Origin: Perkinsus marinus ATCC 50983 | Lineage: Eukaryota; Perkinsozoa; Perkinsida; Perkinsidae | Reading direction: 5' to 3' | Assembly: GCF_000006405.1 (NCBI RefSeq) | Contig: NW_003206626.1 | Location: 7,557 to 71,556 of the forward strand | Length of the DNA: 64,000 nt | Shown: piece after piece, positions 1-64,000 of the stretch | Layout: each line of letters starts with the position of its first letter | Position numbering within the stretch: position 1 is the stretch's first letter | The notes under the pieces: generated by a model | Databases searched by the model: none | The model's input: the letters and a program-made list of their open reading frames with translations, nothing else | What the model was told of the DNA's origin: nothing | Translations under genes and position numbers: made by a program

Positions 1-1394
1 TGCTTCTCTCAGGTGTAGAATTTTTCGGTTTCAATTGGTCTCTTATATCCTATCGGACCGATAGTATCGGTATATTGTACTGGTCGGCTCCGGCAGGCAT
101 GCGACATAGAACAAACAACGCTGCCGGGGCGCTGCACACTGTGCAGTGCACAGTGCCCTGAAGTGTCTCGTGGGTCATCGCCGTTCACATGTACGATTCT
201 TTATTCATCAACTGAGGATTCCTCAGTGAATGAGCACAACGAGCCGATGCGCATCAAGCTCCGATCCACCAGTCCCGTGAACGCCACTACTGGCTTGTCA
301 TCACAATGATGATGTTCACGACCACTACCGCTCCAGTGACTCACTGGCAGTGAGCACAACCATTACCAATGGCAATTTGCCATCAATGATGGGCCATGAT
401 GATGGTGATGATCAGAGCCACTGGTATTCTGTTGAGCACTGTACAGTTCGGCGCAGTGCACGGAGATCTCTTGACTGTTATGGTTCATTTGTGTCTTGTA
501 ATATGGTATTTACTGTACTTTTGCTACGATATTTGTTGTTTGGTCTATGCTGTCTATTGTGCTAGCGGCTAGCCTACATGATTCGCGTCACAGATTTGTG
601 CATGAGTGCTGTTCCTTGGGGTGCGTGAACCCTAGGATTAGGGTCTAATCATTAGGCGTCTGTAAGTGAACCAATTGAAATAATCGAAATTATTAACTTG
701 ACTCCTTTGCCTACGTTAGACCTGAGCCCAGGTCCAACGATTAGTGATGAGTGATTTACTGTGATTTGAGGTGTATCATTCGCTAGTGGCTAAGTTTCTT
801 CTGAACGGTATCTTAGTCAGGGATTAGTTACGGTATTGTATACGCGTTAGGCATTGTGCTGAACAGTCACGATGGTATTGACTCGTAGTGGCAAGACTCT
901 TGCCGCAAAAGCTCGAAGGAAGTCGTTGATCATTCGGGAGTTCCGAATCGGGACCCGATTCTCGGGTCAACGGATCCCCATTAAGAAAGTTTTGAAAATT
1001 AAGGAATGTGTTCGTCGTACGGTTCGTTCTAGGATTCCAGGGAAAGTTGGAAACTCACCCAGTCGTTACGCGCAGCGCTCACCTACAATAACTGGGAATC
1101 TAACTTGCTTGCGGCTATCGATCACCGCCGTTGTGCATAACACACTCATTGCCTTACCATCGATGTCGATGAATTATGGAACTCGAGCTCTGGTCGGAGC
1201 ATTCCATCGAAAAGAAGGATCTCTATGTAGATACGACGATCGGAGATCACTGACCGATTCATACAAGGTCATATGACGTTGTTCAACCTCCTCGTTGAGT
1301 TTGGCCGTCTCGGCAAACTTGGCAAAGAATTAATTCGGCCAGGTCGAGTGAATACCTTTGCCAACGGCTTTGTCCTCACGGTGATCTTCCGCAT

Positions 1395-1417
1395 GATTGT
1401 CAGTAATACTGACAATC
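1395..1417. repeat. Perfect hairpin, 11-bp arms, 1-nt loop
   Basis: Arm gattgtcagta (1395-1405) is followed after one base by its exact reverse complement. No coding overlap is supported. Confidence 0.9.
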
Positions 1418-1441
1418 ACGCGGAATATCACCACCTCAAGT

Positions 1442-1480
1442 ACCTCAAGCACTGTCAGTAGTACGAACAGTGCTTGAGGT
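1442..1480. repeat. Perfect hairpin, 14-bp arms, 11-nt loop
   Basis: Arm acctcaagcactgt (1442-1455) pairs exactly with 1467-1480. The arm sequence is unrelated to the neighbouring hairpins. Confidence 0.9.
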
Positions 1481-2010
1481 TCGTCGCTCTAACCCAATAG
1501 ATTGTGTCCATTATGTGAGCCGTCATTCGTATTTGCGCCACGGCTAATCTAATAGATAGTGTCCGTATGTTAGCTAGCAGTCGTATTCAGTCGAAGACTG
1601 ATCTCTTAGATGGTGTCCGACTCATCGCGGTTTTATCCGTATTCGCTCCGAGTACTTTTTTGGGAAGTAAACCGGTAAGTTCAGCATGCTCTGTGGAGCA
1701 TCTCGATCAGTGTTATCAGGTATCACGAGAAGCCTACGATAGCAAAGTGAAGATAATGTGAAAAGTTTTTTCTATGTTTGAGCTCTCCATATACTTAATA
1801 CGACTTGCGTTTAGATAGTGTAGCGTGCGGTACAATGTGCAATAACAATATCGAATGACGGGATAAGGAGACGATACTATCTCTGTGAAAGAAATCCATA
1901 ACTATTAGTGTTGAGTCGTAAAGGTGAACGAAGTGTGCTAACAACTCATGGGAGTAGATCCTGGGTCCCCCGCGCGAACTTTCCTGTACTCGACCGCTCT
2001 ATCGCCCAAC

Positions 2011-2035
2011 CACAAGACATGAACCATGTCTTGTG
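2011..2035. repeat. Perfect hairpin, 11-bp arms, 3-nt loop
   Basis: Arm cacaagacatg (2011-2021) pairs exactly with 2025-2035. Confidence 0.9.
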
Positions 2036-2065
2036 AATCATGTCACATGATAATCATAATCAGAG

Positions 2066-2094
2066 TCACTGAAGTGTGCGGCACACTTCAGTGA
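2066..2094. repeat. Perfect hairpin, 14-bp arms, 1-nt loop
   Basis: Arm tcactgaagtgtgc (2066-2079) pairs exactly with 2081-2094 around a single G. Confidence 0.9.
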
Positions 2095-2114
2095 TGTAAG
2101 TGAATTCACCCTTG

Positions 2115-2173
2115 ATACTGCCAAGCTGGATTTAACCGAACATTATATGCGGTTAAATCCAACTTGGCAGTAT
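2115..2173. repeat. Hairpin, 24-bp arms with one mismatch, 11-nt loop
   Basis: Bases 2115-2138 pair with 2150-2173 except for one position. The AT-rich loop is aacattatatg. This is the longest fold-back of the left region. Confidence 0.9.
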
Positions 2174-2186
2174 ACGGTCCTGATAC

Positions 2187-2230
2187 GGCTTTCGCCGGAC
2201 AGGAATCATGAATAAGTTGTGGCGAAAGCC
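2187..2230. repeat. Inverted repeat, 10-bp perfect arms, 24-nt spacer
   Basis: ggctttcgcc (2187-2196) and ggcgaaagcc (2221-2230) are exact reverse complements. Confidence 0.85.
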
Positions 2231-3242
2231 TGTCAAAACACCAGATTTGAACAAATCACCTGGCGATATTCGACTCCGACTCGAGAACATACCAAGCGTG
2301 ATCGATAAAAGGCGGATATCGCCAAAGATGGTGTAATCTTCATAAACAAATGATTATACCAATATATCGGCGTTTTGCGACACGTACTTGGCGAATACCG
2401 ATAAGTTTACCAAGTTTTATAGCAATATGTGGGCCACGGGCATGTTACACCAATACCAAGTTGCTGTAACCGTGCGCCCAGAACGAGATAGATCATTTGG
2501 GCGAACGAAACTACGGATTACCTCAACCAGTTTCCGCCACATCTCGGTGAAATTCGTTAGGTATCGAGGCCAAAGAGGTGAAATATGGTCCAGAAGCGGT
2601 CGTATCCCATGATTGAGCGTGTTGGCGAGAGTTCATTAGGACCCGAAATCGCCAAGCTTGGCGAGTTGGTGAAACCTGGTTCTCCGCCACGTGAGCAACA
2701 GTGACCGTCGCGCGCCACGAAATGTTACACGTGCGTCACGCACATTGATACACATGTGGATGTAATGGCTGACTTTTTCCAGATTACTGGCGCAGAATTG
2801 GACCTAGTCTTGGTGAACGAGCTCGTGGTTACCAATTCAACCATATAACTCAGCAACACTCGAATAGAGCTCGTTAACCAACAGTGGGTCCGATTCATGG
2901 GCATTGCCCTTACGGGAAATACTTTATGCCTACATCAGCGATGCTGGTTCAGCATTCCATGGCATACGACGGAGGACACAACTGTCACACTTGCGCTCTA
3001 CTAGTCTGGCACTAGAGTCAGCACACGAGAAATATTTTCCTTGTACTACCTCTACCTGTAATTTCCGGCGCTCTTAGTACACCTGCTGACGAGTTACTGA
3101 TGTTGATGGGCGTGCACAGTGTGACCTTCCTTCTCGAACGTATCTAACTCGAAGCGGTGGAAACGCGTCATTGATCTGACTCCCACTGGTGGGGGTCGCA
3201 TTATGGAGCCCTTATCAACAGTGATTTTCTTTTTCGAAATCA

Positions 3243-6200
3243 ATGCTCGGTCATCGTTTCCTACCGCACTGCTCTCGTCTCCTCTCAGCTGTCAGTAGTC
3301 CGGGATATCGGAGCGTACCGTGTCCTCATACTTGGAAGCCTGGCCGAACCGCTACTGGCATGGCACTAGCCCTGAGTACTCTCTCAGTGGCTGCAGCAGC
3401 TTCTACCGTGGGCCTGGTTGGCAAGGACGTATATTGTGACAGCAAAGAACGTAAGATTGCACCAAGGGATTCTCAGAGAATGTCTGAGAATTTTCTCTGT
3501 TGGCGGACGATCGGTAGAACGCATTCCTCTCGAGGTCTTTGGGAGGTTACTAGGGTTGTCTCTCGACTGTTTAGTCGGGGAGTATCGGTTTAGGACGGGT
3601 CTATTGAACACATGATCTGATGACAGTCCGCCCCCATCGGTAGAACACGTTTGTGTTCGGTTATTTGACATCACCGTGAGGACTTCGTTCGGACGTTGGC
3701 ACTTCTAATGGTTTCAGATGAATTTACCAAGGGAGGGGAATGGGTTAGACTTGGTAGCAACGATGAGTTTGAGAACGGTGAGATGTACGAGATGCAGGTC
3801 GGTGAGAACAGGAAGGTATAAGGAGTATAAGCAAGTCATGCAGGGATCGAACTCACGGTCTTTAGATTCTGATAACTAGGACGAAAGATGGCCGACTATA
3901 CTGCACAGGCGCTCTCTGCAGCCACTACGGTTTTCCTTTGAAAAAGGGCATCTTCCTCAACGAGACTGTGGTGTGCCCTTTGGTAGGTCGACCGATAGGC
4001 GTCTTAAGTTCCTCATTGGTCATATCTCAGCATGATGCCACTTTCGATATAAAGACAGGAGAACCACTGAGAGGACCCGGTCTTGATGCTATACCCACCT
4101 ACAGAAGTGAGCGAATATATCACCACGAAGTGTACCATGTGTGGGATGATCTTTCTGGCCGTATGCCAGCCGTATTAACATCTCTCTATCGAGAGTCTGT
4201 CGCTCGTTCATCATCTTTGACCTCATCACTTTACCTCAGTCGAGGTTCGACCCGATGGAGTCTACGCTGACTTACCGAGGAAATCTGATGTTTGGATTGC
4301 CAAAGAGAACGTCCAAGGCATGGCTAGAAGGGACCCTGAGGATAAGAGAGGTATCTGAGCTCGCGCTTAGGCTGCTATGGATAGGCTGCTATATGTACTT
4401 AGTATACGTGATAGTTGGGGGAGGAGCCGCTGCTGCTACTGCTGCCGAGAGTCTAAGGCAGAATGGATACACGGGAAGGATCATCATGGTAAGAAAGTCG
4501 GTCATTAATGGTGTCACGACGTTCACGAGAGTACTGCTGATTTGCATTATGACATTAAGTATCTGGTCTTGCTAGGACGTGTGACTTTCGTCCCCTGGTC
4601 TTTCTTGTGGTCTGGTAGTTGCGATTTCCTCGTTCAGATGACTCGGGAAAGGCATTTGCCGTATGACCGTCCCGTCCTGTCTAAGAAGTTGGATGCTGGC
4701 GATGATCCATCTAAACTCTACCTACGCGACAGGGAGTTCTATGCTAAGTCGGCAGAGAAGCTGGAACGCTGTAATGGAGAGGTAGCTGGTCCTGGTAGGC
4801 ACGATATAGAGGTCTGGACGGAGACTTTGGTCACCAAGGTTGACGCCGAGCATCGCATTGTGGAGGTTCAACCATCGAAAGCTCACAAGTGAGTGAGAGG
4901 ATCGCTATGCGGTGCTCGAACTGTCGGCTGTTACGCTTAGTGCTCACCAGTGTGGAGAAATATGCACATGGTCAACCCAGGGCTGTCGCCAGCGCTCGCG
5001 AGGCTTACGCCTCGTAGCACTGACCTACGTCTGGTGTACGCCCATGTGCAAGCATCAGACTGATTAACTCTAAACAAAACGCTTGGGCGCGAAATTTATC
5101 ACACTGATTTTGCACGAAAAAACTTCAAATGGGCCACTACAGATCATTCACAAGAAGTCAGGGTCTAACTGCAACTGCGCTGCGTAATTTCTCAATTCCA
5201 CTAATATTTGTACGATTTCCCATGGTAGTCGATGCTTTCGCACCCATGATGGGACGTGCTGCATCCTAAAACGCGTACTATTGCTATTGAAGTTGAGTCG
5301 CAATAGGAATAGGCAAGGTGCACAATAGTCTATGTGCATTATGTAGTTCTCACGGTCATGACATTATTGATGATATTGATCGTAAATTATTCAATTACCG
5401 TAAACTTGAGAGTATTCGGATCGAATGTTTCGGACACTCTTCACTTGTGACAGATAGCGACGACTTTGTCTGTAATCACTCAATATACCAGTCTGATATA
5501 TTGAGTGACTCAATTCGTACTATTGCGAGTCACAATTCACCTCGCTAAAGCAACAAATCGTGCGACATCATCTACGTGACTCGATGCGTGATATTATCAG
5601 TCACGTGAGTGTACTTCCTGAGTGCAGCCGAACTGGTGGAGAGAACTTCTGTGGGCGTATGTAGTACGCTTTTCGGTCTCATACGAAGTATACTCCCTCT
5701 TTTCTGCGGCGTCTGCGACTTTACGCCTAGAGCGTACATTTATACGCCTGGCGACAGCCCTGGGTCAACCACATATGTTGGTGGCGATGCGAAGATCATG
5801 AGGAAGTTTTAGGAAATTCTCATTGGTTTCTGTAAATTTAGACGGGGCTCATGTGTAAACTTCTAAAATTAGTGAGAAACTTCTGAACTCAACTGAGGAA
5901 AGCGAACATATATTTCAACACTGCTGCTCGAGGTGATCGCATGGGGGTAGAGAGTCTTTGCCAGAGTTGTGTAGCTAGCGTCGTTTCAGTCATCCATCCC
6001 AAGTTACGTACGACAAGTGCCTATGGGCCGCGGGTTCAGATGCTAGGAAAGCCTATATACCAGGCCTTAACGCCAAGTACTACATTTATAGACACTCTTA
6101 TAGAAGTTCTCTATTAGGAATGTTTTCTGTCTCCGGACGCCCGATGATGCTCATGCTATAACGGAGTATGCTGAGGCTGGGCAACGGGTAGTAGTGGAAC

Positions 6201-7874
6201 TGTTTGGAGCTGCTGGCGAATGTGGTCCTTGCTCTCGACCGCCCCACTTCGTTGCTTCTCAGGTGGTTTTGGTTGGTTCGGGTTTCATCGGTATGGAGAT
6301 GGCTAGTGCCCTAGTTAGCATGGGAGTAGACGTCACTGTTGTTGGTAGGGCGTTGGGATGTAGATGAGGTAGGGAGCTGTGGTGTTTAGGTAGGGAGACT
6401 GTGCCGTTCCAGAGGGTGCTGGGGAAGAAAGTGGGGGCATATTTCGCCCATATGTTAGCGGAGAGGTGAGGAGGGAGGGCGGATGGCCTCAGGTCGCTAC
6501 TCGGGAAGTATGATCTCATCGGTGTCGCAGTGTTGGACTCAACTCAGGCACATACAATTCATCGGAGGAACAACGGTGAAGTTGCTCAGATCAGAAGCAA
6601 TGGAACATGGTTGTAAGCGTTGAGGGCGGGGTTCGATTTGTGATAGTGTTCTTGGACATGCCGAAAATCTGTGGTCCGTTCAAATGCTCACTTTTCCGAG
6701 TTCGAGAGCTTGGAAACAATACTATTCCGAGCTCAGATAAAATAATCTGTTCAAGTGTGAACTTCATCCGAGCTTGTATTCCACTGGTAAAATCGGACGA
6801 TCGTCTCTTTCCCCAGCCGTTTCATATTTTCGGGCGAGCGAAATTTGTTCGGGTGTAATTACAAACTAGTGCGTGGTGGGCTGTGCAATTGGTTTGCACT
6901 CAGCCTACAGTGAGGACAGTCTCGTGAATGGGGTGGAGCTTGATGATGGTGATCTCCTTTTCGCGGACGCTGTCATCATGGGTACAGGGGCAGTCCCTAA
7001 TACTTCACAGCTTACTGGTGTACAGAGGGCTGTAGGTGCCCCCGTTGGTCCAACTGTTGTGGCTTACAGGATGATGTCTCAGGCCGATGGGTCACTGCCG
7101 ACGGACCCTTTCTTGGGGGTACAGCTTGCTGATGGTTCCTTTAGCAATACGCTCTATGCTGCTGGAGATGTGGCAAGATACCCCGATGTGCGCACAGGCA
7201 AGATTTCATCATTAGTGTGAGTTCATTCCGAGGATACTGAGGTTAGGTGAGCCGCTGAGAGTGGAGCATTGGGATGTTGCACTACAAATGGGCAGAATTG
7301 CGGGAGCGAATATGGCTGGAAAATTTAGACCGTGAGTTTTGTGGCGCGTGACGCGAGTCAGATGAAAATGCGTGATAGGTACAATACGGTACCCTATTTC
7401 TGGACGATGATATTTGGCAAGTCCTTGCGGTACGTTGGCAGCACAGGTGGCAAGGACGGATCTAATTTTTTTGATAATGTTATCATCGAAGGGGACTTCA
7501 AAGAGAGTCGCTTCGTGGCTTATTATTGTCGGGTAAAAGGAGCATCGTTTCTTGGGCGGAGCGAAGCAGTTTTGGTAATCTTCCTTAGGGTGATCATATT
7601 CTGGCAGTAGCGACAGTGGGATCGGATCCTGTTGCCGTCGCCTGTGGAGAGTTGATGAAACGAGGCTTGATGCCTCGTACTAGCGAGCTCATGCTAGGAA
7701 CCTGTGATGCCCAAGGCATTCTAGAGTAAGGCAGTATTCACGTATGAAGTGAATGGCGATACTCGTTGTTACATAACTCATGTCATTGCGTATTTGTGTG
7801 GTTTTAGGCGGGTGAAGAAGTTGGACGAAATAACGAAACCGAAGAAAGTGACACCCAAGACCAAGAAGGCATGA
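3243..7874 (+). CDS. Apoptosis-inducing-factor-3-like Rieske/FAD oxidoreductase
   Basis: This multi-exon gene encodes an AIFM3-type NAD(P)H flavoprotein with an N-terminal Rieske [2Fe-2S] domain. The start at 3243 opens an Arg/Ser-rich leader with a hydrophobic Ala-rich stretch, so a mitochondrial location is inferred. The Rieske part begins near 3710 (E-W-V-R-L-G-S-N). Its ligands are C-S-H (3917-3925) and C-P-L-H, the latter split by an intron after 3978. An FAD site follows (V-G-G-G-A-A-A-A-T-A, about 4418), then H-L-P-Y-D-R-P-V-L-S-K (4653), L-R-T-P-D-D-A-H (6133), a second dinucleotide site V-G-S-G-F-I-G-M-E (6266), P-F-Q-R-V-L-G-K-K-V-G (6410), and the C-terminal A-A-G-D-V-A-R-Y-P (7160). 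The last exon is Lys-rich and stops at 7872. Introns carry a tRNA-like element and two copies of the TIR repeat. The exon between 4888 and about 5700 is not resolved, and the frame across 3816-3881 is off by one. Confidence 0.9.
3817..3880 (-). mobile_element. tRNA-like element forming an intron of the AIFM3-like gene (antisense)
   Basis: The intron between the first two Rieske exons is about 64 nt. On the minus strand it reads as a tRNA-like end with B-box GAGTTCGATCCCTGC. The donor GTATAAGG lies at the element's 3' end. Downstream of the acceptor CTAG the frame needs one extra base removed. Confidence 0.6.
4948..4977 (+). mobile_element. 5' fragment of the intronic TIR repeat (copy a)
   Basis: The sequence starts CAGTGTGGAGAAATATGCAC and continues to GGTCAAC, the same as the 5' end of the full copies. 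It then diverges. It lies in an AIFM3-like intron that starts at 4889. Confidence 0.65.
5476..5508. repeat. Perfect hairpin, 12-bp arms, 9-nt loop
   Basis: tcactcaatata (5476-5487) pairs exactly with tatattgagtga (5497-5508). It lies in a long intron or unresolved part of the AIFM3-like gene. Confidence 0.9.
5806..5923 (+). mobile_element. Intronic TIR repeat, 5'-truncated (copy b)
   Basis: It matches the 3' two thirds of the family, including the conserved core CTCAACTGAGGAAAGCGAAC and the end TTTCAACACTG. The intron donor GTTTTAGG at 5806 is the first base of the recognisable repeat, so the element itself supplies the 5' splice site. The acceptor is CTATTAG at 6117. Confidence 0.75.
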
Positions 7875-8070
7875 GGATATCATCAAGCCTAATTATGTTT
7901 CAAAGGGGTCCCCCCTCCCTCACTCTGCCTTGAGTTGGCTCTTTCACGTTCTCTCCATCTCTCATTGCGCTCCGATGCTCGGTTGGAGTGGTAGGGATGA
8001 CAAAATGTATTCACCTATACACTGAGTTTGAGCGTTAATGTTGAGATTTCGGGGAACGATATTGCTCTAG

Positions 8071-9401
8071 ATGGCATGCAGACTGTATTGTCCCGAAATC
8101 TGTAACAAGTGTGGGGTTCAGGTCGATGGGTTATCTCATTTTTTGAATTACAACTGGTGTCTTTCCTCAGCCTCATTCACCCTTGTATTGTCGAAATACC
8201 TTTTTCGGATGTATCGTGGTCAAGTCCTTCGTCTGAGGTCTGGGGAAGCACCCTCGACTACTGGCCTAGTCAAGGGTGGCACTCTTCCGCAGCCCGACAG
8301 CCCTCCCACCATGCGGCTCAGCTCTTATGTAACAATACGTGTACTGTAATATCGTTACTGGTCGCTCTTCAGAATCCGTCAGCATCTCGTAGTCAGCGTT
8401 GTGCTGGAAGGTGCTGGGGCGAGAAGGAGGAAGGTGAGCGACAGACTGGGTCTTCCAGCATTATCCTTGGTGGTACTAACACATGCGAGATGATTCCTGT
8501 CGAGCTCAGGTCACCAGTCAGTGGCTCCGGTCACTCGTAACAGTAGGGTTACGAAGGTCGCAGCTCCTCGTTTACCTCTTCGGAACGATGTAATGAAAAC
8601 TGGCGCTTATTTGATTGATGATATGTTTGCAGGATGGCGAGGAGCGTAACGTGACGGCATCTCTAAGAGATATTCTGACTTATACGTGAGACCTGGGATC
8701 CAGCGGAGCGGAGCGTTTTTTGTATTAGACATAATCAGCCTGAAGGGCATGTATTCATAGTGAGAAGGATTCAACGCTTGGGATACGACTCACCCAGTAT
8801 ATTGTACGACTATTTTAAGAAGGAACTAGGGATGGAGGTCCGTCGAGTTATGGTGAGAGATGCCCTATTGGGCTCGCCTACCTGTTGCTGGGACAGGTGG
8901 TGGCCAGTGCAGCTCCTGAGTCTCCAGATGGAGCGACTAAATCAGGAAGGGAACGACAGCGACCAGCTAATATGGGATTCGTTATAGTGGAAAGTAAGAG
9001 GAGGATGGGGATGCGGAAAGTCTCACGTATAGTATGGCATACGTGACAGCATGGATGGGTCTCGCGAATTCGATGCCAGATTCGCATGAAGTCGAGGCTA
9101 TTATTGCAATCAACAACATGGGAGGTGGAACTATAAAGGTTAATGGTAACCGATCATGTGGGCGCGCGCGGTGGCAAAGAGTGTCGTGGCCGTAGGTGTC
9201 CCGATCGTGGTGGCACCTTTTGTTAAGGAACATGCTGGACTGATTGAGTCCAGTCCTGTGTCTTCCACTGTGTCTCATGATACGAGTACAGGTATCGGTA
9301 GCAGCTATGGTCAGTACAGTGATGCTTGCTTGGATGGTATCGGCTTTGATATTGACGACTATCTCAAAGACGCCCTGGATTCGCCTGATGATTTTTTGTG
9401 A
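8071..9401 (+). CDS. RRM-domain RNA-binding protein
   Basis: This multi-exon gene carries one RNA-recognition motif. The RNP2-like strand is H-V-F-I-V-R-R-I-Q-R-L-G-Y (8749 on), then Y-F-K-K-E-L-G-M-E-V-R-R-V-M. A linker and the RNP1-like strand R-P-A-N-M-G-F-V-I-V-E-S follow near 8960. The last part is H-E-V-E-A-I-I-A-I-N-N-M-G-G-G-T-I-K-V (9087 on). The product ends in an acidic tail with stop at 9399-9401. Clear introns lie at 8591-8632, 8853-8891 and about 9147-9208. Proteins with this I-Q-R-L-G-F/Y signature are known as uncharacterised RRM proteins in alveolates and stramenopiles. The start is uncertain: 8071 is an ATG, but the first solid exon is the Trp/Ser-rich stretch from about 8205. 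Two introns (8686-8738 and 8994-9032) leave the frame off by one. Confidence 0.7.
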
Positions 9402-9910
9402 GGACCGATGCTAATTTATTAGGCATGGTCAGCTGCTCGACACTAGTCTATGGTTGTGGTTGACGTTGTGAAGTCCATATGGCTCTTCCTGGATCTGTAT
9501 TGTCTTGTCTGTGTAGTATTCATGATCAAGTATTCAGCAGTAATAACTGCGATAGTGCACGATAGTCGTCAAGAGTAGATCTACATCTTATCCCCTCTGG
9601 TGGCTTTATGGCAGTAGTAGTAGTAGTATTGGCTTATGACTTGGTTCTCATGTCGGCAGCTTCTTGCATGCTCCTATGAGCAAGTGTTGGGTTATAGTAA
9701 GGAGTGGACCAGGAGAGGCATATGGCCGTGATTTCAAGTCTGAGGAAATTAAATTGACGAAATGTGCGCGGCAACTTTTCCCCCTAATTTCGATGAGAAA
9801 AGTCAATATGGGTTGTTTACTTGTCGCTGCCAGGGTTCAAAAGGGGTGGGTTAACTGCAGGGGTTAGCTGGTTACGAGGTGTGGCTGTAACTGTAGGGTT
9901 GTCGGCTTCC

Positions 9911-12900
9911 ATGGCACCATCATCAGCAGTAGTCAGTGGCACCAGTGCCTCCGTGAATCTACAGGACATCACCAAGCTGTTGGCCTCATTGGATGCTCGC
10001 CCGACTGGTACTGGGGAAGGATGATCAGCATGGGGTGGGGGAATTTAAATACCCTACATGAGATTTCCTATATATGTTCACTAGACGCTGTGGCTCCAGT
10101 AGTCCGACCCAGCAGTCAACCTGCTAGTCTCTGCCCACCCGCTCTACACGCAAACATCGTAGTAGTATAAATTGATCCTCAGTTCGAGTCAGTGATGTCG
10201 CCGTGGTTTGCTGGTTATTGAGACTGTTCATTGGGGTTCCGCAATCAGTCGTATGCATCTGGATTTCAGTATCGAAGTTCGAGTCGGCGGTTACGAAGTA
10301 CCCCTCGGCAGCGGTGTTCTGGATAAAGTATCTGGACTATATGTCCGAGACTGTGGGCGCCGATGCTAAAAGGAGAGCGGCTCTGTCTGTGAGGGCCACC
10401 GAGCATTGTCCCATCGTAATACAGTTATCCATCTGTCAATTCGACGACCCGCCTCCAGTCATTGTGATACGGCTCGAGCTCAACCCCTCTCAGGTTGCCA
10501 TATGGGAGAGACATCTGGCCAACGTCAAAGCAGCACAGCCCTTGGCACAGCTTTTGCCGACTTATAGTGATGCTTTACAGGCAGTCGGACAGGATAGGGA
10601 CTCAGGCAGACTGTGGATGGAATATGGGTAGTACAAGGCTGGCCTCGGATAACGGGATGGTAGAACTTCTCTTAAGTTTACACATAGCAGCAATCCGCCG
10701 TGTGCCCTCGTCGATGGATGGGATGAGTTAAGCATATTCGATGCGTTTGAAAGGTACCTCCTGAAGATGCTCTACAACCATCAGCAAAAGAATGCCTTCG
10801 CCTTGACCCGAGGGGACACCAGCAGTGAGGACGTCTCTGAAGACCCTGATAAGAGAGGTAGCCGTGGTGTGGTATTGATAGACAGCATGTTGAGTATACA
10901 GGTGATACGCCTCTGGAGCTGCCTGTGCCCGATGAGCCGCCGCCGGGCATATCCTTAGCGCTTGTCTCAGAGGCTAACTTGGAACAGGTAGTGCGGGAAG
11001 GCCTGCACAGCGAGCGCCGTCGGGAGGAGGGGGGAGGAAGCGCCGCTCAAATCTTGAGAGTATGCTGAGAAAATTTCGCTGTCAGTATGTGCAAGGTCAG
11101 AGGGCACCCAGGCTGGAATAATGTAGAGAATTTCTGGCGTTTCTCACATTTTTTGCATTTTCTGCCTTTTGTGAGTTTTGCTGCTACCGGTATCTGCCAT
11201 AGGTATCGTTCCAGTCAAGCATTGATATAATCAGACAACACTATCAAGACGCGGTCTCAACACCCTCTAACTTCATAGATCAGCTTTGGTAGTGGATTTG
11301 GGCGCATACTCTCCTTCGTAATAGTCTGTGACGCGAAGTATTTCTAGTTGGCTTTTGATTTTCATGTGGCGAGCACGTTTTGGCAGTAATACTTTTTTGT
11401 GTTTGAAATTTCTTGCATTGAGAGATTTCCTAGAACTTACAGAGTCGTCCGAGGAGTGGGACTATTCTGAGAGTGTCCCAAGTACTCTGCGTCTACGGAA
11501 AGTATCAGTTCGAGAGCGGCTTGTCAGGGACGAGTATCAGGAGTTCGAGCAGGCCATCCACAACCATGAACAGAAGGATGAGAAGAAGAAGCCGGTCGCT
11601 GTAGGCTGGGAGCAAGGCCATTACGGAGATGTGAGCCATCCAGGGAAGCCTGCTTCTCGTTGGTCTAATATCCACGTTCAGGGAGTGGGGCCATCGCTGT
11701 GCTCGAGACTGCTTACTGAATATTCCAATCGATATATGTCATCGAAACAGGTGTATAAAGAGCTCACCCGACTCTATGGGCAGGTAACAGCAGCTTGTGG
11801 GGTCTCAGTAGTAGTTGTATAGATGTAACGTAGAGAAACTGAGCCGGCAATACGTAGCCATATGCTCAGATTATCCCTCTTGCTGTGCCCGTTCCCCTAA
11901 CGTCAGAGTCGGCTCGGAAGCTGCGTCGTAACATCAAGGGTTGGCGGCAAGTGTTGCTATATGAGAAGTCGAATCCTCTCCAGGTGGGCAGCGCTCCCGG
12001 CCCATTATCCGCATTTAAATCTTCTCTCTCAGCTGCCGCAGCCGGAATGTGCCGAGGCCCTCCGGGCAAGAGTGGATTTAGTATTTCGCCAGTGCCTCAT
12101 GGGGAATGCGTAGGGGCTTGGGGTTCATCGGTCGGCTGAAGACGTTCTGATGTTCTTAGATACGTTGCTGAGTTCTGGTACGACTACTTCGTGTGGCAGT
12201 ATTCATATCAATTACAGCTGCTAGTGAGGCCCACTGAGTCGGCGCCAGTGGAGACGCTGCGAACGGCGATTAATGTACAGCGGGGCTTTTGGGAGCTGCA
12301 TTCGGAAGGGCTCATGCGATTCAGAAGTATTTACCGTACGATGTCTGTCTCCGACTGGTATTGGCTATGGTACTAGAAGAAGAGCAAAGCAACTACGGCC
12401 TGAGGAAAACCGGTAAGGTGTTGTGTACTATTTGACGGTAGTCTACAGGCCACAATGGAGCTACTGCATCTAGGGGTGTCCGATACCGTCATGTTGCTAA
12501 CAGGACTCGTTTGCTGTTCTATAGGCTATCATTTATTCAGATGACGCTGGGCGGCAGGTCGACGAAGCTGATCAGACCTATACAGATCTTCTATCTGTCT
12601 TCGACTCCATACAACAGAGCTGTCCTACAGGTCTCGTACACTACCTCAGGTGGGAGATCTTCACCGTTTCCGTGGTGTGGTAACTTTTAGTCAGGTATAA
12701 GTGTCGGACGTACGGTATTGAAAAGTGTCGTGAACTTTTCACGCAGCAGCTGACGAGCAAGTCGCGGCATATGAGCGCGGAAGTGATAGTAGACATGGCT
12801 AGACTAGAATATCGAGTAAGCATGCGTGCTCATAATAGAAGGGGATTCCCTTGCTCTCACTGAGTCAAGCTTGTTTGAAGCATTCCTATCGGTTAACTAA

Positions 12901-14480
12901 TCTGTCCTCGCAGGTGGTCAAGAATGTGGCAGCGGCGGAGTACCTATTACGGATGGCATTGCAGCGCTATCCGGAAAAGCGCTCGATGTTGATACCAATC
13001 CTCGAGGACTTTGTGGCGGACGTCCATGGCGTGGGAGCTCGAAATGAGCTGGCAGCCGAGCTGGGCGTGTTCGACTCTAATTATTTCAACACGTGAGGAA
13101 GAAGGCCTTCAATGTCTCGTCTTGGGTTTGAGTCGCTCTGATGCGTGCCTATTAACAATTTGTCTTCAGGAGGATTCTACCAGCGCCGACACCGTTGAAA
13201 CATCGTTCTTACTCGAGCTACCTCTCTTCTATTCGTTTCCGAACGCTAGTCCCAGACGGACTCCGTAGTGGGGCTGGTGGTATCAGCAAGAAGCAACTCA
13301 AGGAGGTAGGAGTCGCTACTGCGCTGGGATACAGGATTGTATAAGAGCTTATCTCTGAGGTTTCTGGCGTGTACAATCTGACCGGATTTACTTTCTGTCG
13401 TTTAGTGTATAACTCACATACCATACATCCGCCACATCACACGCGAAAAACCCCATGTTCCTATCATTATCTGGATAGCTTATCTGGGGATATCACATTC
13501 TCCAATCAGTTTCCTCACGTAAATGTCATCACAGTAGCAACACTTTTTTTATCGTTATCAAACCCTGGGAGACGTTATTTGTCAAAGCTAGATGGGTCCT
13601 TGGTGACAGGGCGGAACTGTTGTTGCTCTCAGGGTACGACAGATCCGACTGCTGCAGGAGACGAGATAATCGATTTGGATGATGGTGATGCCTCATTGGA
13701 CGGAGGTAAGGCCCCCCTCTAGTACTGTAGCTGAGTATATTCATGTTTGCGGTAGAAGACGCTATGGATGGACGTGCTGGTGCAAGCAAGCTCCTATCAC
13801 AGGGGATTAAGCGGCCGGACATGAGTCGGCTGCAGGTTGTGAAGGCTTATGATCCAACAGCACATCGAGGAGAGCAACAGAATGGTAACACTCCCTATCG
13901 AAACCTAACTGTGTCGACCCCGCATGGTATACATTTAGCGAGGATTCGTACTTACGGTTCTAAGGCTATCCAGTTTTGGTGTTTCCCGTGTGAGGGCAGC
14001 ACCCTTTGTGTGTTATCGGCCCTTTCCTCAGAGGATACAGGACCAACGGCTGGCGTGGCGGATCCTAACGATATGGACCTGCGTGCAGAAGCTACGAAGC
14101 CCGATCCGCCGGCACCAACTATCGAGGACTCGGTCCGGATCGACACTCCGAAGCCTGTTCTGTGAGCTGGGCATGGTCTCATCCGTCCGCGGCTTCGGTT
14201 GGGAGGTTGGAGGGGATGTATGACGGTCGGTCTTTTCAGGGGCCTAATGGACCTAATCCCCGAAGGTGCATTGCCGCAGCTGAAGACGGCAGAAGCTGCT
14301 GTTCAACAGGCTCAGTTCGAGGCGATGCTACAGCGGACCGGTCAGCAGTTGGCCCAGGTCCCTCAGGTAGCCGCCGGTTCTGACACTTGCTTTCCTTTCG
14401 TGGAATGAGGAAATTGATGCATACTGTCTCGAGTTGCTTCACGACCTACATGTTGTGACCCTGCCAGGAGATTCTTCCCA
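9911..14480 (+). CDS. CstF-77/Rna14-like HAT-repeat pre-mRNA 3'-end processing factor
   Basis: This long intron-rich gene encodes a Suf/CstF-77 family protein, the scaffold of the cleavage stimulation factor (CstF/CFIA) in the nucleus. HAT-repeat helices are visible. They include K-Y-P-S-A-A-V-F-W-I-K-Y-L-D (10290), V-A-I-W-E-R-H-L-A-N (10495), and the family signature W-R-Q-V-L-L-Y-E-K-S-N-P-L (11943) with V-F-R-Q-C-L-M-G-N-A downstream. A-A-E-Y-L-L-R-M-A-L-Q-R-Y-P follows at 12929. After the HAT domain, R-P-D-M-S-R-L-Q-V (13816) matches the conserved motif beyond the repeats. L-M-D-L-I-P-E-G-A-L-P (14244) fits the following hydrophobic motif. The start at 9911 (M-A-P-S-S) is the likeliest ATG before the first exon; the 3' end is unclear. 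Confidence 0.75.
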
Positions 14481-15421
14481 TCACTGGTCTTGATGGAGCA
14501 CTTGAAAACCTCATCGGTTGTGCGTTGTTATTTTCTTACTGTCAGACCGGGACGGGAGGCGGCGGTAGCTCCCAACAAGCCACAGCACAGTTGTTGGCAG
14601 CGGTGCAGGGTGCAGGGGTGAGCTCTCTCCTATGAGCATTGGTGGCATTAGCTCCTCGTAGGCTGTCGAGAGGACTATAACGGCATTGTCATTGCCCGAC
14701 GTAGAGCAACAGTTGCGCTATTTACAGACGTTGGAGTTGCCGAAAATCAACGTGGATAATTATCGTGAGATGCAAGCCGACAAGTGAGCGGAATCGACAA
14801 CGCGTTGCGAACCTAAGAGGATGGTCTCGTATCAGGTATATGTATGATAATCGGATGGAGCGACTGACCAGGGGGGAAAGCACAGGAAAGTCAGCGACGG
14901 CTACATTGGCGGGTCTTCTGGATTTGAAGCGGTTGACTGGCAATGAGAGTGGTCAGGATGAGGAGCTTCAAGGCTTGACGTTGAAGAGGTGAGACTGACT
15001 CCTGATCTCGCATGGTGGAAATCAACATCGATCTTGGAGCTCATTCATACTCGTTTGAAATATCGATATGGATTGAATATCAATATGGCTGTCGACTTTG
15101 ACAATTTTGTGGCGCGCGTCGATGACAAATGTTAGGTGGGCATTTGATGGCAAAGAGCAGAAGGACGAAGATGACGATGTGATAATCAAAGAGGATCAGG
15201 AGGCTCTCCTGGCCAAGTCCTTTCTATCGGCGATGCCGGATAACATCCATCGGGAACGATTACAGTGAGTTGTAGGGCGATTAGGGATTGGGGGATCGCG
15301 TCGTGGTAGGTATAAACGTAAGAAGATGCTGCAAATGCTCAACCTCGGGATGTTACAGCCTCAACAAGGGCAGCAGAAACAACAGCAGCAGCAGCAACAA
15401 CAACAGCATACAGTTGAATAG
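14467..15421 (+). CDS. Unrecognised coding tract, either the 3' part of the CstF-77-like gene or a separate gene
   Basis: A series of exon-like segments in sense orientation follows the CstF-77-like gene with no obvious promoter gap. They read L-P-D-V-E-Q-Q-L-R-Y-L-Q (14693), M-E-R-L-T-R-G-E-S-T (14855), A-W-W-K-S-T-S-I-L-E-L-I-H (15010) and E-A-L-L-A-K-S-F-L-S-A-M-P (15205). The last exon is rich in Gln and stops at 15419-15421. Several stretches look helical and charged. I do not recognise a family. Splice sites between the segments are plausible, but the full frame was not reconstructed. Confidence 0.4.
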
Positions 15422-15698
15422 AGGCATTTCACATCTGTGTGGTGTTGAGCTATCATTGGAGTACAATGGGTTATCGTATGACAAGAATAGACGCATGTTG
15501 GCATCAGCTGAAAATCAGCTGAAACAGGTGTCTTGACGCGTCGGGAGATGGTTTTGTGAACAGTCAGGGGTTATCTGCCCGAGTCCACTGTTTTTGAGCA
15601 CATAGGCATTCTTCATCAGCTCTATCATGCGACGTCGCCATTGACTTGGTTTTCCATTTCCAAAACTTGATCTGAGTTGGCCGCGATGATCCCCTGCG

Positions 15699-16118
15699 TC
15701 ATTTTCGTTGTAGAGATCGACATAGCATAATTTCGGTTGTTGAAGGATGCGGAAACATCAACGATCGAGCTCTCCACAAATACCGTTCCCCACTGTGCGA
15801 CGGGACCAGCAGCAACAGAACTACTCGGTCAGTTACAGAAATCGCATCCAACACATCTTCGAGTCTCTTCAGTTTAGCACCGTTATGACCACCAATGATA
15901 AGAGGAAAACTCTTGGGGGAACTCCCGACACTCTTGGTAGTCAGTCTGATTATATTATCCATCTTGACATCCAACCCCTCACCACTGTTCAAACGGAGGT
16001 TGTTCGTTGTGCTGTGGTGAATGCCATAAGCACAGTGGATAAGCGAATTAGCGGCGAAGTATGCAAGGATAATGTAGAAGGCTACCATTCTGACATTTGC
16101 CGTGATGGAGGTGTTCAT
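15699..16118 (-). CDS. Possible small secreted or membrane protein
   Basis: From an ATG at 16118 the minus strand reads 139 codons. There is a short polar start, then a hydrophobic segment (V-A-F-Y-I-I-L-A-Y-F-A-A-N-S-L-I) that would fit a signal peptide, then a basic mature part. The plus strand over the same bases also has an open frame (15747-16250), and neither shows a known domain. Which strand is coding, if any, is undecided. Confidence 0.3.
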   Translation of the reverse strand: MNTSITANVRMVAFYIILAYFAANSLIHCAYGIHHSTTNNLRLNSGEGLDVKMDNIIRLTTKSVGSSPKSFPLIIGGHNGAKLKRLEDVLDAISVTDRVVLLLLVPSHSGERYLWRARSLMFPHPSTTEIMLCRSLQRK

Positions 16119-16478
16119 CGTCACGGCTGCTTTCAACCCTCCAGCGACGGTAGGAGAGTGTTTTCAATCGGAGTGTTTATATGCACAGGAAAACCTGAAC
16201 TGTGTTTTCACTGCTGCAGCCATCTTGCAGGCATAGGCCGGCAATGGTAAGAGCGATAATAAAGACGATAATATCGTTTCTGTCGTGGCGAGTAAAACAT
16301 GTGTCAAGAGCTGAGCTGTCCTTCTATTCCTCGGATCGCCCTTCACTTCACAACGAGCCAATCCCCTCCATATATCCGCTGTCGGATTTGAGTTCGAAAT
16401 CGTCCGTCTACGCCTCATAACGGACATATTGGTCAGACAAAAAGATATAGTTTTGAGTTCGGATTCTCGAGTCCACAC

Positions 16479-17146
16479 ACCTCTTACGAGGGCATGAGAG
16501 TGTTCACGGACTGATCATCGCGACACGTAATTATCGAGCTCCGGGTAGTGTTTGTGTGAGTATCTGTGTTAGCCCTCATACAGTTCCCATATTACGGGAC
16601 CTATCGTCCTTGAATATTTAATAGCCCACTCCTGGTATTGCGGGAAGGCTCACACAGGGTGTTGATATTGATCACTGCTACACTTGTAGAAGAGGGGAGG
16701 ACTTATTATGCGACCCTGGCGCCGATCTGGCTAGTTACCCCAGACCGCGATTAGGCGCTGGGACCAGTGGGAATGCGTATGGGCGTGCGCGATGTGAGCA
16801 TTCGTCGCGCTCGCCCGTGGGGCCACTCACCTCACTTGAAAGAGTGTGAGATGTTGGTATGGTGTAGCCTTACATCCTCTTAGAGGAGGATCATACCATC
16901 CCTGACAAGGGTTATCATTGGAGTGTGGGCGGGGTAGTTGCTTCGTGCAGCATTATTGATTGTATATGCGAGCACTCCCCTCGGAAGAGTTTCCCGTCAG
17001 GTTCATCTAGCCTAGAACTTCTATGGTGCTGGGAGTACCTAGCCTTAACAGTACTGACATAGTGTGATGAAGCTTGTCGCGTTGACTGTGTGGGTTGGCT
17101 TTGCGTGGGAGTGCTCAGTCATAGTCTATCATCTAGTTTTCTTATT
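16479..17146. other. Intergenic region upstream of SEC31 with structured GC-rich segments
   Basis: No coding signal is seen. A GC-rich stem occurs at about 16778-16813 (gggcgtgcgcga pairs with tcgcgctcgccc, one mismatch). A looser stem at about 16858-16903 (ggtatggt/cataccat arms) follows. These could be part of a promoter or of a structured RNA; no known RNA family is recognised. Confidence 0.4.
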
Positions 17147-17862
17147 ATGAAGACCTCGTCGAACAGAACGGCCTTCATAGCATTCGCGCCAGAGGGAATC
17201 GCCTCTCCTGATCGAAGGAATGTGTTGGCGATGGGAGGCGCTACTTCAGGTAACACCCGTCCAAGCCATAAGACTTCTCAGTGATTTGTGTAGGTATCAG
17301 CGGCAATGATTTTTCAACCAACACCAAGCTAGAGTTCGCCAAGATGGATCTGGGCAATAGCGACACTGAGATGCCGGTAATAATGCAACGATGTGGGGGG
17401 GATTTCAGTGGGTCGTAGATATTGGCATCTATTGCTCTGGAGGCTCCATTTCATGCTCTAGACTGGGGGACCTTCCCGGATTCCTCCAAGTTACCTATGG
17501 GAATCCTCGCCGGTGGACTTGGTGATGGTAATACTGGGAAGGGTGTTAGTTTCGGAGTAGAGTGTATTGCTGAGCCTGGTCAGGCACTGTGAGACTGTGG
17601 GACCCGGCGGCTATCCTGGATGGTGGTGATAGGGAGCATGGTACGTTGAATGAAATGCAGTTGCACAACGGCATGCCTACTACGGCGGTAAGGACGCTGG
17701 CAGTAGTGATATTTATGATTGGTGTATAGTTGCAATTCCATCCGGCTAAGCCTGGTCTGATCGGCTCTGGAGGAGCTGATGGTGAGGTGAACATCATCAG
17801 CTGTGACAACCCGAGGAATCCCAGCGTGTTCAAACCAACACACGGTCCGAACAAGCATGCTG

Positions 17863-17941
<79 letters not shown>

Positions 17942-20900
17942 AAAGGCTATGTATGTGGGCCTATCATGCTGAGACTGGCGTTGTAGGTACTGAGGTTACC
18001 TGTCTAGACTGGAATAGGAAGGTCCAGCACATTCTTGCTACTGCTAGTGGTAGGGAACATTACATACTGTATGGGGAGTAGATTGCGCCGTCTTGGTCGT
18101 TAGGCACCAATGGTCTAACAGTCGTATGGGACCTCAAGTCTAAGAAGGAGGTGATCGGCTTCAGAGACCCCGGCAACAGGACTAGGTAATAGAGGGGATG
18201 GAGTTGTTGGTGATATGAAAGGGCTGGTCGTGGTAGGATATCGAGCCTGTTGTGGCATCCGGACATTCCGACGCAGCTTCTTGTGGCCTACAATGATGAC
18301 AACAACCCCACAGTGCAGTTTTGGGACCTGCGGAATTGTCGGTATCCCTTCAAGGAGACTTCTGGTCATACTAAGGTGAGTAGGCTAGTATTTTCCTATA
18401 CCCAATTGTATGTCTCAGGGCATCACGTGTGCTTCTTATTGTCCGCAAGACAGTTCCTTGCTCCTCACGTCGGGCAGGGATAATAGGACTGTCGTGTGGC
18501 ATATGGGGGAAGCGACTACGGCTCAGGGGGCACCAGGCAATCAGGATCAGGTAGGTTTCGATAGTAGAATTGACAGTAGGCTTGATGGTGTTCTGTCAGG
18601 CGTCGTCCATGGACATATTCGCTGAGTTACAGTGCACGTCTCCGGCCTTTGATGTGGCGTGGAGTAATAGCTCGGCAGGAGTTGTTGCTACTGCGGCTAC
18701 TAATGGTGATGAGGGGTCTTGTTGGAGTTGATGAATATATTGGGGACATTTAGGTAAGGTGACGGTGCAAAGTGTGACCGCAAGGCAGCATGTTAATAAT
18801 GTGAGGACGCCGCCGAAGTGGCAGAAGGTAGGAGTAGTGCTTGGGAGAGTATCTTGCGTGTCACCGGCTTGTGTCACCAGGCACCAGTTGGAGTATCGTT
18901 TGGGTTCGCGGGGAAGATGGTGTCATTTGGACCAGATAGCACGTAAGGCAAATATCTGAGGGGACTGTTGTGAGGGTGGTGATGGTGTTCAGACAAGTCC
19001 GGATGGAAGTTATACCAGAGGAGCCGGCTTTAGTAGGGGAGGCTGATCGATTTGAGAACTACTTAGCACGAGGTATGGGAATCAGCGCATAATAAGAAGA
19101 GTCTTCTATTATGATGGAGATCCTAGTCCTTGGAGGGTAGTGGGGGTTGTTTGTAGGTGCATTGAAAGACTACTGCGAGGTGAAGATAGATGAGAGTAAT
19201 GATGAGCATGAGAGGCTGAGCTGGGACATCATGGCATGCCTCTTTGATGAGGATTATAGACAGGAGGTGAGGGCAAAAGGGAGCATGGTGTGGGGTAGAG
19301 GTTGCTTGTGACAGATCGTGGCCAAGATAGGCATTGATCATAGCCAGATAGTGAGGGCAGCAGAGGAGTATTTGGGAAGGCCCGTGAAGAGAGATAAGAG
19401 TGACAATGCACTGGTTAACCAGAGTAGGAGGCCGCCGCCGCCGCTGGGGGCAGTGTCTGAGGCTAGGCTGTCTTGGTAGGTGGAGTGGGGAGTGGGGCTG
19501 ATAACCAACAACAACAGCAAGAGCAGCAGCAGCAACAACAACAGCAGATTGCGGCAATGGACTCGGAACAGGCTGAGAGTCTGTTTGATACGTTGGCGAG
19601 GTAGTGAGGTGGAGGTCGTGGGTTCGAATCCTGGTGAGAGTATTTTTGCAGGACTAATGAAGAGTCTGAACAAGCAGGAGAGCAAGTGGGAGCTGCCTCT
19701 GCTGGTGGGCTCCTCAGTCCGATAGCCGACATGACTCGATCGGTGAGTTGGCTTAGCTAGTTCATTGTGGACCTATTTTGCATCTTTTAGGAGACCGACT
19801 GGACTAGTGGGGTAGAGCATATCATAAAACAGAGCCTTATCGTTGGTAATGCCACTGTGGTGTTCAAGCGTTTGATTCCTGTCTAAATTTAAGGTGATCT
19901 CGACGCTGCGGTTGACTGCTGTATGCGATCTAGCAAATACGCTGATGCCTTACTGCTGGCCTCGGGGGGTGGCCAGGACCTGTGGCTTAGGACTAGGGAT
20001 GAGTACATGAGAAGGCAGCAAGACCCTTTCTTCCGGATGGTAGGAAGGGGTGGTGACGGCAGTAGAGGAGTGAGGGAGTTGTCAGGTTTCATACATAATG
20101 ACCAATGATATGGACAAGTTGGTGTCTACATCGGACCTCAACTCTTGGCAGGAAACTTTGGCTATACTTTGTACCTACGCTAACGAGCAGGAGTAGGCTC
20201 CATCACTACTAGGGCTCATGCATTGATGTGGCCGACAGGTTCCCGCAGCTTTGTGAGAATTTGGCCCAGCGTCTTGAGAAGGAGAGATTCGACATAAGGG
20301 CGGCTGTGCTGTGCTACATGATATGTGGAAACTTTAGGTGGGGAGGACGGAGGGTTATTATTGATGGAATTGTGCGTATTCCTTAGTCAAACGGTTCGCA
20401 TTTGGGCGTCGATGTCAACTCCTGGGGCGTCGTCTCAATCGACTGCCCTGCAGGACTTGGTTGAGAAGATGGCCGTGATGCAGGTAGAGTGTAATATTTT
20501 ATGCAACTGGCACGTTGTCTTTAGGCAGCTGTGAAGTATGAGGGTAAAGACTCGATATTCGTGTCGAGGGTGTCGAGGTGGGTGTTCTTGCTGCAGCTGC
20601 AGCTGTGGATCGGTAGGAGGACTGATATTCAGGTATGCACAGATGTTGGCTAACAGTGGCAGAGTAACGGCGGCGATGCGATACTTGACAATCATCAAGC
20701 CGAGCAGTACGGAGGTCGTCGGTTCGATCCCTGGTGATGATATTTTTCTCATCAGGCAATCAGTATCAACAGCAAGGGCCTCAGAATGCTGCATCGGACA
20801 TTTTGAAGGACCGTAAGTTCCTCCTCCTCGTCCCCTCTTGATGGCCTTCTGACGTGTGCCTTAGGCATTTACAATTCGGCGCCCCAAGGAGTCATGAACC

Positions 20901-23025
20901 AGATAGTCCCCACGGCCCCGCCTTTCCCTTTCCAACCCGTCAATATACAGCCAGCTGGACAGCAGCAGCAACAAAGACCTGGAATGATGCAGCAGCAGCA
21001 ACAACATTCGACAGGTGTGTGGATCGAACCCGGGTGCATGGATGTGTGGAGGAAGTGTGGTATCCATCAGGCCGCACTCCGTATGGTCAGCGTCCGTCTA
21101 CGCCAGGTGGGATGTATGGTCATCATCAACAGCAGCAGGTAGGGGTTCATAGCCCCATTTCATTTTCGTACGATGTCTCTTAGGGTTACATGCGGTCGTC
21201 AGCTACTGGTCCTGCTGCTGGGTATGGTCATAATAGGCCACCAGTAGGCCCTGGTATGGCTCCTAGTGTGGCCTCTTATGCTGGCTCAGTGTCCCATGGG
21301 TAGTAGTAGTAGTAGGGTCTGTGTGGTGACTCTATCATGCGTCATTGGTCAGGCCTGTAGCGGCGGCCTCGCCGGCTGCTGTGAGTCGTAGTGCGATGCA
21401 AGTTCCTCCCCAACCCACGGGTATGCCGGGGACCATGCCGCCTGGTGGGGCTCGTCCTGGGCAGCAGTCACCTTATAGTGCAGCTCCGGGGTACCAGGCA
21501 GAGGGAGCCTACCAACAACAGCAAGGTCATGTTGGGTATGGTCCTGGCCAACAGCCACAACAGCAGCAGCAAGCTGTGGGTTATGGAGGCCCCCATGCAG
21601 CAGGAGTATCACAGACGGGGTATGGCACGCCGGCCTATGCACAGAGGTCTCCTAGGCAACAGTATGGGATGCAACAGCAACAACAGGGTGGTGGGGTCTC
21701 GCCGATGATGAACGGGCCTACCTCAGGGTAATAGAGTACACCTGTCTGCGATGGCGGTGATCATCGTAGCATGTGCTAGGTCCATGAGAGGAGGTGTAGC
21801 AACGCCTATGCAGCAGTCGGCTCCTATGGGATCCGGTAGTATGCTGTGAACGGGTAGAAGTGTATAAGTGCTGCTTTCAGGAACGTCTACGGCGCCGCAT
21901 GCTGCCGCTGTATCGACTACACCGGGCCTCCCGGTGAGCTGGCCTGTGCCTACTTCTGTAAGCTTGAGGCGTTTGAGGTGGTCCTAGGTTATGCAAGGTG
22001 GTAGGTACAGCAGAGTGGCTACAGTAACCCTGCTACGTTGAGTGGGAACCAGGCAGTGGGTGCCCATAGTGCTCCTGCTCAGCCCCAGGCTCCTCCGATG
22101 GCGGCCGCCGATGTTTCCAACTGCCAGAGGGTAGCACTACTGCTGCCGTGGGAGTAGAGAGACGAGTGGTATGCAGGTACTGAATCAGCTGTTGGAGATC
22201 AACTGTCAGGATGGCAATCGACGGAAGCGTAGGTTATTGGGGGGGCATGTGCTGCGGGAAAATGTTGATACGGCGATCTCGATATGGTCGGTAGTAGCCT
22301 CAAATTTGGTAGGGATAAGACGCGGATCTTATATTGATAGACCCGTATGGACCGGAAAAAGATGGTGTACTGCTGTAAATGGAACTGTTGGAATTGACTG
22401 AAAATTGTATGAGATTTATTTCGTATAGAAGTCTCGTTAATGTACCGTGGAATGTACTATGATAGAAGAGCATATCTATGCATGAGGTTAGTAGCTTACT
22501 TGATAATATATACTATACGTGTAAATTTGTTTCCGTGTATTGACCAGGACTTGGTCGCTCACCTTGGAGCTGCTGAGTTCGTAGTCATATTCATACTAAC
22601 TACTGCCTGTCCGGCGGGAATGAGTGTCGGTTTATAAAGAAAAGTTGAGGGTATGTGTCGAAACGCTAGCCACATATACTGTCTCGTTGTGTTGTTCATC
22701 TTCACATTCACGATTCCGCGTTGGGGTGTGTCTCTGTCCTTGTAGTGTACTACAGGTGAGGACCTTACCAAGCGGCTTGGTGAGCTCTACGGCAAGTTGC
22801 AAAGTGGGGATATATCGGAGACAGCGCAAGAGAAGGTGAAGGAGCTGTGTGCAGCTGTTGATGCTCAGGACTTCAACACTGCCAAGAGGCTTGTGGTAAT
22901 GACGATTCTTACCTTCCTTTTCTAGTGAGTAATGGCTTGACTCTTAGGCGGACTTGAGTGCTCATGAATGGGAGCACAACAAGAACTGGGTCATGGGTCT
23001 ACGCCGTCTTATGCCGTCCCATTGA
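17147..23025 (+). CDS. SEC31: COPII outer-coat protein SEC31
   Basis: This multi-exon gene encodes the Sec31 subunit of the outer COPII cage, which acts on ER exit sites. The N-terminal WD40 propeller is clear. It shows R-T-A-F-I-A-F-A-P (17165), Q-F-H-P-A-K-P-G-L-I-G-S-G (17734), L-D-W-N-R-K-V-Q-H-I-L-A (18006), W-H-P-D-I-P-T-Q-L-L (18249), W-D-L-R-N-C-R-Y-P (18326), and C-P-Q-D-S-S-L-L-L-T-S-G (18440). An alpha-solenoid part follows (Y-A-Q-M-L-A-N-S-G-R, 20634). A long Gln/Pro/Gly-rich linker with several poly-Q tracts comes next (20940-21720). The C-terminal helical domain is L-T-K-R-L-G-E-L-Y-G-K-L-Q-S-G (22768) through W-E-H-N-K-N-W-V-M-G-L-R-R-L, stop at 23023. Introns include three built around tRNA-like sequence and one starting with (GTA)26. 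Confidence 0.93.
17863..17941 (+). repeat. (GTA)26 microsatellite beginning exactly at a SEC31 5' splice site
   Basis: The tract is 78 nt of uninterrupted GTA. The preceding exon ends at 17862 and the intron (17863-17986) starts with the first GTA. The next exon begins at 17987 with T-E-V-T-C-L-D-W in matching phase. Confidence 0.9.
19592..19651 (+). mobile_element. 60-nt SEC31 intron made of a tRNA-like 3' half
   Basis: The intron runs GTTGGCGAGG...TTTTTGCAG. It holds a B-box-like core GGGTTCGAATCC followed by the tail GAGAGTATTTTTGCAG, which doubles as polypyrimidine tract and acceptor. Flanking exons join in frame (D-T-T-N-E-E). Confidence 0.75.
20704..20755 (+). mobile_element. SEC31 intron with tRNA-like 3' half
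   Basis: The core GTCGGTTCGATCCCTGG is followed by the tail TGATGATATTTTTCTCATCAG, the acceptor. The tail resembles that at 19592. The frame joins only if the donor is GC at 20704; the nearest GT (20715) breaks the frame. Confidence 0.6.
21015..21070 (-). mobile_element. 56-nt SEC31 intron with antisense tRNA-like end
   Basis: The intron starts GTGTGTGGATCGAACCCGGG, the reverse complement of a tRNA T-arm and 3' end, and ends TCCATCAG. Exons on both sides join in frame (H-S-T-G-R-T-P-Y-G). Confidence 0.75.
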
Positions 23026-23162
23026 GCTTTCCAGTATGACGCTGTTGTGACTTCAGTTTTATCGTAGTCGCTGTGACGATGGTGGTGGTGATGGTAGTCT
23101 CGAGAGCGTTGGTGTTGAGTTCAGTGTTGGGTGGAAGTATTTGAGGATTATTCGTTTTGGTT

Positions 23163-24641
23163 ATGAGTGGCAAGGAGCGACCAGGAGGGAGACCACGGAA
23201 GGGCTCTACTGTCACCAAAAGGAAGGTCTTATCGTCATACCTCTTCGTATGCATAACTGAGCCGTAGTACGTCAGGGGACAGATCCATCACCGTCGGGCA
23301 GTGGGTCGGGAGGTACCCCACCGCCTAGTGGCAGCTTTCTCCGTACGGCCCCTGTGATGATCAACAATCCTGATAGGGAGTGCAGGGAGATGGGATGGAG
23401 CCTTAGGTTGGGCGGGCCCTTTGCGGCGGTGAGAGGACGGAGGTCAGATACGTTGATAGAAAAATCCACATTTCGGAGAATCGGCTGGAGGCCAGTGGTG
23501 ACCAGGGCTATTCAACGGTGGGATGGTGTTATTAGTGATTGTTGAGAGCGTCTGCTGTAGGTGCTGGCGACCCATGGGGCTAGTAGTGGTGGCTGGTATT
23601 ATGAGCTCACGTTCTTGGGGGAGGGCTCGAGGCATCCTGGTGTGGTATCGAGGATGGAACCTCATATCAGGGTGGGGTGGTCGACTAGAATGACTCGATA
23701 TGATATGCCTATTGGTAGCGACTGTTTTTCTTATGCTATGCGGGATATGGACGCATGCAAGATAGTGGGTGTAACTACTGGTTGGGAAAAGTGATGTCTA
23801 TGGCTTAGGTGGTGGCCAAGAGGATACCTTATGGCAAACGGAGGATATTTCCGGGAGATACGGTATGGCTGTTGATGGCGAGGAAGGTCAGTAGTGCTCG
23901 GCCGACTTCAGATGGGCTGCCATCTGTTCATACGAGATCCCCCCAAGACGCCATTACGGGCGGATGATGGACGACCCGAAAGCTCCCTGTGGTTGCCAGG
24001 TAGCTGCTTGTTCGGTTGTACTCAGCGAGGTGAGAATGATCAGGCCTATTGTGCGATCCAGAAGATCCCCCGATACCGAGCATCTCGGAGGGCTCTGCAT
24101 TATCATACACGCTGAATGGGGAGAGTCTTGGCGTGGCATTCAATGACGTTGTGGAGGGCGAGTGAGGAGTCGGCTACTGTTTGGTCTACAGCCGTGATGC
24201 AGGTACTTCCCTGCAGTGTCGTTGTACGGGGGTGCAACGGTCGAGGCTAATTTCGGACCGGCATTCAAGTGTCCACCACCAGAGGGAGCTCGGCCATGCT
24301 CGGAGATGTGAGTAGTTGGAGTTGGGCTACGGTGGAACAGTGTGGGAAAATATGCACATGGTCAACTACATGTGTTGAAATTCCTGAGGAAATTTTGGGA
24401 AATTCTTGTTGATTTCTGAACACCTCCATAATCAGTGAGGAATTTCTTGAGCTCAGCTGAGGAAAGCGAGCATTTATTTCAACTCTGCCGTGAAGAGTAT
24501 GTTTATCGTAGGTTCGTACCGGACGATGGAGCCCCACCATTGCGACCAGCCCATTATATTCCTCGAGGGGCGACAGCAGAGACCAAGTTGGCGGCTTCCG
24601 AGATGATTCTGTCGAGTCCTAAGGCAGAGGGTGTTGCTTGA
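23163..24641 (+). CDS. ASH2L-like SPRY-domain subunit of a COMPASS-type H3K4 methyltransferase complex
   Basis: This short multi-exon gene has a SPRY domain most like Ash2L/Bre2. [11 protein letters not shown] (23594), [10 protein letters not shown] (23665) and [14 protein letters not shown] (23712) form its first half. [10 protein letters not shown] (23852), [12 protein letters not shown] (24109) and [14 protein letters not shown] (24206) complete it. The order matches Ash2L, with the late NG..LGVAF and FPA.S motifs. The N-terminus has an AT-hook-like G-R-P-R-K-G instead of the PHD and winged-helix region of animal ASH2L. A nuclear, chromatin-bound role is inferred. The last intron (24308 to about 24513) contains TIR-repeat copy c. 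Stop at 24639-24641. Confidence 0.8.
24338..24487 (+). mobile_element. Intronic TIR repeat (copy c)
   Basis: It starts CAGTGTGGGAAAATATGCAC and ends ATTTCAACTCTG. The start and the reverse complement of the end share CAGTGT/CAGAGT and an AAATAT core. It lies in the last ASH2L-like intron. No clean target-site duplication is seen. Confidence 0.8.
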
Positions 24642-25102
24642 ATGCTAATTCATGCTACGTTTCTATTGGTATCACATTACGTCAGTGCGTTACCTAGTAC
24701 GTGGGCTAGTTACCACTACACATGGGAGATTCATGCCACACTTCTTGATATAGGCTAGTCGTATGAGGATCCAAAACCTGTTTGTGTTTAATAACACACC
24801 TTTCTCACTTGGTGTGTGCCGCGCTGATGAGGTCCGGATATTACATGACTTGTACCGGGAAGGATTATTGCCGCTTTTTCTTAGTCCTGTCTGCTTCTAT
24901 TACTAGTCGCGAAGGCAATTTCATTCATCGTCCGGAAAGATCGTATTGTTTTCATGGGAGATTTCATTACCCCACCTCTGGTGTCGGAATGGGGGGTTTA
25001 TGTTGGATGCGAATTCCACACAGTTTAGCCCTTTTCCCTCAAGTGGATGCTTTTATGATAACACAAGAGTCTCAATGATGAACAACAGGAGCGGTGCTCA
25101 CA

Positions 25103-25558
25103 CTACCTAAAGTAGAACACGGTAGCGAATAACAAGAATGTCGCTACTCCCAGCAGTATAGGACTAACGTGATTGTCGTAGAAGTGAGGGGCTATGATGA
25201 CCGCAATAGAACAAATGATTGTGGATAAGACTGAGGTTATCAACGCTACTTTACCCATGAATAACATGTTCACCCACCATGCGGACACTAGGAAGCCCAG
25301 TAGGTAGAGAAAGAGGGATAAGATGCAGAACACGCCAGTTACCAGCCAACCGTAGGCTACACATTTGGCTTTGCACATGGCGCTTTGACCACCACCGCAA
25401 CCGTCACAAGGAGCCTTGATGATATCAGAGATGATCAGAGCTGCTACATGGAGGATGAAGGCGGTCACCACTAAAAGGACGAAGGTCCAGTATTCGCCAT
25501 TACGCTGATTGTGAGGGGTGCGTCGGACCTCGCGGTAGTCGTATGCAAGGTAGGGCAT
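25103..25558 (-). CDS. Four-transmembrane protein of unknown function
   Basis: From the ATG at 25558 the minus strand gives 151 residues in one exon. Four hydrophobic helices are plain: F-V-L-L-V-V-T-A-F-I-L, W-L-V-T-G-V-F-C-I-L-S-L-F, K-V-A-L-I-T-S-V-L-S-T-I-I, and I-L-L-G-V-A-T-F-L-L-F-A-T. A Cys/Gly-rich loop with C-D-G-C and C-K-A-K-C joins the first two and may form disulphides or bind metal. The layout resembles small tetraspan proteins of endomembranes, but I cannot assign a family. The frame stays open upstream of the ATG without another ATG. Confidence 0.65.
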   Translation of the reverse strand: MPYLAYDYREVRRTPHNQRNGEYWTFVLLVVTAFILHVAALIISDIIKAPCDGCGGGQSAMCKAKCVAYGWLVTGVFCILSLFLYLLGFLVSAWWVNMLFMGKVALITSVLSTIICSIAVIIAPHFYDNHVSPILLGVATFLLFATVFYFR

Positions 25559-25952
25559 GGGGCCTGATTGAACTGGGTTGATATATGTTAATGTTATAAC
25601 ACAACGTGTAAAGGGGATGCTGATACGGTTTAGGGCATCATAACTCGGCAGTGACAAAATCAATTGTCTATAACGAACACATGCTAGATGAGATCACGTT
25701 TCGATCCACTTGTCGGGGGGAGAGGCGGCCGACCCTGTTGGCAGATCCGCCAGCAGCTGAGGTTACTGGAAGGACCGAGTGAGTCCCGACGAACTTGGTA
25801 CGATCGCAGGTGACGATCATGTGTAAGGGATAAGGGAGGAGCTGGTAAACTGCCACTCACTGCCGCCTCCTCGGGTTATCATCATGCTCCACGCCAGGAT
25901 GATTGTCCAGATGTCATACCATCGATCGCTGAAAGATGATATCTATGAAGGG

Positions 25953-26660
25953 TTAGGCGGCTTGGAGGCCAAAGACCTTTGCCATGCTGCCTATGTTCTT
26001 GAGGCAATTATCAAGCCAGCGTGAGATGGTCTCGGCATATCTATAGAGATGGTTCACCTTTGCGGCTGCGGAAGAGGTCTACTGAATGCTTTCTCATGGC
26101 CCTGAATTCGAAAGACGGCAGACTCCAGCTGAGAGATCACCCGCGTCAGCGGTAGGGAAGATGTACCCAAATCGATCGAGTGCGAAGAAGGACGGCCCCG
26201 AGTTGCCTTCGTCCCCATGAACATCCCCCATGTGAGGTCATCAAAGGGCCGAGCAGAAGATCCCATGGTCCTCCAGCATGTTGCACACTTGAGGGTTAAT
26301 ATACCGACGACTTGTGTTGGCAGACTTTATACTTGCTTCATGAGTTTAAGGAAGCTCTTCTTCACACCAACGTGTTCAGCCATCTCCAACCGAGTTTTCT
26401 TGTCCCAATACTTGTTCCTGTATTCAGGCAAGCGTAACTTACGATGGCTCACTGACGGGTTAGGTTATGCTACTAAAGTTGCTCCTTGACGTTGTGGAAT
26501 GAGTTGAGTTGCTCCCAAACCAAAGGCGCCTCCGATTAAGTATTCTCGTAAAACAGGCCCTAGTAAGAGGAGTCAGCTTCACCAGAAGGATGAGAAGATG
26601 ATCGTAATTCGTTGAAAGCGCGCGCGTCGCTCCGCTAAATTTTGTGGAACGCTTCGACAT
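25953..26660 (-). CDS. Unrecognised multi-exon minus-strand gene
   Basis: The ATG at 26660 opens M-S-K-R-S-T-K-F-S-G. Downstream helical exon-like segments are E-A-P-L-V-W-E-Q-L-N-S-F-H (26540 region), K-T-R-L-E-M-A-E-H-V-G-V-K-K (26370 region), V-C-N-M-L-E-D-H-G-I-F-C (26290 region) and L-P-L-T-R-V-I-S-Q-L-E-S-A (26150 region). The end is Y-A-E-T-I-S-R-W-L-D-N, with stop at 25953-25955. No family is recognised. Joining the last two segments needs either a 17-nt intron or a one-base correction. It is transcribed away from the zinc-finger gene at 26848, with 187 bp between the two starts, which may be a shared promoter. Confidence 0.5.
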
Positions 26661-26847
26661 TTTAAGCGCATGATGATTGAGAGCCCTCTGTATGAGTGTG
26701 GACTCACGCTAAGACTCCGCTGATATCGTGGAGAGATAGAGGGTCATTTATTGTAATAGTTTTTTAGAGTCGAGGCAAGCTGCTGGGCCTCATCCGTATC
26801 TTGCAAAGGTTAACCTTAGGATATTCAGTACCGTCCTTCCTCTTACT

Positions 26848-27582
26848 ATGCGTCCTCCATCGTATTCTTCCTCTAGCAGCAGCAGCGACAGCCTGTCGGG
26901 GCCTGACAGTGACTTGTCTTCTGAAGGCTGGTCGGATAGCGAGCTTGAAGTCAGTGATCATGAGCAGGTAGTATCTCTAGGTTGACTTTGTAAGATACGG
27001 AATAGGCCCAGCTATGACCACCGCCCTCCATCTCAGGAAAGCCCGGCCGTGTGCTGCATTTGCGACTATTCTACCGAAGGCCCTGTGACCGAGGTATGGG
27101 ACCACATGCGGACCCTCCACAACGTTAATCACGATGACCAGTTCGATGTAGCGGACGATTATATCCGTATGAAACTCGTCAACTTCATGCGTAAAAACGG
27201 CCGGCAGCCATCGACCGTCGCCGAGCTGGATTCGGACCAGTGGCTTCAGCCGGTGATGGAGGAGGACCGACTGCTTTTCGAGGAGGTAGAGGTTGACGAC
27301 GTCCTGGCCTCTCACGAGAACTCCCCTAATGCGGCCAACCAATTGGGCGTCTCTGCGGACCCTAGTCAGCTGAGTCGAGATCAGCTCCTTGCAGAGAACG
27401 CCTTCCTTAGAGCTCAAGTAGAGGACATGAGGCGACTACTGGCTGATGACGATGAGGAGGACGGTGGTGGTGGTCGGCGTAAGGGGGCCGGCCGGCATTA
27501 CACTGGGAAGAGCTACAATGGGGAGGCTGTGTATAGCAACGGGCCTCTGGGTATGGGGGCGCCTACTGTCTTCCGAGAATAG
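26848..27582 (+). CDS. Stand-alone PRMT3-type C2H2 zinc-finger protein
   Basis: It has two exons. Exon 1 (26848-26970) is Ser/Asp/Glu-rich; the intron starts GTAGTATC and ends at 27036. Exon 2 opens with the zinc finger C-C-I-C-D-Y...H-M-R-T-L-H. Then comes the region that in PRMT3 leads to the methyltransferase: Y-I-R-M-K-L-V-N-F-M-R-K-N-G (27162), and W-L-Q-P-V-M-E-E-D-R-L-L-F (27241). In PRMT3 this zinc finger recognises ribosomal protein uS5. Here the gene ends at 27580-27582 after a coiled-coil segment (L-L-A-E-N-A-F-L-R-A-Q-V) and a Gly-rich tail. No SAM-binding methyltransferase follows. Confidence 0.75.
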
Positions 27583-27683
27583 GCCTCATCGTACTATAGT
27601 TACTCCTTCGGGTTGAGATGTTGGGTTGGTAAGGAAGTGGCGAGGGAGTGGTATGTCGATGTCGGCAGTTGGTGGTTATCATT

Positions 27684-29054
27684 ATGCAGAGGCTCCCTCG
27701 AATACCCTTTTTTGAGAGGAGACCATTGGTGAGTATAGAAGGCATGGAGGGCCGTAAGATAACCTGTGCTGCCGGTGGGTCCGATGCAGTATGGCTGGGC
27801 TCGGAGGATGGGGCTGTCGTTAGATTGGAGAGAGAGTAGTAAAAAGGGGATGAGGGGATAGCATCAACTCGGGTGGGGAATAATCGACTAGGAACAGTAG
27901 CTACTATCCGATACTCAGTAGAGACATAATCCTACGGCCTCATACTGGGGTCTGGAGCACGTGAAGGTGTCTGTATTGTTACTAGAATGATAGAAGTATT
28001 TGGGAGCGCGGCTCTTAGACTCAGTTTTACTGCGATGAAGGCCGTGTTGAAGGCCAGCCACTTCATGGCGGCTGTTAGTTTGTGGGTAAACTTGTGGATC
28101 CTCTAAGTGTGATTGGATCTCGATTATCGCGGACGAGGGCTTGTGGGATAGTAGTAGTGAGACCCTCCAGCAGTGACAGAAAAGGAAATTCGCTACTGCT
28201 ACTACGTTGTGTCAGTCTCCGGTCATCGACTAGAGCGGCACTGACAAGTGGCCCTGCGGGGGACCAGCATGAAGAGGCTCCCCTGCAAGCATTTAATAGG
28301 AGTATTGTAGGGCTGAGGGATGTCCCATTGAAGCAGTGTGTGATGGCGATAGGAGAGGACACCGTCACACCTGGCTTGGAGTCGGCTACATGTTGGAAGT
28401 AGGCCGCTCTCGTCTAAGCGGGGAAGGGTTGATGATGGTACTTGGGATCAGGTACAAGGCATATTCGCTGTACCGCACTGACCAGAGTACCGGTCGGCCC
28501 TGCCTTTTGAGAGAGGCTAGGATTTTGGCAGGGGCTCCTCAAGACGAGGCTGTGACCAGCTTTGATGTCTCTAAGGACTTGACGGTATCGTGGTGGGGCT
28601 CGAGGCTCGAGTCTCTACTACTACTTGTGTACAGGTCCTAGCAGTGGGCACGTCACTTGGGAATGTGTATGTTTACCGCAGCAGGGATCTTCTGACTGAA
28701 CGTAGCTGCAAGTTGCGAGTGATACCGCCCTCTCCGTCTTCTTCTGAGACACCCTATAGAGGAGGAGTACGACATGTGGTACTAGGATGGCGAGCTGGCG
28801 TCTTCGGTCGAGTTTGGTCGTATCGTTAGGCTATCATGGATCGGCAGAATGGTGAGGGGAAGGGTCTCGAGAACCGTCCACAGCTGTCTAACGGGGCTGA
28901 CCACAAGCAGCCCCAGACGGTTCAAAGCTACTACCTCTTCGTGGTATATGATGATGGAGCGGTAGTGAGCTATTCTATTGAAGGCATCGATGGTGCTGTT
29001 ACCCTCTTGGAGGTGGACCCTAGCTGCTGTATAGAGGAAGAGACTGGTAGTAGC

Positions 29055-29092
<38 letters not shown>

Positions 29093-32000
29093 CGGCTACG
29101 AGGTGTATTTATGTGAAGGTAGTGAGGAGTTGATGCCCACTAGAGGGTGTGCTATCTTCCCTAGTATGGAGGCACTATTGGTGCTCAGTTCAAAGGGAGC
29201 TGTCTTTGGTTTTGACCCTAAACAGGGCAACATTGCGGCGGTAATAGCTGTGGGGACGTCCTTGTAGTGAGTAGTCGTCGTAGGTGCCTGTTGGTGATGA
29301 GGGAGGCAGCGACTGGCACCCTACAGGCCTCTACTCCTCGCGATCCTACTTCATACTCACCACAAAGCAGGTTCGGCGGAGACGTAAGAGGGAATAATTT
29401 CATGGCGCGCGGTAGTTTGCGCGTATCAATCAGGCTCTAGTGATATAGCGGATCCTATATTGGCTGGGCAAAAGGGTGAGGGTAAAGCTGTCGCTGGGCA
29501 TCGGCAAGGCGGCCCTGTGAAGTGCGGCGTTACAGTAGTGTTGATGTATCCCAACGCTAATGTGCGTTTTATAGCTTTTCAAGTGAGAAGGGGAGTAGTA
29601 GGGAGGAGGATGTCAATCATGGGCGAAAATATGCACATGGTGAATTTCATGTTATGGTGACAATATGGAAATTCTGAGGAAATTCTTGTTCGTTTTCGTG
29701 CACTTGTACCCTAATTCGGGAAACCTCTATGGTTTGTGAGGGAATTCCTGAGCTCAGTTGAGGAAAGCGAACATGTATTTCCGCGCTGATTGCAGTTTCC
29801 CTCTCAGGGTGTCTTTAGCGATTTCGCACCAGAGTCTGGGATAGTTGCCGTAGTACCGGCCTTCGACCACTCCCTGCTGGTCGTAGGTAGAAAGACCCCC
29901 GGGGGCTCTTCCTTATCTCTTAGCCGGTTGCTCAGGCAATAACGCGTCTACTGGTACCCCCTGTGTATATTCCCTGCATGAGAAGGCCACTACGGAGGAG
30001 GTCTCGATGCTGCAACAGAAGGGGATGTATGAGTGGGCAGTGGAGATTGCGACTCGGGAGGGCCTACCTGTCAACCCTTACCTAACGCAGCTGTATACCA
30101 AGTAGGGGGGAGGGTTCATAGCGGCTACTAGAGGGTGGTTATACTATGTTCAATATGATGTGAGTAACGATGAGAGTGATGGAGTTTCATTCATGATATG
30201 AAAAACACTTTCACTTAGTGTATCCTCCACATAGGATGATAGTATCATCCTGATACATTGCTGCCTTATATGGTATAGGTGCATTATGTATGTAATGAAC
30301 ACATAAAATACGTTATCGGATGTGAACATGCTATTTTTGAGGAATATGGTCCTAGTATTATATTAATTCACTCTGGGGAGGTATTTTAGTGCTCGACTAC
30401 ATGTGTTGGCGACAGCATGAGAACTCCGATGGAAATACTCGGTGCGTCCTGTATACTTCTACCCGAGTTTGTATGTAAACTTCTATAGTTAGTAAGGAAA
30501 CTCTCCAGCTCGGCTGAGGGAGGCGAACGTACATTCTGACACTATTTATCTCTCTTCTAACCTCATTAGTGTATTATAAAAACGTTGTAGCATTATGAGG
30601 GGACGTCGTTGTGGCGGTAGGTATGGTTTAAATCTGCTTGAGAAGAACCAAGTGGATGATGCGCTGAGAGTATTCATCAAGGCGGCAGCTGGCCTTCGTC
30701 TACCCGTACAGACGAGCACTGTTATAGGTTGGAGGGGACCTCCTGTGGGGGACGGGGTAGTTGGTCGTTGGCCTCAGAAGCATTCAGAGTGCGTCATCGA
30801 GTGCCGGCTATTGCGACGTTTTTATTACGTCTACATGAAGCTGAAGTGGTTAAGAAGGGCCCTGATGGACGCCAGTTGAGGCCGATAATGCTGTGAGGGG
30901 GAGCTGAGGTCGCGATAAGGGGAATTGGGAGTTGGGTTAGGTATAAGGAGCATACGTATATGCTGATGAAGTGCCTGTGTCGGCTTGGAGACTACCGTAG
31001 CTTGGAGAGACTGGTGGACCTGTTGACTAGGAAGGACTGTGACATCCCGCTGGACGTCACAACGGCTATCGGCATTCTTCTCAGTGGCGGGTGGGGCGGA
31101 CAGGAGATCTTCAATTGTTTTTGAAAAGACATTTAGGTATCCAAAATTGGCGTCGCAGTTGGCTCTCTCTTGGGGAGGAGAAGGGACAACAGCATCAGCA
31201 GCGGAATTGTAGAGGAGCTGCTTGCTGTTGTACTACGTATGTCATTGTTACGGTGTAGATATGTTGGGACGTGTCTTGAGGCGGATGATGGAGATAGCAA
31301 AAGAACCAAGGCTATCGAGTGAGGAGGGCTATCGTTAGAGGAGTATATGTTCGCTTTCCTTAGTTGAGCTCGGCAGTTTTCTCATTGATTGTCCATCGAA
31401 TTCGTATATAAGTGTTCAGAAATCAACAAGAAATTCCGAAAATTCCCTCAAAGCTTCCATATTGTCACTAGCACATGTGCATATTTCCCCCCACATTGTG
31501 TGGGATAGTGTGTGGCTTAGGTATTTGAAGGAGTTGATAGGGCGTGGCCAAGATGCTGCGGTAGGAGGTCTTGCTTGGGGGGGGGGTATATCATCCTGGG
31601 TGTCAGTGTAGGTCATATCTGTTCTGACTTCCTCACGGGGCATCGGTCGGTCATTGATGCACGTGAATGCAGAGGGGATGATACCGCTGCTTGAGACGTT
31701 GCTAGAGTAAGTATGATGTAACGCTCGACTTGTTGTGATGGCACATGTTGGGTGTCTGTGGTGGTATAGGGTTGGAATGCGTTGACTCTGCGGGTCTAGT
31801 TGGTTATGTCGATCGTTTCGTACGCGAAAGGTACCGGGTTCGGCCCCTGGTTTGAGTACTAATCCCATTTTTGCATGGATTTCAGGCGGCATTCTGTGCT
31901 GGAAGATGAGAAAACTCCGTCGGGGACAGTAAGAATGATAACTGATATTCACCCGTCCCAGGCTACCGTCCTTGCAGGAGCCTACAGCAGCTGACAGTGC

Positions 32001-33837
32001 TGGTCCAGACAGTCTGAGTTCTCCCATCGAGGCAACTTTATCACAACTTCTACTCCCCAGTGAGGTAGGAGTGTTGGGCCTAGTAGGACAGTTACCGTTG
32101 GTTGCTCTTCCAGGCATGTGCGAATATGTTGTTGCGGCATTTGAGTAGGAAGTCTCGGTCTTCGAGCGCTAGTAAGTTTCCTTGGGAGGGTGTCCCTCAG
32201 TATGCACTCGGGCATTGCTTCAGATGGTTCTTCCCTCTTGCCGGCTCTTTGTTTGGAGTTGTGCCTTACCTGTGGTCTCCATCGGAAAGACGAGGCGACT
32301 CGGTTGCACATGAAGGACACGCTGTTCGATCGGAATCTGGGCAGCAAAGCTGAGATGATGGCAGGGACATGTAGTGCGGGAGGAGGGACTAGTCGGTAGG
32401 AATTTCAGGTGGTTAGCGATCAATGCTAATGATTCTGATTTTACCTGGGGAAAGTGTGATACTTTGTCTTTGTTGGCACTGCTATGGCTATCTTCTTATT
32501 ATCTCTTTGATGGTTATATGTGTATTAATAGGCTGAGAGGATTCCGTTGCTTGGCTGCTCTGTCGACTTTGTTTGGTGTCAGGTTTTCAGTTCGCATGGC
32601 CAGAGGGTGTTATCGCTCTCATTGAGTCTTCCTATATTCAGTCCGAGGATGCTCGAGCCTTGGCCCGGACACTATTCGATGCCACAGGTAGTTTTTGGGG
32701 AGTTTCGTGTCATCGCCACTTCGACGTTGCACGATGCAGGATTAGCTCTAGAATGCAGGGATGGCTCAGCGACGTTCGTCACTCTTGCTGAAAAGTACTG
32801 TAGTCTTGCAAGCTCTATCTATCCAGGCCACTTCTTCGTGTGATATGGTTCCTTCCTTAGATGCTTCGGAGCTAGCACCGAGCTCATACGTGGAAATTTG
32901 TGAGGCCGTGAGCAAAGGTGTTGCTGGCGAGAAGAATAGTAGGAAGCCACTCTCGTTGTTGTTTTTTCCCATTGGCTCTCCAGGTGGCAAGCCCGACTCG
33001 TCCACTGGAAGGTTGTGGCTGCAAGCTCTTCGGAAGCTCCGGCAGAGGCCGGTTGGGTCATCTCGTGACCGAAAGGAGGCTCTGCAAGCGATGAACGAAA
33101 TAGTTGGTACGATCCTCGGGGGTATTTGAAGCAAGTGGGATGCTTCTCTTAGGCATGCTCAGTCGATGCTGTTCTGGGTCGGCTTCAGTGACGGCGGAGG
33201 TGCTGGATGCGCTGGCTGTGGACCCAGCTGTGGAAGAGGATTCTGGCACGATGGTGGAGATGGGCACTCTTAAGCCGATGGTAGGGGGTTCGAATCTCAT
33301 CGATTCCATCTGACCCGGTCTGGTATGTGATGAGACCTTTCTCATACTCTACGCGGTGTGCTGGAATCGATGATAGCTTCCAGCAACGAAGTCTATACAT
33401 GCTTGAGGTTATTATTGTTCAGATGAGGTCACTCCTGAAGACCAGTGGTGATAAGTGCTCGACGTCGCTGGATAACCTCAAACAGGATAAGCAGGAGCTT
33501 GAGCATATGCGTCAAGAGGTAGCCAGCGGTGCATGAAGGCTCTCTATCCTGAATCAGGATTCCTGATTCAGGTCGAAAGTCTGCGGACAACGGCTCGAGT
33601 GTTCAACGGTGGGGAGGGTAGCGGGTCTCCCAAGTGCGCGGAATGCGGGCAACGATTGGACATGCCAGCGGTAGGGATCGAACCCGGGTGACTTTGTTGA
33701 GTTCTTGTCATTGACAGATTCATTTCATGTGTATGCATTCCTTCCACCAGCTTTGCCTGTCGACCAGTGGCGAGTCGCCTCACAGTGCAGACGACGATGG
33801 CTATAAGTGTCCATTGTGTCAACCGGATGCTCTGTGA
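27684..33837 (+). CDS. VPS11: VPS11, RING-type core subunit of HOPS/CORVET tethering complexes
   Basis: This long, intron-rich gene encodes the Vps11 scaffold that tethers endosomes and lysosome-like organelles. The propeller opens R-I-P-F-F-E-R-R (27693). Later landmarks are L-A-V-G-T-S-L-G-N-V-Y-V-Y-R (28637), S-Y-Y-L-F-V-V-Y-D-D-G-A (28926), and M-L-Q-Q-K-G-M-Y-E-W-A-V-E-I-A (30007). The solenoid has Y-G-L-N-L-L-E-K-N-Q-V (30621), Y-M-L-M-K-C-L-C-R-L-G-D-Y-R-S-L-E (30957), and R-L-W-L-Q-A-L-R-K-L-R-Q-R-P (33013). A coiled coil (33470 on) precedes the RING-H2: C-A-E-C, then after an intron H-F-M-C-M-H-S-F-H-Q-L-C and C-P-L-C, stop at 33835. All zinc ligands are present. One exon carries a poly-Ser insert. 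Its introns hold three TIR repeats and three tRNA-like elements, the most in the window. Confidence 0.9.
29047..29093 (+). repeat. In-frame (AGT)n tract encoding poly-Ser within a VPS11 exon
   Basis: About 15 Ser codons, almost all AGT, sit between E-E-E-T-G and G-Y-E-V-Y-L. The reading frame is open through the tract. Treating it as an intron would break the downstream frame, so it is probably translated. Confidence 0.8.
29619..29788 (+). mobile_element. Intronic TIR repeat (copy d)
   Basis: It contains AAAATATGCACATGG near the start and CTCAGTTGAGGAAAGCGAAC near the end. It lies wholly inside the VPS11 intron 29583-29807, whose exons join in frame as F-I-A-F-Q-G-V-F-S-D. Confidence 0.8.
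30102..30620 (+). other. 519-nt VPS11 intron holding a TIR repeat and a hairpin
   Basis: The exons join T-K-Y-G with donor GTAGGGGG at 30102 and acceptor GCGGTAG at 30620. The intron is long for this genome. It contains a perfect hairpin (30233-30251, aggatgata arms with one-base loop) and TIR-repeat copy e. Confidence 0.75.
30371..30543 (+). mobile_element. Intronic TIR repeat, diverged (copy e)
   Basis: Recognisable by CGACTACATGTGTTGGCGAC, the middle ACCCGAGTTTGTATGTAAAC, and CTCGGCTGAGGGAGGCGAAC near the end. The 5' end (CTCTGGGGAGG) is degraded. Confidence 0.7.
31341..31500 (-). mobile_element. Intronic TIR repeat, antisense (copy f)
   Basis: The minus strand reads from CACAATGTGGGG...AAATATGCACATGTG through GAGCTCAACTAAGGAAAGCG to GAACATATACTC. 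It sits in a VPS11 intron that starts near 31313 and ends near 31520. Confidence 0.75.
31707..31885 (+). mobile_element. VPS11 intron containing a near full-length tRNA-like sequence
   Basis: The 179-nt intron joins L-L-E to R-H-S-V-L-E-D in frame. It contains an A-box-like GTCTAGTTGGTTATG and a B-box-like CGGGTTCGGCCCCTGG (31830 region). A T-rich stretch and the acceptor TTTCAG follow. The acceptor stem does not pair well, so this is a tRNA-derived relic and not a functional tRNA gene. Confidence 0.65.
33254..33383 (+). mobile_element. VPS11 intron with tRNA-like sequence near its donor
   Basis: The intron begins GTGGAGATGGGCACTCTTAA, like a tRNA-Lys(CUU) anticodon arm, and reaches a B-box-like GGGGGTTCGAATCTC. 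Exons join in phase (S-G-T-M to Q-R-S-L-Y). Confidence 0.6.
33548..33572. repeat. Perfect hairpin, 12-bp arms, 1-nt loop
   Basis: cctgaatcagga (33548-33559) and tcctgattcagg (33561-33572). It lies in a VPS11 intron just before the RING exons. Confidence 0.9.
33671..33717 (-). mobile_element. 47-nt VPS11 intron with antisense tRNA-like end, splitting the RING
   Basis: The intron begins GTAGGGATCGAACCCGGGTG and ends TTGACAG. The exons join D-M-P-A to I-H-F-M-C exactly in phase, restoring the RING-H2 finger. Confidence 0.8.
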
Positions 33838-34124
33838 GGAGGAAGCCGGAGCGAAGTTTCCGGCAGACTCTCCAATTTTAGATACAAGGATAGCATGAGG
33901 AAAGAACGGGAAGATTCCATACAGGATGCAGAGAGCCTTTCGACCTTGTCCGTCTGGGATGGATGACTGAGCATGCGTGCAGAGGTGTAATTACTTCTTG
34001 TCAGATACAAAGCTATCGGCGCGTCTTCTAATGATTTTTCGATTATCGCTGACTACTTGGGTCGAAGCCTCTTCCATTCTACTACCACATCATAACGATT
34101 GTGCAAAGCTGTGAGAGTTTCTCA

Positions 34125-34404
34125 ATGGGTCCCTCTGTGTACGAGTTGGTCATCATCGGTCCGGGGTAGACCCTCGGTTGGGAGTTTTCCCCTCAGCTAT
34201 GCCCAATCAATCTGCGTACATCCCCAGGAAAGTCTGGCCAAAGTGAAGGGAGTTCCAACCGACGATGGACCGATGCCGTTCATGCAGATCCAGTACACGG
34301 AACAGTTCACGGTGATCATCGTCGACAGCCGGGGTATCAAGGTTGATGCTCGCAAGATACAGAATAGGTGTAGTTGTGCAGATTGCACAACTATGGAATC
34401 TTAG
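34125..34404 (+). CDS. DUF971-like small protein with a premature in-frame TAG
   Basis: Exon 1 (34125-34165) and exon 2 (from 34197, after a 31-nt intron) join in phase. The product contains Y-T-E-Q-F-T-V-I-I-V-D-S-R-G-I and the Cys cluster C-S-C-A-D-C. This resembles the DUF971 / gamma-butyrobetaine-hydroxylase N-terminal-like fold. A TAG at 34402 ends the frame. The same frame continues open for 33 codons (L-V-D-A-I-E-H-I-Q-G-N-V-A-P-L) to a TGA at 34504, and that continuation also resembles the expected C-terminal half of the domain. It may be a pseudogene, a base error, a missed splice or stop readthrough. Role unknown. Confidence 0.5.
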
Positions 34405-34504
34405 CTTAGCTCGAAGCTAGTTGATGCAATCGAACACATCCAAGGAAACGTGGCTCCTCTCAACTTGGTCACTTACAAAAGCTACGATGGCCAGTTCTTG
34501 GGCT

Positions 34505-34535
34505 GACTACTACTACTACTACTATTACTACTACT
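34505..34535. repeat. Imperfect (CTA)n tract
   Basis: A run of CTA/TTA triplets directly follows the TGA of the DUF971-like frame. It is the complement of the AGT/GTA tracts seen elsewhere in the window. Confidence 0.8.
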
Positions 34536-34759
34536 CAGAACTATATCGGGGCTGATGAAACTATGTCGAAATGAATGTATTGAGTAGTCTCTAAATATGA
34601 TGGAAGGAGATATGCCTTAATAATATAAGGAATTCATGCTATAACATACCGGACATATTGTTCTGGTGTTGATAACTTCGATGCGAACTGTTGAAATACT
34701 AACATATGCCAAGTACGGGAAAAAATGAAGATTGTTATGGGATGAGCTGAACCTACAGC

Positions 34760-36442
34760 CTAACGAGCCGGGCAATGTGAGGAAGTTCCATCCTCGCAAT
34801 CATTCAGATCGATAGTGAAGTTAGTTATACGTCTGAAGTCGAACATATCGATACCATTGTATTTACACTTCACCGCCTGAAGCCGCTCGTAAGTCCCATT
34901 ATGTGGGAAGTAACGAGGGATCCATTCATCACGAGTCATAGTGGACTCGATGTAATTCTGATACTTGGTGTCGGTTGAGAAGGGCCTCACAGTGTCCGAC
35001 ATATTAGCCATCCACGGCTCGACCACCTTGGAGGGGTCTTCACCAGGAAGGAGGAACATACCATGTTCAATAGAGAACCCCTTCTGACGGTGGTCAAAGG
35101 AGGTACACTTTCCTCCGGAACTATCGAGACAGTCCGTCGGCTCCTCGAGCATCTGGTGGGTGTAAGGCAGGACATACTGGTAACAACCTTTCGAAGCACA
35201 TGTTTTCCCCAAGACATGACTCACCATGGCCTCGAGGTTATCATGAGTCAATATGCTGGGATAGTAGTACTGGATCTGAATCCACTGTAAAACTACTTTC
35301 TTCTCGATAGCGCGACATTTAGTCATCGCCTCCTCGATCTCAGGCATTGATGCACCGGGAATTCCTTTAGTAGGGAAGACCGAAAAACAATTCATGCTCG
35401 TCCACATGGCCTCGACGAAAGTCATCTCCTTCTGATCGGGGAGGATCCCGCTCGAGTTGGTGATGCCCGTGTAGTTCCTGAATACATTTGTCACATCAAG
35501 GCAGGACGAACAGTTCCTTGAATCACATTGGCAGATGGAAAAATAGTATGAGAGGGCTTGGAAAGCGGAATATCCAAGTATCAGTGCGGCATTGAACTCC
35601 TTGGGAGTGGTAGAAGCCTGTATGAAGTCCATATAAGACTTCATATGCCCAACGTAGTTTTCGACTTCGAAGATATTTGTAGCTCCCGAAGAATAGAGGA
35701 CACTACCAGTAATGAATGCCTTGTAATAGAAGTTCACCACCACACCATAGTTGCCGCCCATCCCGCCACGGATAGCAAACAAGAGGTCAGCATGCTCATT
35801 GGTCAACGTAGCCTTCACGAGTTGGAATGCGTTAGCCGTCTTGTCGTAAATAACGATGTCAGCAGCGACGAGCCGGTCAGCTCCTATGCCATACTTGGGA
35901 CCGAGCAAGCCGTGGCCACCTCCAGAGAAGTAACCCCCTATCCCGGTGCTCGGGGAGAATCCTCCGGCGAATCCCAGAGGCGGCTGATGGAGAGCCATTT
36001 TTGTGTATGCCTCAATCAGGTCGAGACCTCCTCCCATTTGAACTATATAATCCCCATCGACAGCTTGGACGTTAAGATCTTTGAAACGCTGCAAGCTTAG
36101 AATGATACCCTTGTTAACGTTGCTCTGGCCGATGTAGGAATGGCCTTCTCCACTACGGAGAGCGGCAGGCACCTTATACTTGTGGCAAATAGTTAGAGCA
36201 GTCGCAACCTGGTCGGAGTTATCAGGAGATACCATGGCAGCAGGAGTGATGCCGTGTGATGCTCCGAATAGAGAGAAAAATGGGTCGGGGATGTGATCCG
36301 TGATAGTGGCGTTCGGAGGGAGTTTCTCCTTCAGCTCGTTGATAGCATCCTTGACCGGGTCCGAAGTTTGACTCAGTTCGCCAGATACCACAGTGAGGAC
36401 AGCGAGAGATAAACCAAGACGCTGTAGAATAGGATGAACCAT
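34760..36442 (-). CDS. Secreted berberine-bridge-enzyme-like FAD-linked oxidase
   Basis: This is one uninterrupted exon of 560 codons from the ATG at 36442, chosen because it starts a signal peptide (L-S-L-A-V-L-T-V-V-S-G). The frame is open to another ATG at 36601. The product is an FAD_binding_4 plus BBE-domain oxidase. It shows the FAD-loop L-R-S-G-E-G-H-S-Y, where the His would carry the flavin, then G-G-G-L-D-L-I-E-A-Y, F-S-G-G-G-H-G-L-L-G-P-K-Y-G, and R-G-G-M-G-G-N-Y-G-V-V. The C-terminal half is Cys-rich with likely N-glycosylation sites (N-C-S, N-Y-T, N-S-S, N-G-T). The usual BBE motif near the C-terminus (Y-x-N-Y) is weak (Y-Q-N-Y). Substrate unknown. An intronless 1.7-kb gene among heavily split neighbours suggests a recent gain or a retrocopy. 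Confidence 0.85.
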   Translation of the reverse strand: MVHPILQRLGLSLAVLTVVSGELSQTSDPVKDAINELKEKLPPNATITDHIPDPFFSLFGASHGITPAAMVSPDNSDQVATALTICHKYKVPAALRSGEGHSYIGQSNVNKGIILSLQRFKDLNVQAVDGDYIVQMGGGLDLIEAYTKMALHQPPLGFAGGFSPSTGIGGYFSGGGHGLLGPKYGIGADRLVAADIVIYDKTANAFQLVKATLTNEHADLLFAIRGGMGGNYGVVVNFYYKAFITGSVLYSSGATNIFEVENYVGHMKSYMDFIQASTTPKEFNAALILGYSAFQALSYYFSICQCDSRNCSSCLDVTNVFRNYTGITNSSGILPDQKEMTFVEAMWTSMNCFSVFPTKGIPGASMPEIEEAMTKCRAIEKKVVLQWIQIQYYYPSILTHDNLEAMVSHVLGKTCASKGCYQYVLPYTHQMLEEPTDCLDSSGGKCTSFDHRQKGFSIEHGMFLLPGEDPSKVVEPWMANMSDTVRPFSTDTKYQNYIESTMTRDEWIPRYFPHNGTYERLQAVKCKYNGIDMFDFRRITNFTIDLNDCEDGTSSHCPAR

Positions 36443-36601
36443 TGGAAGGGCGTAACGATTGGGAGAAGTCCGTAAACTGGCGTGACACGGTGGCATTGGG
36501 AAGGTAGCGTCACAGCCCGTGACCCACGGTAGCATCACGGCGCAAGCTCCATCCAACGAGTTCACGAGATACACACACTTTAGAGGCGACGAGATAGACA
36601 T

Positions 36602-38336
36602 GCATTAAGCCTATCTGTATGACAGTTCAAATTTGTCCGCCGATAATTTCGTAATAATAGCTGTCGCCCTACATCAATATTGATGCACCACTCTCACGTG
36701 GAGACTGCACGCAGGCGCATAGTTCGCCTTCCGCACACTGCGCACGCGAAAAGATACCGCCAGTTGATCAGAGGCCCATTTCACAAGCCTCGGTTATGCA
36801 CGAAAATCGTAAGGCGCTAGGCGATTTTTGCACCTAGCGGTTAGGCTGTGTTAGAGATGTTAGAAAAAAATGTAGGGGGAGCTTGTTATGATGTCGGGAC
36901 ACGAACAAAAATGTTCGCGGCAATGTATATGCGTACATATATGGTCTGTTAGAGAAGAAGGCGACCCATTACATTAGCAACTCCCATTACGCGACCCATT
37001 TCAAGTTGTGCAGCACGCTAGAGTGAGTCTCAAGTTAGAGTTTCCACTATTATAGTGAGAAGTTCAGTCGACCTGGGCTGTGAGCTAGTAAGGAAATACC
37101 AGGAACAAGACCGACAAATACAGCGTGACAAGACTGCCAGCCTGTATACAAACGGATAGAAAAAAGGAGGAACGGGCTAGTAGAGGAAATTCAGAAGAAA
37201 TAATAGGGAGGACAAGTGGAACAGAAACATAAAAGACGGTCTCACTGGAGCAGAAAAAAGTAGATTCTTTTCGCTCAAGAAGAACTCGCGAGCATGCCGT
37301 GCCAGTACGTCAGCTGAGTACGTAAGTTGGTGTGCCTGCTAAATACGGAACTGGCTCGAGATAGAACGATCGACCTCGTTACTATAGAGGGTTGCAGAGA
37401 CGTTTATCATTAATCAGAGTTCACATAGAGTTATATCACCACTGATTCCCAACGGGGCCCTAAGAGCTCTCCCAGAGGGGTAAGCGTTGGTGGAAGTGAA
37501 TTCATTATCATCACTATCATCTTGTCATTGTATTTATCAGTACTGAGATTGGGATTCAATTACTGAGGCGTTTAACACTATCTACCCATCGCTGACGATA
37601 ACCAAGACCATCGATACATGATATATCATATCACAATGAACTGGTAGGATGTGCTGATGATTAAATTAGTCATCCTGATGTATTGGTCCGACTAATACAG
37701 CACCAGTGACACTGAGCTGAGGAAACCCAGTAGAAATTGATTAATACAAAGAAAATGGAATCTGGTCTCAGTCCTGGCTAGCTAGTTCACAGCTCGGCAC
37801 GGCTACTGGCGGTAGCATGTATGTGTCCGGCTCAGATATGATCTAATTCATCATAGACAAGTTTGACACATAGCAGCATCCTGTGCTCGTTGAAACACCC
37901 TTCACTGCGCCCGCCCCTGTAATCGAAATCCTCCCGAGGCCGCCTCAGCAGAGTATACCGATGCGTTGCCTCTTTTAGCGTAAACACCTCCTAAGAGGCC
38001 GTAAATCCTTCAACAAGGCCCTGGAGCAGTGCATGTTTCATCTACTATGGAGAAGTATGGGTGACGTGAGTCGTAGTTTACGCCGTAAACTTCAGCTGAG
38101 ACTCACCGTAGAGTCTACGGTGAGTCTCAGCTGAAGTAATCAGTGCATCATCTGAGGCGCTGTAATCAATGGCCTGTCTCTTCTATGGAACGCGTGAAAA
38201 ATGGAGCTTCACAGTATAGTAGTTGTTGCGCTAAGATGGACAACCTGACGTGATTCGTATCTTCTCGGGTTGGACCTAGGATTCTTTTATCACAGTTTAT
38301 TTGCTGCGGCTGAACTCCTCCGTATTTTCCATCATC
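36602..38336. other. Intergenic region, no gene seen, with palindromes
   Basis: No frame longer than about 60 codons and no domain is seen. It is AT-richer than the genes, with purine-rich stretches near 37100-37260. Its notable features are the palindromes at 38075-38137. It should include the promoters of the divergent FAD oxidase and CCT8 genes. Confidence 0.6.
38075..38137. repeat. Two overlapping perfect palindromes, the larger 49 nt
   Basis: agtttacg/cgtaaact (38075-38091, one-base centre) overlaps a larger palindrome. In that, 24 bases (38089-38112) pair exactly with 38114-38137 around one G. The arm starts acttcagctgagactcaccg. Confidence 0.95.
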
Positions 38337-40996
38337 ATGTTCAAAGGCCCCGTGGGAATCCAATCACTTTTAAAGGACGGCACTCAGAGCTACGCTGGTG
38401 TCGATGAGGCCCTTTTGAAGAACATGGAGGCCAGCAAATACGTCTCCGAGATAACCAGGGTAACACGACACGGAAACGACGCTTTCATATGTCACCCTTG
38501 ATTCTCTTAGACATCACTCGGGCCTTGCGGTACCAACAAACTGATTGTCAACCATATCAATAAACACTTTGTAACCAGCGATACTGCTACCATGCTCAAG
38601 GAGCTCGACGTGCGTTGTTCACACTTCATTGCTCCTAACGAGGCGTGTTTTCATAGATATACCATCCAGCAGCCAAATTAGTAGTGATGGCCGTTCAGGC
38701 TCAGGAGCAGGAGTGCGGCGATGGTGAGTACCGGTCTGGGGGGCATTCAGTGTTATGACCGTTTTAGCCACTAATTTGGTATCGATTTTGATTGGTGAGC
38801 TTCTCGAGAACGCTGAGCAGCTGTTGAAGCAGGGCATTCATGCTTCGGATATAATCCGTGGTTACGAGATGGCTGGTAATGATAGTAGTAGACCGACTTA
38901 CTATCATCAATTGACGAGTCATGCTGCTTAGGTGATCGTGTGGTGAAGTACTTGAACGATAACGACGATTTGGTCGCGTATACCCTAGGGGATGTCAGAA
39001 GCGTAGATCAGGTAGGGACGTATAGGATGCGAGTTGCAACTACTAGTGTGGGAGAATATGCTTATAGTCAACTACTTCTGGGAAAATTTGGAAATCTTTG
39101 GTGTTTGTGCCCTTCCAGCCGAATTCGGTTGTAAATTCTCATAATATGGCAAGGAAACTCCCGAGCTCAGCTGAGGAGAGCAAAAATGTATTCCAACATT
39201 GTCAACTACGGACTGAGCTGCATATAATAGCTTGATCAGATCGAGTTGTATAATATTTCAACTTTCAGATCAGTACTGCTATCAAGTCTGTCCTGGGCGC
39301 AAAACAGTACGGGCTTGAGGACACTCTGGTGAGGATGGGGCACCCGTTGTTTGTATACGATTTCTCACTTACTGAAATTCAGACTCGTCTTGTCGCTTCT
39401 GCGTGTTGCTCGGTGATGCCTGAGGACCCTAAGAAATTCGACATCGACAACATTAGGGTGGCCAAGTTGCCCGGTTGCGGCAACATGTGAGTCGTTTTCT
39501 GTCCAACTTCCCCTTTTCTCATTGGTTTACTGGCAGTCATAATTCTTACGTTGTGGACGGTATGGTCACTACCAGAGACACGATGGGCATCGAAAAGCAC
39601 AAGAAGAACTGCAAGGTGATTCCACTGGTCCTTCTGATCGGCGCTGGAGGAGCCTGAGAATGTTCAGGTTGCCGTCTACGGCTGCGGCCTCGAGATGACC
39701 GGCACTGAGACGCAAGGGACGGTACTGCTAGAGTCGGGCAAACAGCTGATGGATTTTGCTAAGGGGGAGGAGAAAAAGATGGAGGAATTTGTAATGGAAG
39801 CTCATTCTGAGCTCATAAGCGAGTGATGCTATATCTGTGTAGGTTCTTAGTTTGGTTGACGCTGGTGTTGAGGCCGTCATCGTGGGAGGCTCTATTCAGG
39901 ATATTGCTCTCCATTTCCTAAACAAACATCATATCCTAGCCATCAAATGTAGGCTCAGCTCGAGGGAATCACCATCACCATTTCATTATTATTATCATCG
40001 GCAGGCACGTCTAAATTCGAGATGCGTCGTCTTTGCCGGACTCTTGGAGCTACGGGTATCGTTCGGCTCGGTGCCCCCCTGCCTGATGAGCTAGGTTATG
40101 CTGAGAGCATTGATGTTGAGGAGATCTCGAGTGCCAAGGTATGCTTGCGAGATCTCTTCCCCTTTGCTTATCCTGTTGTCAGGTGACTGTCGTCCGAGCT
40201 GCAGACTCGAAGGTCTCTACTATTGTCCTAAGGGGGGCTACTGGCAACTTCCTCGACGAGGTATTATCAATAGTCCATACACGATGAGATGCTGTAGTGC
40301 TCAGGTTGAACGCGCTATTGATGATGCTGTCAATGTGGTTCGATGCTGTGCTGTGAAGGGTCAGAGGGAGTAAGTGGAGGTGCCAGGATCTGAACTTGTG
40401 CGGATTGTAGTTGTACAGGTTCGTCGTTGGTGGCGGCGGATGTGAGATCTCTCTCAGCCTTGACGTTGCTGAGTTCGGTCAGGAATGTTCCGGTATAAGC
40501 CGCTTCCCAAGGTGTTTTATCACAGTGCTCGTTTTCATCAGGCCTCGAGCAATACGCCGTTCTGAAATTTGCAGAATCATTTGAAGTTGTTGCGAACATC
40601 ATAGCTGAGAATGCGGGTCTCAATGCTATGGATGCCGTCACGAAGTGAGCTTTCCCTAAGTCACCACTGGCATTCCTCGCTCAGGTTAAAGGCCGCTCAT
40701 GCTTCTGGTAAGAACAGAATGTGTGTTGATGTTGATGCACCCAACCGACGAGCCTCCCCTATTTGTGACGCTGGTAGTAACTCTTTTATGAGTATGTTGT
40801 TGATGAAGACTTCTCAGTGTCCAAGTCCATACTGGATAATCGCGGCATCAAGTCCTGGGCTATACGATTGGCTATTGACGCCGTGCTGACTATCCTCAGA
40901 ATTCAGCACATCATCGTGGCCAAGCAGGCCGGTGGCCCTCAGACCAAGGTGATACCATTGTCGCGCAAACGGTTGCATGCATTATTCGATGTTTGA
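38337..40996 (+). CDS. CCT8: Chaperonin-containing TCP-1 subunit theta
   Basis: This multi-exon gene encodes the theta subunit of the cytosolic TRiC/CCT folding ring. It starts M-F-K-G-P-V-G-I-Q-S-L-L-K-D-G (38337). G-P-C-G-T-N-K-L-I-V-N-H-I (38519), H-P-A-A-K-L-V-V-M-A (38668), N-A-E-Q-L-L-K-Q-G-I-H-A-S (38810), F-D-I-D-N-I-R-V-A-K-L (39439) and G-T-E-T-Q-G-T-V-L-L-E-S-G-K (39700) follow. Then come I-V-G-G-S-I-Q-D-I-A-L-H-F (39880), V-E-R-A-I-D-D-A-V-N-V (40306), L-E-Q-Y-A-V-L-K-F-A-E-S-F (40544), and the end H-I-I-V-A-K-Q-A-G-G-P-Q-T-K. Simple GT-AG splicing gives G-D-A-T-N instead of the usual G-D-G-T at the ATPase motif (38719-38770). The stop at 40994 assumes readthrough of the last donor-like GTGATA. 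TIR-repeat copy g lies in the third or fourth intron. Confidence 0.92.
39045..39202 (+). mobile_element. Intronic TIR repeat (copy g)
   Basis: It starts AGTGTGGGAGAATATGCTTA and has CCGAGCTCAGCTGAGGAGAG near the end, then TTCCAACATTG. It is inside the CCT8 intron between V-R-S-V-D-Q and I-S-T-A-I-K-S-V. Confidence 0.8.
40370..40418 (-). mobile_element. 49-nt CCT8 intron with weak antisense tRNA-like end
   Basis: After the donor it reads GGAGGTGCCAGGATCTGAAC, the complement of a T-arm with a diverged B-box (AGTTCAGATCC). Exons join Q-R-E to F-V-V-G-G-G-G in phase. Confidence 0.5.
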
Positions 40997-41319
40997 CTTA
41001 GGGAACTCCATATGTCGATGAAGATTGAGATGAAAACGTAAGCCGCCACCGCCCGAGCACAAGCACTGATATACCGTGTCTCTGAAGTAGCTGTTGAGCT
41101 TGTGTTGCATTAGCATGAGCAGTTAATGGGACGCACTGAGTTCATGCTGGAATGATGAAGGAAACTTTGCTCCATTGTGGATGAAAGTCGCTGGAACTTT
41201 CCTCAGGATTACGATTCCTACTTCAGGGTTTTCATCCATTTTTTTCGAAAGTTTTCCTCAGCTTTCGAACCCTCCAACCTGAAACCCGAATTGCAACTCG
41301 CTTCAAGTGACAACATTGT

Positions 41320-41733
41320 ATGTCTATCGTTTCCTCCTCCACTCGTCGCCTTGTAGCGGCTGGGCTGCTCCGTCGCAGCTTCGTCAACTGTATGAGAGTC
41401 GCCAATGACATCGAGTTTACTAAGAACAGATATTCAAGGAGGGTACAGGGTGCCTTTCTTCAGGATATTTCCTCTTGGTTGATCTTAGTGTAATCTGGCG
41501 ATCGAGGACCGCGTGAAGTTGTTGAATTGGAATGCGTTCTGCATTGCTGCAACCTCCCTACCAATTGCTTACGTGTAAGCTTCTATCAGCCACGTTTCTC
41601 GGGACAGCCCGCGTGCTACAGGTACTATTCGTGGTATGAGTCGTCCGAGGACACCGATATGATCTATAGGACGATGGACCCTATGAGAGAGGCCAAGGCA
41701 GAGTATTACCTACCGTTCCTAAGAGGGCATTAG
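41320..41733 (+). CDS. Small protein with a mitochondrial-type leader, unknown function
   Basis: The ATG at 41320 opens S-I-V-S-S-S-T-R-R-L-V-A-A-G-L-L-R-R-S, a typical Arg/Ser-rich mitochondrial presequence. After an intron ending near 41490, a short hydrophobic segment follows (F-C-I-A-A-T-S-L-P-I-A-Y). The tail is Tyr-rich and acidic (Y-R-Y-Y-S-W-Y-E-S-S-E-D, then Y-Y-L-P-F-L-R-G-H), with stop at 41731. The size and single membrane span resemble lineage-specific subunits of alveolate respiratory complexes or ATP synthase, but no family can be named. Confidence 0.55.
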
Positions 41734-41836
41734 TGCGACCATCACCATGACTACTTGATAGTTTTCCTGTTTTTCTATCAGAAGTGTTACGTTCGATAAC
41801 TGTGAGAAAGTTGTGGAGCTACGATCTAGCTTGGCG

Positions 41837-42358
41837 ATGAGGGTAGTCCGATACCTATCGGTGTCCACCATGGGCTCTAGCGAACTTGCGTACGTCTTCA
41901 CCTTTCTTCGTGCAAGTTTGACAAGTGAGCAGGCGAGACTAAGTGTTACAATCAAGCTCGACTTTGAAAATTCAAGTATGTCACAGTCTAATTACGTTGC
42001 GATCAAGATTGAAGATGGAAATACAAGTTCGACGAAATTCCATTTTGTTACAAGCGAGATTAACGATGAAAATGAAAGTTCGTTACTTGTCCATTTTGAT
42101 ACAAACAAGTCTGACAGTGAGGACTCAAATTTGGCACTACCAGGTTGTATCACCAGCAAGATTGGCATTACACCAGCCAAGTTTGACACTACATCGCCCA
42201 AGTTTGCCTCAGAGATGATTGTATCGTCTCGCCGATTGAATACACGACAGCAGAAGGGCTGTCCGAATGTGCTTTCCATAGAGTTGGACACTGTCAGGGG
42301 AAAGGGGGCTAGCCGAAGTGACGATTTCCGTAAGGCGATTACGAGTTGGTATAGGTGA
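41837..42358 (+). CDS. Possible Ser/Lys-rich protein, doubtful
   Basis: This is a single open frame of about 170 codons with repeated short patterns (K-I-E-D-G-N-T-S-S, E-I-N-D-E-N-E-S-S). At the DNA level a degenerate period of roughly 60 nt is visible between 41930 and 42130. The minus strand is also open over much of it. Low-complexity sequence could keep the frame open by chance. It could instead be a small exported protein. No domain is seen. Confidence 0.3.
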   Translation: MRVVRYLSVSTMGSSELAYVFTFLRASLTSEQARLSVTIKLDFENSSMSQSNYVAIKIEDGNTSSTKFHFVTSEINDENESSLLVHFDTNKSDSEDSNLALPGCITSKIGITPAKFDTTSPKFASEMIVSSRRLNTRQQKGCPNVLSIELDTVRGKGASRSDDFRKAITSWYR

Positions 42359-43640
42359 AGTCTTAGTAGCTGCCTCTGTTCTGTCTGGTTCATGAGAGGC
42401 CGACGCAATACTCTAAGTACACCGCTTCCTTAATCCCGTTGAACCCTACTTCACAGCGAAAATAGTAACAAAGTTCAATCCACGTCCAACTTGGAGACTC
42501 AACAGCTGAGAGGAGGGATGAATTAGAAAGCTGAATAGTGGATGTGTGCATGAATGACCAATTGAATATTGCTGGTCGTAGCTGTCGGAACTATGAAGCC
42601 TCCGGTGGGCTTTCCTGAGGAGAGGAATGTGCTTGCCTCAGACAGAATGATGCAGAGAGCCTACAAGGCCCATACTTATACCCAGTCAGATTTCTTCAAT
42701 CCTTGAGACAACCAGAGACTGAATATAGATACCGGACTCACCCGATGCCCATCTCGGGGATAAACATGGACTCTGATATACTGTAGAGCTAAACTCGCAG
42801 GCTATTTAGAAATCAAGAGGCGACACATGCTGATCGAAATCCACGATCCAAGTCCCCCAGTCGAGTCACGACATAATCAGACAAAGCGCAGCGCCGGCGG
42901 AACATCACTAACAAATCTTATCGTGGGAATCATATAGTTTATAAAATTCGTAAACGCTTCATGGAAACGTAGTTCGCCAACTCGGCCGAGTTGTGTATCG
43001 ATGAATTGAGAATCAGATCGCGAATGAGGAGGCAGTAGCATGGTGATGCGATGATCTCCAACCACAATCAGATGCCTACCTCCGCTGAGTTAGTTTCCGA
43101 TTCTTCCGTAGCTTCAACAGTCGGATTGGTGGCCTCAGCCAGTGTCAAGCTGATGCCGGGTGCCACTGGGGGTCCTCCGTCGGGTATACCTGGACGGATG
43201 ATCATGCGATATGTATACTTTACCAAGCTCGATGACGGCAAACCATAATCATTATAGAACAGTGCGAGCTCGGTCAGGGAACGCGAGTAGAAGCCTGAGA
43301 CCCTTATGGGGTTATTGAGCTCCCGAGTTCTTCAACCGGACTCAACAGCCGACCACACTTGACCCTAGATACCATTTATGATACACTGGCTCTTTACATA
43401 AACTAAAACTGCATACCTCTACTCGGCTCTTATGACATGGAGACTAATTACGAACTACTGACTCTAGGCTGGAGTTGAATTCCATACGAATATTCGCAGG
43501 AGGTGCATAATTCAAGCACTAGACTTACGTGCTAAGTCGACATTATCAAGTCGCTGTCGTTGTCAGTAACAAATCTTAACTTTATTAGCGATCCAGAGGG
43601 TAGGAGCTCGGTGTACCCCGACTCACCCTTTTGTGTTCGT
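42359..43640. other. Intergenic region, no supported gene
   Basis: One frame (43051-43248, +) has a real ATG and a Val/Ser/Pro-rich composition ending F-T-K-L-D-D-G-K-P. It is only 65 codons with no domain and is not called. The rest shows nothing. Confidence 0.5.
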
Positions 43641-45650
43641 CGGGTAGCAGTCGGATTGTGTATTACTGTCGGAGTCGGCGACGGGGCTGCTGACTGCAGA
43701 CAAACAAACTGTCAGCACGTAACGACACCATTGAGGACCGACTTGAAGTGATGATGTCGGGCTTGGCAATGGCGGGGAGGCGTTGAAAAAGGTCGGACTC
43801 GGGGATGAGCCTCTGATGGGTTCGAGAACGAGAGGCTGGAAGTCCTCCGGTCTGAGGGGCACCGGAAGGTGGCGCCGTACAGACCACACGTCCTCACCTG
43901 CGTGCCATCGGTTGGAAAAGGACTGGCGGGCCCTCATTGCCAGAAGCACCATATGAAGCATGATCACCAGCGATAGTAGAACGGTAATTGTTAGTCGCAG
44001 TAGTGCTACTATTAGATGAGTTTATGTTGCCCTGGACTGTTGAAGAGGTCTGGTGGTTGTTCATCGCCTTCGTCATACCGACAGATATGTCATTGCTTCC
44101 CGCCGCATTGGGATCGGGGGACTGCAACTGATGCCTTGCACCACAACTGAAGCGCTCTCATTGTGGCGATCGCTAACTCGGTACACACTTACTTCACGCC
44201 CTCAACAGACCCTTGTGGTGGGCTAGGAGCCATGGACATGATGGCCTGTTGAAGATTGAGTGGGGGAGGTGGTGAATACGGTGCATGAGGTGGCGGACTG
44301 TACGAGTGGGGATAGTAGTATCCTGGAAGAGAAAGTCCCCTAACTATGGTGAGGTGCAGTGATAGTATCCACCATATTGCTGAACGCCTTGAGGGGCGTG
44401 CCCGTTCTGTAGTGGCGGACTGCCTCGACTAGTCGGGGGCCCATAGGGGTTATATTGGAAGGGGTGGTGGGGAGGAGGTGGAGGCATGGCCATTTGGTTA
44501 CCCGGGTAGTGCCCAGGTGGGGGAGGGTACGCTCCATAAGGAGTAGGGCCGTAGTACTGAGATGATACCCGACGATGCGGACGAGACGGAAGATCTCCCC
44601 GAGATGCTCACGCCTCCATATGGGGACTCTTGTAAGTTGGGTGAGGCCACTGTGGAGGCGTCACCAGGGCTAACAATATGATGATGATCCCCCTTCTTAG
44701 AAGCTGATGAAGACACCGCGCCAGCCAGGGGAGAGGATTGGAACTCTATCCATAGTTGGAGCATGCGCAGTTGCTCCTGAAGTAAATTAGATGAAATGAA
44801 TACCATTGTCATTTTCGCATATTAGCCAACCTCAAGATTCTTCCCGGCACCCACAAAAGTGTACATACGGTCAGTGACGGCTGAGTCTTCACCTGAGGGT
44901 AGTTGCAACTGAGGTGACTGTAAGCCGCGGCTCCTACCAAGTACTCCACTCATGGCCACCATTGCTTCTCTCGCGGGCAGCCTCTCTGATTGTACCGCCT
45001 CATTAATAACAGCACAGAGGAAGACTGATGACAAGCCGGGGAGTATCGGAATCGGGAGTAGATGCTCACTTCTGGCTTGTGCCGTTGTCACTTCTTGAGG
45101 CACTGATGGCTTTGGTGGGGTGGCTGATCTCGGGAATTGTAGTAGAGTTTGGTGGAAGTGACGGTGCGAACTACTCTGCATGTCGGCCAAGGTCGCCGCT
45201 GATACCACTGAAAACCACTGCACCATCAGAGACCGTTCGATAGGCCACCACCAGGCTCACAACTATGTGATATGCTGCTAGCCGGACTTGTGCTCGGGGA
45301 TGGATACTCAGACACACTGGTGTCAAGGACCGCACTGAACCTTCTGAGATCGAGAGGGAGTCGACAGGTTTTATAGCGTAGTAGTAGCGTAGTAGTAGAT
45401 CTACGCTTGTTGGGGAGGCCTCTGGCCACATGCTGAGGAGGCGACACTTCCCATATTGTCGATATCAACCTGAGGGATGACAAACTCAGGTCAGGGCTAA
45501 GGGCCAGCCAGCCCTTACGAGTTGCTCATCTTCTGGTATAGGAGGAGTGCCCATTGCCCGTCTCAACATCGACATGCTGCTACTGCTGCTGCCCGTGGTG
45601 CCAACAGACATACAGGAAGGACCTCCTGAGTGCTCCAGACTAGCCTGATG
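43640..45650 (-). CDS. Multi-exon Pro/Tyr/Gly-rich protein, unrecognised
   Basis: The minus strand carries a run of exon-like segments joined by good splice sites. They read L-R-R-A-M-G-T-P-P-I-P-E-D-E-Q (45550 region), V-F-L-C-A-V-I-N-E-A-V-Q-S-E-R (45020 region) and V-T-D-R-M-Y-T-F-V-G-A-G-K-N-L-E (44840 region). Then come L-R-M-L-Q-L-W-I-E-F-Q (44770), Y-G-P-T-P-Y-G-A-Y-P-P-P-P (44530) and Y-S-P-P-P-H-A-P-Y-S-P-P-P (44300). An Asn/Ser-rich tail lies at 43900-44120. The proline/tyrosine-rich part suggests an RNA-binding or condensate-forming nuclear protein, which is inference only. Neither end is fixed. Confidence 0.5.
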
Positions 45651-45695
45651 ATCTGTCATAATGAGGGGTCGCACCTTTACAGTTTCTGTCGTGCA

Positions 45696-45887
45696 ATGGT
45701 GCGTGAACAGCGTCGGCTCGTTGCATTCAATCCACACGGTAGTGTGGCCAAAGACCACTATCAAAACAAAGACGTGTTCTATACAAGATTCTACCGTAAT
45801 GTTCTGAAGTACGATAATAGCCGTTTTGGGAAGATCTACCCCGACCAACATGTGGCGATGTACGCTGTGTTACAACGCTATGGGTAA
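45696..45887 (+). CDS. Small basic protein or last exon, unknown
   Basis: From the ATG at 45696 there are 63 codons with a protein-like composition: F-N-P-H-G-S-V-A-K-D-H-Y, Y-T-R-F-Y-R-N-V-L-K-Y, and the end Y-A-V-L-Q-R-Y-G. The 5' end of the minus-strand gene lies just upstream, so the two may be divergent. It could be a small mitochondrial or ribosome-associated protein. No family is recognised. Confidence 0.35.
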   Translation: MVREQRRLVAFNPHGSVAKDHYQNKDVFYTRFYRNVLKYDNSRFGKIYPDQHVAMYAVLQRYG

Positions 45888-46577
45888 TTTATTCACGGCG
45901 GACATGAAACATAGCCTAATCTCACTTTCAACGATTATACCCTCACAACGCCTATCACACATCTAATGCTCTTCGCCCTTACGAGAACTTCGTGTCATAA
46001 CTTTTTCCCCACCACCAGGTTCAGTTGCCATAAAGATTTCTACCACAGTGCGATCAGCAACGGTTGAGTCACGAAATGTTGGTCGGAACCTTCAACACTA
46101 CTAAAACTACAAGGTAAGGGGGTACTCAATAACCAGTTCAACGAGCCAGATTGCCTCACTCCATCATTCGACCACACTACAACAGCAAACATCAAATACA
46201 TTTTTGAAACCATCGTTTGGAGGAGCAACACTGTACATATAAACTCCGTAACGGAAAGAACATACTCGCATCTAAAACTTAAAAATTCTACTATGACGCG
46301 AATCAGGTTCGTGGTGATAGAACTTTCAATTTCGGCCTTCCATCTTCAGAATTGGTAATAGAAGTGCCCCTCGATCTGACTAACACAACAACCACAAACT
46401 GAGGGTCTATATTAACCTAGTACATTTGCTTATGTAGAATAGCAGTAGCAAGGCCCCAGCTGTCGACGATCAAATAATATTAGAGGGCTTACTAGGTAGT
46501 TAACAGCAATGCTTCGGTTGAACAGATCAACGGCAATGCTATATCTTAATAAACTACAGAACTCGAGGAGAGAGAGC

Positions 46578-48524
<1,947 letters not shown>

Positions 48525-49032
48525 ATGGTAATAAGGGAGGTCAATACAGGGATTTAGATCGTGTTGTGGTCTAGAAGGGCATGCAATGGCTCTGGACAGT
48601 CGTGCCGCTTCAATCGGAACTCCAGAAATAGTTACTTCGTGGGGTGTGCGGGAAGGCCCGTGTCGTTGTGGAAGATCCTCCCAATATCTTTGGTGATTTC
48701 AGACCAAGGGTACCACTTCGTTTGGACGTCGTTTGACCAAGTCTCACGGCCTCTGTGTCCGTTGCGGCAAGAGATCGTAATAATAGGGAATCAATAGAGG
48801 GCTTGTTGACTCGTCTCTTCTTTTCAGCTTCCACACTCAGCAGAAGCACTGTGCTTCTTGCGGCTTCCCCAACAGGAAGATGCGCAGCTTCAACTGGTCC
48901 ATCAAGGCTAAGCGTCGTCGCACCACCGGTTCCGGTCGTTGCCGTTATCTCAAGCTCGTCGACCGCAGGGCTAAGAACGGCTTCAAGGAGGGTTCCGTCG
49001 CCAAGAAGGCCGGCTCCGCTGCCTCCAACTAA
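48525..49032 (+). CDS. RPL37: Large-subunit ribosomal protein eL37
   Basis: It has three exons. Exon 1 supplies only the ATG (48525-48527), directly followed by GTAATAAGG. Exon 2 (48703-48776) encodes [10 protein letters not shown] and the first zinc pair C-V-R-C-G-K-R-S. Exon 3 (48828-49032) gives the second pair C-A-S-C-G, then [16 protein letters not shown]. The four-Cys zinc ribbon and basic C-terminus match eL37 over its whole length (about 92 residues). Splitting the start codon from the rest by an intron is common in eukaryotic ribosomal protein genes. Confidence 0.95.
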
Positions 49033-49315
49033 ATTGGTGGCTAAGCAGTGGTGCACCGTTGTCCTGACCAAACGGTAAGGAGACGGTTCAGCAAGAGCAG
49101 CTAAGGTCTGGATGACTTCCTGGTACTTCAAAGAGATGTCGTGTTTGTTGAGTTGTCTTATTGGAAGGGGTAGTTTGCTGTTAATGAATTTCCGCTTGCA
49201 CTAGATCGAGTTCGGCTAGCTCAATGTGGTAACTAGTTGCAAATATTTGGTTGTTGGGTCGGGTGTGGTATGGCCTTGCCTGTATAAGTTGTTAAATAAT
49301 ATCCATCCTTAAGTC

Positions 49316-49900
49316 ATGGTGGCTGCAGTGAGTAGTAAGGCTAAGACGTCCAAGAAAGTGGCCACAAAGGGGTCGGTGAAGAAGGCCAGCGGCAAGAAGA
49401 TCGCGGGGTCTTGGGCTAGACTTAGAGGAGTAGTGCGGTTGGGAAGGCTTCCCACAGGTTTCTACGAACCAGAGATCCGCAAATTCCTGTCCCAGTTTGG
49501 CACCATTACGCGCCTCCGTTTGGCTCGGTCGAAGCGAAGCGCTCGTTCGAAGGGGTATGCCTTCGTTGAGTTCAAGTCGCATGATGTTGCTGAGATCGTG
49601 GCGAAGGATATGGACAAGTACTTCATCATGCAGAAGCCTATCAGTGCTAAGCTCTTGGAGCCAAGCCAGGTTCATGAGTCCCTCTGGGATGGCTGCACTA
49701 AGACCGGCAAGGGCCGTGGCATTATTAACATGAAACGCATTCACGTTAAGGACAATAAAGAGAAGCATAACAGTCGTCCTGTCGATGAGAAGACTGGCTT
49801 GCCTGTTGTTAGTGAGTCGGCTAAGGCTCGTAAAGAGGCCAAGAAGGAGGCGTTGAAGAGCAAGTTGGAGGCCGCAGGGGTGAAGTATGATCTGCCGTGA
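49316..49900 (+). CDS. NIFK/Nop15-like nucleolar RRM protein
   Basis: This is an intronless 194-codon gene. After a Lys-rich nuclear/nucleolar leader, a single RRM shows G-V-V-R-L-G-R-L-P (RNP2, near residue 39) and R-S-K-G-Y-A-F-V-E-F (RNP1, near residue 81). F-Y-E-P-E-I-R-K-F-L-S-Q-F-G-T-I lies between. This arrangement, with R-L-P-x-G-F-x-E-x-x-L, is the signature of human NIFK and yeast Nop15, needed for 60S pre-ribosome maturation. The C-terminus is Lys/Glu-rich and ends K-Y-D-L-P. It is probably nucleolar and co-regulated with the adjacent eL37 gene, 283 bp upstream on the same strand. Confidence 0.88.
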   Translation: MVAAVSSKAKTSKKVATKGSVKKASGKKIAGSWARLRGVVRLGRLPTGFYEPEIRKFLSQFGTITRLRLARSKRSARSKGYAFVEFKSHDVAEIVAKDMDKYFIMQKPISAKLLEPSQVHESLWDGCTKTGKGRGIINMKRIHVKDNKEKHNSRPVDEKTGLPVVSESAKARKEAKKEALKSKLEAAGVKYDLP

Positions 49901-50316
49901 TAACAACTATTGCTTCCTCCAAGACGTCTTTACCATAATAGGCCTTCTTGTACGTAGTACCCACTCAGTTACGTAGATGTTGGGTTATCCAGTTTGGGGG
50001 TAGTGAAGGACGATATCGAAATGAGTGATAGTGATCGTGGCGTTAGTTGCTGTTGCCACTGCATCTTTCCTCGGACGAATGACAGCAGCTCCATCATCAC
50101 TTGAAAGGGAGAGTAGTGAGGGAGTACCGACTGAGGCTTCTACTGTAGCTGACACGACAGCTGAGATGGGAAGAGAACACATGGTCGAAGGCCAGAAACA
50201 GTACTAGGGGAGTTCTCTACTGCACTGCAGTAGTATTGTTATTTCCTATTTTTGATACGCCTCGATCTGGGGCATCCGGAGGGCGTTCCTATGTTGGCAT
50301 AGTTGTTCATTCCCCG

Positions 50317-53300
50317 ATGGAAAGGTACGACATATGTACGACTGATGCCCAGACGAAGCATATGCAGGCTAAGGACCTGTACACTGAGGAGTGGACTGAG
50401 TGAGTGACCATAGTAGTGTTGGTGATGGTTGGGAGATGTTAATGGAAAGGTATCAGCATCGAGTGAAGGCGGATACTGACTGGCCCAAGGTCGAGTGCTT
50501 CGTGAAGGATCTCCTGGAATACGATCTATCTACTGAACAGTCCTACAAGGCTTCGTAATATAGTGACGGTGGGGAGATTCGAACTCGGGTCCTTTTGATA
50601 TGGGGTCTAATCGGTCATCGTACTCCACTATATACTGCCCATGTATATAGTATATATTATAAAGTATCTATATATCTGCATATGTGAGAGCAGATATCGA
50701 GCAGTGCTGCGGAAGGCCAAACTGGTTCCTAGTAAGGCCCAGCTGCAGGCGGCCTATACTACCCTGGTTACACGGGGAGACGTCCAACAGAACGAACACT
50801 TTGAGCGTAATGTGCATGCTTGGTCTCAGTCGAACAGTGCTGCCCCCTCAGGCATCTTCCTCAAGAAGTCTATTCGTTCCAACTCGGGAGTAGTGGTCAT
50901 CACCATAGTCACTGCCCCCGGACCCTTCTCTTGTCCCAATGATTGCTATTATTGCCCTAATGAACCTGGCCAGCCGAGGTAGTAGTGGAGGAATATACAC
51001 ATTTAGTGACATCTTCTGGGCTTCATCTTCTCGGTAAGGAGGCGTACGATGGCATCGACAGCCTTCAGGTCCTACTTGTCTACGGAGCCGGCAGTAGCGC
51101 GAGCAAATCAGAACAAGTTCGATCCAGTATTGCAGTTTTGGGACCGTGCAACCACTCTAGCGAGACAAGGACATACTGTGGATAAAGTAATTAAAGGGAA
51201 GGTCCCTGGTTCGAATCCCACTGCCTGCATTTTGTTATACCTAGGTTGAGATCATCGTCTTGGGTGGAACGTGGTCCTTCTACCCTCCAGAGTACCAGGA
51301 GCAGTTCTGCAGAGATCTGTTCTATGCTGCTAATGTCTTCAACGAGAATGCCATCGCAAAGAATAGGAAGTTGGGTAATACTAGTGCAGATCAGCTCTCA
51401 CGCCAGCATCTATGTTGGTGACAACTACTGACTCGGATGAGCCTGTTTGGAGGTCTATTGATTGTTCGAATTATGCATGGGCACCTTGTGGGTTCTCACT
51501 GTCTTTCCCCGCCGTTTAGATGTATCTTCCTTGGAGGCGCACAGCATGCCTGCCCTGAATAGCCTATATCGCGGAAAGCTCTCTTTGGAGGAGGAACAGG
51601 TTCGGAATGAAGTTTCTGATTGCAAGATCATTGGTAATAGGGGAACTGTCTTGTTGTTCTCATAAACCCAACAATGGGAGTGGCCTCTTCCTGTACGATT
51701 GAAAATATCACATTGGTTGTGACATGCACTGATAAAATCCTAATCCTCGTTGGCTAATTACACCTCAACTGTATTCGCCCTGTGCTAGGAGTACTATTTT
51801 CCCTCATCGTTGCTCAGCGGGAGTCTCATGTAATTCACGTCTGACGTTGGAGACTCGTCCGGACTACATAAACCCAACAGAGCTGAGAAGGCTGAGGACT
51901 CTAGGATGCACAGAGTCCAGATCGGTGTACAGCATACGGACAACCAAATATTGAAAACTATCAACAGGTGAGGCGGGTTGGCTACTGAGCCAAGCACTGG
52001 TGGATTCTCGAGGAGGACCTTCCTCTTGAATGCCTCTTTAGTGATGGAGAATTCAATAACCCTCGCTCCTCGCAGCTTTCAATTCTATTCCTACTTTGCT
52101 TCCATCGAATTGTGGAAAACTGGATTACGTTGGTATTGTTTGACAGTCGAACAATACCAATATCACTAGTCGAACCTCGACTGACGCGATTTCACCATAA
52201 TTTGTGTCCTCCTACGACTCGTTAACGATGGAACAGCTCATTCCCTGTGCCAGAGTTGACTGTATTGTTGTCATAGCAATCTCTGTTCTACTGAGCGTGA
52301 GGTCGTCGATTTCAGAGGTCACACCGTGGAAGATTCCATTAAGGCCGTGAAGCTTCTGAAGGAGTCCTGTTTCAAGGTGGACATTCACCTCATGCCCGAC
52401 TTGCCTACTTCCGACCCCGAGAAGGACAGGGAGATGTTCCAGTTCGTGCTGGAGACCCCCCATCTACAGGCCGACCATTGGAAGATCTACCCTTGTGAGG
52501 TCACCCCCTTCAGCACCATCGAGAAGTGGTATAGTGAAGGCAGCTATATACCCTACACCGAGGTGAGTGCTTTTTGATACTCCTGTCAATTGAGGGCTTG
52601 TGTGCTGCAGAAAAACCCGAAGTTGCTCGTGGACTTATTGGTGTGGACTAAGGCTCGGGTGCATCCCTGGATACGGTAGGATCTGCTGTTCCTCTTGGCA
52701 TTCCTCGTGATGCTGCATATTAACTTTGAGTTCCTCTTACTTGCTGTGTGTGGCTATCCAAGGCTGCATGATCAGGCTTAATCGAGTGATTCGGGATATT
52801 CCGGAGGTCTCCATCATCGCTGGCAACCAGAATACCAACCTTCGACAGATGATTTTCAAGGAGCTCGCCAAGCAGGGAAAGTACTGCAGGTAGTAGTCCT
52901 AGGATCTAGAGAGGATAAAGTCCCAACAGGGTCGCACATTGTTGTCTTGGCTCACTGGGCGATCCTCCAGGAGCTCGCGGCAATGAGAATCGCATTATGA
53001 GAGGGAAAGTTTAACTACTCGTTTCAGATGCATACGATGCCGGGAAGTGAGGGATTGGCCTGAAGACGATTCCCTTCTACGACTCGTCAAGCGATGGTAA
53101 TGGGTTCCCATGTCGCTGGGCTAGAACTGGAGTCAGACTTCGTCGTTATGTTTGCTATACGTCGTCGCGTAGTAGATCCCCGTAGAGAACAACGGCGTGG
53201 CCAGCATGGTAGTGGTGTGTAGGGATTCATGTTGGTGGCTCTTTCAGGTATCGTAGTAGTGATGGCGATGAGTGTTTCCTTAGCTTTGAGGGGAGCATTG

Positions 53301-54476
53301 ATCGAGGAGTGTACGTACTGGAGCTGGGTTGAAGGGTATCGCGTAGTGGTCTTGTTAGGGGTGGTGGGGCTACTGAAAGAGGCATGAAGAAGAAGCTGAA
53401 GAAGGAGGAGAAGAAGAAAAGCAAGAAGCAACGCAAGGCCCAGCGGACAGAGAGTTCTGCTGCGGAGACGCCCGGGATGGGGTCCTTGGTCTTGGCCAAG
53501 CTCAGTGCGGGTGCTGACAAATGCGGTAGGGAGAGAATAGTTGAATACACTGCGGAAAATATCGTCGCCGGGGATCGAACCTGCGACCATGTCTGAGCCT
53601 TCAGTTACACTACAGCAGTCCGTATGGAGAGCAGCTCGATCTTGGGTATTTGGGACTGGTCTCGAGGATGCGACACCAAAGGATAACGCTCCACTGTATG
53701 GACTCTTGCGGCTCCGTTTCAACGACAACGGGCTGACCCAGCGACATAAGTGGGTGAAGTGGATCTCACGGTGTTATCGCCTATTGTTGGACTGCCAGGG
53801 TCTTCCCGGAGCTCAGCGGCTGTGCTCTGATTCGCGAGCTTCATGTTTACGGCACAGTACAAGCTGTTCGCCAGCATAAGGCTGATAGAGCAATGAGCCA
53901 GGTACGAGGATGTCTTATTCTTTTGACCATCAATCCAACAGATCTCCAACGCTACATCGTTGCACTCATCCAGTCACTTATCATCGGCAGCAGGGGGAAC
54001 GGATGTAGCTCCAGTGCAGCACACAGGTAGGCTGCAGAGACGAAGGTCCTCTTCGCCCCATTTGTACCATGAGCAGGCCTGGGCAGAAGATTATTGGCTG
54101 AAGCTGAGCGCATGGCGGTCGAGCGAGGATACTCCAAGATCGCAGTCATCTCAGGTGTGGGCGTCCGGAACTACTACAGGAAGTTCGGGTGAGCTAACTT
54201 CAACTCGCTGGTCGGTGGTGATGGAATAGAGTCGTTGTTTGGGTAGGTATAGGATGCCTGGTGAAGGAGTAGGCCACTTCCTTATCAAGGATCTCAGCTC
54301 ACAGCTAGAGGCCCATAGAGCTCAATGCGAACGGGTTCGGAGGAGGCAGATAGTGTTGGAGACCACAACCGTTGTCGGGGTAAGTTCAGTGAATCTGACC
54401 GATTAGATCTTTCCCTTGTCAGATCGCCACTCTGTGCGGCCTTGGGGTTGCGTATCTGGCTCGCAGGAGGAATTAG
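50317..54476 (+). CDS. ELP3: Elp3 tRNA-modifying radical-SAM acetyltransferase with C-terminal membrane tail
   Basis: This gene has about 14 exons. Elp3 makes the carboxymethyl group on wobble uridine (cm5U) of tRNA. Landmarks are [13 protein letters not shown] (50706) and the FeS-binding C-P-N-D-C-Y-Y-C (50933). Then come [15 protein letters not shown] (51090), I-I-V-L-G-G-T-W (51248), [10 protein letters not shown] (51919), H-L-M-P-D-L-P (52386), and [10 protein letters not shown] (about 53028). The acetyltransferase part has L-Y-G-L-L-R-L-R-F (53695), E-L-H-V-Y-G-T-V (53844), and [14 protein letters not shown] (54146). A Lys-rich insert (53384-53470) separates the two lobes. The last exon adds a hydrophobic helix ending R-R-R-N, stop 54474. 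It lacks nothing obvious catalytically. The start is the best ATG in frame with E-R-Y-D-I-C-T-T-D. Confidence 0.9.
50555..50693 (-). mobile_element. ELP3 intron with antisense full-length tRNA-like sequence
   Basis: The 139-nt intron starts GTAATATAGTGACGGTGGGG and soon reads GATTCGAACTCGGG (antisense B-box). The A-box side (AGTATATAGTGGAGTACG on the minus strand) follows about 55 nt later. Exons join Y-K-A-S to Y-R-A-V-L in phase. Confidence 0.7.
51187..51244 (+). mobile_element. 58-nt ELP3 intron made of a tRNA-like 3' half
   Basis: The intron starts GTAATTAAAGGGAAGG, contains CCTGGTTCGAATCCCACTG and ends TTTTGTTATACCTAG. Exons join T-V-D-K to V-E-I-I-V in phase 0. Confidence 0.8.
53526..53634 (-). 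mobile_element. ELP3 intron with antisense tRNA-like element and ATATTTT tail
   Basis: On the minus strand: GCAGGTTCGATCCCCGG, then CGACGATATTTTCC. The tail matches those at 19592 and 20704, which supports one element family. Exons join D-K-C to A-R-S-W-V in phase. Confidence 0.7.
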
Positions 54477-55218
54477 GGCATCAGGCTCTAGTGGCAGCTG
54501 CAGTGGAGGAAGTTTCTGGTAGAGTTTCACTCCTTCTCCTCTTGCCTGTATTTGGTGGTGTATACGCTGCTGTATGTATTTGTACAACGTCTCATAATCA
54601 ACCGCTGTATTTACAACAATACTGTCCTCGATTCTCGAATGGCGTCGTGTTAGTCAGCAGAGTTGAGGTCTTCTCTAGTGATCCACGGTGAATAGAGTTA
54701 ACTCAATTGCGATGATCGTACTGCGGCTCAAGTCCCGAGAAGTGGCCCGAGCTGAAACTCGTTATGAAAAATTGTCAGTGACAATCGCTGTGTTGATTCG
54801 ACAACGACGGCAATATTGGCTTGATCATGTATCTCCGACCTGGGCAGCGCTTGGTTGCGGCCTCCATCATGTCTTTCCTGTTTGTCTGTTCTCTCGCCAT
54901 CAAATCCTCTGCCATTTCTCGTCCATATTCCAGTTCAAGGGGGGAGGGGGTGAGCGTTCCGCGTCATACGCGGCGCGTATAGGAACATAACACTCTGACA
55001 AGTCAAACAGAAAGAGTGGATCTCGCTCCCGCTCTGCCATCCATACAGAATGATGAACAGCAACGAAGCGTTCTGATCAGTCGAAGACAAGGTATTCGCC
55101 AAGTATCCTTCTAGTGCACACAAAAGTCGTATCTTTGATGTCCCATCGATCTCGGGGGCGTAGCGAAAAATGCAGTGTTGCTAATTAGGGTTGTAATTCA
55201 TTAATTTACCGCTTCTTG
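54477..55218. other. Intergenic region, no supported gene
   Basis: Several frames are open on the plus strand but lack ATG starts and domains. They probably include the ELP3 3' UTR. A G-rich run lies at 54940-54952. Confidence 0.6.
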
Positions 55219-56161
55219 GTGATGCTAGTGCGTAACCATGTGGGTGCTGCTCTTAGATTTTTCACAAGTTCGATAATGCTCTCCCGTATTGCTACTGGAT
55301 CCGTGTCTGCTGCTGTTGCCCCTGCCAGCCGTATGATGGCCGCTAGGTGCTTTTCCGTTGCTGTCGGCGATGCCCTGCCCAATGTGACTGTGAGGGAGGC
55401 TGACCCTGGTAAGCTCGGTGTATGGCGTAGGTGTCCTCCTTGTTATTCATGTCTTCCTCAGGTGACACCAAGTCGCTTCGCGATATTTTCGGTAACGACA
55501 AGGGAATCCTCTTTGGAGTTCCCGGCGCATTCACTCCAACCTGTGACCAATCTCACTTGCCTGGGTAAGGAGCGTGTTCGATAGTTGTCTAAACTTTTGA
55601 GGTGTTGAAGAGGAGTGCTGCTCTGTGATGTTAAAATGAATATCTCGTTCCACTTCATCGGATTCTGAAGCAGAACCGACAATGGATGCTCATGACTTGT
55701 AATCTTCTCTCTGAGAGCAGCAGCAGCCGTGCGTCCCGTGTGTAACTCGTGTGATGGTACATTGTTGAGAACTGTCTACTTTCAGTTTCATTCGTGATTA
55801 TGACAAGCTCCAGCAGAAGGGTGTTAAGACTGTTGCTTGTATGGCTGTGAATGATCCCTTTGTGATGCAAGCTTGGGGAAAGATCAAGGGTGCTGACGGA
55901 AAGGTCCGCATGCTATCCGATGTCGATGGCGAGGCTGCCAAGGTAGGACATATGGTTTAGTCTTCTTTCAACGAGGGTATTATGGAGTGTTGATGTCAGG
56001 CTCTTGGTACCAACTTCGATGCTACTGATGTCCTCGGACCCATCCGCACTAAGAGGTTCGCCGCTATCGTCGATAATGGCAAGATCACTGATCTAGAGGT
56101 CGAGCCCGATGGAACTGGTCTCTCGTGCTCGAGGTCCTCCAACATCATGGAGAAGTTGTAA
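55219..56161 (+). CDS. Peroxiredoxin-5-type thioredoxin peroxidase, mitochondrial leader
   Basis: It has four exons (55219-55408, 55462-55564, 55786-55942, 56000-56161), all joining in phase. A 45-50-residue leader rich in Arg, Ser and Ala suggests import into mitochondria. The thioredoxin fold carries the catalytic loop P-G-A-F-T-P-T-C with the peroxidatic Cys. V-A-C-M-A-V-N-D-P-F-V-M-Q-A-W follows, and the end is E-P-D-G-T-G-L-S-C-S-R-S. The second Cys is at the place of the resolving Cys of PRDX5. It reduces H2O2 and organic peroxides, recycled by thioredoxin or glutaredoxin. Confidence 0.94.
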
Positions 56162-57240
56162 AGTGAAAAGGATCGACTTTTCATTCACTACCCAGCGGTT
56201 GATGCATTGGTTCTACTTGACAGAGCTGCTCGCCGCTTAGTAAGCATACTTAATGCTGTATCTAAAACAGAGTAGTTTCATTCATTTGAAGGATTTAGTT
56301 ATTCAATCATTTGTGAGTTGCTGCGTGTATTCGTATAGTAGCGGGTTGACCGTATAGTTCCTGTGCCATCAGCTTGGCTATAGTATGAATTCTGGCGTAC
56401 AAATTCAGGTTAGTAGAGAATTAGAACGCCATACGTTGCAGACTCCGCGATGCCTAGCTTGGGGAAGACGTGTGTATTCCTTTCGATGCTTAGCTTGACA
56501 GGAGAATCATTTCCGATCTAGTCGAAAGGATGCTATCGTGGAAGGTGTAGGCGAGATTGGTCAGATGACCTTCGTTATGCGTAGAATTTGCACGTGTCTA
56601 CTGAGGATAGACTGCCTGAGATCGCCCATAATATGTCGGTGGTTGCGAGAGTAGTCAAACAAGCCGACCGACGGTTGTGGACAAGCTGAGAAAGTCTTCT
56701 AGAGGGCGTACAGGCTCTGTACTACACGGAAAATTTTTGACTAGTGTCACACGACGCTGAAGAGTGCATGTGCGAGGAGAACTTTACAGGAGGATCTTGT
56801 CGGTATATCCCTCCGGTGATTGGTGTCAGAATACGACAAGCTTGTCGGCACACTGGCGGAGAAGTTCGCAGTTACATTTGAAGGATTAGTTTTAACAGTC
56901 GCAATTGCGTTTCTCGAGTTAGGGCGAACCGTTAGGGATTCAACACTAGCCTGCACTATTAGTTTAGAACAAGTTTTACGCGGTGCGAATCACATCTAGG
57001 CGTATGTACTGAGATGATAAGCAAATAATGTCTATTAACGGACCTAAACTCTCCTTACGATTTCTAACCACGCAACTGACCATATTGTATTATCCCAGAG
57101 AGGGCGGACTACGACCCTCGGAGGATTCTGGCGCTATATATCTCGGACACCCTAGACTGGCAAACTATAGATCGGTACTCCTGGAAGCTGTACTCTATTG
57201 TATAGGCGTATAAGGGGTCCTTAATCCTACCTAGAGCTCC
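56162..57240. other. Intergenic region, no supported gene
   Basis: Only short frames are present, none with a domain. It should contain the 3' ends of the convergent peroxiredoxin and RING genes. Confidence 0.6.
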
Positions 57241-57359
57241 ACTATCAAACACTAGAGCACTCGGGGCCAGATGGAAATCACATGAAAGGAGCTCGGCGCT
57301 TCCCAGTAACTGAGATTGGCGCGCCAGAGACACCTCGAAAGCCCGAGATGCCCCCACTG

Positions 57360-58650
57360 CTAATTGCTGTTCTTGATATCGTCTGGAGGAACAACTATAG
57401 ACAAATCGGGGACCGGGATTGGGACAATTTGACTTACCTGCGGTGTGCTGCTAGCACGAGTGGTGATCTCGGACTGCCGACAAATGCCCTCCATCACATC
57501 TTGTAGTTCATTCACTTGGGCGACCCTGGTCTTTGCTGCTGCGATTCTGAGACACCATAACGCCCACATAATCGGCAAGAGTCTCGAATGCACATCAATC
57601 GTTCAGCTCGATAGCATGGAGGCCTTACCTGTCTAATGTGTCTCTATATTCTGCCCGTGTCTCCATATACACCTTGAGAAGATCTTCATACCGCAGCTTT
57701 AGTTGGGCGTGTTGTGCGATCTGTGAGCGAATCTCGGCGGCGATACGATGTGAATATCCATTCACCTCAGGATACCGTGACTTCATAGCTCGCAGCTTCT
57801 CTCGAACAACTGCCAGAAAAAACAGATTTGTGATACCCCACTGAATGCAGCACAAAATGTCGGTTACACTTTGGTACACTTATATGAACGATTTTTATCA
57901 GTGTGGGAGATGTGCACATGGTCAACTACGTGTGTCGGTGACAATATGAAAATTTAGAGGGAATTTTGCGAAATTCTTGTTGGTTTCTGACCACTTCCAC
58001 CCGAGTTCATGCATAAACTCCCATGACCAGTGAGGAAACTACCGAGCTCAGCTGAGGAAAGCGAACACATATCCCAACACTAATCTTCATACCAAATTTT
58101 TTCTGAATGTCCTGTTGTATGCGATGGAACACGATCGCGGTTTCAACTGAGCGTGGCACCACAGCCATGCGATTACTCTCTTTCTTGACCATAGTTTTCT
58201 GGCCTGTAACGAGCTTCTGGTTTAGTTGAAATCTGAGGTAACTCTCCCAGGCTTCAATAATCTCACTGGGGCTCGCCCCGATCAAACCAGACTGAGTTGT
58301 TAGAAAGGGAGATCAGCCTCGATACGGACTCGTGATGGTCCCCACTGATTGCAAATTCAAGTTGGAGTCGTCTCGCTGTGGTTGAGGTCCTCCTTGGAGA
58401 CTAACCAGTCGGACCTCACGAAGGGAAGAGTGTCCGGCACGGGATGGTGCAAGTATCAGTACCCGAGCATTGCCCTGTCCACAAGAGGGGCATTCTCCCA
58501 TCGAGCGGTATAGGGCTTCACCGTGTGCTTTACAGAAGATGTGCATGCATGGGCCATCGAAGGCCAAGGCTCTACTTGTGAGGATGTTAGTACAGCCTCG
58601 GGCGTTGCCTGTCTGTTGTGCTCAAGTCAGGGATAGGGGGTGTGTTCTCA
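57360..58650 (-). CDS. HEI10/ZIP3-like meiotic RING protein with coiled coil
   Basis: On the minus strand a RING-like finger reads C-T-N-I-L, C-M-H-I-F-C-K-A-H-G and C-P-S-C-G (58610-58470 region). Next come a Ser/Arg/Gln linker, then I-G-A-S-P-S-E-I-I-E-A-W-E-S-Y-L-R-F-Q (58270 region). This arrangement matches CCNB1IP1/HEI10, the SUMO/ubiquitin E3 that marks crossover sites in meiosis. A coiled coil follows after a long intron (V-R-E-K-L-R-A-M-K-S-R-Y, A-Q-H-A-Q-L-K-L-R-Y-E-D-L-L, 57800-57650), then another exon (V-A-Q-V-N-E-L-Q-D-V-M-E-G-I). The first Cys pair and the 5' and 3' ends are unresolved. The long intron (about 57846-58093) carries TIR-repeat copy h in antisense. Confidence 0.6.
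57899..58081 (+). mobile_element. Intronic TIR repeat, nearly complete (copy h)
   Basis: This is the longest copy (183 nt), from CAGTGTGGGAGATGTGCACA to GCGAACACATATCCCAACAC. Its 5' end and the reverse complement of its 3' end agree at most of the first 20 positions. It lies in the RING gene's intron, opposite to the gene. Confidence 0.85.
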
Positions 58651-59004
58651 CAGTAGAAGTGCTGATCCAACGTGTTGTTATGCTGTTGGTGTGTGCCTCT
58701 CAAAGCTGTTGACATCGTGTGGAAAGTAGAGGTGAAGGAACACGATCAAGGGTCGAAAGATACACGATGCAACTAGGAAGGGTTCCAAAGGGCGTGCCGT
58801 AGTTTTTGTAGTGGGATGAGAGGGACAGGTGTTGTGGTTCGTAAGAAGAGGGTGACTTCATTGGATACCAGAGTGATAAACATTTCTAGTGTAGGAGTGA
58901 AATCAAATATTGTGTCGATCTTGCACATCTTGTATTTCCTCGACTTTTCCGTTCTGAGCAACAAGGCTCATGATGCACTGTGCTTTGAGGAATAGGTCAC
59001 TCGC

Positions 59005-60917
59005 ATGGCATCATCTTCGGCGAGAGGCTCTAATGAGCCCGAGCCCCCAAGGCGGCTCTCTCCCCGTACACAGCTATTCTTTTTCATAGCCTGTGAGCTA
59101 CTGGTGTACATGGACCGAGGAGTCCTCGCTGGTAGTATACCCCGACTCAGGGTCGAACCTGCGTGTACTAGGGTATTTAGGATAGGCCTGCTTCCCCATA
59201 TAAAAGAGTCAGTTCACAAAGAAGACTCTCTACCCTTGAGCTCAGCCGCAGCAGGCTGGCTTGGTTCAGTGTTCATGTTCGGGTACTACCATGATCAGTG
59301 GTAAGTCAATCCTTATGCCTTATGTACCTAGATACACTATCGCATCTCCTATATTCGCCCGACTCTCTAGGAGAGGCCCTTGTTGGACGGCTCGGTCCAT
59401 AGCCATAGGTAGGGTCCTTTCTATGAAGGGGGATAGTGGTGCCAACAGGTTTGATAGTCTGGACGGCCTCCTGCGCATCAACGTACTTGTTCGTTGGGAA
59501 TAGTTATAATGCACTACTATGGTGTAGACTTCTCACAGGTGAGCTCTCACCAGTTTAGGTTAGTGAATGAGCCGTTAGGTGTTGGTGAAGCTGCGTTTTG
59601 CTCTCTGGCACCAGTAGTGATCGACGATGCCTCTCCTGCTGGACGGAAGTCGTCTTATCTCGGTAACCCTGATGTGGATGAGTGCATATTGTTGACGCTT
59701 TGTGGTATCAGGGTTCTTTTTCATGTCGATATACGTTGGAATTGCTCTTGGTAATATAGTGACATCTGGGGTAACTTCCTGGGCGGGTGGTAAGACCATC
59801 TTCCTTGTTGAGGTGATACTTGGAGCGTCGATGAGTATAATCAGTCGACCTGTCAGGCATGTTTGATGATACCAGTAATAGTACTGTGTGTGAGATGGCA
59901 GTGGAGGTTTTCGACGAATGCTCACCAGTATACGGAGCTCAATGCTTCGACTACGAGCCTTATTGGTGACATCAAGCAAGTCCTCATGGTAGTGACAGCT
60001 GCCTATTTTGTGGCGCGTGAAGGTTACTTTCCTCAGTCGAGGCCGTTTGTACTCATTTGCCTCGGATCTGCTGCCTTCAACTTCGTAGCTGGTGGTCTGG
60101 CAGTGCACGGCCCCACGATACTGCGGGAGTCTCTCCAAGCCAGCCAGGCTGTTGCCACACTGGGGCTGGGCCTTGCTACTGTATTCACAGGTAGGCCCTC
60201 GGTATAGCGGAGATAGGGGATGTCATTGTGTAGGGGTAGTGGGGACGTATTTTGGCGGTTGGCTCAGTGATAAAGTAGCTGGAAAGGATCCAAGTGCAAC
60301 TACTCGAGCCAGGAGTGGGTCTAAGATATCCTCCGTGATGAGCGCTATAGGGGTAGTTGGAGTTGTTCTCAGCAGTGCATGGTGGTATCAGCAGGCACTA
60401 TCGATTGCTTTGACAGCAACGGCCAAGTCGACCTGGGCCTTCCTTTTTATGATGTCAGTCGCTCTGTTGGCATCATTTGCGACTACAGCACCGAGCAATG
60501 TTGGGTAGTGGTAATGGAGATAGCGGTATCGGAGTCGTTGCTCAGGCTAATGAGCACCGTTCCTGAGGACGTCCGGAGCCAGGGCCTAGCTATATCGATT
60601 GGAGTAAGCCACCTTATTGGCGATTTCCCCAGTCCAGTGATTATTGGTATGTATAGTCTTTGTAGTCTCCCTCTATTATTAGTCTTCCAGGTGCAATAGC
60701 GGACTGGTCCAAGAGTTGGTCAGTGGCCTTGTTGTTCACAGCGGTGTGGATGTTGCTTGCGGTGACATTTTGGTCTTTAGCGTGTCGGCACGTCACCATG
60801 TATGGAGCGGTTGTCCCTACCGCACCACACGTTACTTATTATCTTAGCCAAGCCAGTACTGAGGATATTGATGAGGAGGAGACGGCCTTCGATCCTGTCA
60901 TGGACGTTGTGGAATGA
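59005..60917 (+). CDS. Spinster-like MFS transporter
   Basis: This multi-exon gene encodes a 12-helix major-facilitator protein. A Pro/Arg-rich N-terminus leads into L-F-F-F-I-A-C-E-L-L-V-Y-M-D-R-G-V-L-A-G, then after an intron L-L-P-H-I-K-E-S-V. Next are A-A-G-W-L-G-S-V-F-M (59250) and S-P-I-F-A-R-L (59349). G-V-G-E-A-A-F-C-S-L-A-P-V (59579) is the motif typical of spinster sphingolipid/lysolipid transporters. Later come I-Y-V-G-I-A-L-G-N-I-V (59730), V-G-T-Y-F-G-G-W-L-S-D (60239), and I-S-I-G-V-S-H-L-I-G-D (60595). The tail is acidic, with stop at 60915. The substrate may be a lysophospholipid or sphingosine phosphate, by family only. It starts divergently from the RING gene. Confidence 0.82.
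59132..59185 (-). mobile_element. 54-nt MFS-gene intron with antisense tRNA-like end
   Basis: The intron starts GTAGTATACCCCGACTCAGG, followed by GTCGAACCTGCG (antisense B-box), and ends AGGATAG. Exons join V-L-A-G to L-L-P-H-I, restoring the conserved first loop of the transporter. Confidence 0.75.
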
Positions 60918-61202
60918 GAGTGTCAGTGAATTCGACCGTAATTGCCACCGTACTTATGCGTTATACATTTCTGCAACGGAGCGTGATGAGTTCAGTGCGG
61001 TAAATGGATTGCATCAACTACAGCTGTTTCCCATCGCTATCATGTCGTGCCCCTCTGTCGAGTCGGCCATGTATAAGGTGGATGGGAGGACACCCGAGAT
61101 GTACATGGGAGACCACAATGTTGTGAGATGCTTGGCAAGGGGTGATTGCGAATGAGGGTCCTTGTTGGTAGGAGAGAGGCGACGAGGCTTGGCCGGCCGC
61201 AG
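60918..61202. other. Short intergenic gap, no gene seen
   Basis: Nothing beyond likely 3' UTR and promoter sequence. Confidence 0.5.
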
Positions 61203-64000
61203 TATGGCCGACATCCTCAGAGAACAGCGGCACTCCTGAGAGGTGAGGTCCAGACGCTCGGCACTTACGAGAGTCGGGTGGATAGTTGACTATTCCTATC
61301 TTGGGAATGGAGGGACGTGGGGTGTGTGTTTCAGGAGCTCTGGTCATCACCATCATAATGACGTTGACGTACCATTGGTAGCTTCTCCCAGTGGTATGAG
61401 TTCGATGGCCAGTCCTGTGTCGCAGCCGTACAGTGGGCTCTACACGGTAGTCTTCCGTCTGGTGTAAGGAGTGAGATGGTGTGGAAATGGGAAGGGTGGA
61501 GTTAGATACGACCCTCGGCAACAAGGCAATGCATTGAACCACTCTAGTGTGTTCACACCGGCACCTACTACGGCAGGCAGCGCTCATCCTTATGAATATA
61601 GTGGCTATGGAATGGGAGGCCAATACGTGCCTTATCTACAGCAAGGGGTTGATAAGCGAGGGAGTGCATACAGTAGGGTGGAGGGGTTTTTGGTGAGGGG
61701 AAGATCGTAGATAGGTGAAGACACGATGGCAACAGCATGTCAAGGGGCCTGCTGCTCGGGGGTAGTGTATGGGTCTCCTGGGCTACACCCTAGGGAATGG
61801 CAGGCTTATACCCCTGGCCTGCCGATGGACTATACTCGGCAACAGGGTTGTTGTAGGGGGGCCATCGAGCGGTTGGTGAAGGAGGTTGGCTTTAGGTGGA
61901 GTGGTGCCGGTGGAGAGTTGTCCTTCTCCTCCTCATCATCACACTGGTGGTGATGGAGTGTATATGCCCGCGGGATTCTTTACATCAACACCCTTGAGCC
62001 AACATGCAGGGATGCAGTTTGTTCATACGCCTGGACTTCCACATGCAACATGCACTGGGCATTTTGGTAGTAATGGGGCGGGTGCAGGGATCGAACTTGA
62101 GTTACTTGAAAGAGAGGTGGTCATACTAACCGTTGGGCTATATTGTTTGTTTTTAGCACCTTATGGAGCCACACCAATCCCTGGTGCTTATGCTACAACT
62201 GCAGTCGCTAGTCCTCAACAGCACATGAGATTCGCATGCTATGGCAATGCTGCCGACCGGCATAGTTTTTATATGGGCTCCACGGCCGTAGCAAGCACTC
62301 CTGTCCGTGGGCTTCCCGTCCTTCCTCGTTTTAGGTTGGAGGTTCTAGTCCTGATGCCAGCCCAGTAGCAGCAATGATGGGCAAGGTGAGCGAGGAGGAG
62401 CTACGGAGCGCCATGCCTCAACAGTAAGCAGGGTCGTACCTTGTTGGTCAGCTCGAGGATGGTGTGAATGGAAGGTGTGTTAGGTACCTGGATTAGGACG
62501 TATGCATTCATCACTCTTTCAATTCACAACTCCTTCTGTTGTTGGAGATTCATCGCTAGTCTTATGGCAGGAGGGTATGCTCCTACTACTACTACAGTCA
62601 TTATCTTATTCGTAGTGCTGCATGAAATGGCAATGGGCCACTCTCTCATCTACTATGGTATCGTGTTATTCGAGTCGTTGATGCTTACCTCTTTGGGGCG
62701 TTCGCCTGTCCTTATTATTACTCTCCATTGGTCATAGTCTGGTGACAGGCGACGAGAAGGAGGATGTCATTTTGCACTTGCGGCTTGCAGAATGGTACCA
62801 CTCCTCGGCTATATCGTCTGTTATAAAGGCCGCACTTAGTCGGGGAGCCGCAGAGGGTCTCAGCGCCGAGACGATTACCGAAGACAACCGTCGCTAGCCT
62901 GGCAGAAGAGACTAAGTTGACTCAACAAGAGGTGGAGGCCCTGTATGACAGGTGAGTGGTGATTCAAGCAAGCTGATAGGAAGACTGATAGTATATCAGG
63001 TTTCTCAAGGTGGCTCCAAGTGGGCGCATGATGGAGGAGGACTTTCGTAATACGTTGGGGGTAATAGTAGGGAACAATGCATCATGGCCGAGGCTCGACC
63101 GTGGCTTGTGTTGTGGTGTAGATTCACATTATTAGATACTAGGGTTGGGTTCGAGCAGCTTCATCCCTCTACGGATGTTCGCAGCATTTGATACCGACGG
63201 CGATGGGACACTCACGTTCAAGGAGTTCGTCAACAGTCTTGCTGTTATGCTTAGAGGTAGGCAATCGCGCTTGTCAAGGCAAGGGATCGCGGAAATCGTC
63301 GTGAAAAAATACAGGAACACATCTCATATGGTTATATACTCCTAAGCGCGTGGTCTGTCGGGAATTAGGGCGGTCAATAGAATTGAGGAGGTTCGGCTAG
63401 TTTGAGTAGGAGTGAGGGGCCTGGAGGATATGCACAGAGTCAACTACGTGTGTTGGTGTCGAAGTTGGGAATTTTGGAAGTTTATCATTGGTTTCTGTAT
63501 GTTTCTACACGAATTTGTATGTAATTTTTCAAAGTTTGGGGGAACTACTGAGCTCAGCTGAGGAAAGCGAATATATACTCCAAAGAGATGTGATGTAGTA
63601 GATGGTGGTTGTAGGCACCGACTATGAGAAGCTGAGCTTGAGCTTCCGTATGGCGGACGTTGGGGGTCATGGTGGACTTACCTACAACGAGTTTAGGTGA
63701 GCTGTGGGGTAGGTGTGAGGCTGATGTGGGGGATTTATGGTAGGGACATGATAATGGCGTGCCACTCTGTGACGAACCTGTTTGAAAAGGAGGAGACTAG
63801 AGAGGAGAGGCGGCTGGTCAGTGAGAGGCGTATAAGACGGTAGGTGCGGCATGGGGATTGATGGGTTTGTGGTATGTACTTGGAATAGAAGATTTTACGA
63901 GGGAATGGGAATGTGAAAACTCGGGGCTTTTATGGTACGATCATTGGCCTCAGGTTGTTCACTGAGCTGGCCTCTGGGATGAGCGAGGACGGGGTTAGAG
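61203..64000 (+). CDS. EF-hand protein with Tyr/Pro/Gly-rich N-terminal part, cut by the window edge
   Basis: Exon-like segments rich in Tyr, Pro, Gly, His and Gln run from about 61330 to 62390 (A-G-S-A-H-P-Y-E-Y-S-G-Y-G-M, A-P-Y-G-A-T-P-I-P-G-A-Y). EF-hand-like segments follow: E-V-E-A-L-Y-D-R-F-L-K-V-A-P-S-G-R (62930-63030); a canonical loop D-T-D-G-D-G-T-L-T-F-K-E-F (63191-63229); and F-R-M-A-D-V-G-G-H-G-G-L-T-Y-N-E-F (63643 on), whose loop has lost some Ca ligands. Spacing resembles calcineurin-B/NCS-type sensors, while the Tyr/Pro-rich front recalls penta-EF-hand proteins. The 61203 start (M-A-D-I-L-R) is a guess. The 5' low-complexity part may be a separate gene. More coding sequence continues to the edge (F-Y-G-T-I-I-G-L). 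Confidence 0.55.
62067..62156 (-). mobile_element. 90-nt intron with antisense full-length tRNA-like sequence
   Basis: The intron starts GTAGTAATGGGGCGGGTGCA, then GGATCGAACTTGAG (antisense B-box). Near its end is an antisense A-box (minus strand TAGCCCAACGGTTAGTATG). It ends GTTTGTTTTTAG. Exons join G-H-F to A-P-Y-G in phase. Confidence 0.75.
63419..63586 (+). mobile_element. Intronic TIR repeat (copy i)
   Basis: It contains ATATGCACAGAGTCAACTAC, CTGAGCTCAGCTGAGGAAAG and CGAATATATACTCCAAAG. It lies in the 358-nt intron 63257-63614 between the EF-hand exons, which join R-G-T-D-Y-E in phase. Confidence 0.8.

What the first reader, a model, noticed from the sequence alone, without database searches (positions are those of the whole stretch)
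3817..62156. A set of about thirteen introns built on tRNA-like sequence, with the element's 3' end at a splice site
Seen directly: B-box-like cores (GTTCGA followed by a T-arm complement) occur at 3817, 19592, 20704, 21015, 31707, 33254, 33671, 40370, 50555, 51187, 53526, 59132 and 62067. Every one falls inside an intron, by phase and by protein homology of the flanks in most cases. In sense copies the T-rich tail (for example TATTTTTGCAG) forms the acceptor. In antisense copies the 3' end lies at the donor, giving starts such as GTAGGGATCGAAC. Several introns (47, 54, 56, 58, 60 nt) are almost nothing but the tRNA 3' half. Known: tRNA-derived SINEs and introner elements exist in other protists. 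Inference: a tRNA-derived short element here can become an intron in either orientation, or is tolerated only there.
Basis: partly seen in the sequence, partly recalled or inferred. Interest (0 to 1): 0.88.

Follow-up and report, generated by a model that had tools for sequence, protein, structure and literature searches.

The report
Tiny introns made from tRNA ends
In a Perkinsus (oyster-parasite relative) genome, many very short introns consist almost entirely of the back half of a tRNA gene, in either orientation, which suggests that tRNA-derived mobile sequence has been making new introns there.

Summary
The window is from a Perkinsus species. The listed coordinates are intron donors, two of them 1-3 nt off; 11 of 13 sites carry a strong tRNA 3'-half copy. 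Six junctions (four in the window) agree with homologous proteins, three with 1-2-residue gaps nearby. Genome-wide, GGTTCGATCCC occurs 924 times against 5 for the reversed control, and AGGTCNCNGGTTCGATYCC 300 against 0. The conserved unit is about 35 nt: variable loop, T-arm, acceptor 3' strand ending CA, T-tract. The tRNA 5' half shows no excess in introns. About 2% of 38-110-nt introns score as carriers (14 of 667; 0 of 2001 shuffles). Of 39 carrier introns, 28 are 60 nt or less: too short for an old intron plus an insertion, so the element itself is the intron. Its 3' end lies within 15 nt of a splice site in 33 of 39, in either orientation. I read these as introner-like, 5'-truncated tRNA-derived retrocopies. 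'Tolerated only in introns' fails: intergenic copies exist. I found no target-site duplications, no T-stem covariation and no empty allele, and gene models lack RNA support, so intron gain is inferred, not shown.

The parts
3816..3865 (+). 50-nt intron in a Rieske-domain gene; nearly all of it an antisense tRNA 3'-half copy (3825-3862, minus)
   Evidence: Rieske alignment across the junction with a 1-residue gap beside it; HMM intron; matrix 18.4 bits
19592..19651 (+). 60-nt intron (or 19601-19651, 51 nt) in a Sec31-like gene (name by my reading); sense copy, TATTTTTGCAG acceptor
   Evidence: open frames; HMM chooses 19601; 30.5 bits
20707..20755 (+).
   Evidence: HMM with and without the motif masked; 37.1 bits
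21015..21070 (+). 56-nt intron, antisense copy near the donor
   Evidence: reading frame only, low-complexity coding flanks; HMM calls it exon; 20.6 bits
31707..31885 (+). probable 179-nt intron with a sense copy (core near 31838) near its acceptor
   Evidence: frame; 21.9 bits; HMM calls the copy exon
33254..33422 (+). probable intron with a weak sense copy (core 33288)
   Evidence: core; not among the hits of 16 bits or more; frame
33671..33717 (+). 47-nt intron in a Vps11-like RING gene; antisense copy starting at the donor GTAGGGATCGAACCC
   Evidence: alignment to PEP5/Vps11 without gap at the junction; 28.4 bits, HMM exon
40370..40418 (+). 49-nt intron in a CCT-type chaperonin gene; degenerate antisense copy
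   Evidence: chaperonin alignment, 2-residue gap at the junction, E 0.0015; HMM intron; 7.8 bits
50555..50693 (+). probable intron with an antisense copy (core 50584) near its donor
   Evidence: frame; 139-nt HMM intron; 18.8 bits
51187..51244 (+). 58-nt intron in ELP3; sense copy
   Evidence: ELP3 alignment ungapped across the junction; HMM; 30.0 bits
53526..53615 (+). intron with an antisense copy (core 53580); alternative acceptor 53604
   Evidence: HMM, 90 nt and 79 nt; 37.2 bits
59132..59185 (+). intron in an MFS transporter gene, 54 nt if the acceptor is 59185 (59206 or 59212 also possible); antisense copy
   Evidence: intronless paralogue at G000:C201 (L115) shows an interruption here; non-significant spinster match favours 59185; HMM calls the copy exon, 18.5 bits
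62067..62156 (+). 90-nt intron (HMM donor 62082) with an antisense copy that keeps a tRNA-like D-arm/A-box 38 nt upstream of the core
   Evidence: frame; D-arm; matrix hit in an HMM intron

Best explanation
A non-autonomous, tRNA-derived element is present in this Perkinsus genome in some thousands of copies (order of magnitude only). Its constant part is the 3' end of a tRNA gene: variable loop (position 44 on), T-arm, acceptor 3' strand ending C72-A73, and the T-tract that follows a tRNA gene. Copies that landed in coding exons are removed as GT-AG introns. One splice site lies at or near the element's 3' end (acceptor in sense copies, donor in antisense copies); the other lies at its variable, usually truncated, 5' side. 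The element is then the whole intron, as in introners. Likely mechanism (inferred): RNA copies of tRNA-like genes are reverse-transcribed from their U-tailed 3' end by one of the genome's many reverse transcriptases and mostly truncated 5'. Copies whose ends give workable splice sites survive. Shown: sequence, size, position at (mostly predicted) splice sites, both orientations, enrichment. Inferred: RNA intermediate, gain by insertion, time order.
For: Abundance against controls. The conserved block runs from tRNA position 44 to the T-tract, with a flat profile upstream. A real tRNA-Val(TAC) gene has the same 3' half and trailer. A-box in introns 15 against 15 reversed, while the B-box is 50 against 2 (the B figure is inflated because many loci were fetched by the core and some overlap). 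14 of 667 introns score 14 bits or more, against 0 of 2001 shuffles, 0.3% of exon and 0.15% of intergenic segments (9 of the 14 also gave rows to the matrix). Of 39 element introns, 28 are 38-60 nt; in those a median of 16.5 nt remains beside a 34-nt element, while predicted introns peak at 42-53 nt (216 of 557). 3' end within 15 nt of a splice site in 33 of 39, 5' side in 20 of 39 (counted from the list). Protein alignments support six junctions. 39 of 71 sites in introns against a base fraction of 22%. 149 RVT_1 matches.
Against: No target-site duplication: junction repeats are no longer than in 676 other introns. No empty allele: four of four allelic cases share the copy, two of them inferred from equal exon spacing only. 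d3 < d5 in 26 of 39, p = 0.053. Similarity reaches within 10 nt of both junctions in 9 of 39 and within 15 nt in 17 of 39. Intergenic copies exist. Most introns come from a self-trained HMM without RNA-seq, which missed 4 of the 11 strong window sites. Acceptor positions 66-69 are not conserved and the T-stem does not covary, so the copies are not simple recent copies of a few tRNA genes. Seven predicted introns over 110 nt were left out of the geometry, and in two introns (33671, 21015) the splice site falls 10-12 nt inside the element's 3' end.
Confidence: 0.68

Rival explanations
1. A tRNA-derived SINE inserted into pre-existing introns; exonic insertions were purged and later deletions shortened the introns.
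For: Intergenic copies exist and exons are poor in them; some carrier introns are long (170-300 nt).
Against: 28 of 39 carrier introns are 38-60 nt, leaving a median of 16.5 nt besides the element, below the usual intron size. The element's 3' end lies by a splice site in 33 of 39, in both orientations.
Confidence: 0.17
2. tRNA fragments (or their cDNA) were captured as filler at double-strand breaks in exons and became introns, without a transposition cycle.
For: No target-site duplications, both orientations, 3' halves only, diverse acceptor sequences.
Against: A constant 3' end with T-tract and 300 matches to one 19-letter pattern suggest one repeated process; the T-stem does not covary as expected for copies of many functional tRNAs.
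Confidence: 0.1
3. The motif is a conserved functional site (TFIIIC site or splicing signal) kept by selection in introns.
For: Positions vary like a binding-site matrix with no stem covariation.
Against: It occurs in both orientations, so it is no ordinary splicing signal. One allele pair has the core changed (GTTCGA to GTTCGG, L023/L024). Only about 2% of introns have it.
Confidence: 0.05

Closest known systems
Introners / introner elements (Gozashti et al. 2022, PMC9860276: abstract and opening, sections 8 and 15 and one passage seen; Amoebophrya, PMC7789003: passages seen)
   Same: Similar sequence in many introns of unrelated genes, in either orientation, running close to the splice sites; aquatic protist.
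   Different: Of 130 families tested there, 59.2% have TSDs or TIRs and most are read as DNA transposition (section 8); here I find no TSD, and the body is a tRNA 3' half. A term search of that paper's main text gave 0 occurrences of 'tRNA', 'SINE' or 'Perkinsus'.
tRNA-derived SINEs and tRNA retropseudogenes (recalled)
   Same: tRNA-derived, B-box, T-tract, probably RT-made, variable 5' end.
   Different: A-box present in only a few copies, no SINE body seen in the short introns, no TSD found, and the copy is the whole intron.
Ascomycete introners, described in PMC9860276 section 8 as lacking TSDs and TIRs and interpreted as RNA-based by reverse splicing
   Same: No TSD; RNA-based spread proposed; the intron is the element.
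   Different: Nothing tRNA-related is stated there; by my reasoning reverse splicing would give sense copies only, and 26 of 39 copies here are antisense.

Membership tests
Introner | Family of at least four similar introns in unrelated genes | tested here: met
   50 pairs of element introns at blastn E <= 1e-5; host genes differ
Introner | Similarity reaches near both exon-intron boundaries | tested here: inconclusive
   3' end within 15 nt in 33 of 39, 5' end in 20 of 39; both within 10 nt in 9, within 15 nt in 17
Introner | Either orientation | tested here: met
   13 sense, 26 antisense among 39
Introner | Intron absent at the same site in relatives or alleles (gain) | tested here: inconclusive
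   Four of four allelic cases share the copy; one MFS paralogue without introns; no sister-species DNA held
Introner of DNA-transposon type | Target-site duplication | tested here: not met
   38 introns against 676
Introner of DNA-transposon type | Terminal inverted repeats | not tested
   no dedicated scan was run
tRNA SINE | Internal A and B boxes | tested here: not met
   B-box met, A-box at its control level in introns; GGTTA within 24-38 nt upstream in 17 against 924 cores
tRNA SINE | Target-site duplication | tested here: not met
tRNA SINE | Partner LINE sharing the 3' tail | not tested
   RVT_1 abundant but LINE tails were not compared
Functional tRNA gene | Base-paired T-stem kept by covariation | tested here: not met
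   71.0% of cells paired against 72.1% in shuffles, 60 copies

The most novel reading that the evidence does not exclude
A class of introners made from the 3' ends of tRNA genes through an RNA intermediate: U-tailed tRNA 3' ends are retro-inserted into exons and are spliceable in both orientations because the T-tract end lies beside an acceptor on one strand and a donor on the other. Thousands of introns of a perkinsid may have arisen this way.
Probability: 0.4. Interest if true: 0.85.

Novelty: new variant of a known kind. Interest (0 to 1): 0.72.

Why it matters
How new introns arise is a long-standing question. The introners surveyed so far are mostly read as DNA transposons (PMC9860276, section 8). 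A tRNA-derived, probably RNA-mediated introner would give a second, retrotransposon-like route, and its recognisable parent (tRNA 3' ends) and near-constant 3' end make that route testable. It would also mean that any organism with tRNA-like retrocopies has raw material for introns.

Tried and rejected
Rfam on the window gave one chance match at E 5.1, and ARAGORN found no tRNA gene in the window. The first HMM training under-predicted genes; priors were changed by hand. T-stem covariation as a sign of functional RNA: rejected. Pairing of the acceptor strand with upstream sequence: best z 3.15 of many offsets, not taken as real. Target-site duplications: none (that set of 38 still held L050, which is no element, and 59132 with the acceptor 59212). 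Element introns as a continuum of decay behind most introns: rejected, scores are bimodal. Alleles with and without the element: none found; L036/L037 diverge before the element. Paralogue presence/absence: one MFS paralogue, but it has no introns over its whole open frame, so it is not specific. A rerun of the paralogue comparison for four acceptors printed nothing, and the peptide spliced at 59212 found no PDB match. L050 was dropped from the geometry because its best score was -8.3. The search for 'DinoSINE' listed papers whose titles and abstracts show no link to it.

Full report
Organism. The window lies in a 54.46-Mb, 347-contig genome. Its FAD-oxidase-like protein (34763-36604, minus) matches first itself, then proteins at 36-73% identity, nearly all named Perkinsus chesapeaki, P. 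olseni or P. marinus. I call it a Perkinsus species; the species is not resolved. The assembly seems to hold some alleles as separate contigs: C84/C104 93% identical, C25/C26 95%, C6/C243.

Check of the observation. The 13 coordinates are donor positions. The cores lie 12-54 nt inside for 11 of them and 131 nt for 31707, while 40370 has only a degenerate core; two donors are off by 1 and 3 nt. A matrix built from 60 aligned copies (alignment, matrix) scores 11 of the 13 sites at 16 bits or more. 40370 scores 7.8 and 33254 stays below 16. The reversed matrix gives 1 hit in the loci scanned. Genome-wide: 924 against 5, 1106 against 48, 528 against 84, 300 against 0. The tRNA model scored 63 matches of 4410 candidates, a lower bound.

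Are they introns? I trained a small gene-finding HMM on the fetched DNA without transcript evidence. In a version with the motif masked, 39 of 71 non-tRNA GTTCGATYCC sites fall in predicted introns (14 sense, 25 antisense), 21 outside genes and 11 in exons, against an intron base fraction of 22% (binomial p 2e-9). Three further sites were real tRNA genes and were dropped. In a later set of 20 short loci (about 400 nt, where the HMM has little context; two are alleles of one site): 6 intron, 12 outside, 2 exon. Away from the anchoring sites, hits of 16 bits or more are 17 in 71 kb of intron, 11 in 124 kb outside genes and 7 in 119 kb of exon; Fisher p 0.010 against outside and 0.001 against exon. 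Of those 18 non-intron hits, 4 are real tRNA genes by ARAGORN (L015, L022 by overlap with L015, L041, L043). Of the exon calls, 33678 is an intron by homology, 59153 by a paralogue, 21024 and 31843 by frame only, L023 by its sequence; one outside call (L024) is the allele of L023. With these hand corrections the counts are 23, 7 and 1 (Fisher p 9e-6 against outside); they lean towards my reading.

Protein support for junctions. ELP3 (51187-51244), Vps11 RING (33671-33717) and cystathionine beta-synthase (L054) align ungapped across the junction. The Rieske match (3816-3865) has a 1-residue gap beside it. The chaperonin match (40370-40418) and the AAA ATPase match (L072) have a 2-residue gap at or beside it. 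That makes six. An MFS paralogue without introns on C201 shows an interruption at 59132 but leaves the acceptor open: 59185 gives a 54-nt intron, favoured only by a non-significant spinster match (E 1.2), while 59206 or 59212 would also fit.

Anatomy. The profile of 71 copies is flat upstream of tRNA position 44. It is conserved through AGGTC, the T-arm and C72-A73 to about four T, and poorly conserved at acceptor positions 66-69. A tRNA-Val(TAC) gene of this genome has the same 3' half followed by TTT. A few copies keep a tRNA-like D-arm at or near the right spacing (62067 intron, L042, L067, L077, L099). In introns the A-box pattern is at its reversed-control level, 15 against 15 (4 of the 15 are real tRNA genes), while the B-box is 50 against 2; the B count is inflated because many loci were fetched by the core and some overlap. 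Against 924 GGTTCGATCCC cores, 17 have GGTTA 24-38 nt upstream. The T-stem does not covary.

Share of introns. Of 667 predicted introns of 38-110 nt away from the anchors, 14 score 14 bits or more, against 0 of 2001 shuffled introns, 0.3% of exon and 0.15% of intergenic segments. Nine of the 14 also supplied rows to the alignment behind the matrix, and 6 of the 14 (200 of the 667 introns) are from the window, so 2% is rough.

Element equals intron. Predicted introns peak at 42-53 nt (216 of 557) when the HMM minimum is lowered to 23 nt. Of 40 element introns listed, L050 is not an element. Of the remaining 39, 28 are 38-60 nt (27 if the acceptor of 59132 is 59206 or 59212). This set is the introns up to 110 nt plus hand-added ones, one of 179 nt; seven longer predicted introns were left out. 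Counting from that list, the element's 3' end is within 15 nt of a splice site in 33 of 39 and its 5' end in 20 of 39; the 3' end is the nearer one in 26 of 39 (p 0.053). Examples: GTGCGGAGGTCCCGGGTTCGATCCCTGGCATGGCCATTTTTCATAATAG (sense, L063) and GTGATACTGCGACTAGGGATCGAACCTGGGTCTTTTAG (antisense, L073). An intron of 38-60 nt cannot hold an older intron of usual size plus a 34-nt insertion, unless it was shortened later.

What is not shown. No target-site duplication stands out against 676 other introns. Four of four allelic cases share the copy: L063/C243 and L062/C243 (inferred from equal exon spacing), L023/L024 and the intergenic L095/L096. The paralogue has no introns over its whole open frame, so it is not specific evidence of gain. 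No sister-species DNA was available. The RNA route is an inference from the near-constant, T-tailed 3' end, the variable 5' end and the many reverse transcriptases (149 RVT_1 matches). Copy number is an order-of-magnitude guess: exact core patterns give about 1,500 sites net of controls, and the matrix would give more.

Intergenic copies. Several sit in a longer repeat family (L047, L064, L067, L092). Whether that family is the source, a relative or a host of the element is open.

Literature. In the listings I saw no paper on tRNA-derived introners; subscription papers are missing from the library. Roy et al. 2023 on dinoflagellate introners was seen only as cited in PMC11453091 (passages). 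PMC9860276 was seen in abstract and opening, one passage and sections 8 and 15; PMC7789003, PMC9399869 and PMC3488318 as passages.

Noticed in passing
window 24338-24486, 29625-29779, 31334-31486: Repeat of about 150 nt with dozens of matches elsewhere in the genome, mostly at 65-80% identity, many places matching on both strands (MITE-like).
   Followed up: no
L047, L064, L067, L092, L001 (around position 1500, or 600 in L092): A longer intergenic repeat (330 aligned bases between L047 and L064) that contains the tRNA-like core internally.
   Followed up: partly
G000 contigs C6/C243, C84/C104, C25/C26: Probable allelic contigs kept apart; fetched pairs of this kind differ by roughly 2-7%.
   Followed up: partly
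window 34763-36604, minus; G000:C15:252567-254119: FAD-binding oxidase-like gene with a paralogue on another contig and many Perkinsus relatives.
   Followed up: no
G000:C347:99070, C293:17967, C15:196661, C243:198720: Reverse-transcriptase matches inside very long open frames (5,428 to 12,160 aa).
   Followed up: no
L120 (G000:C188:71670-71800): Full-length tRNA-like copy (D-arm, anticodon-like arm, T-arm) ending CATTTTTGCAG, possibly a whole intron made of a complete tRNA.
   Followed up: no
G000:C31:6353-16060: Seven GTTCGATCCC cores within 10 kb, an unusual cluster.
   Followed up: no
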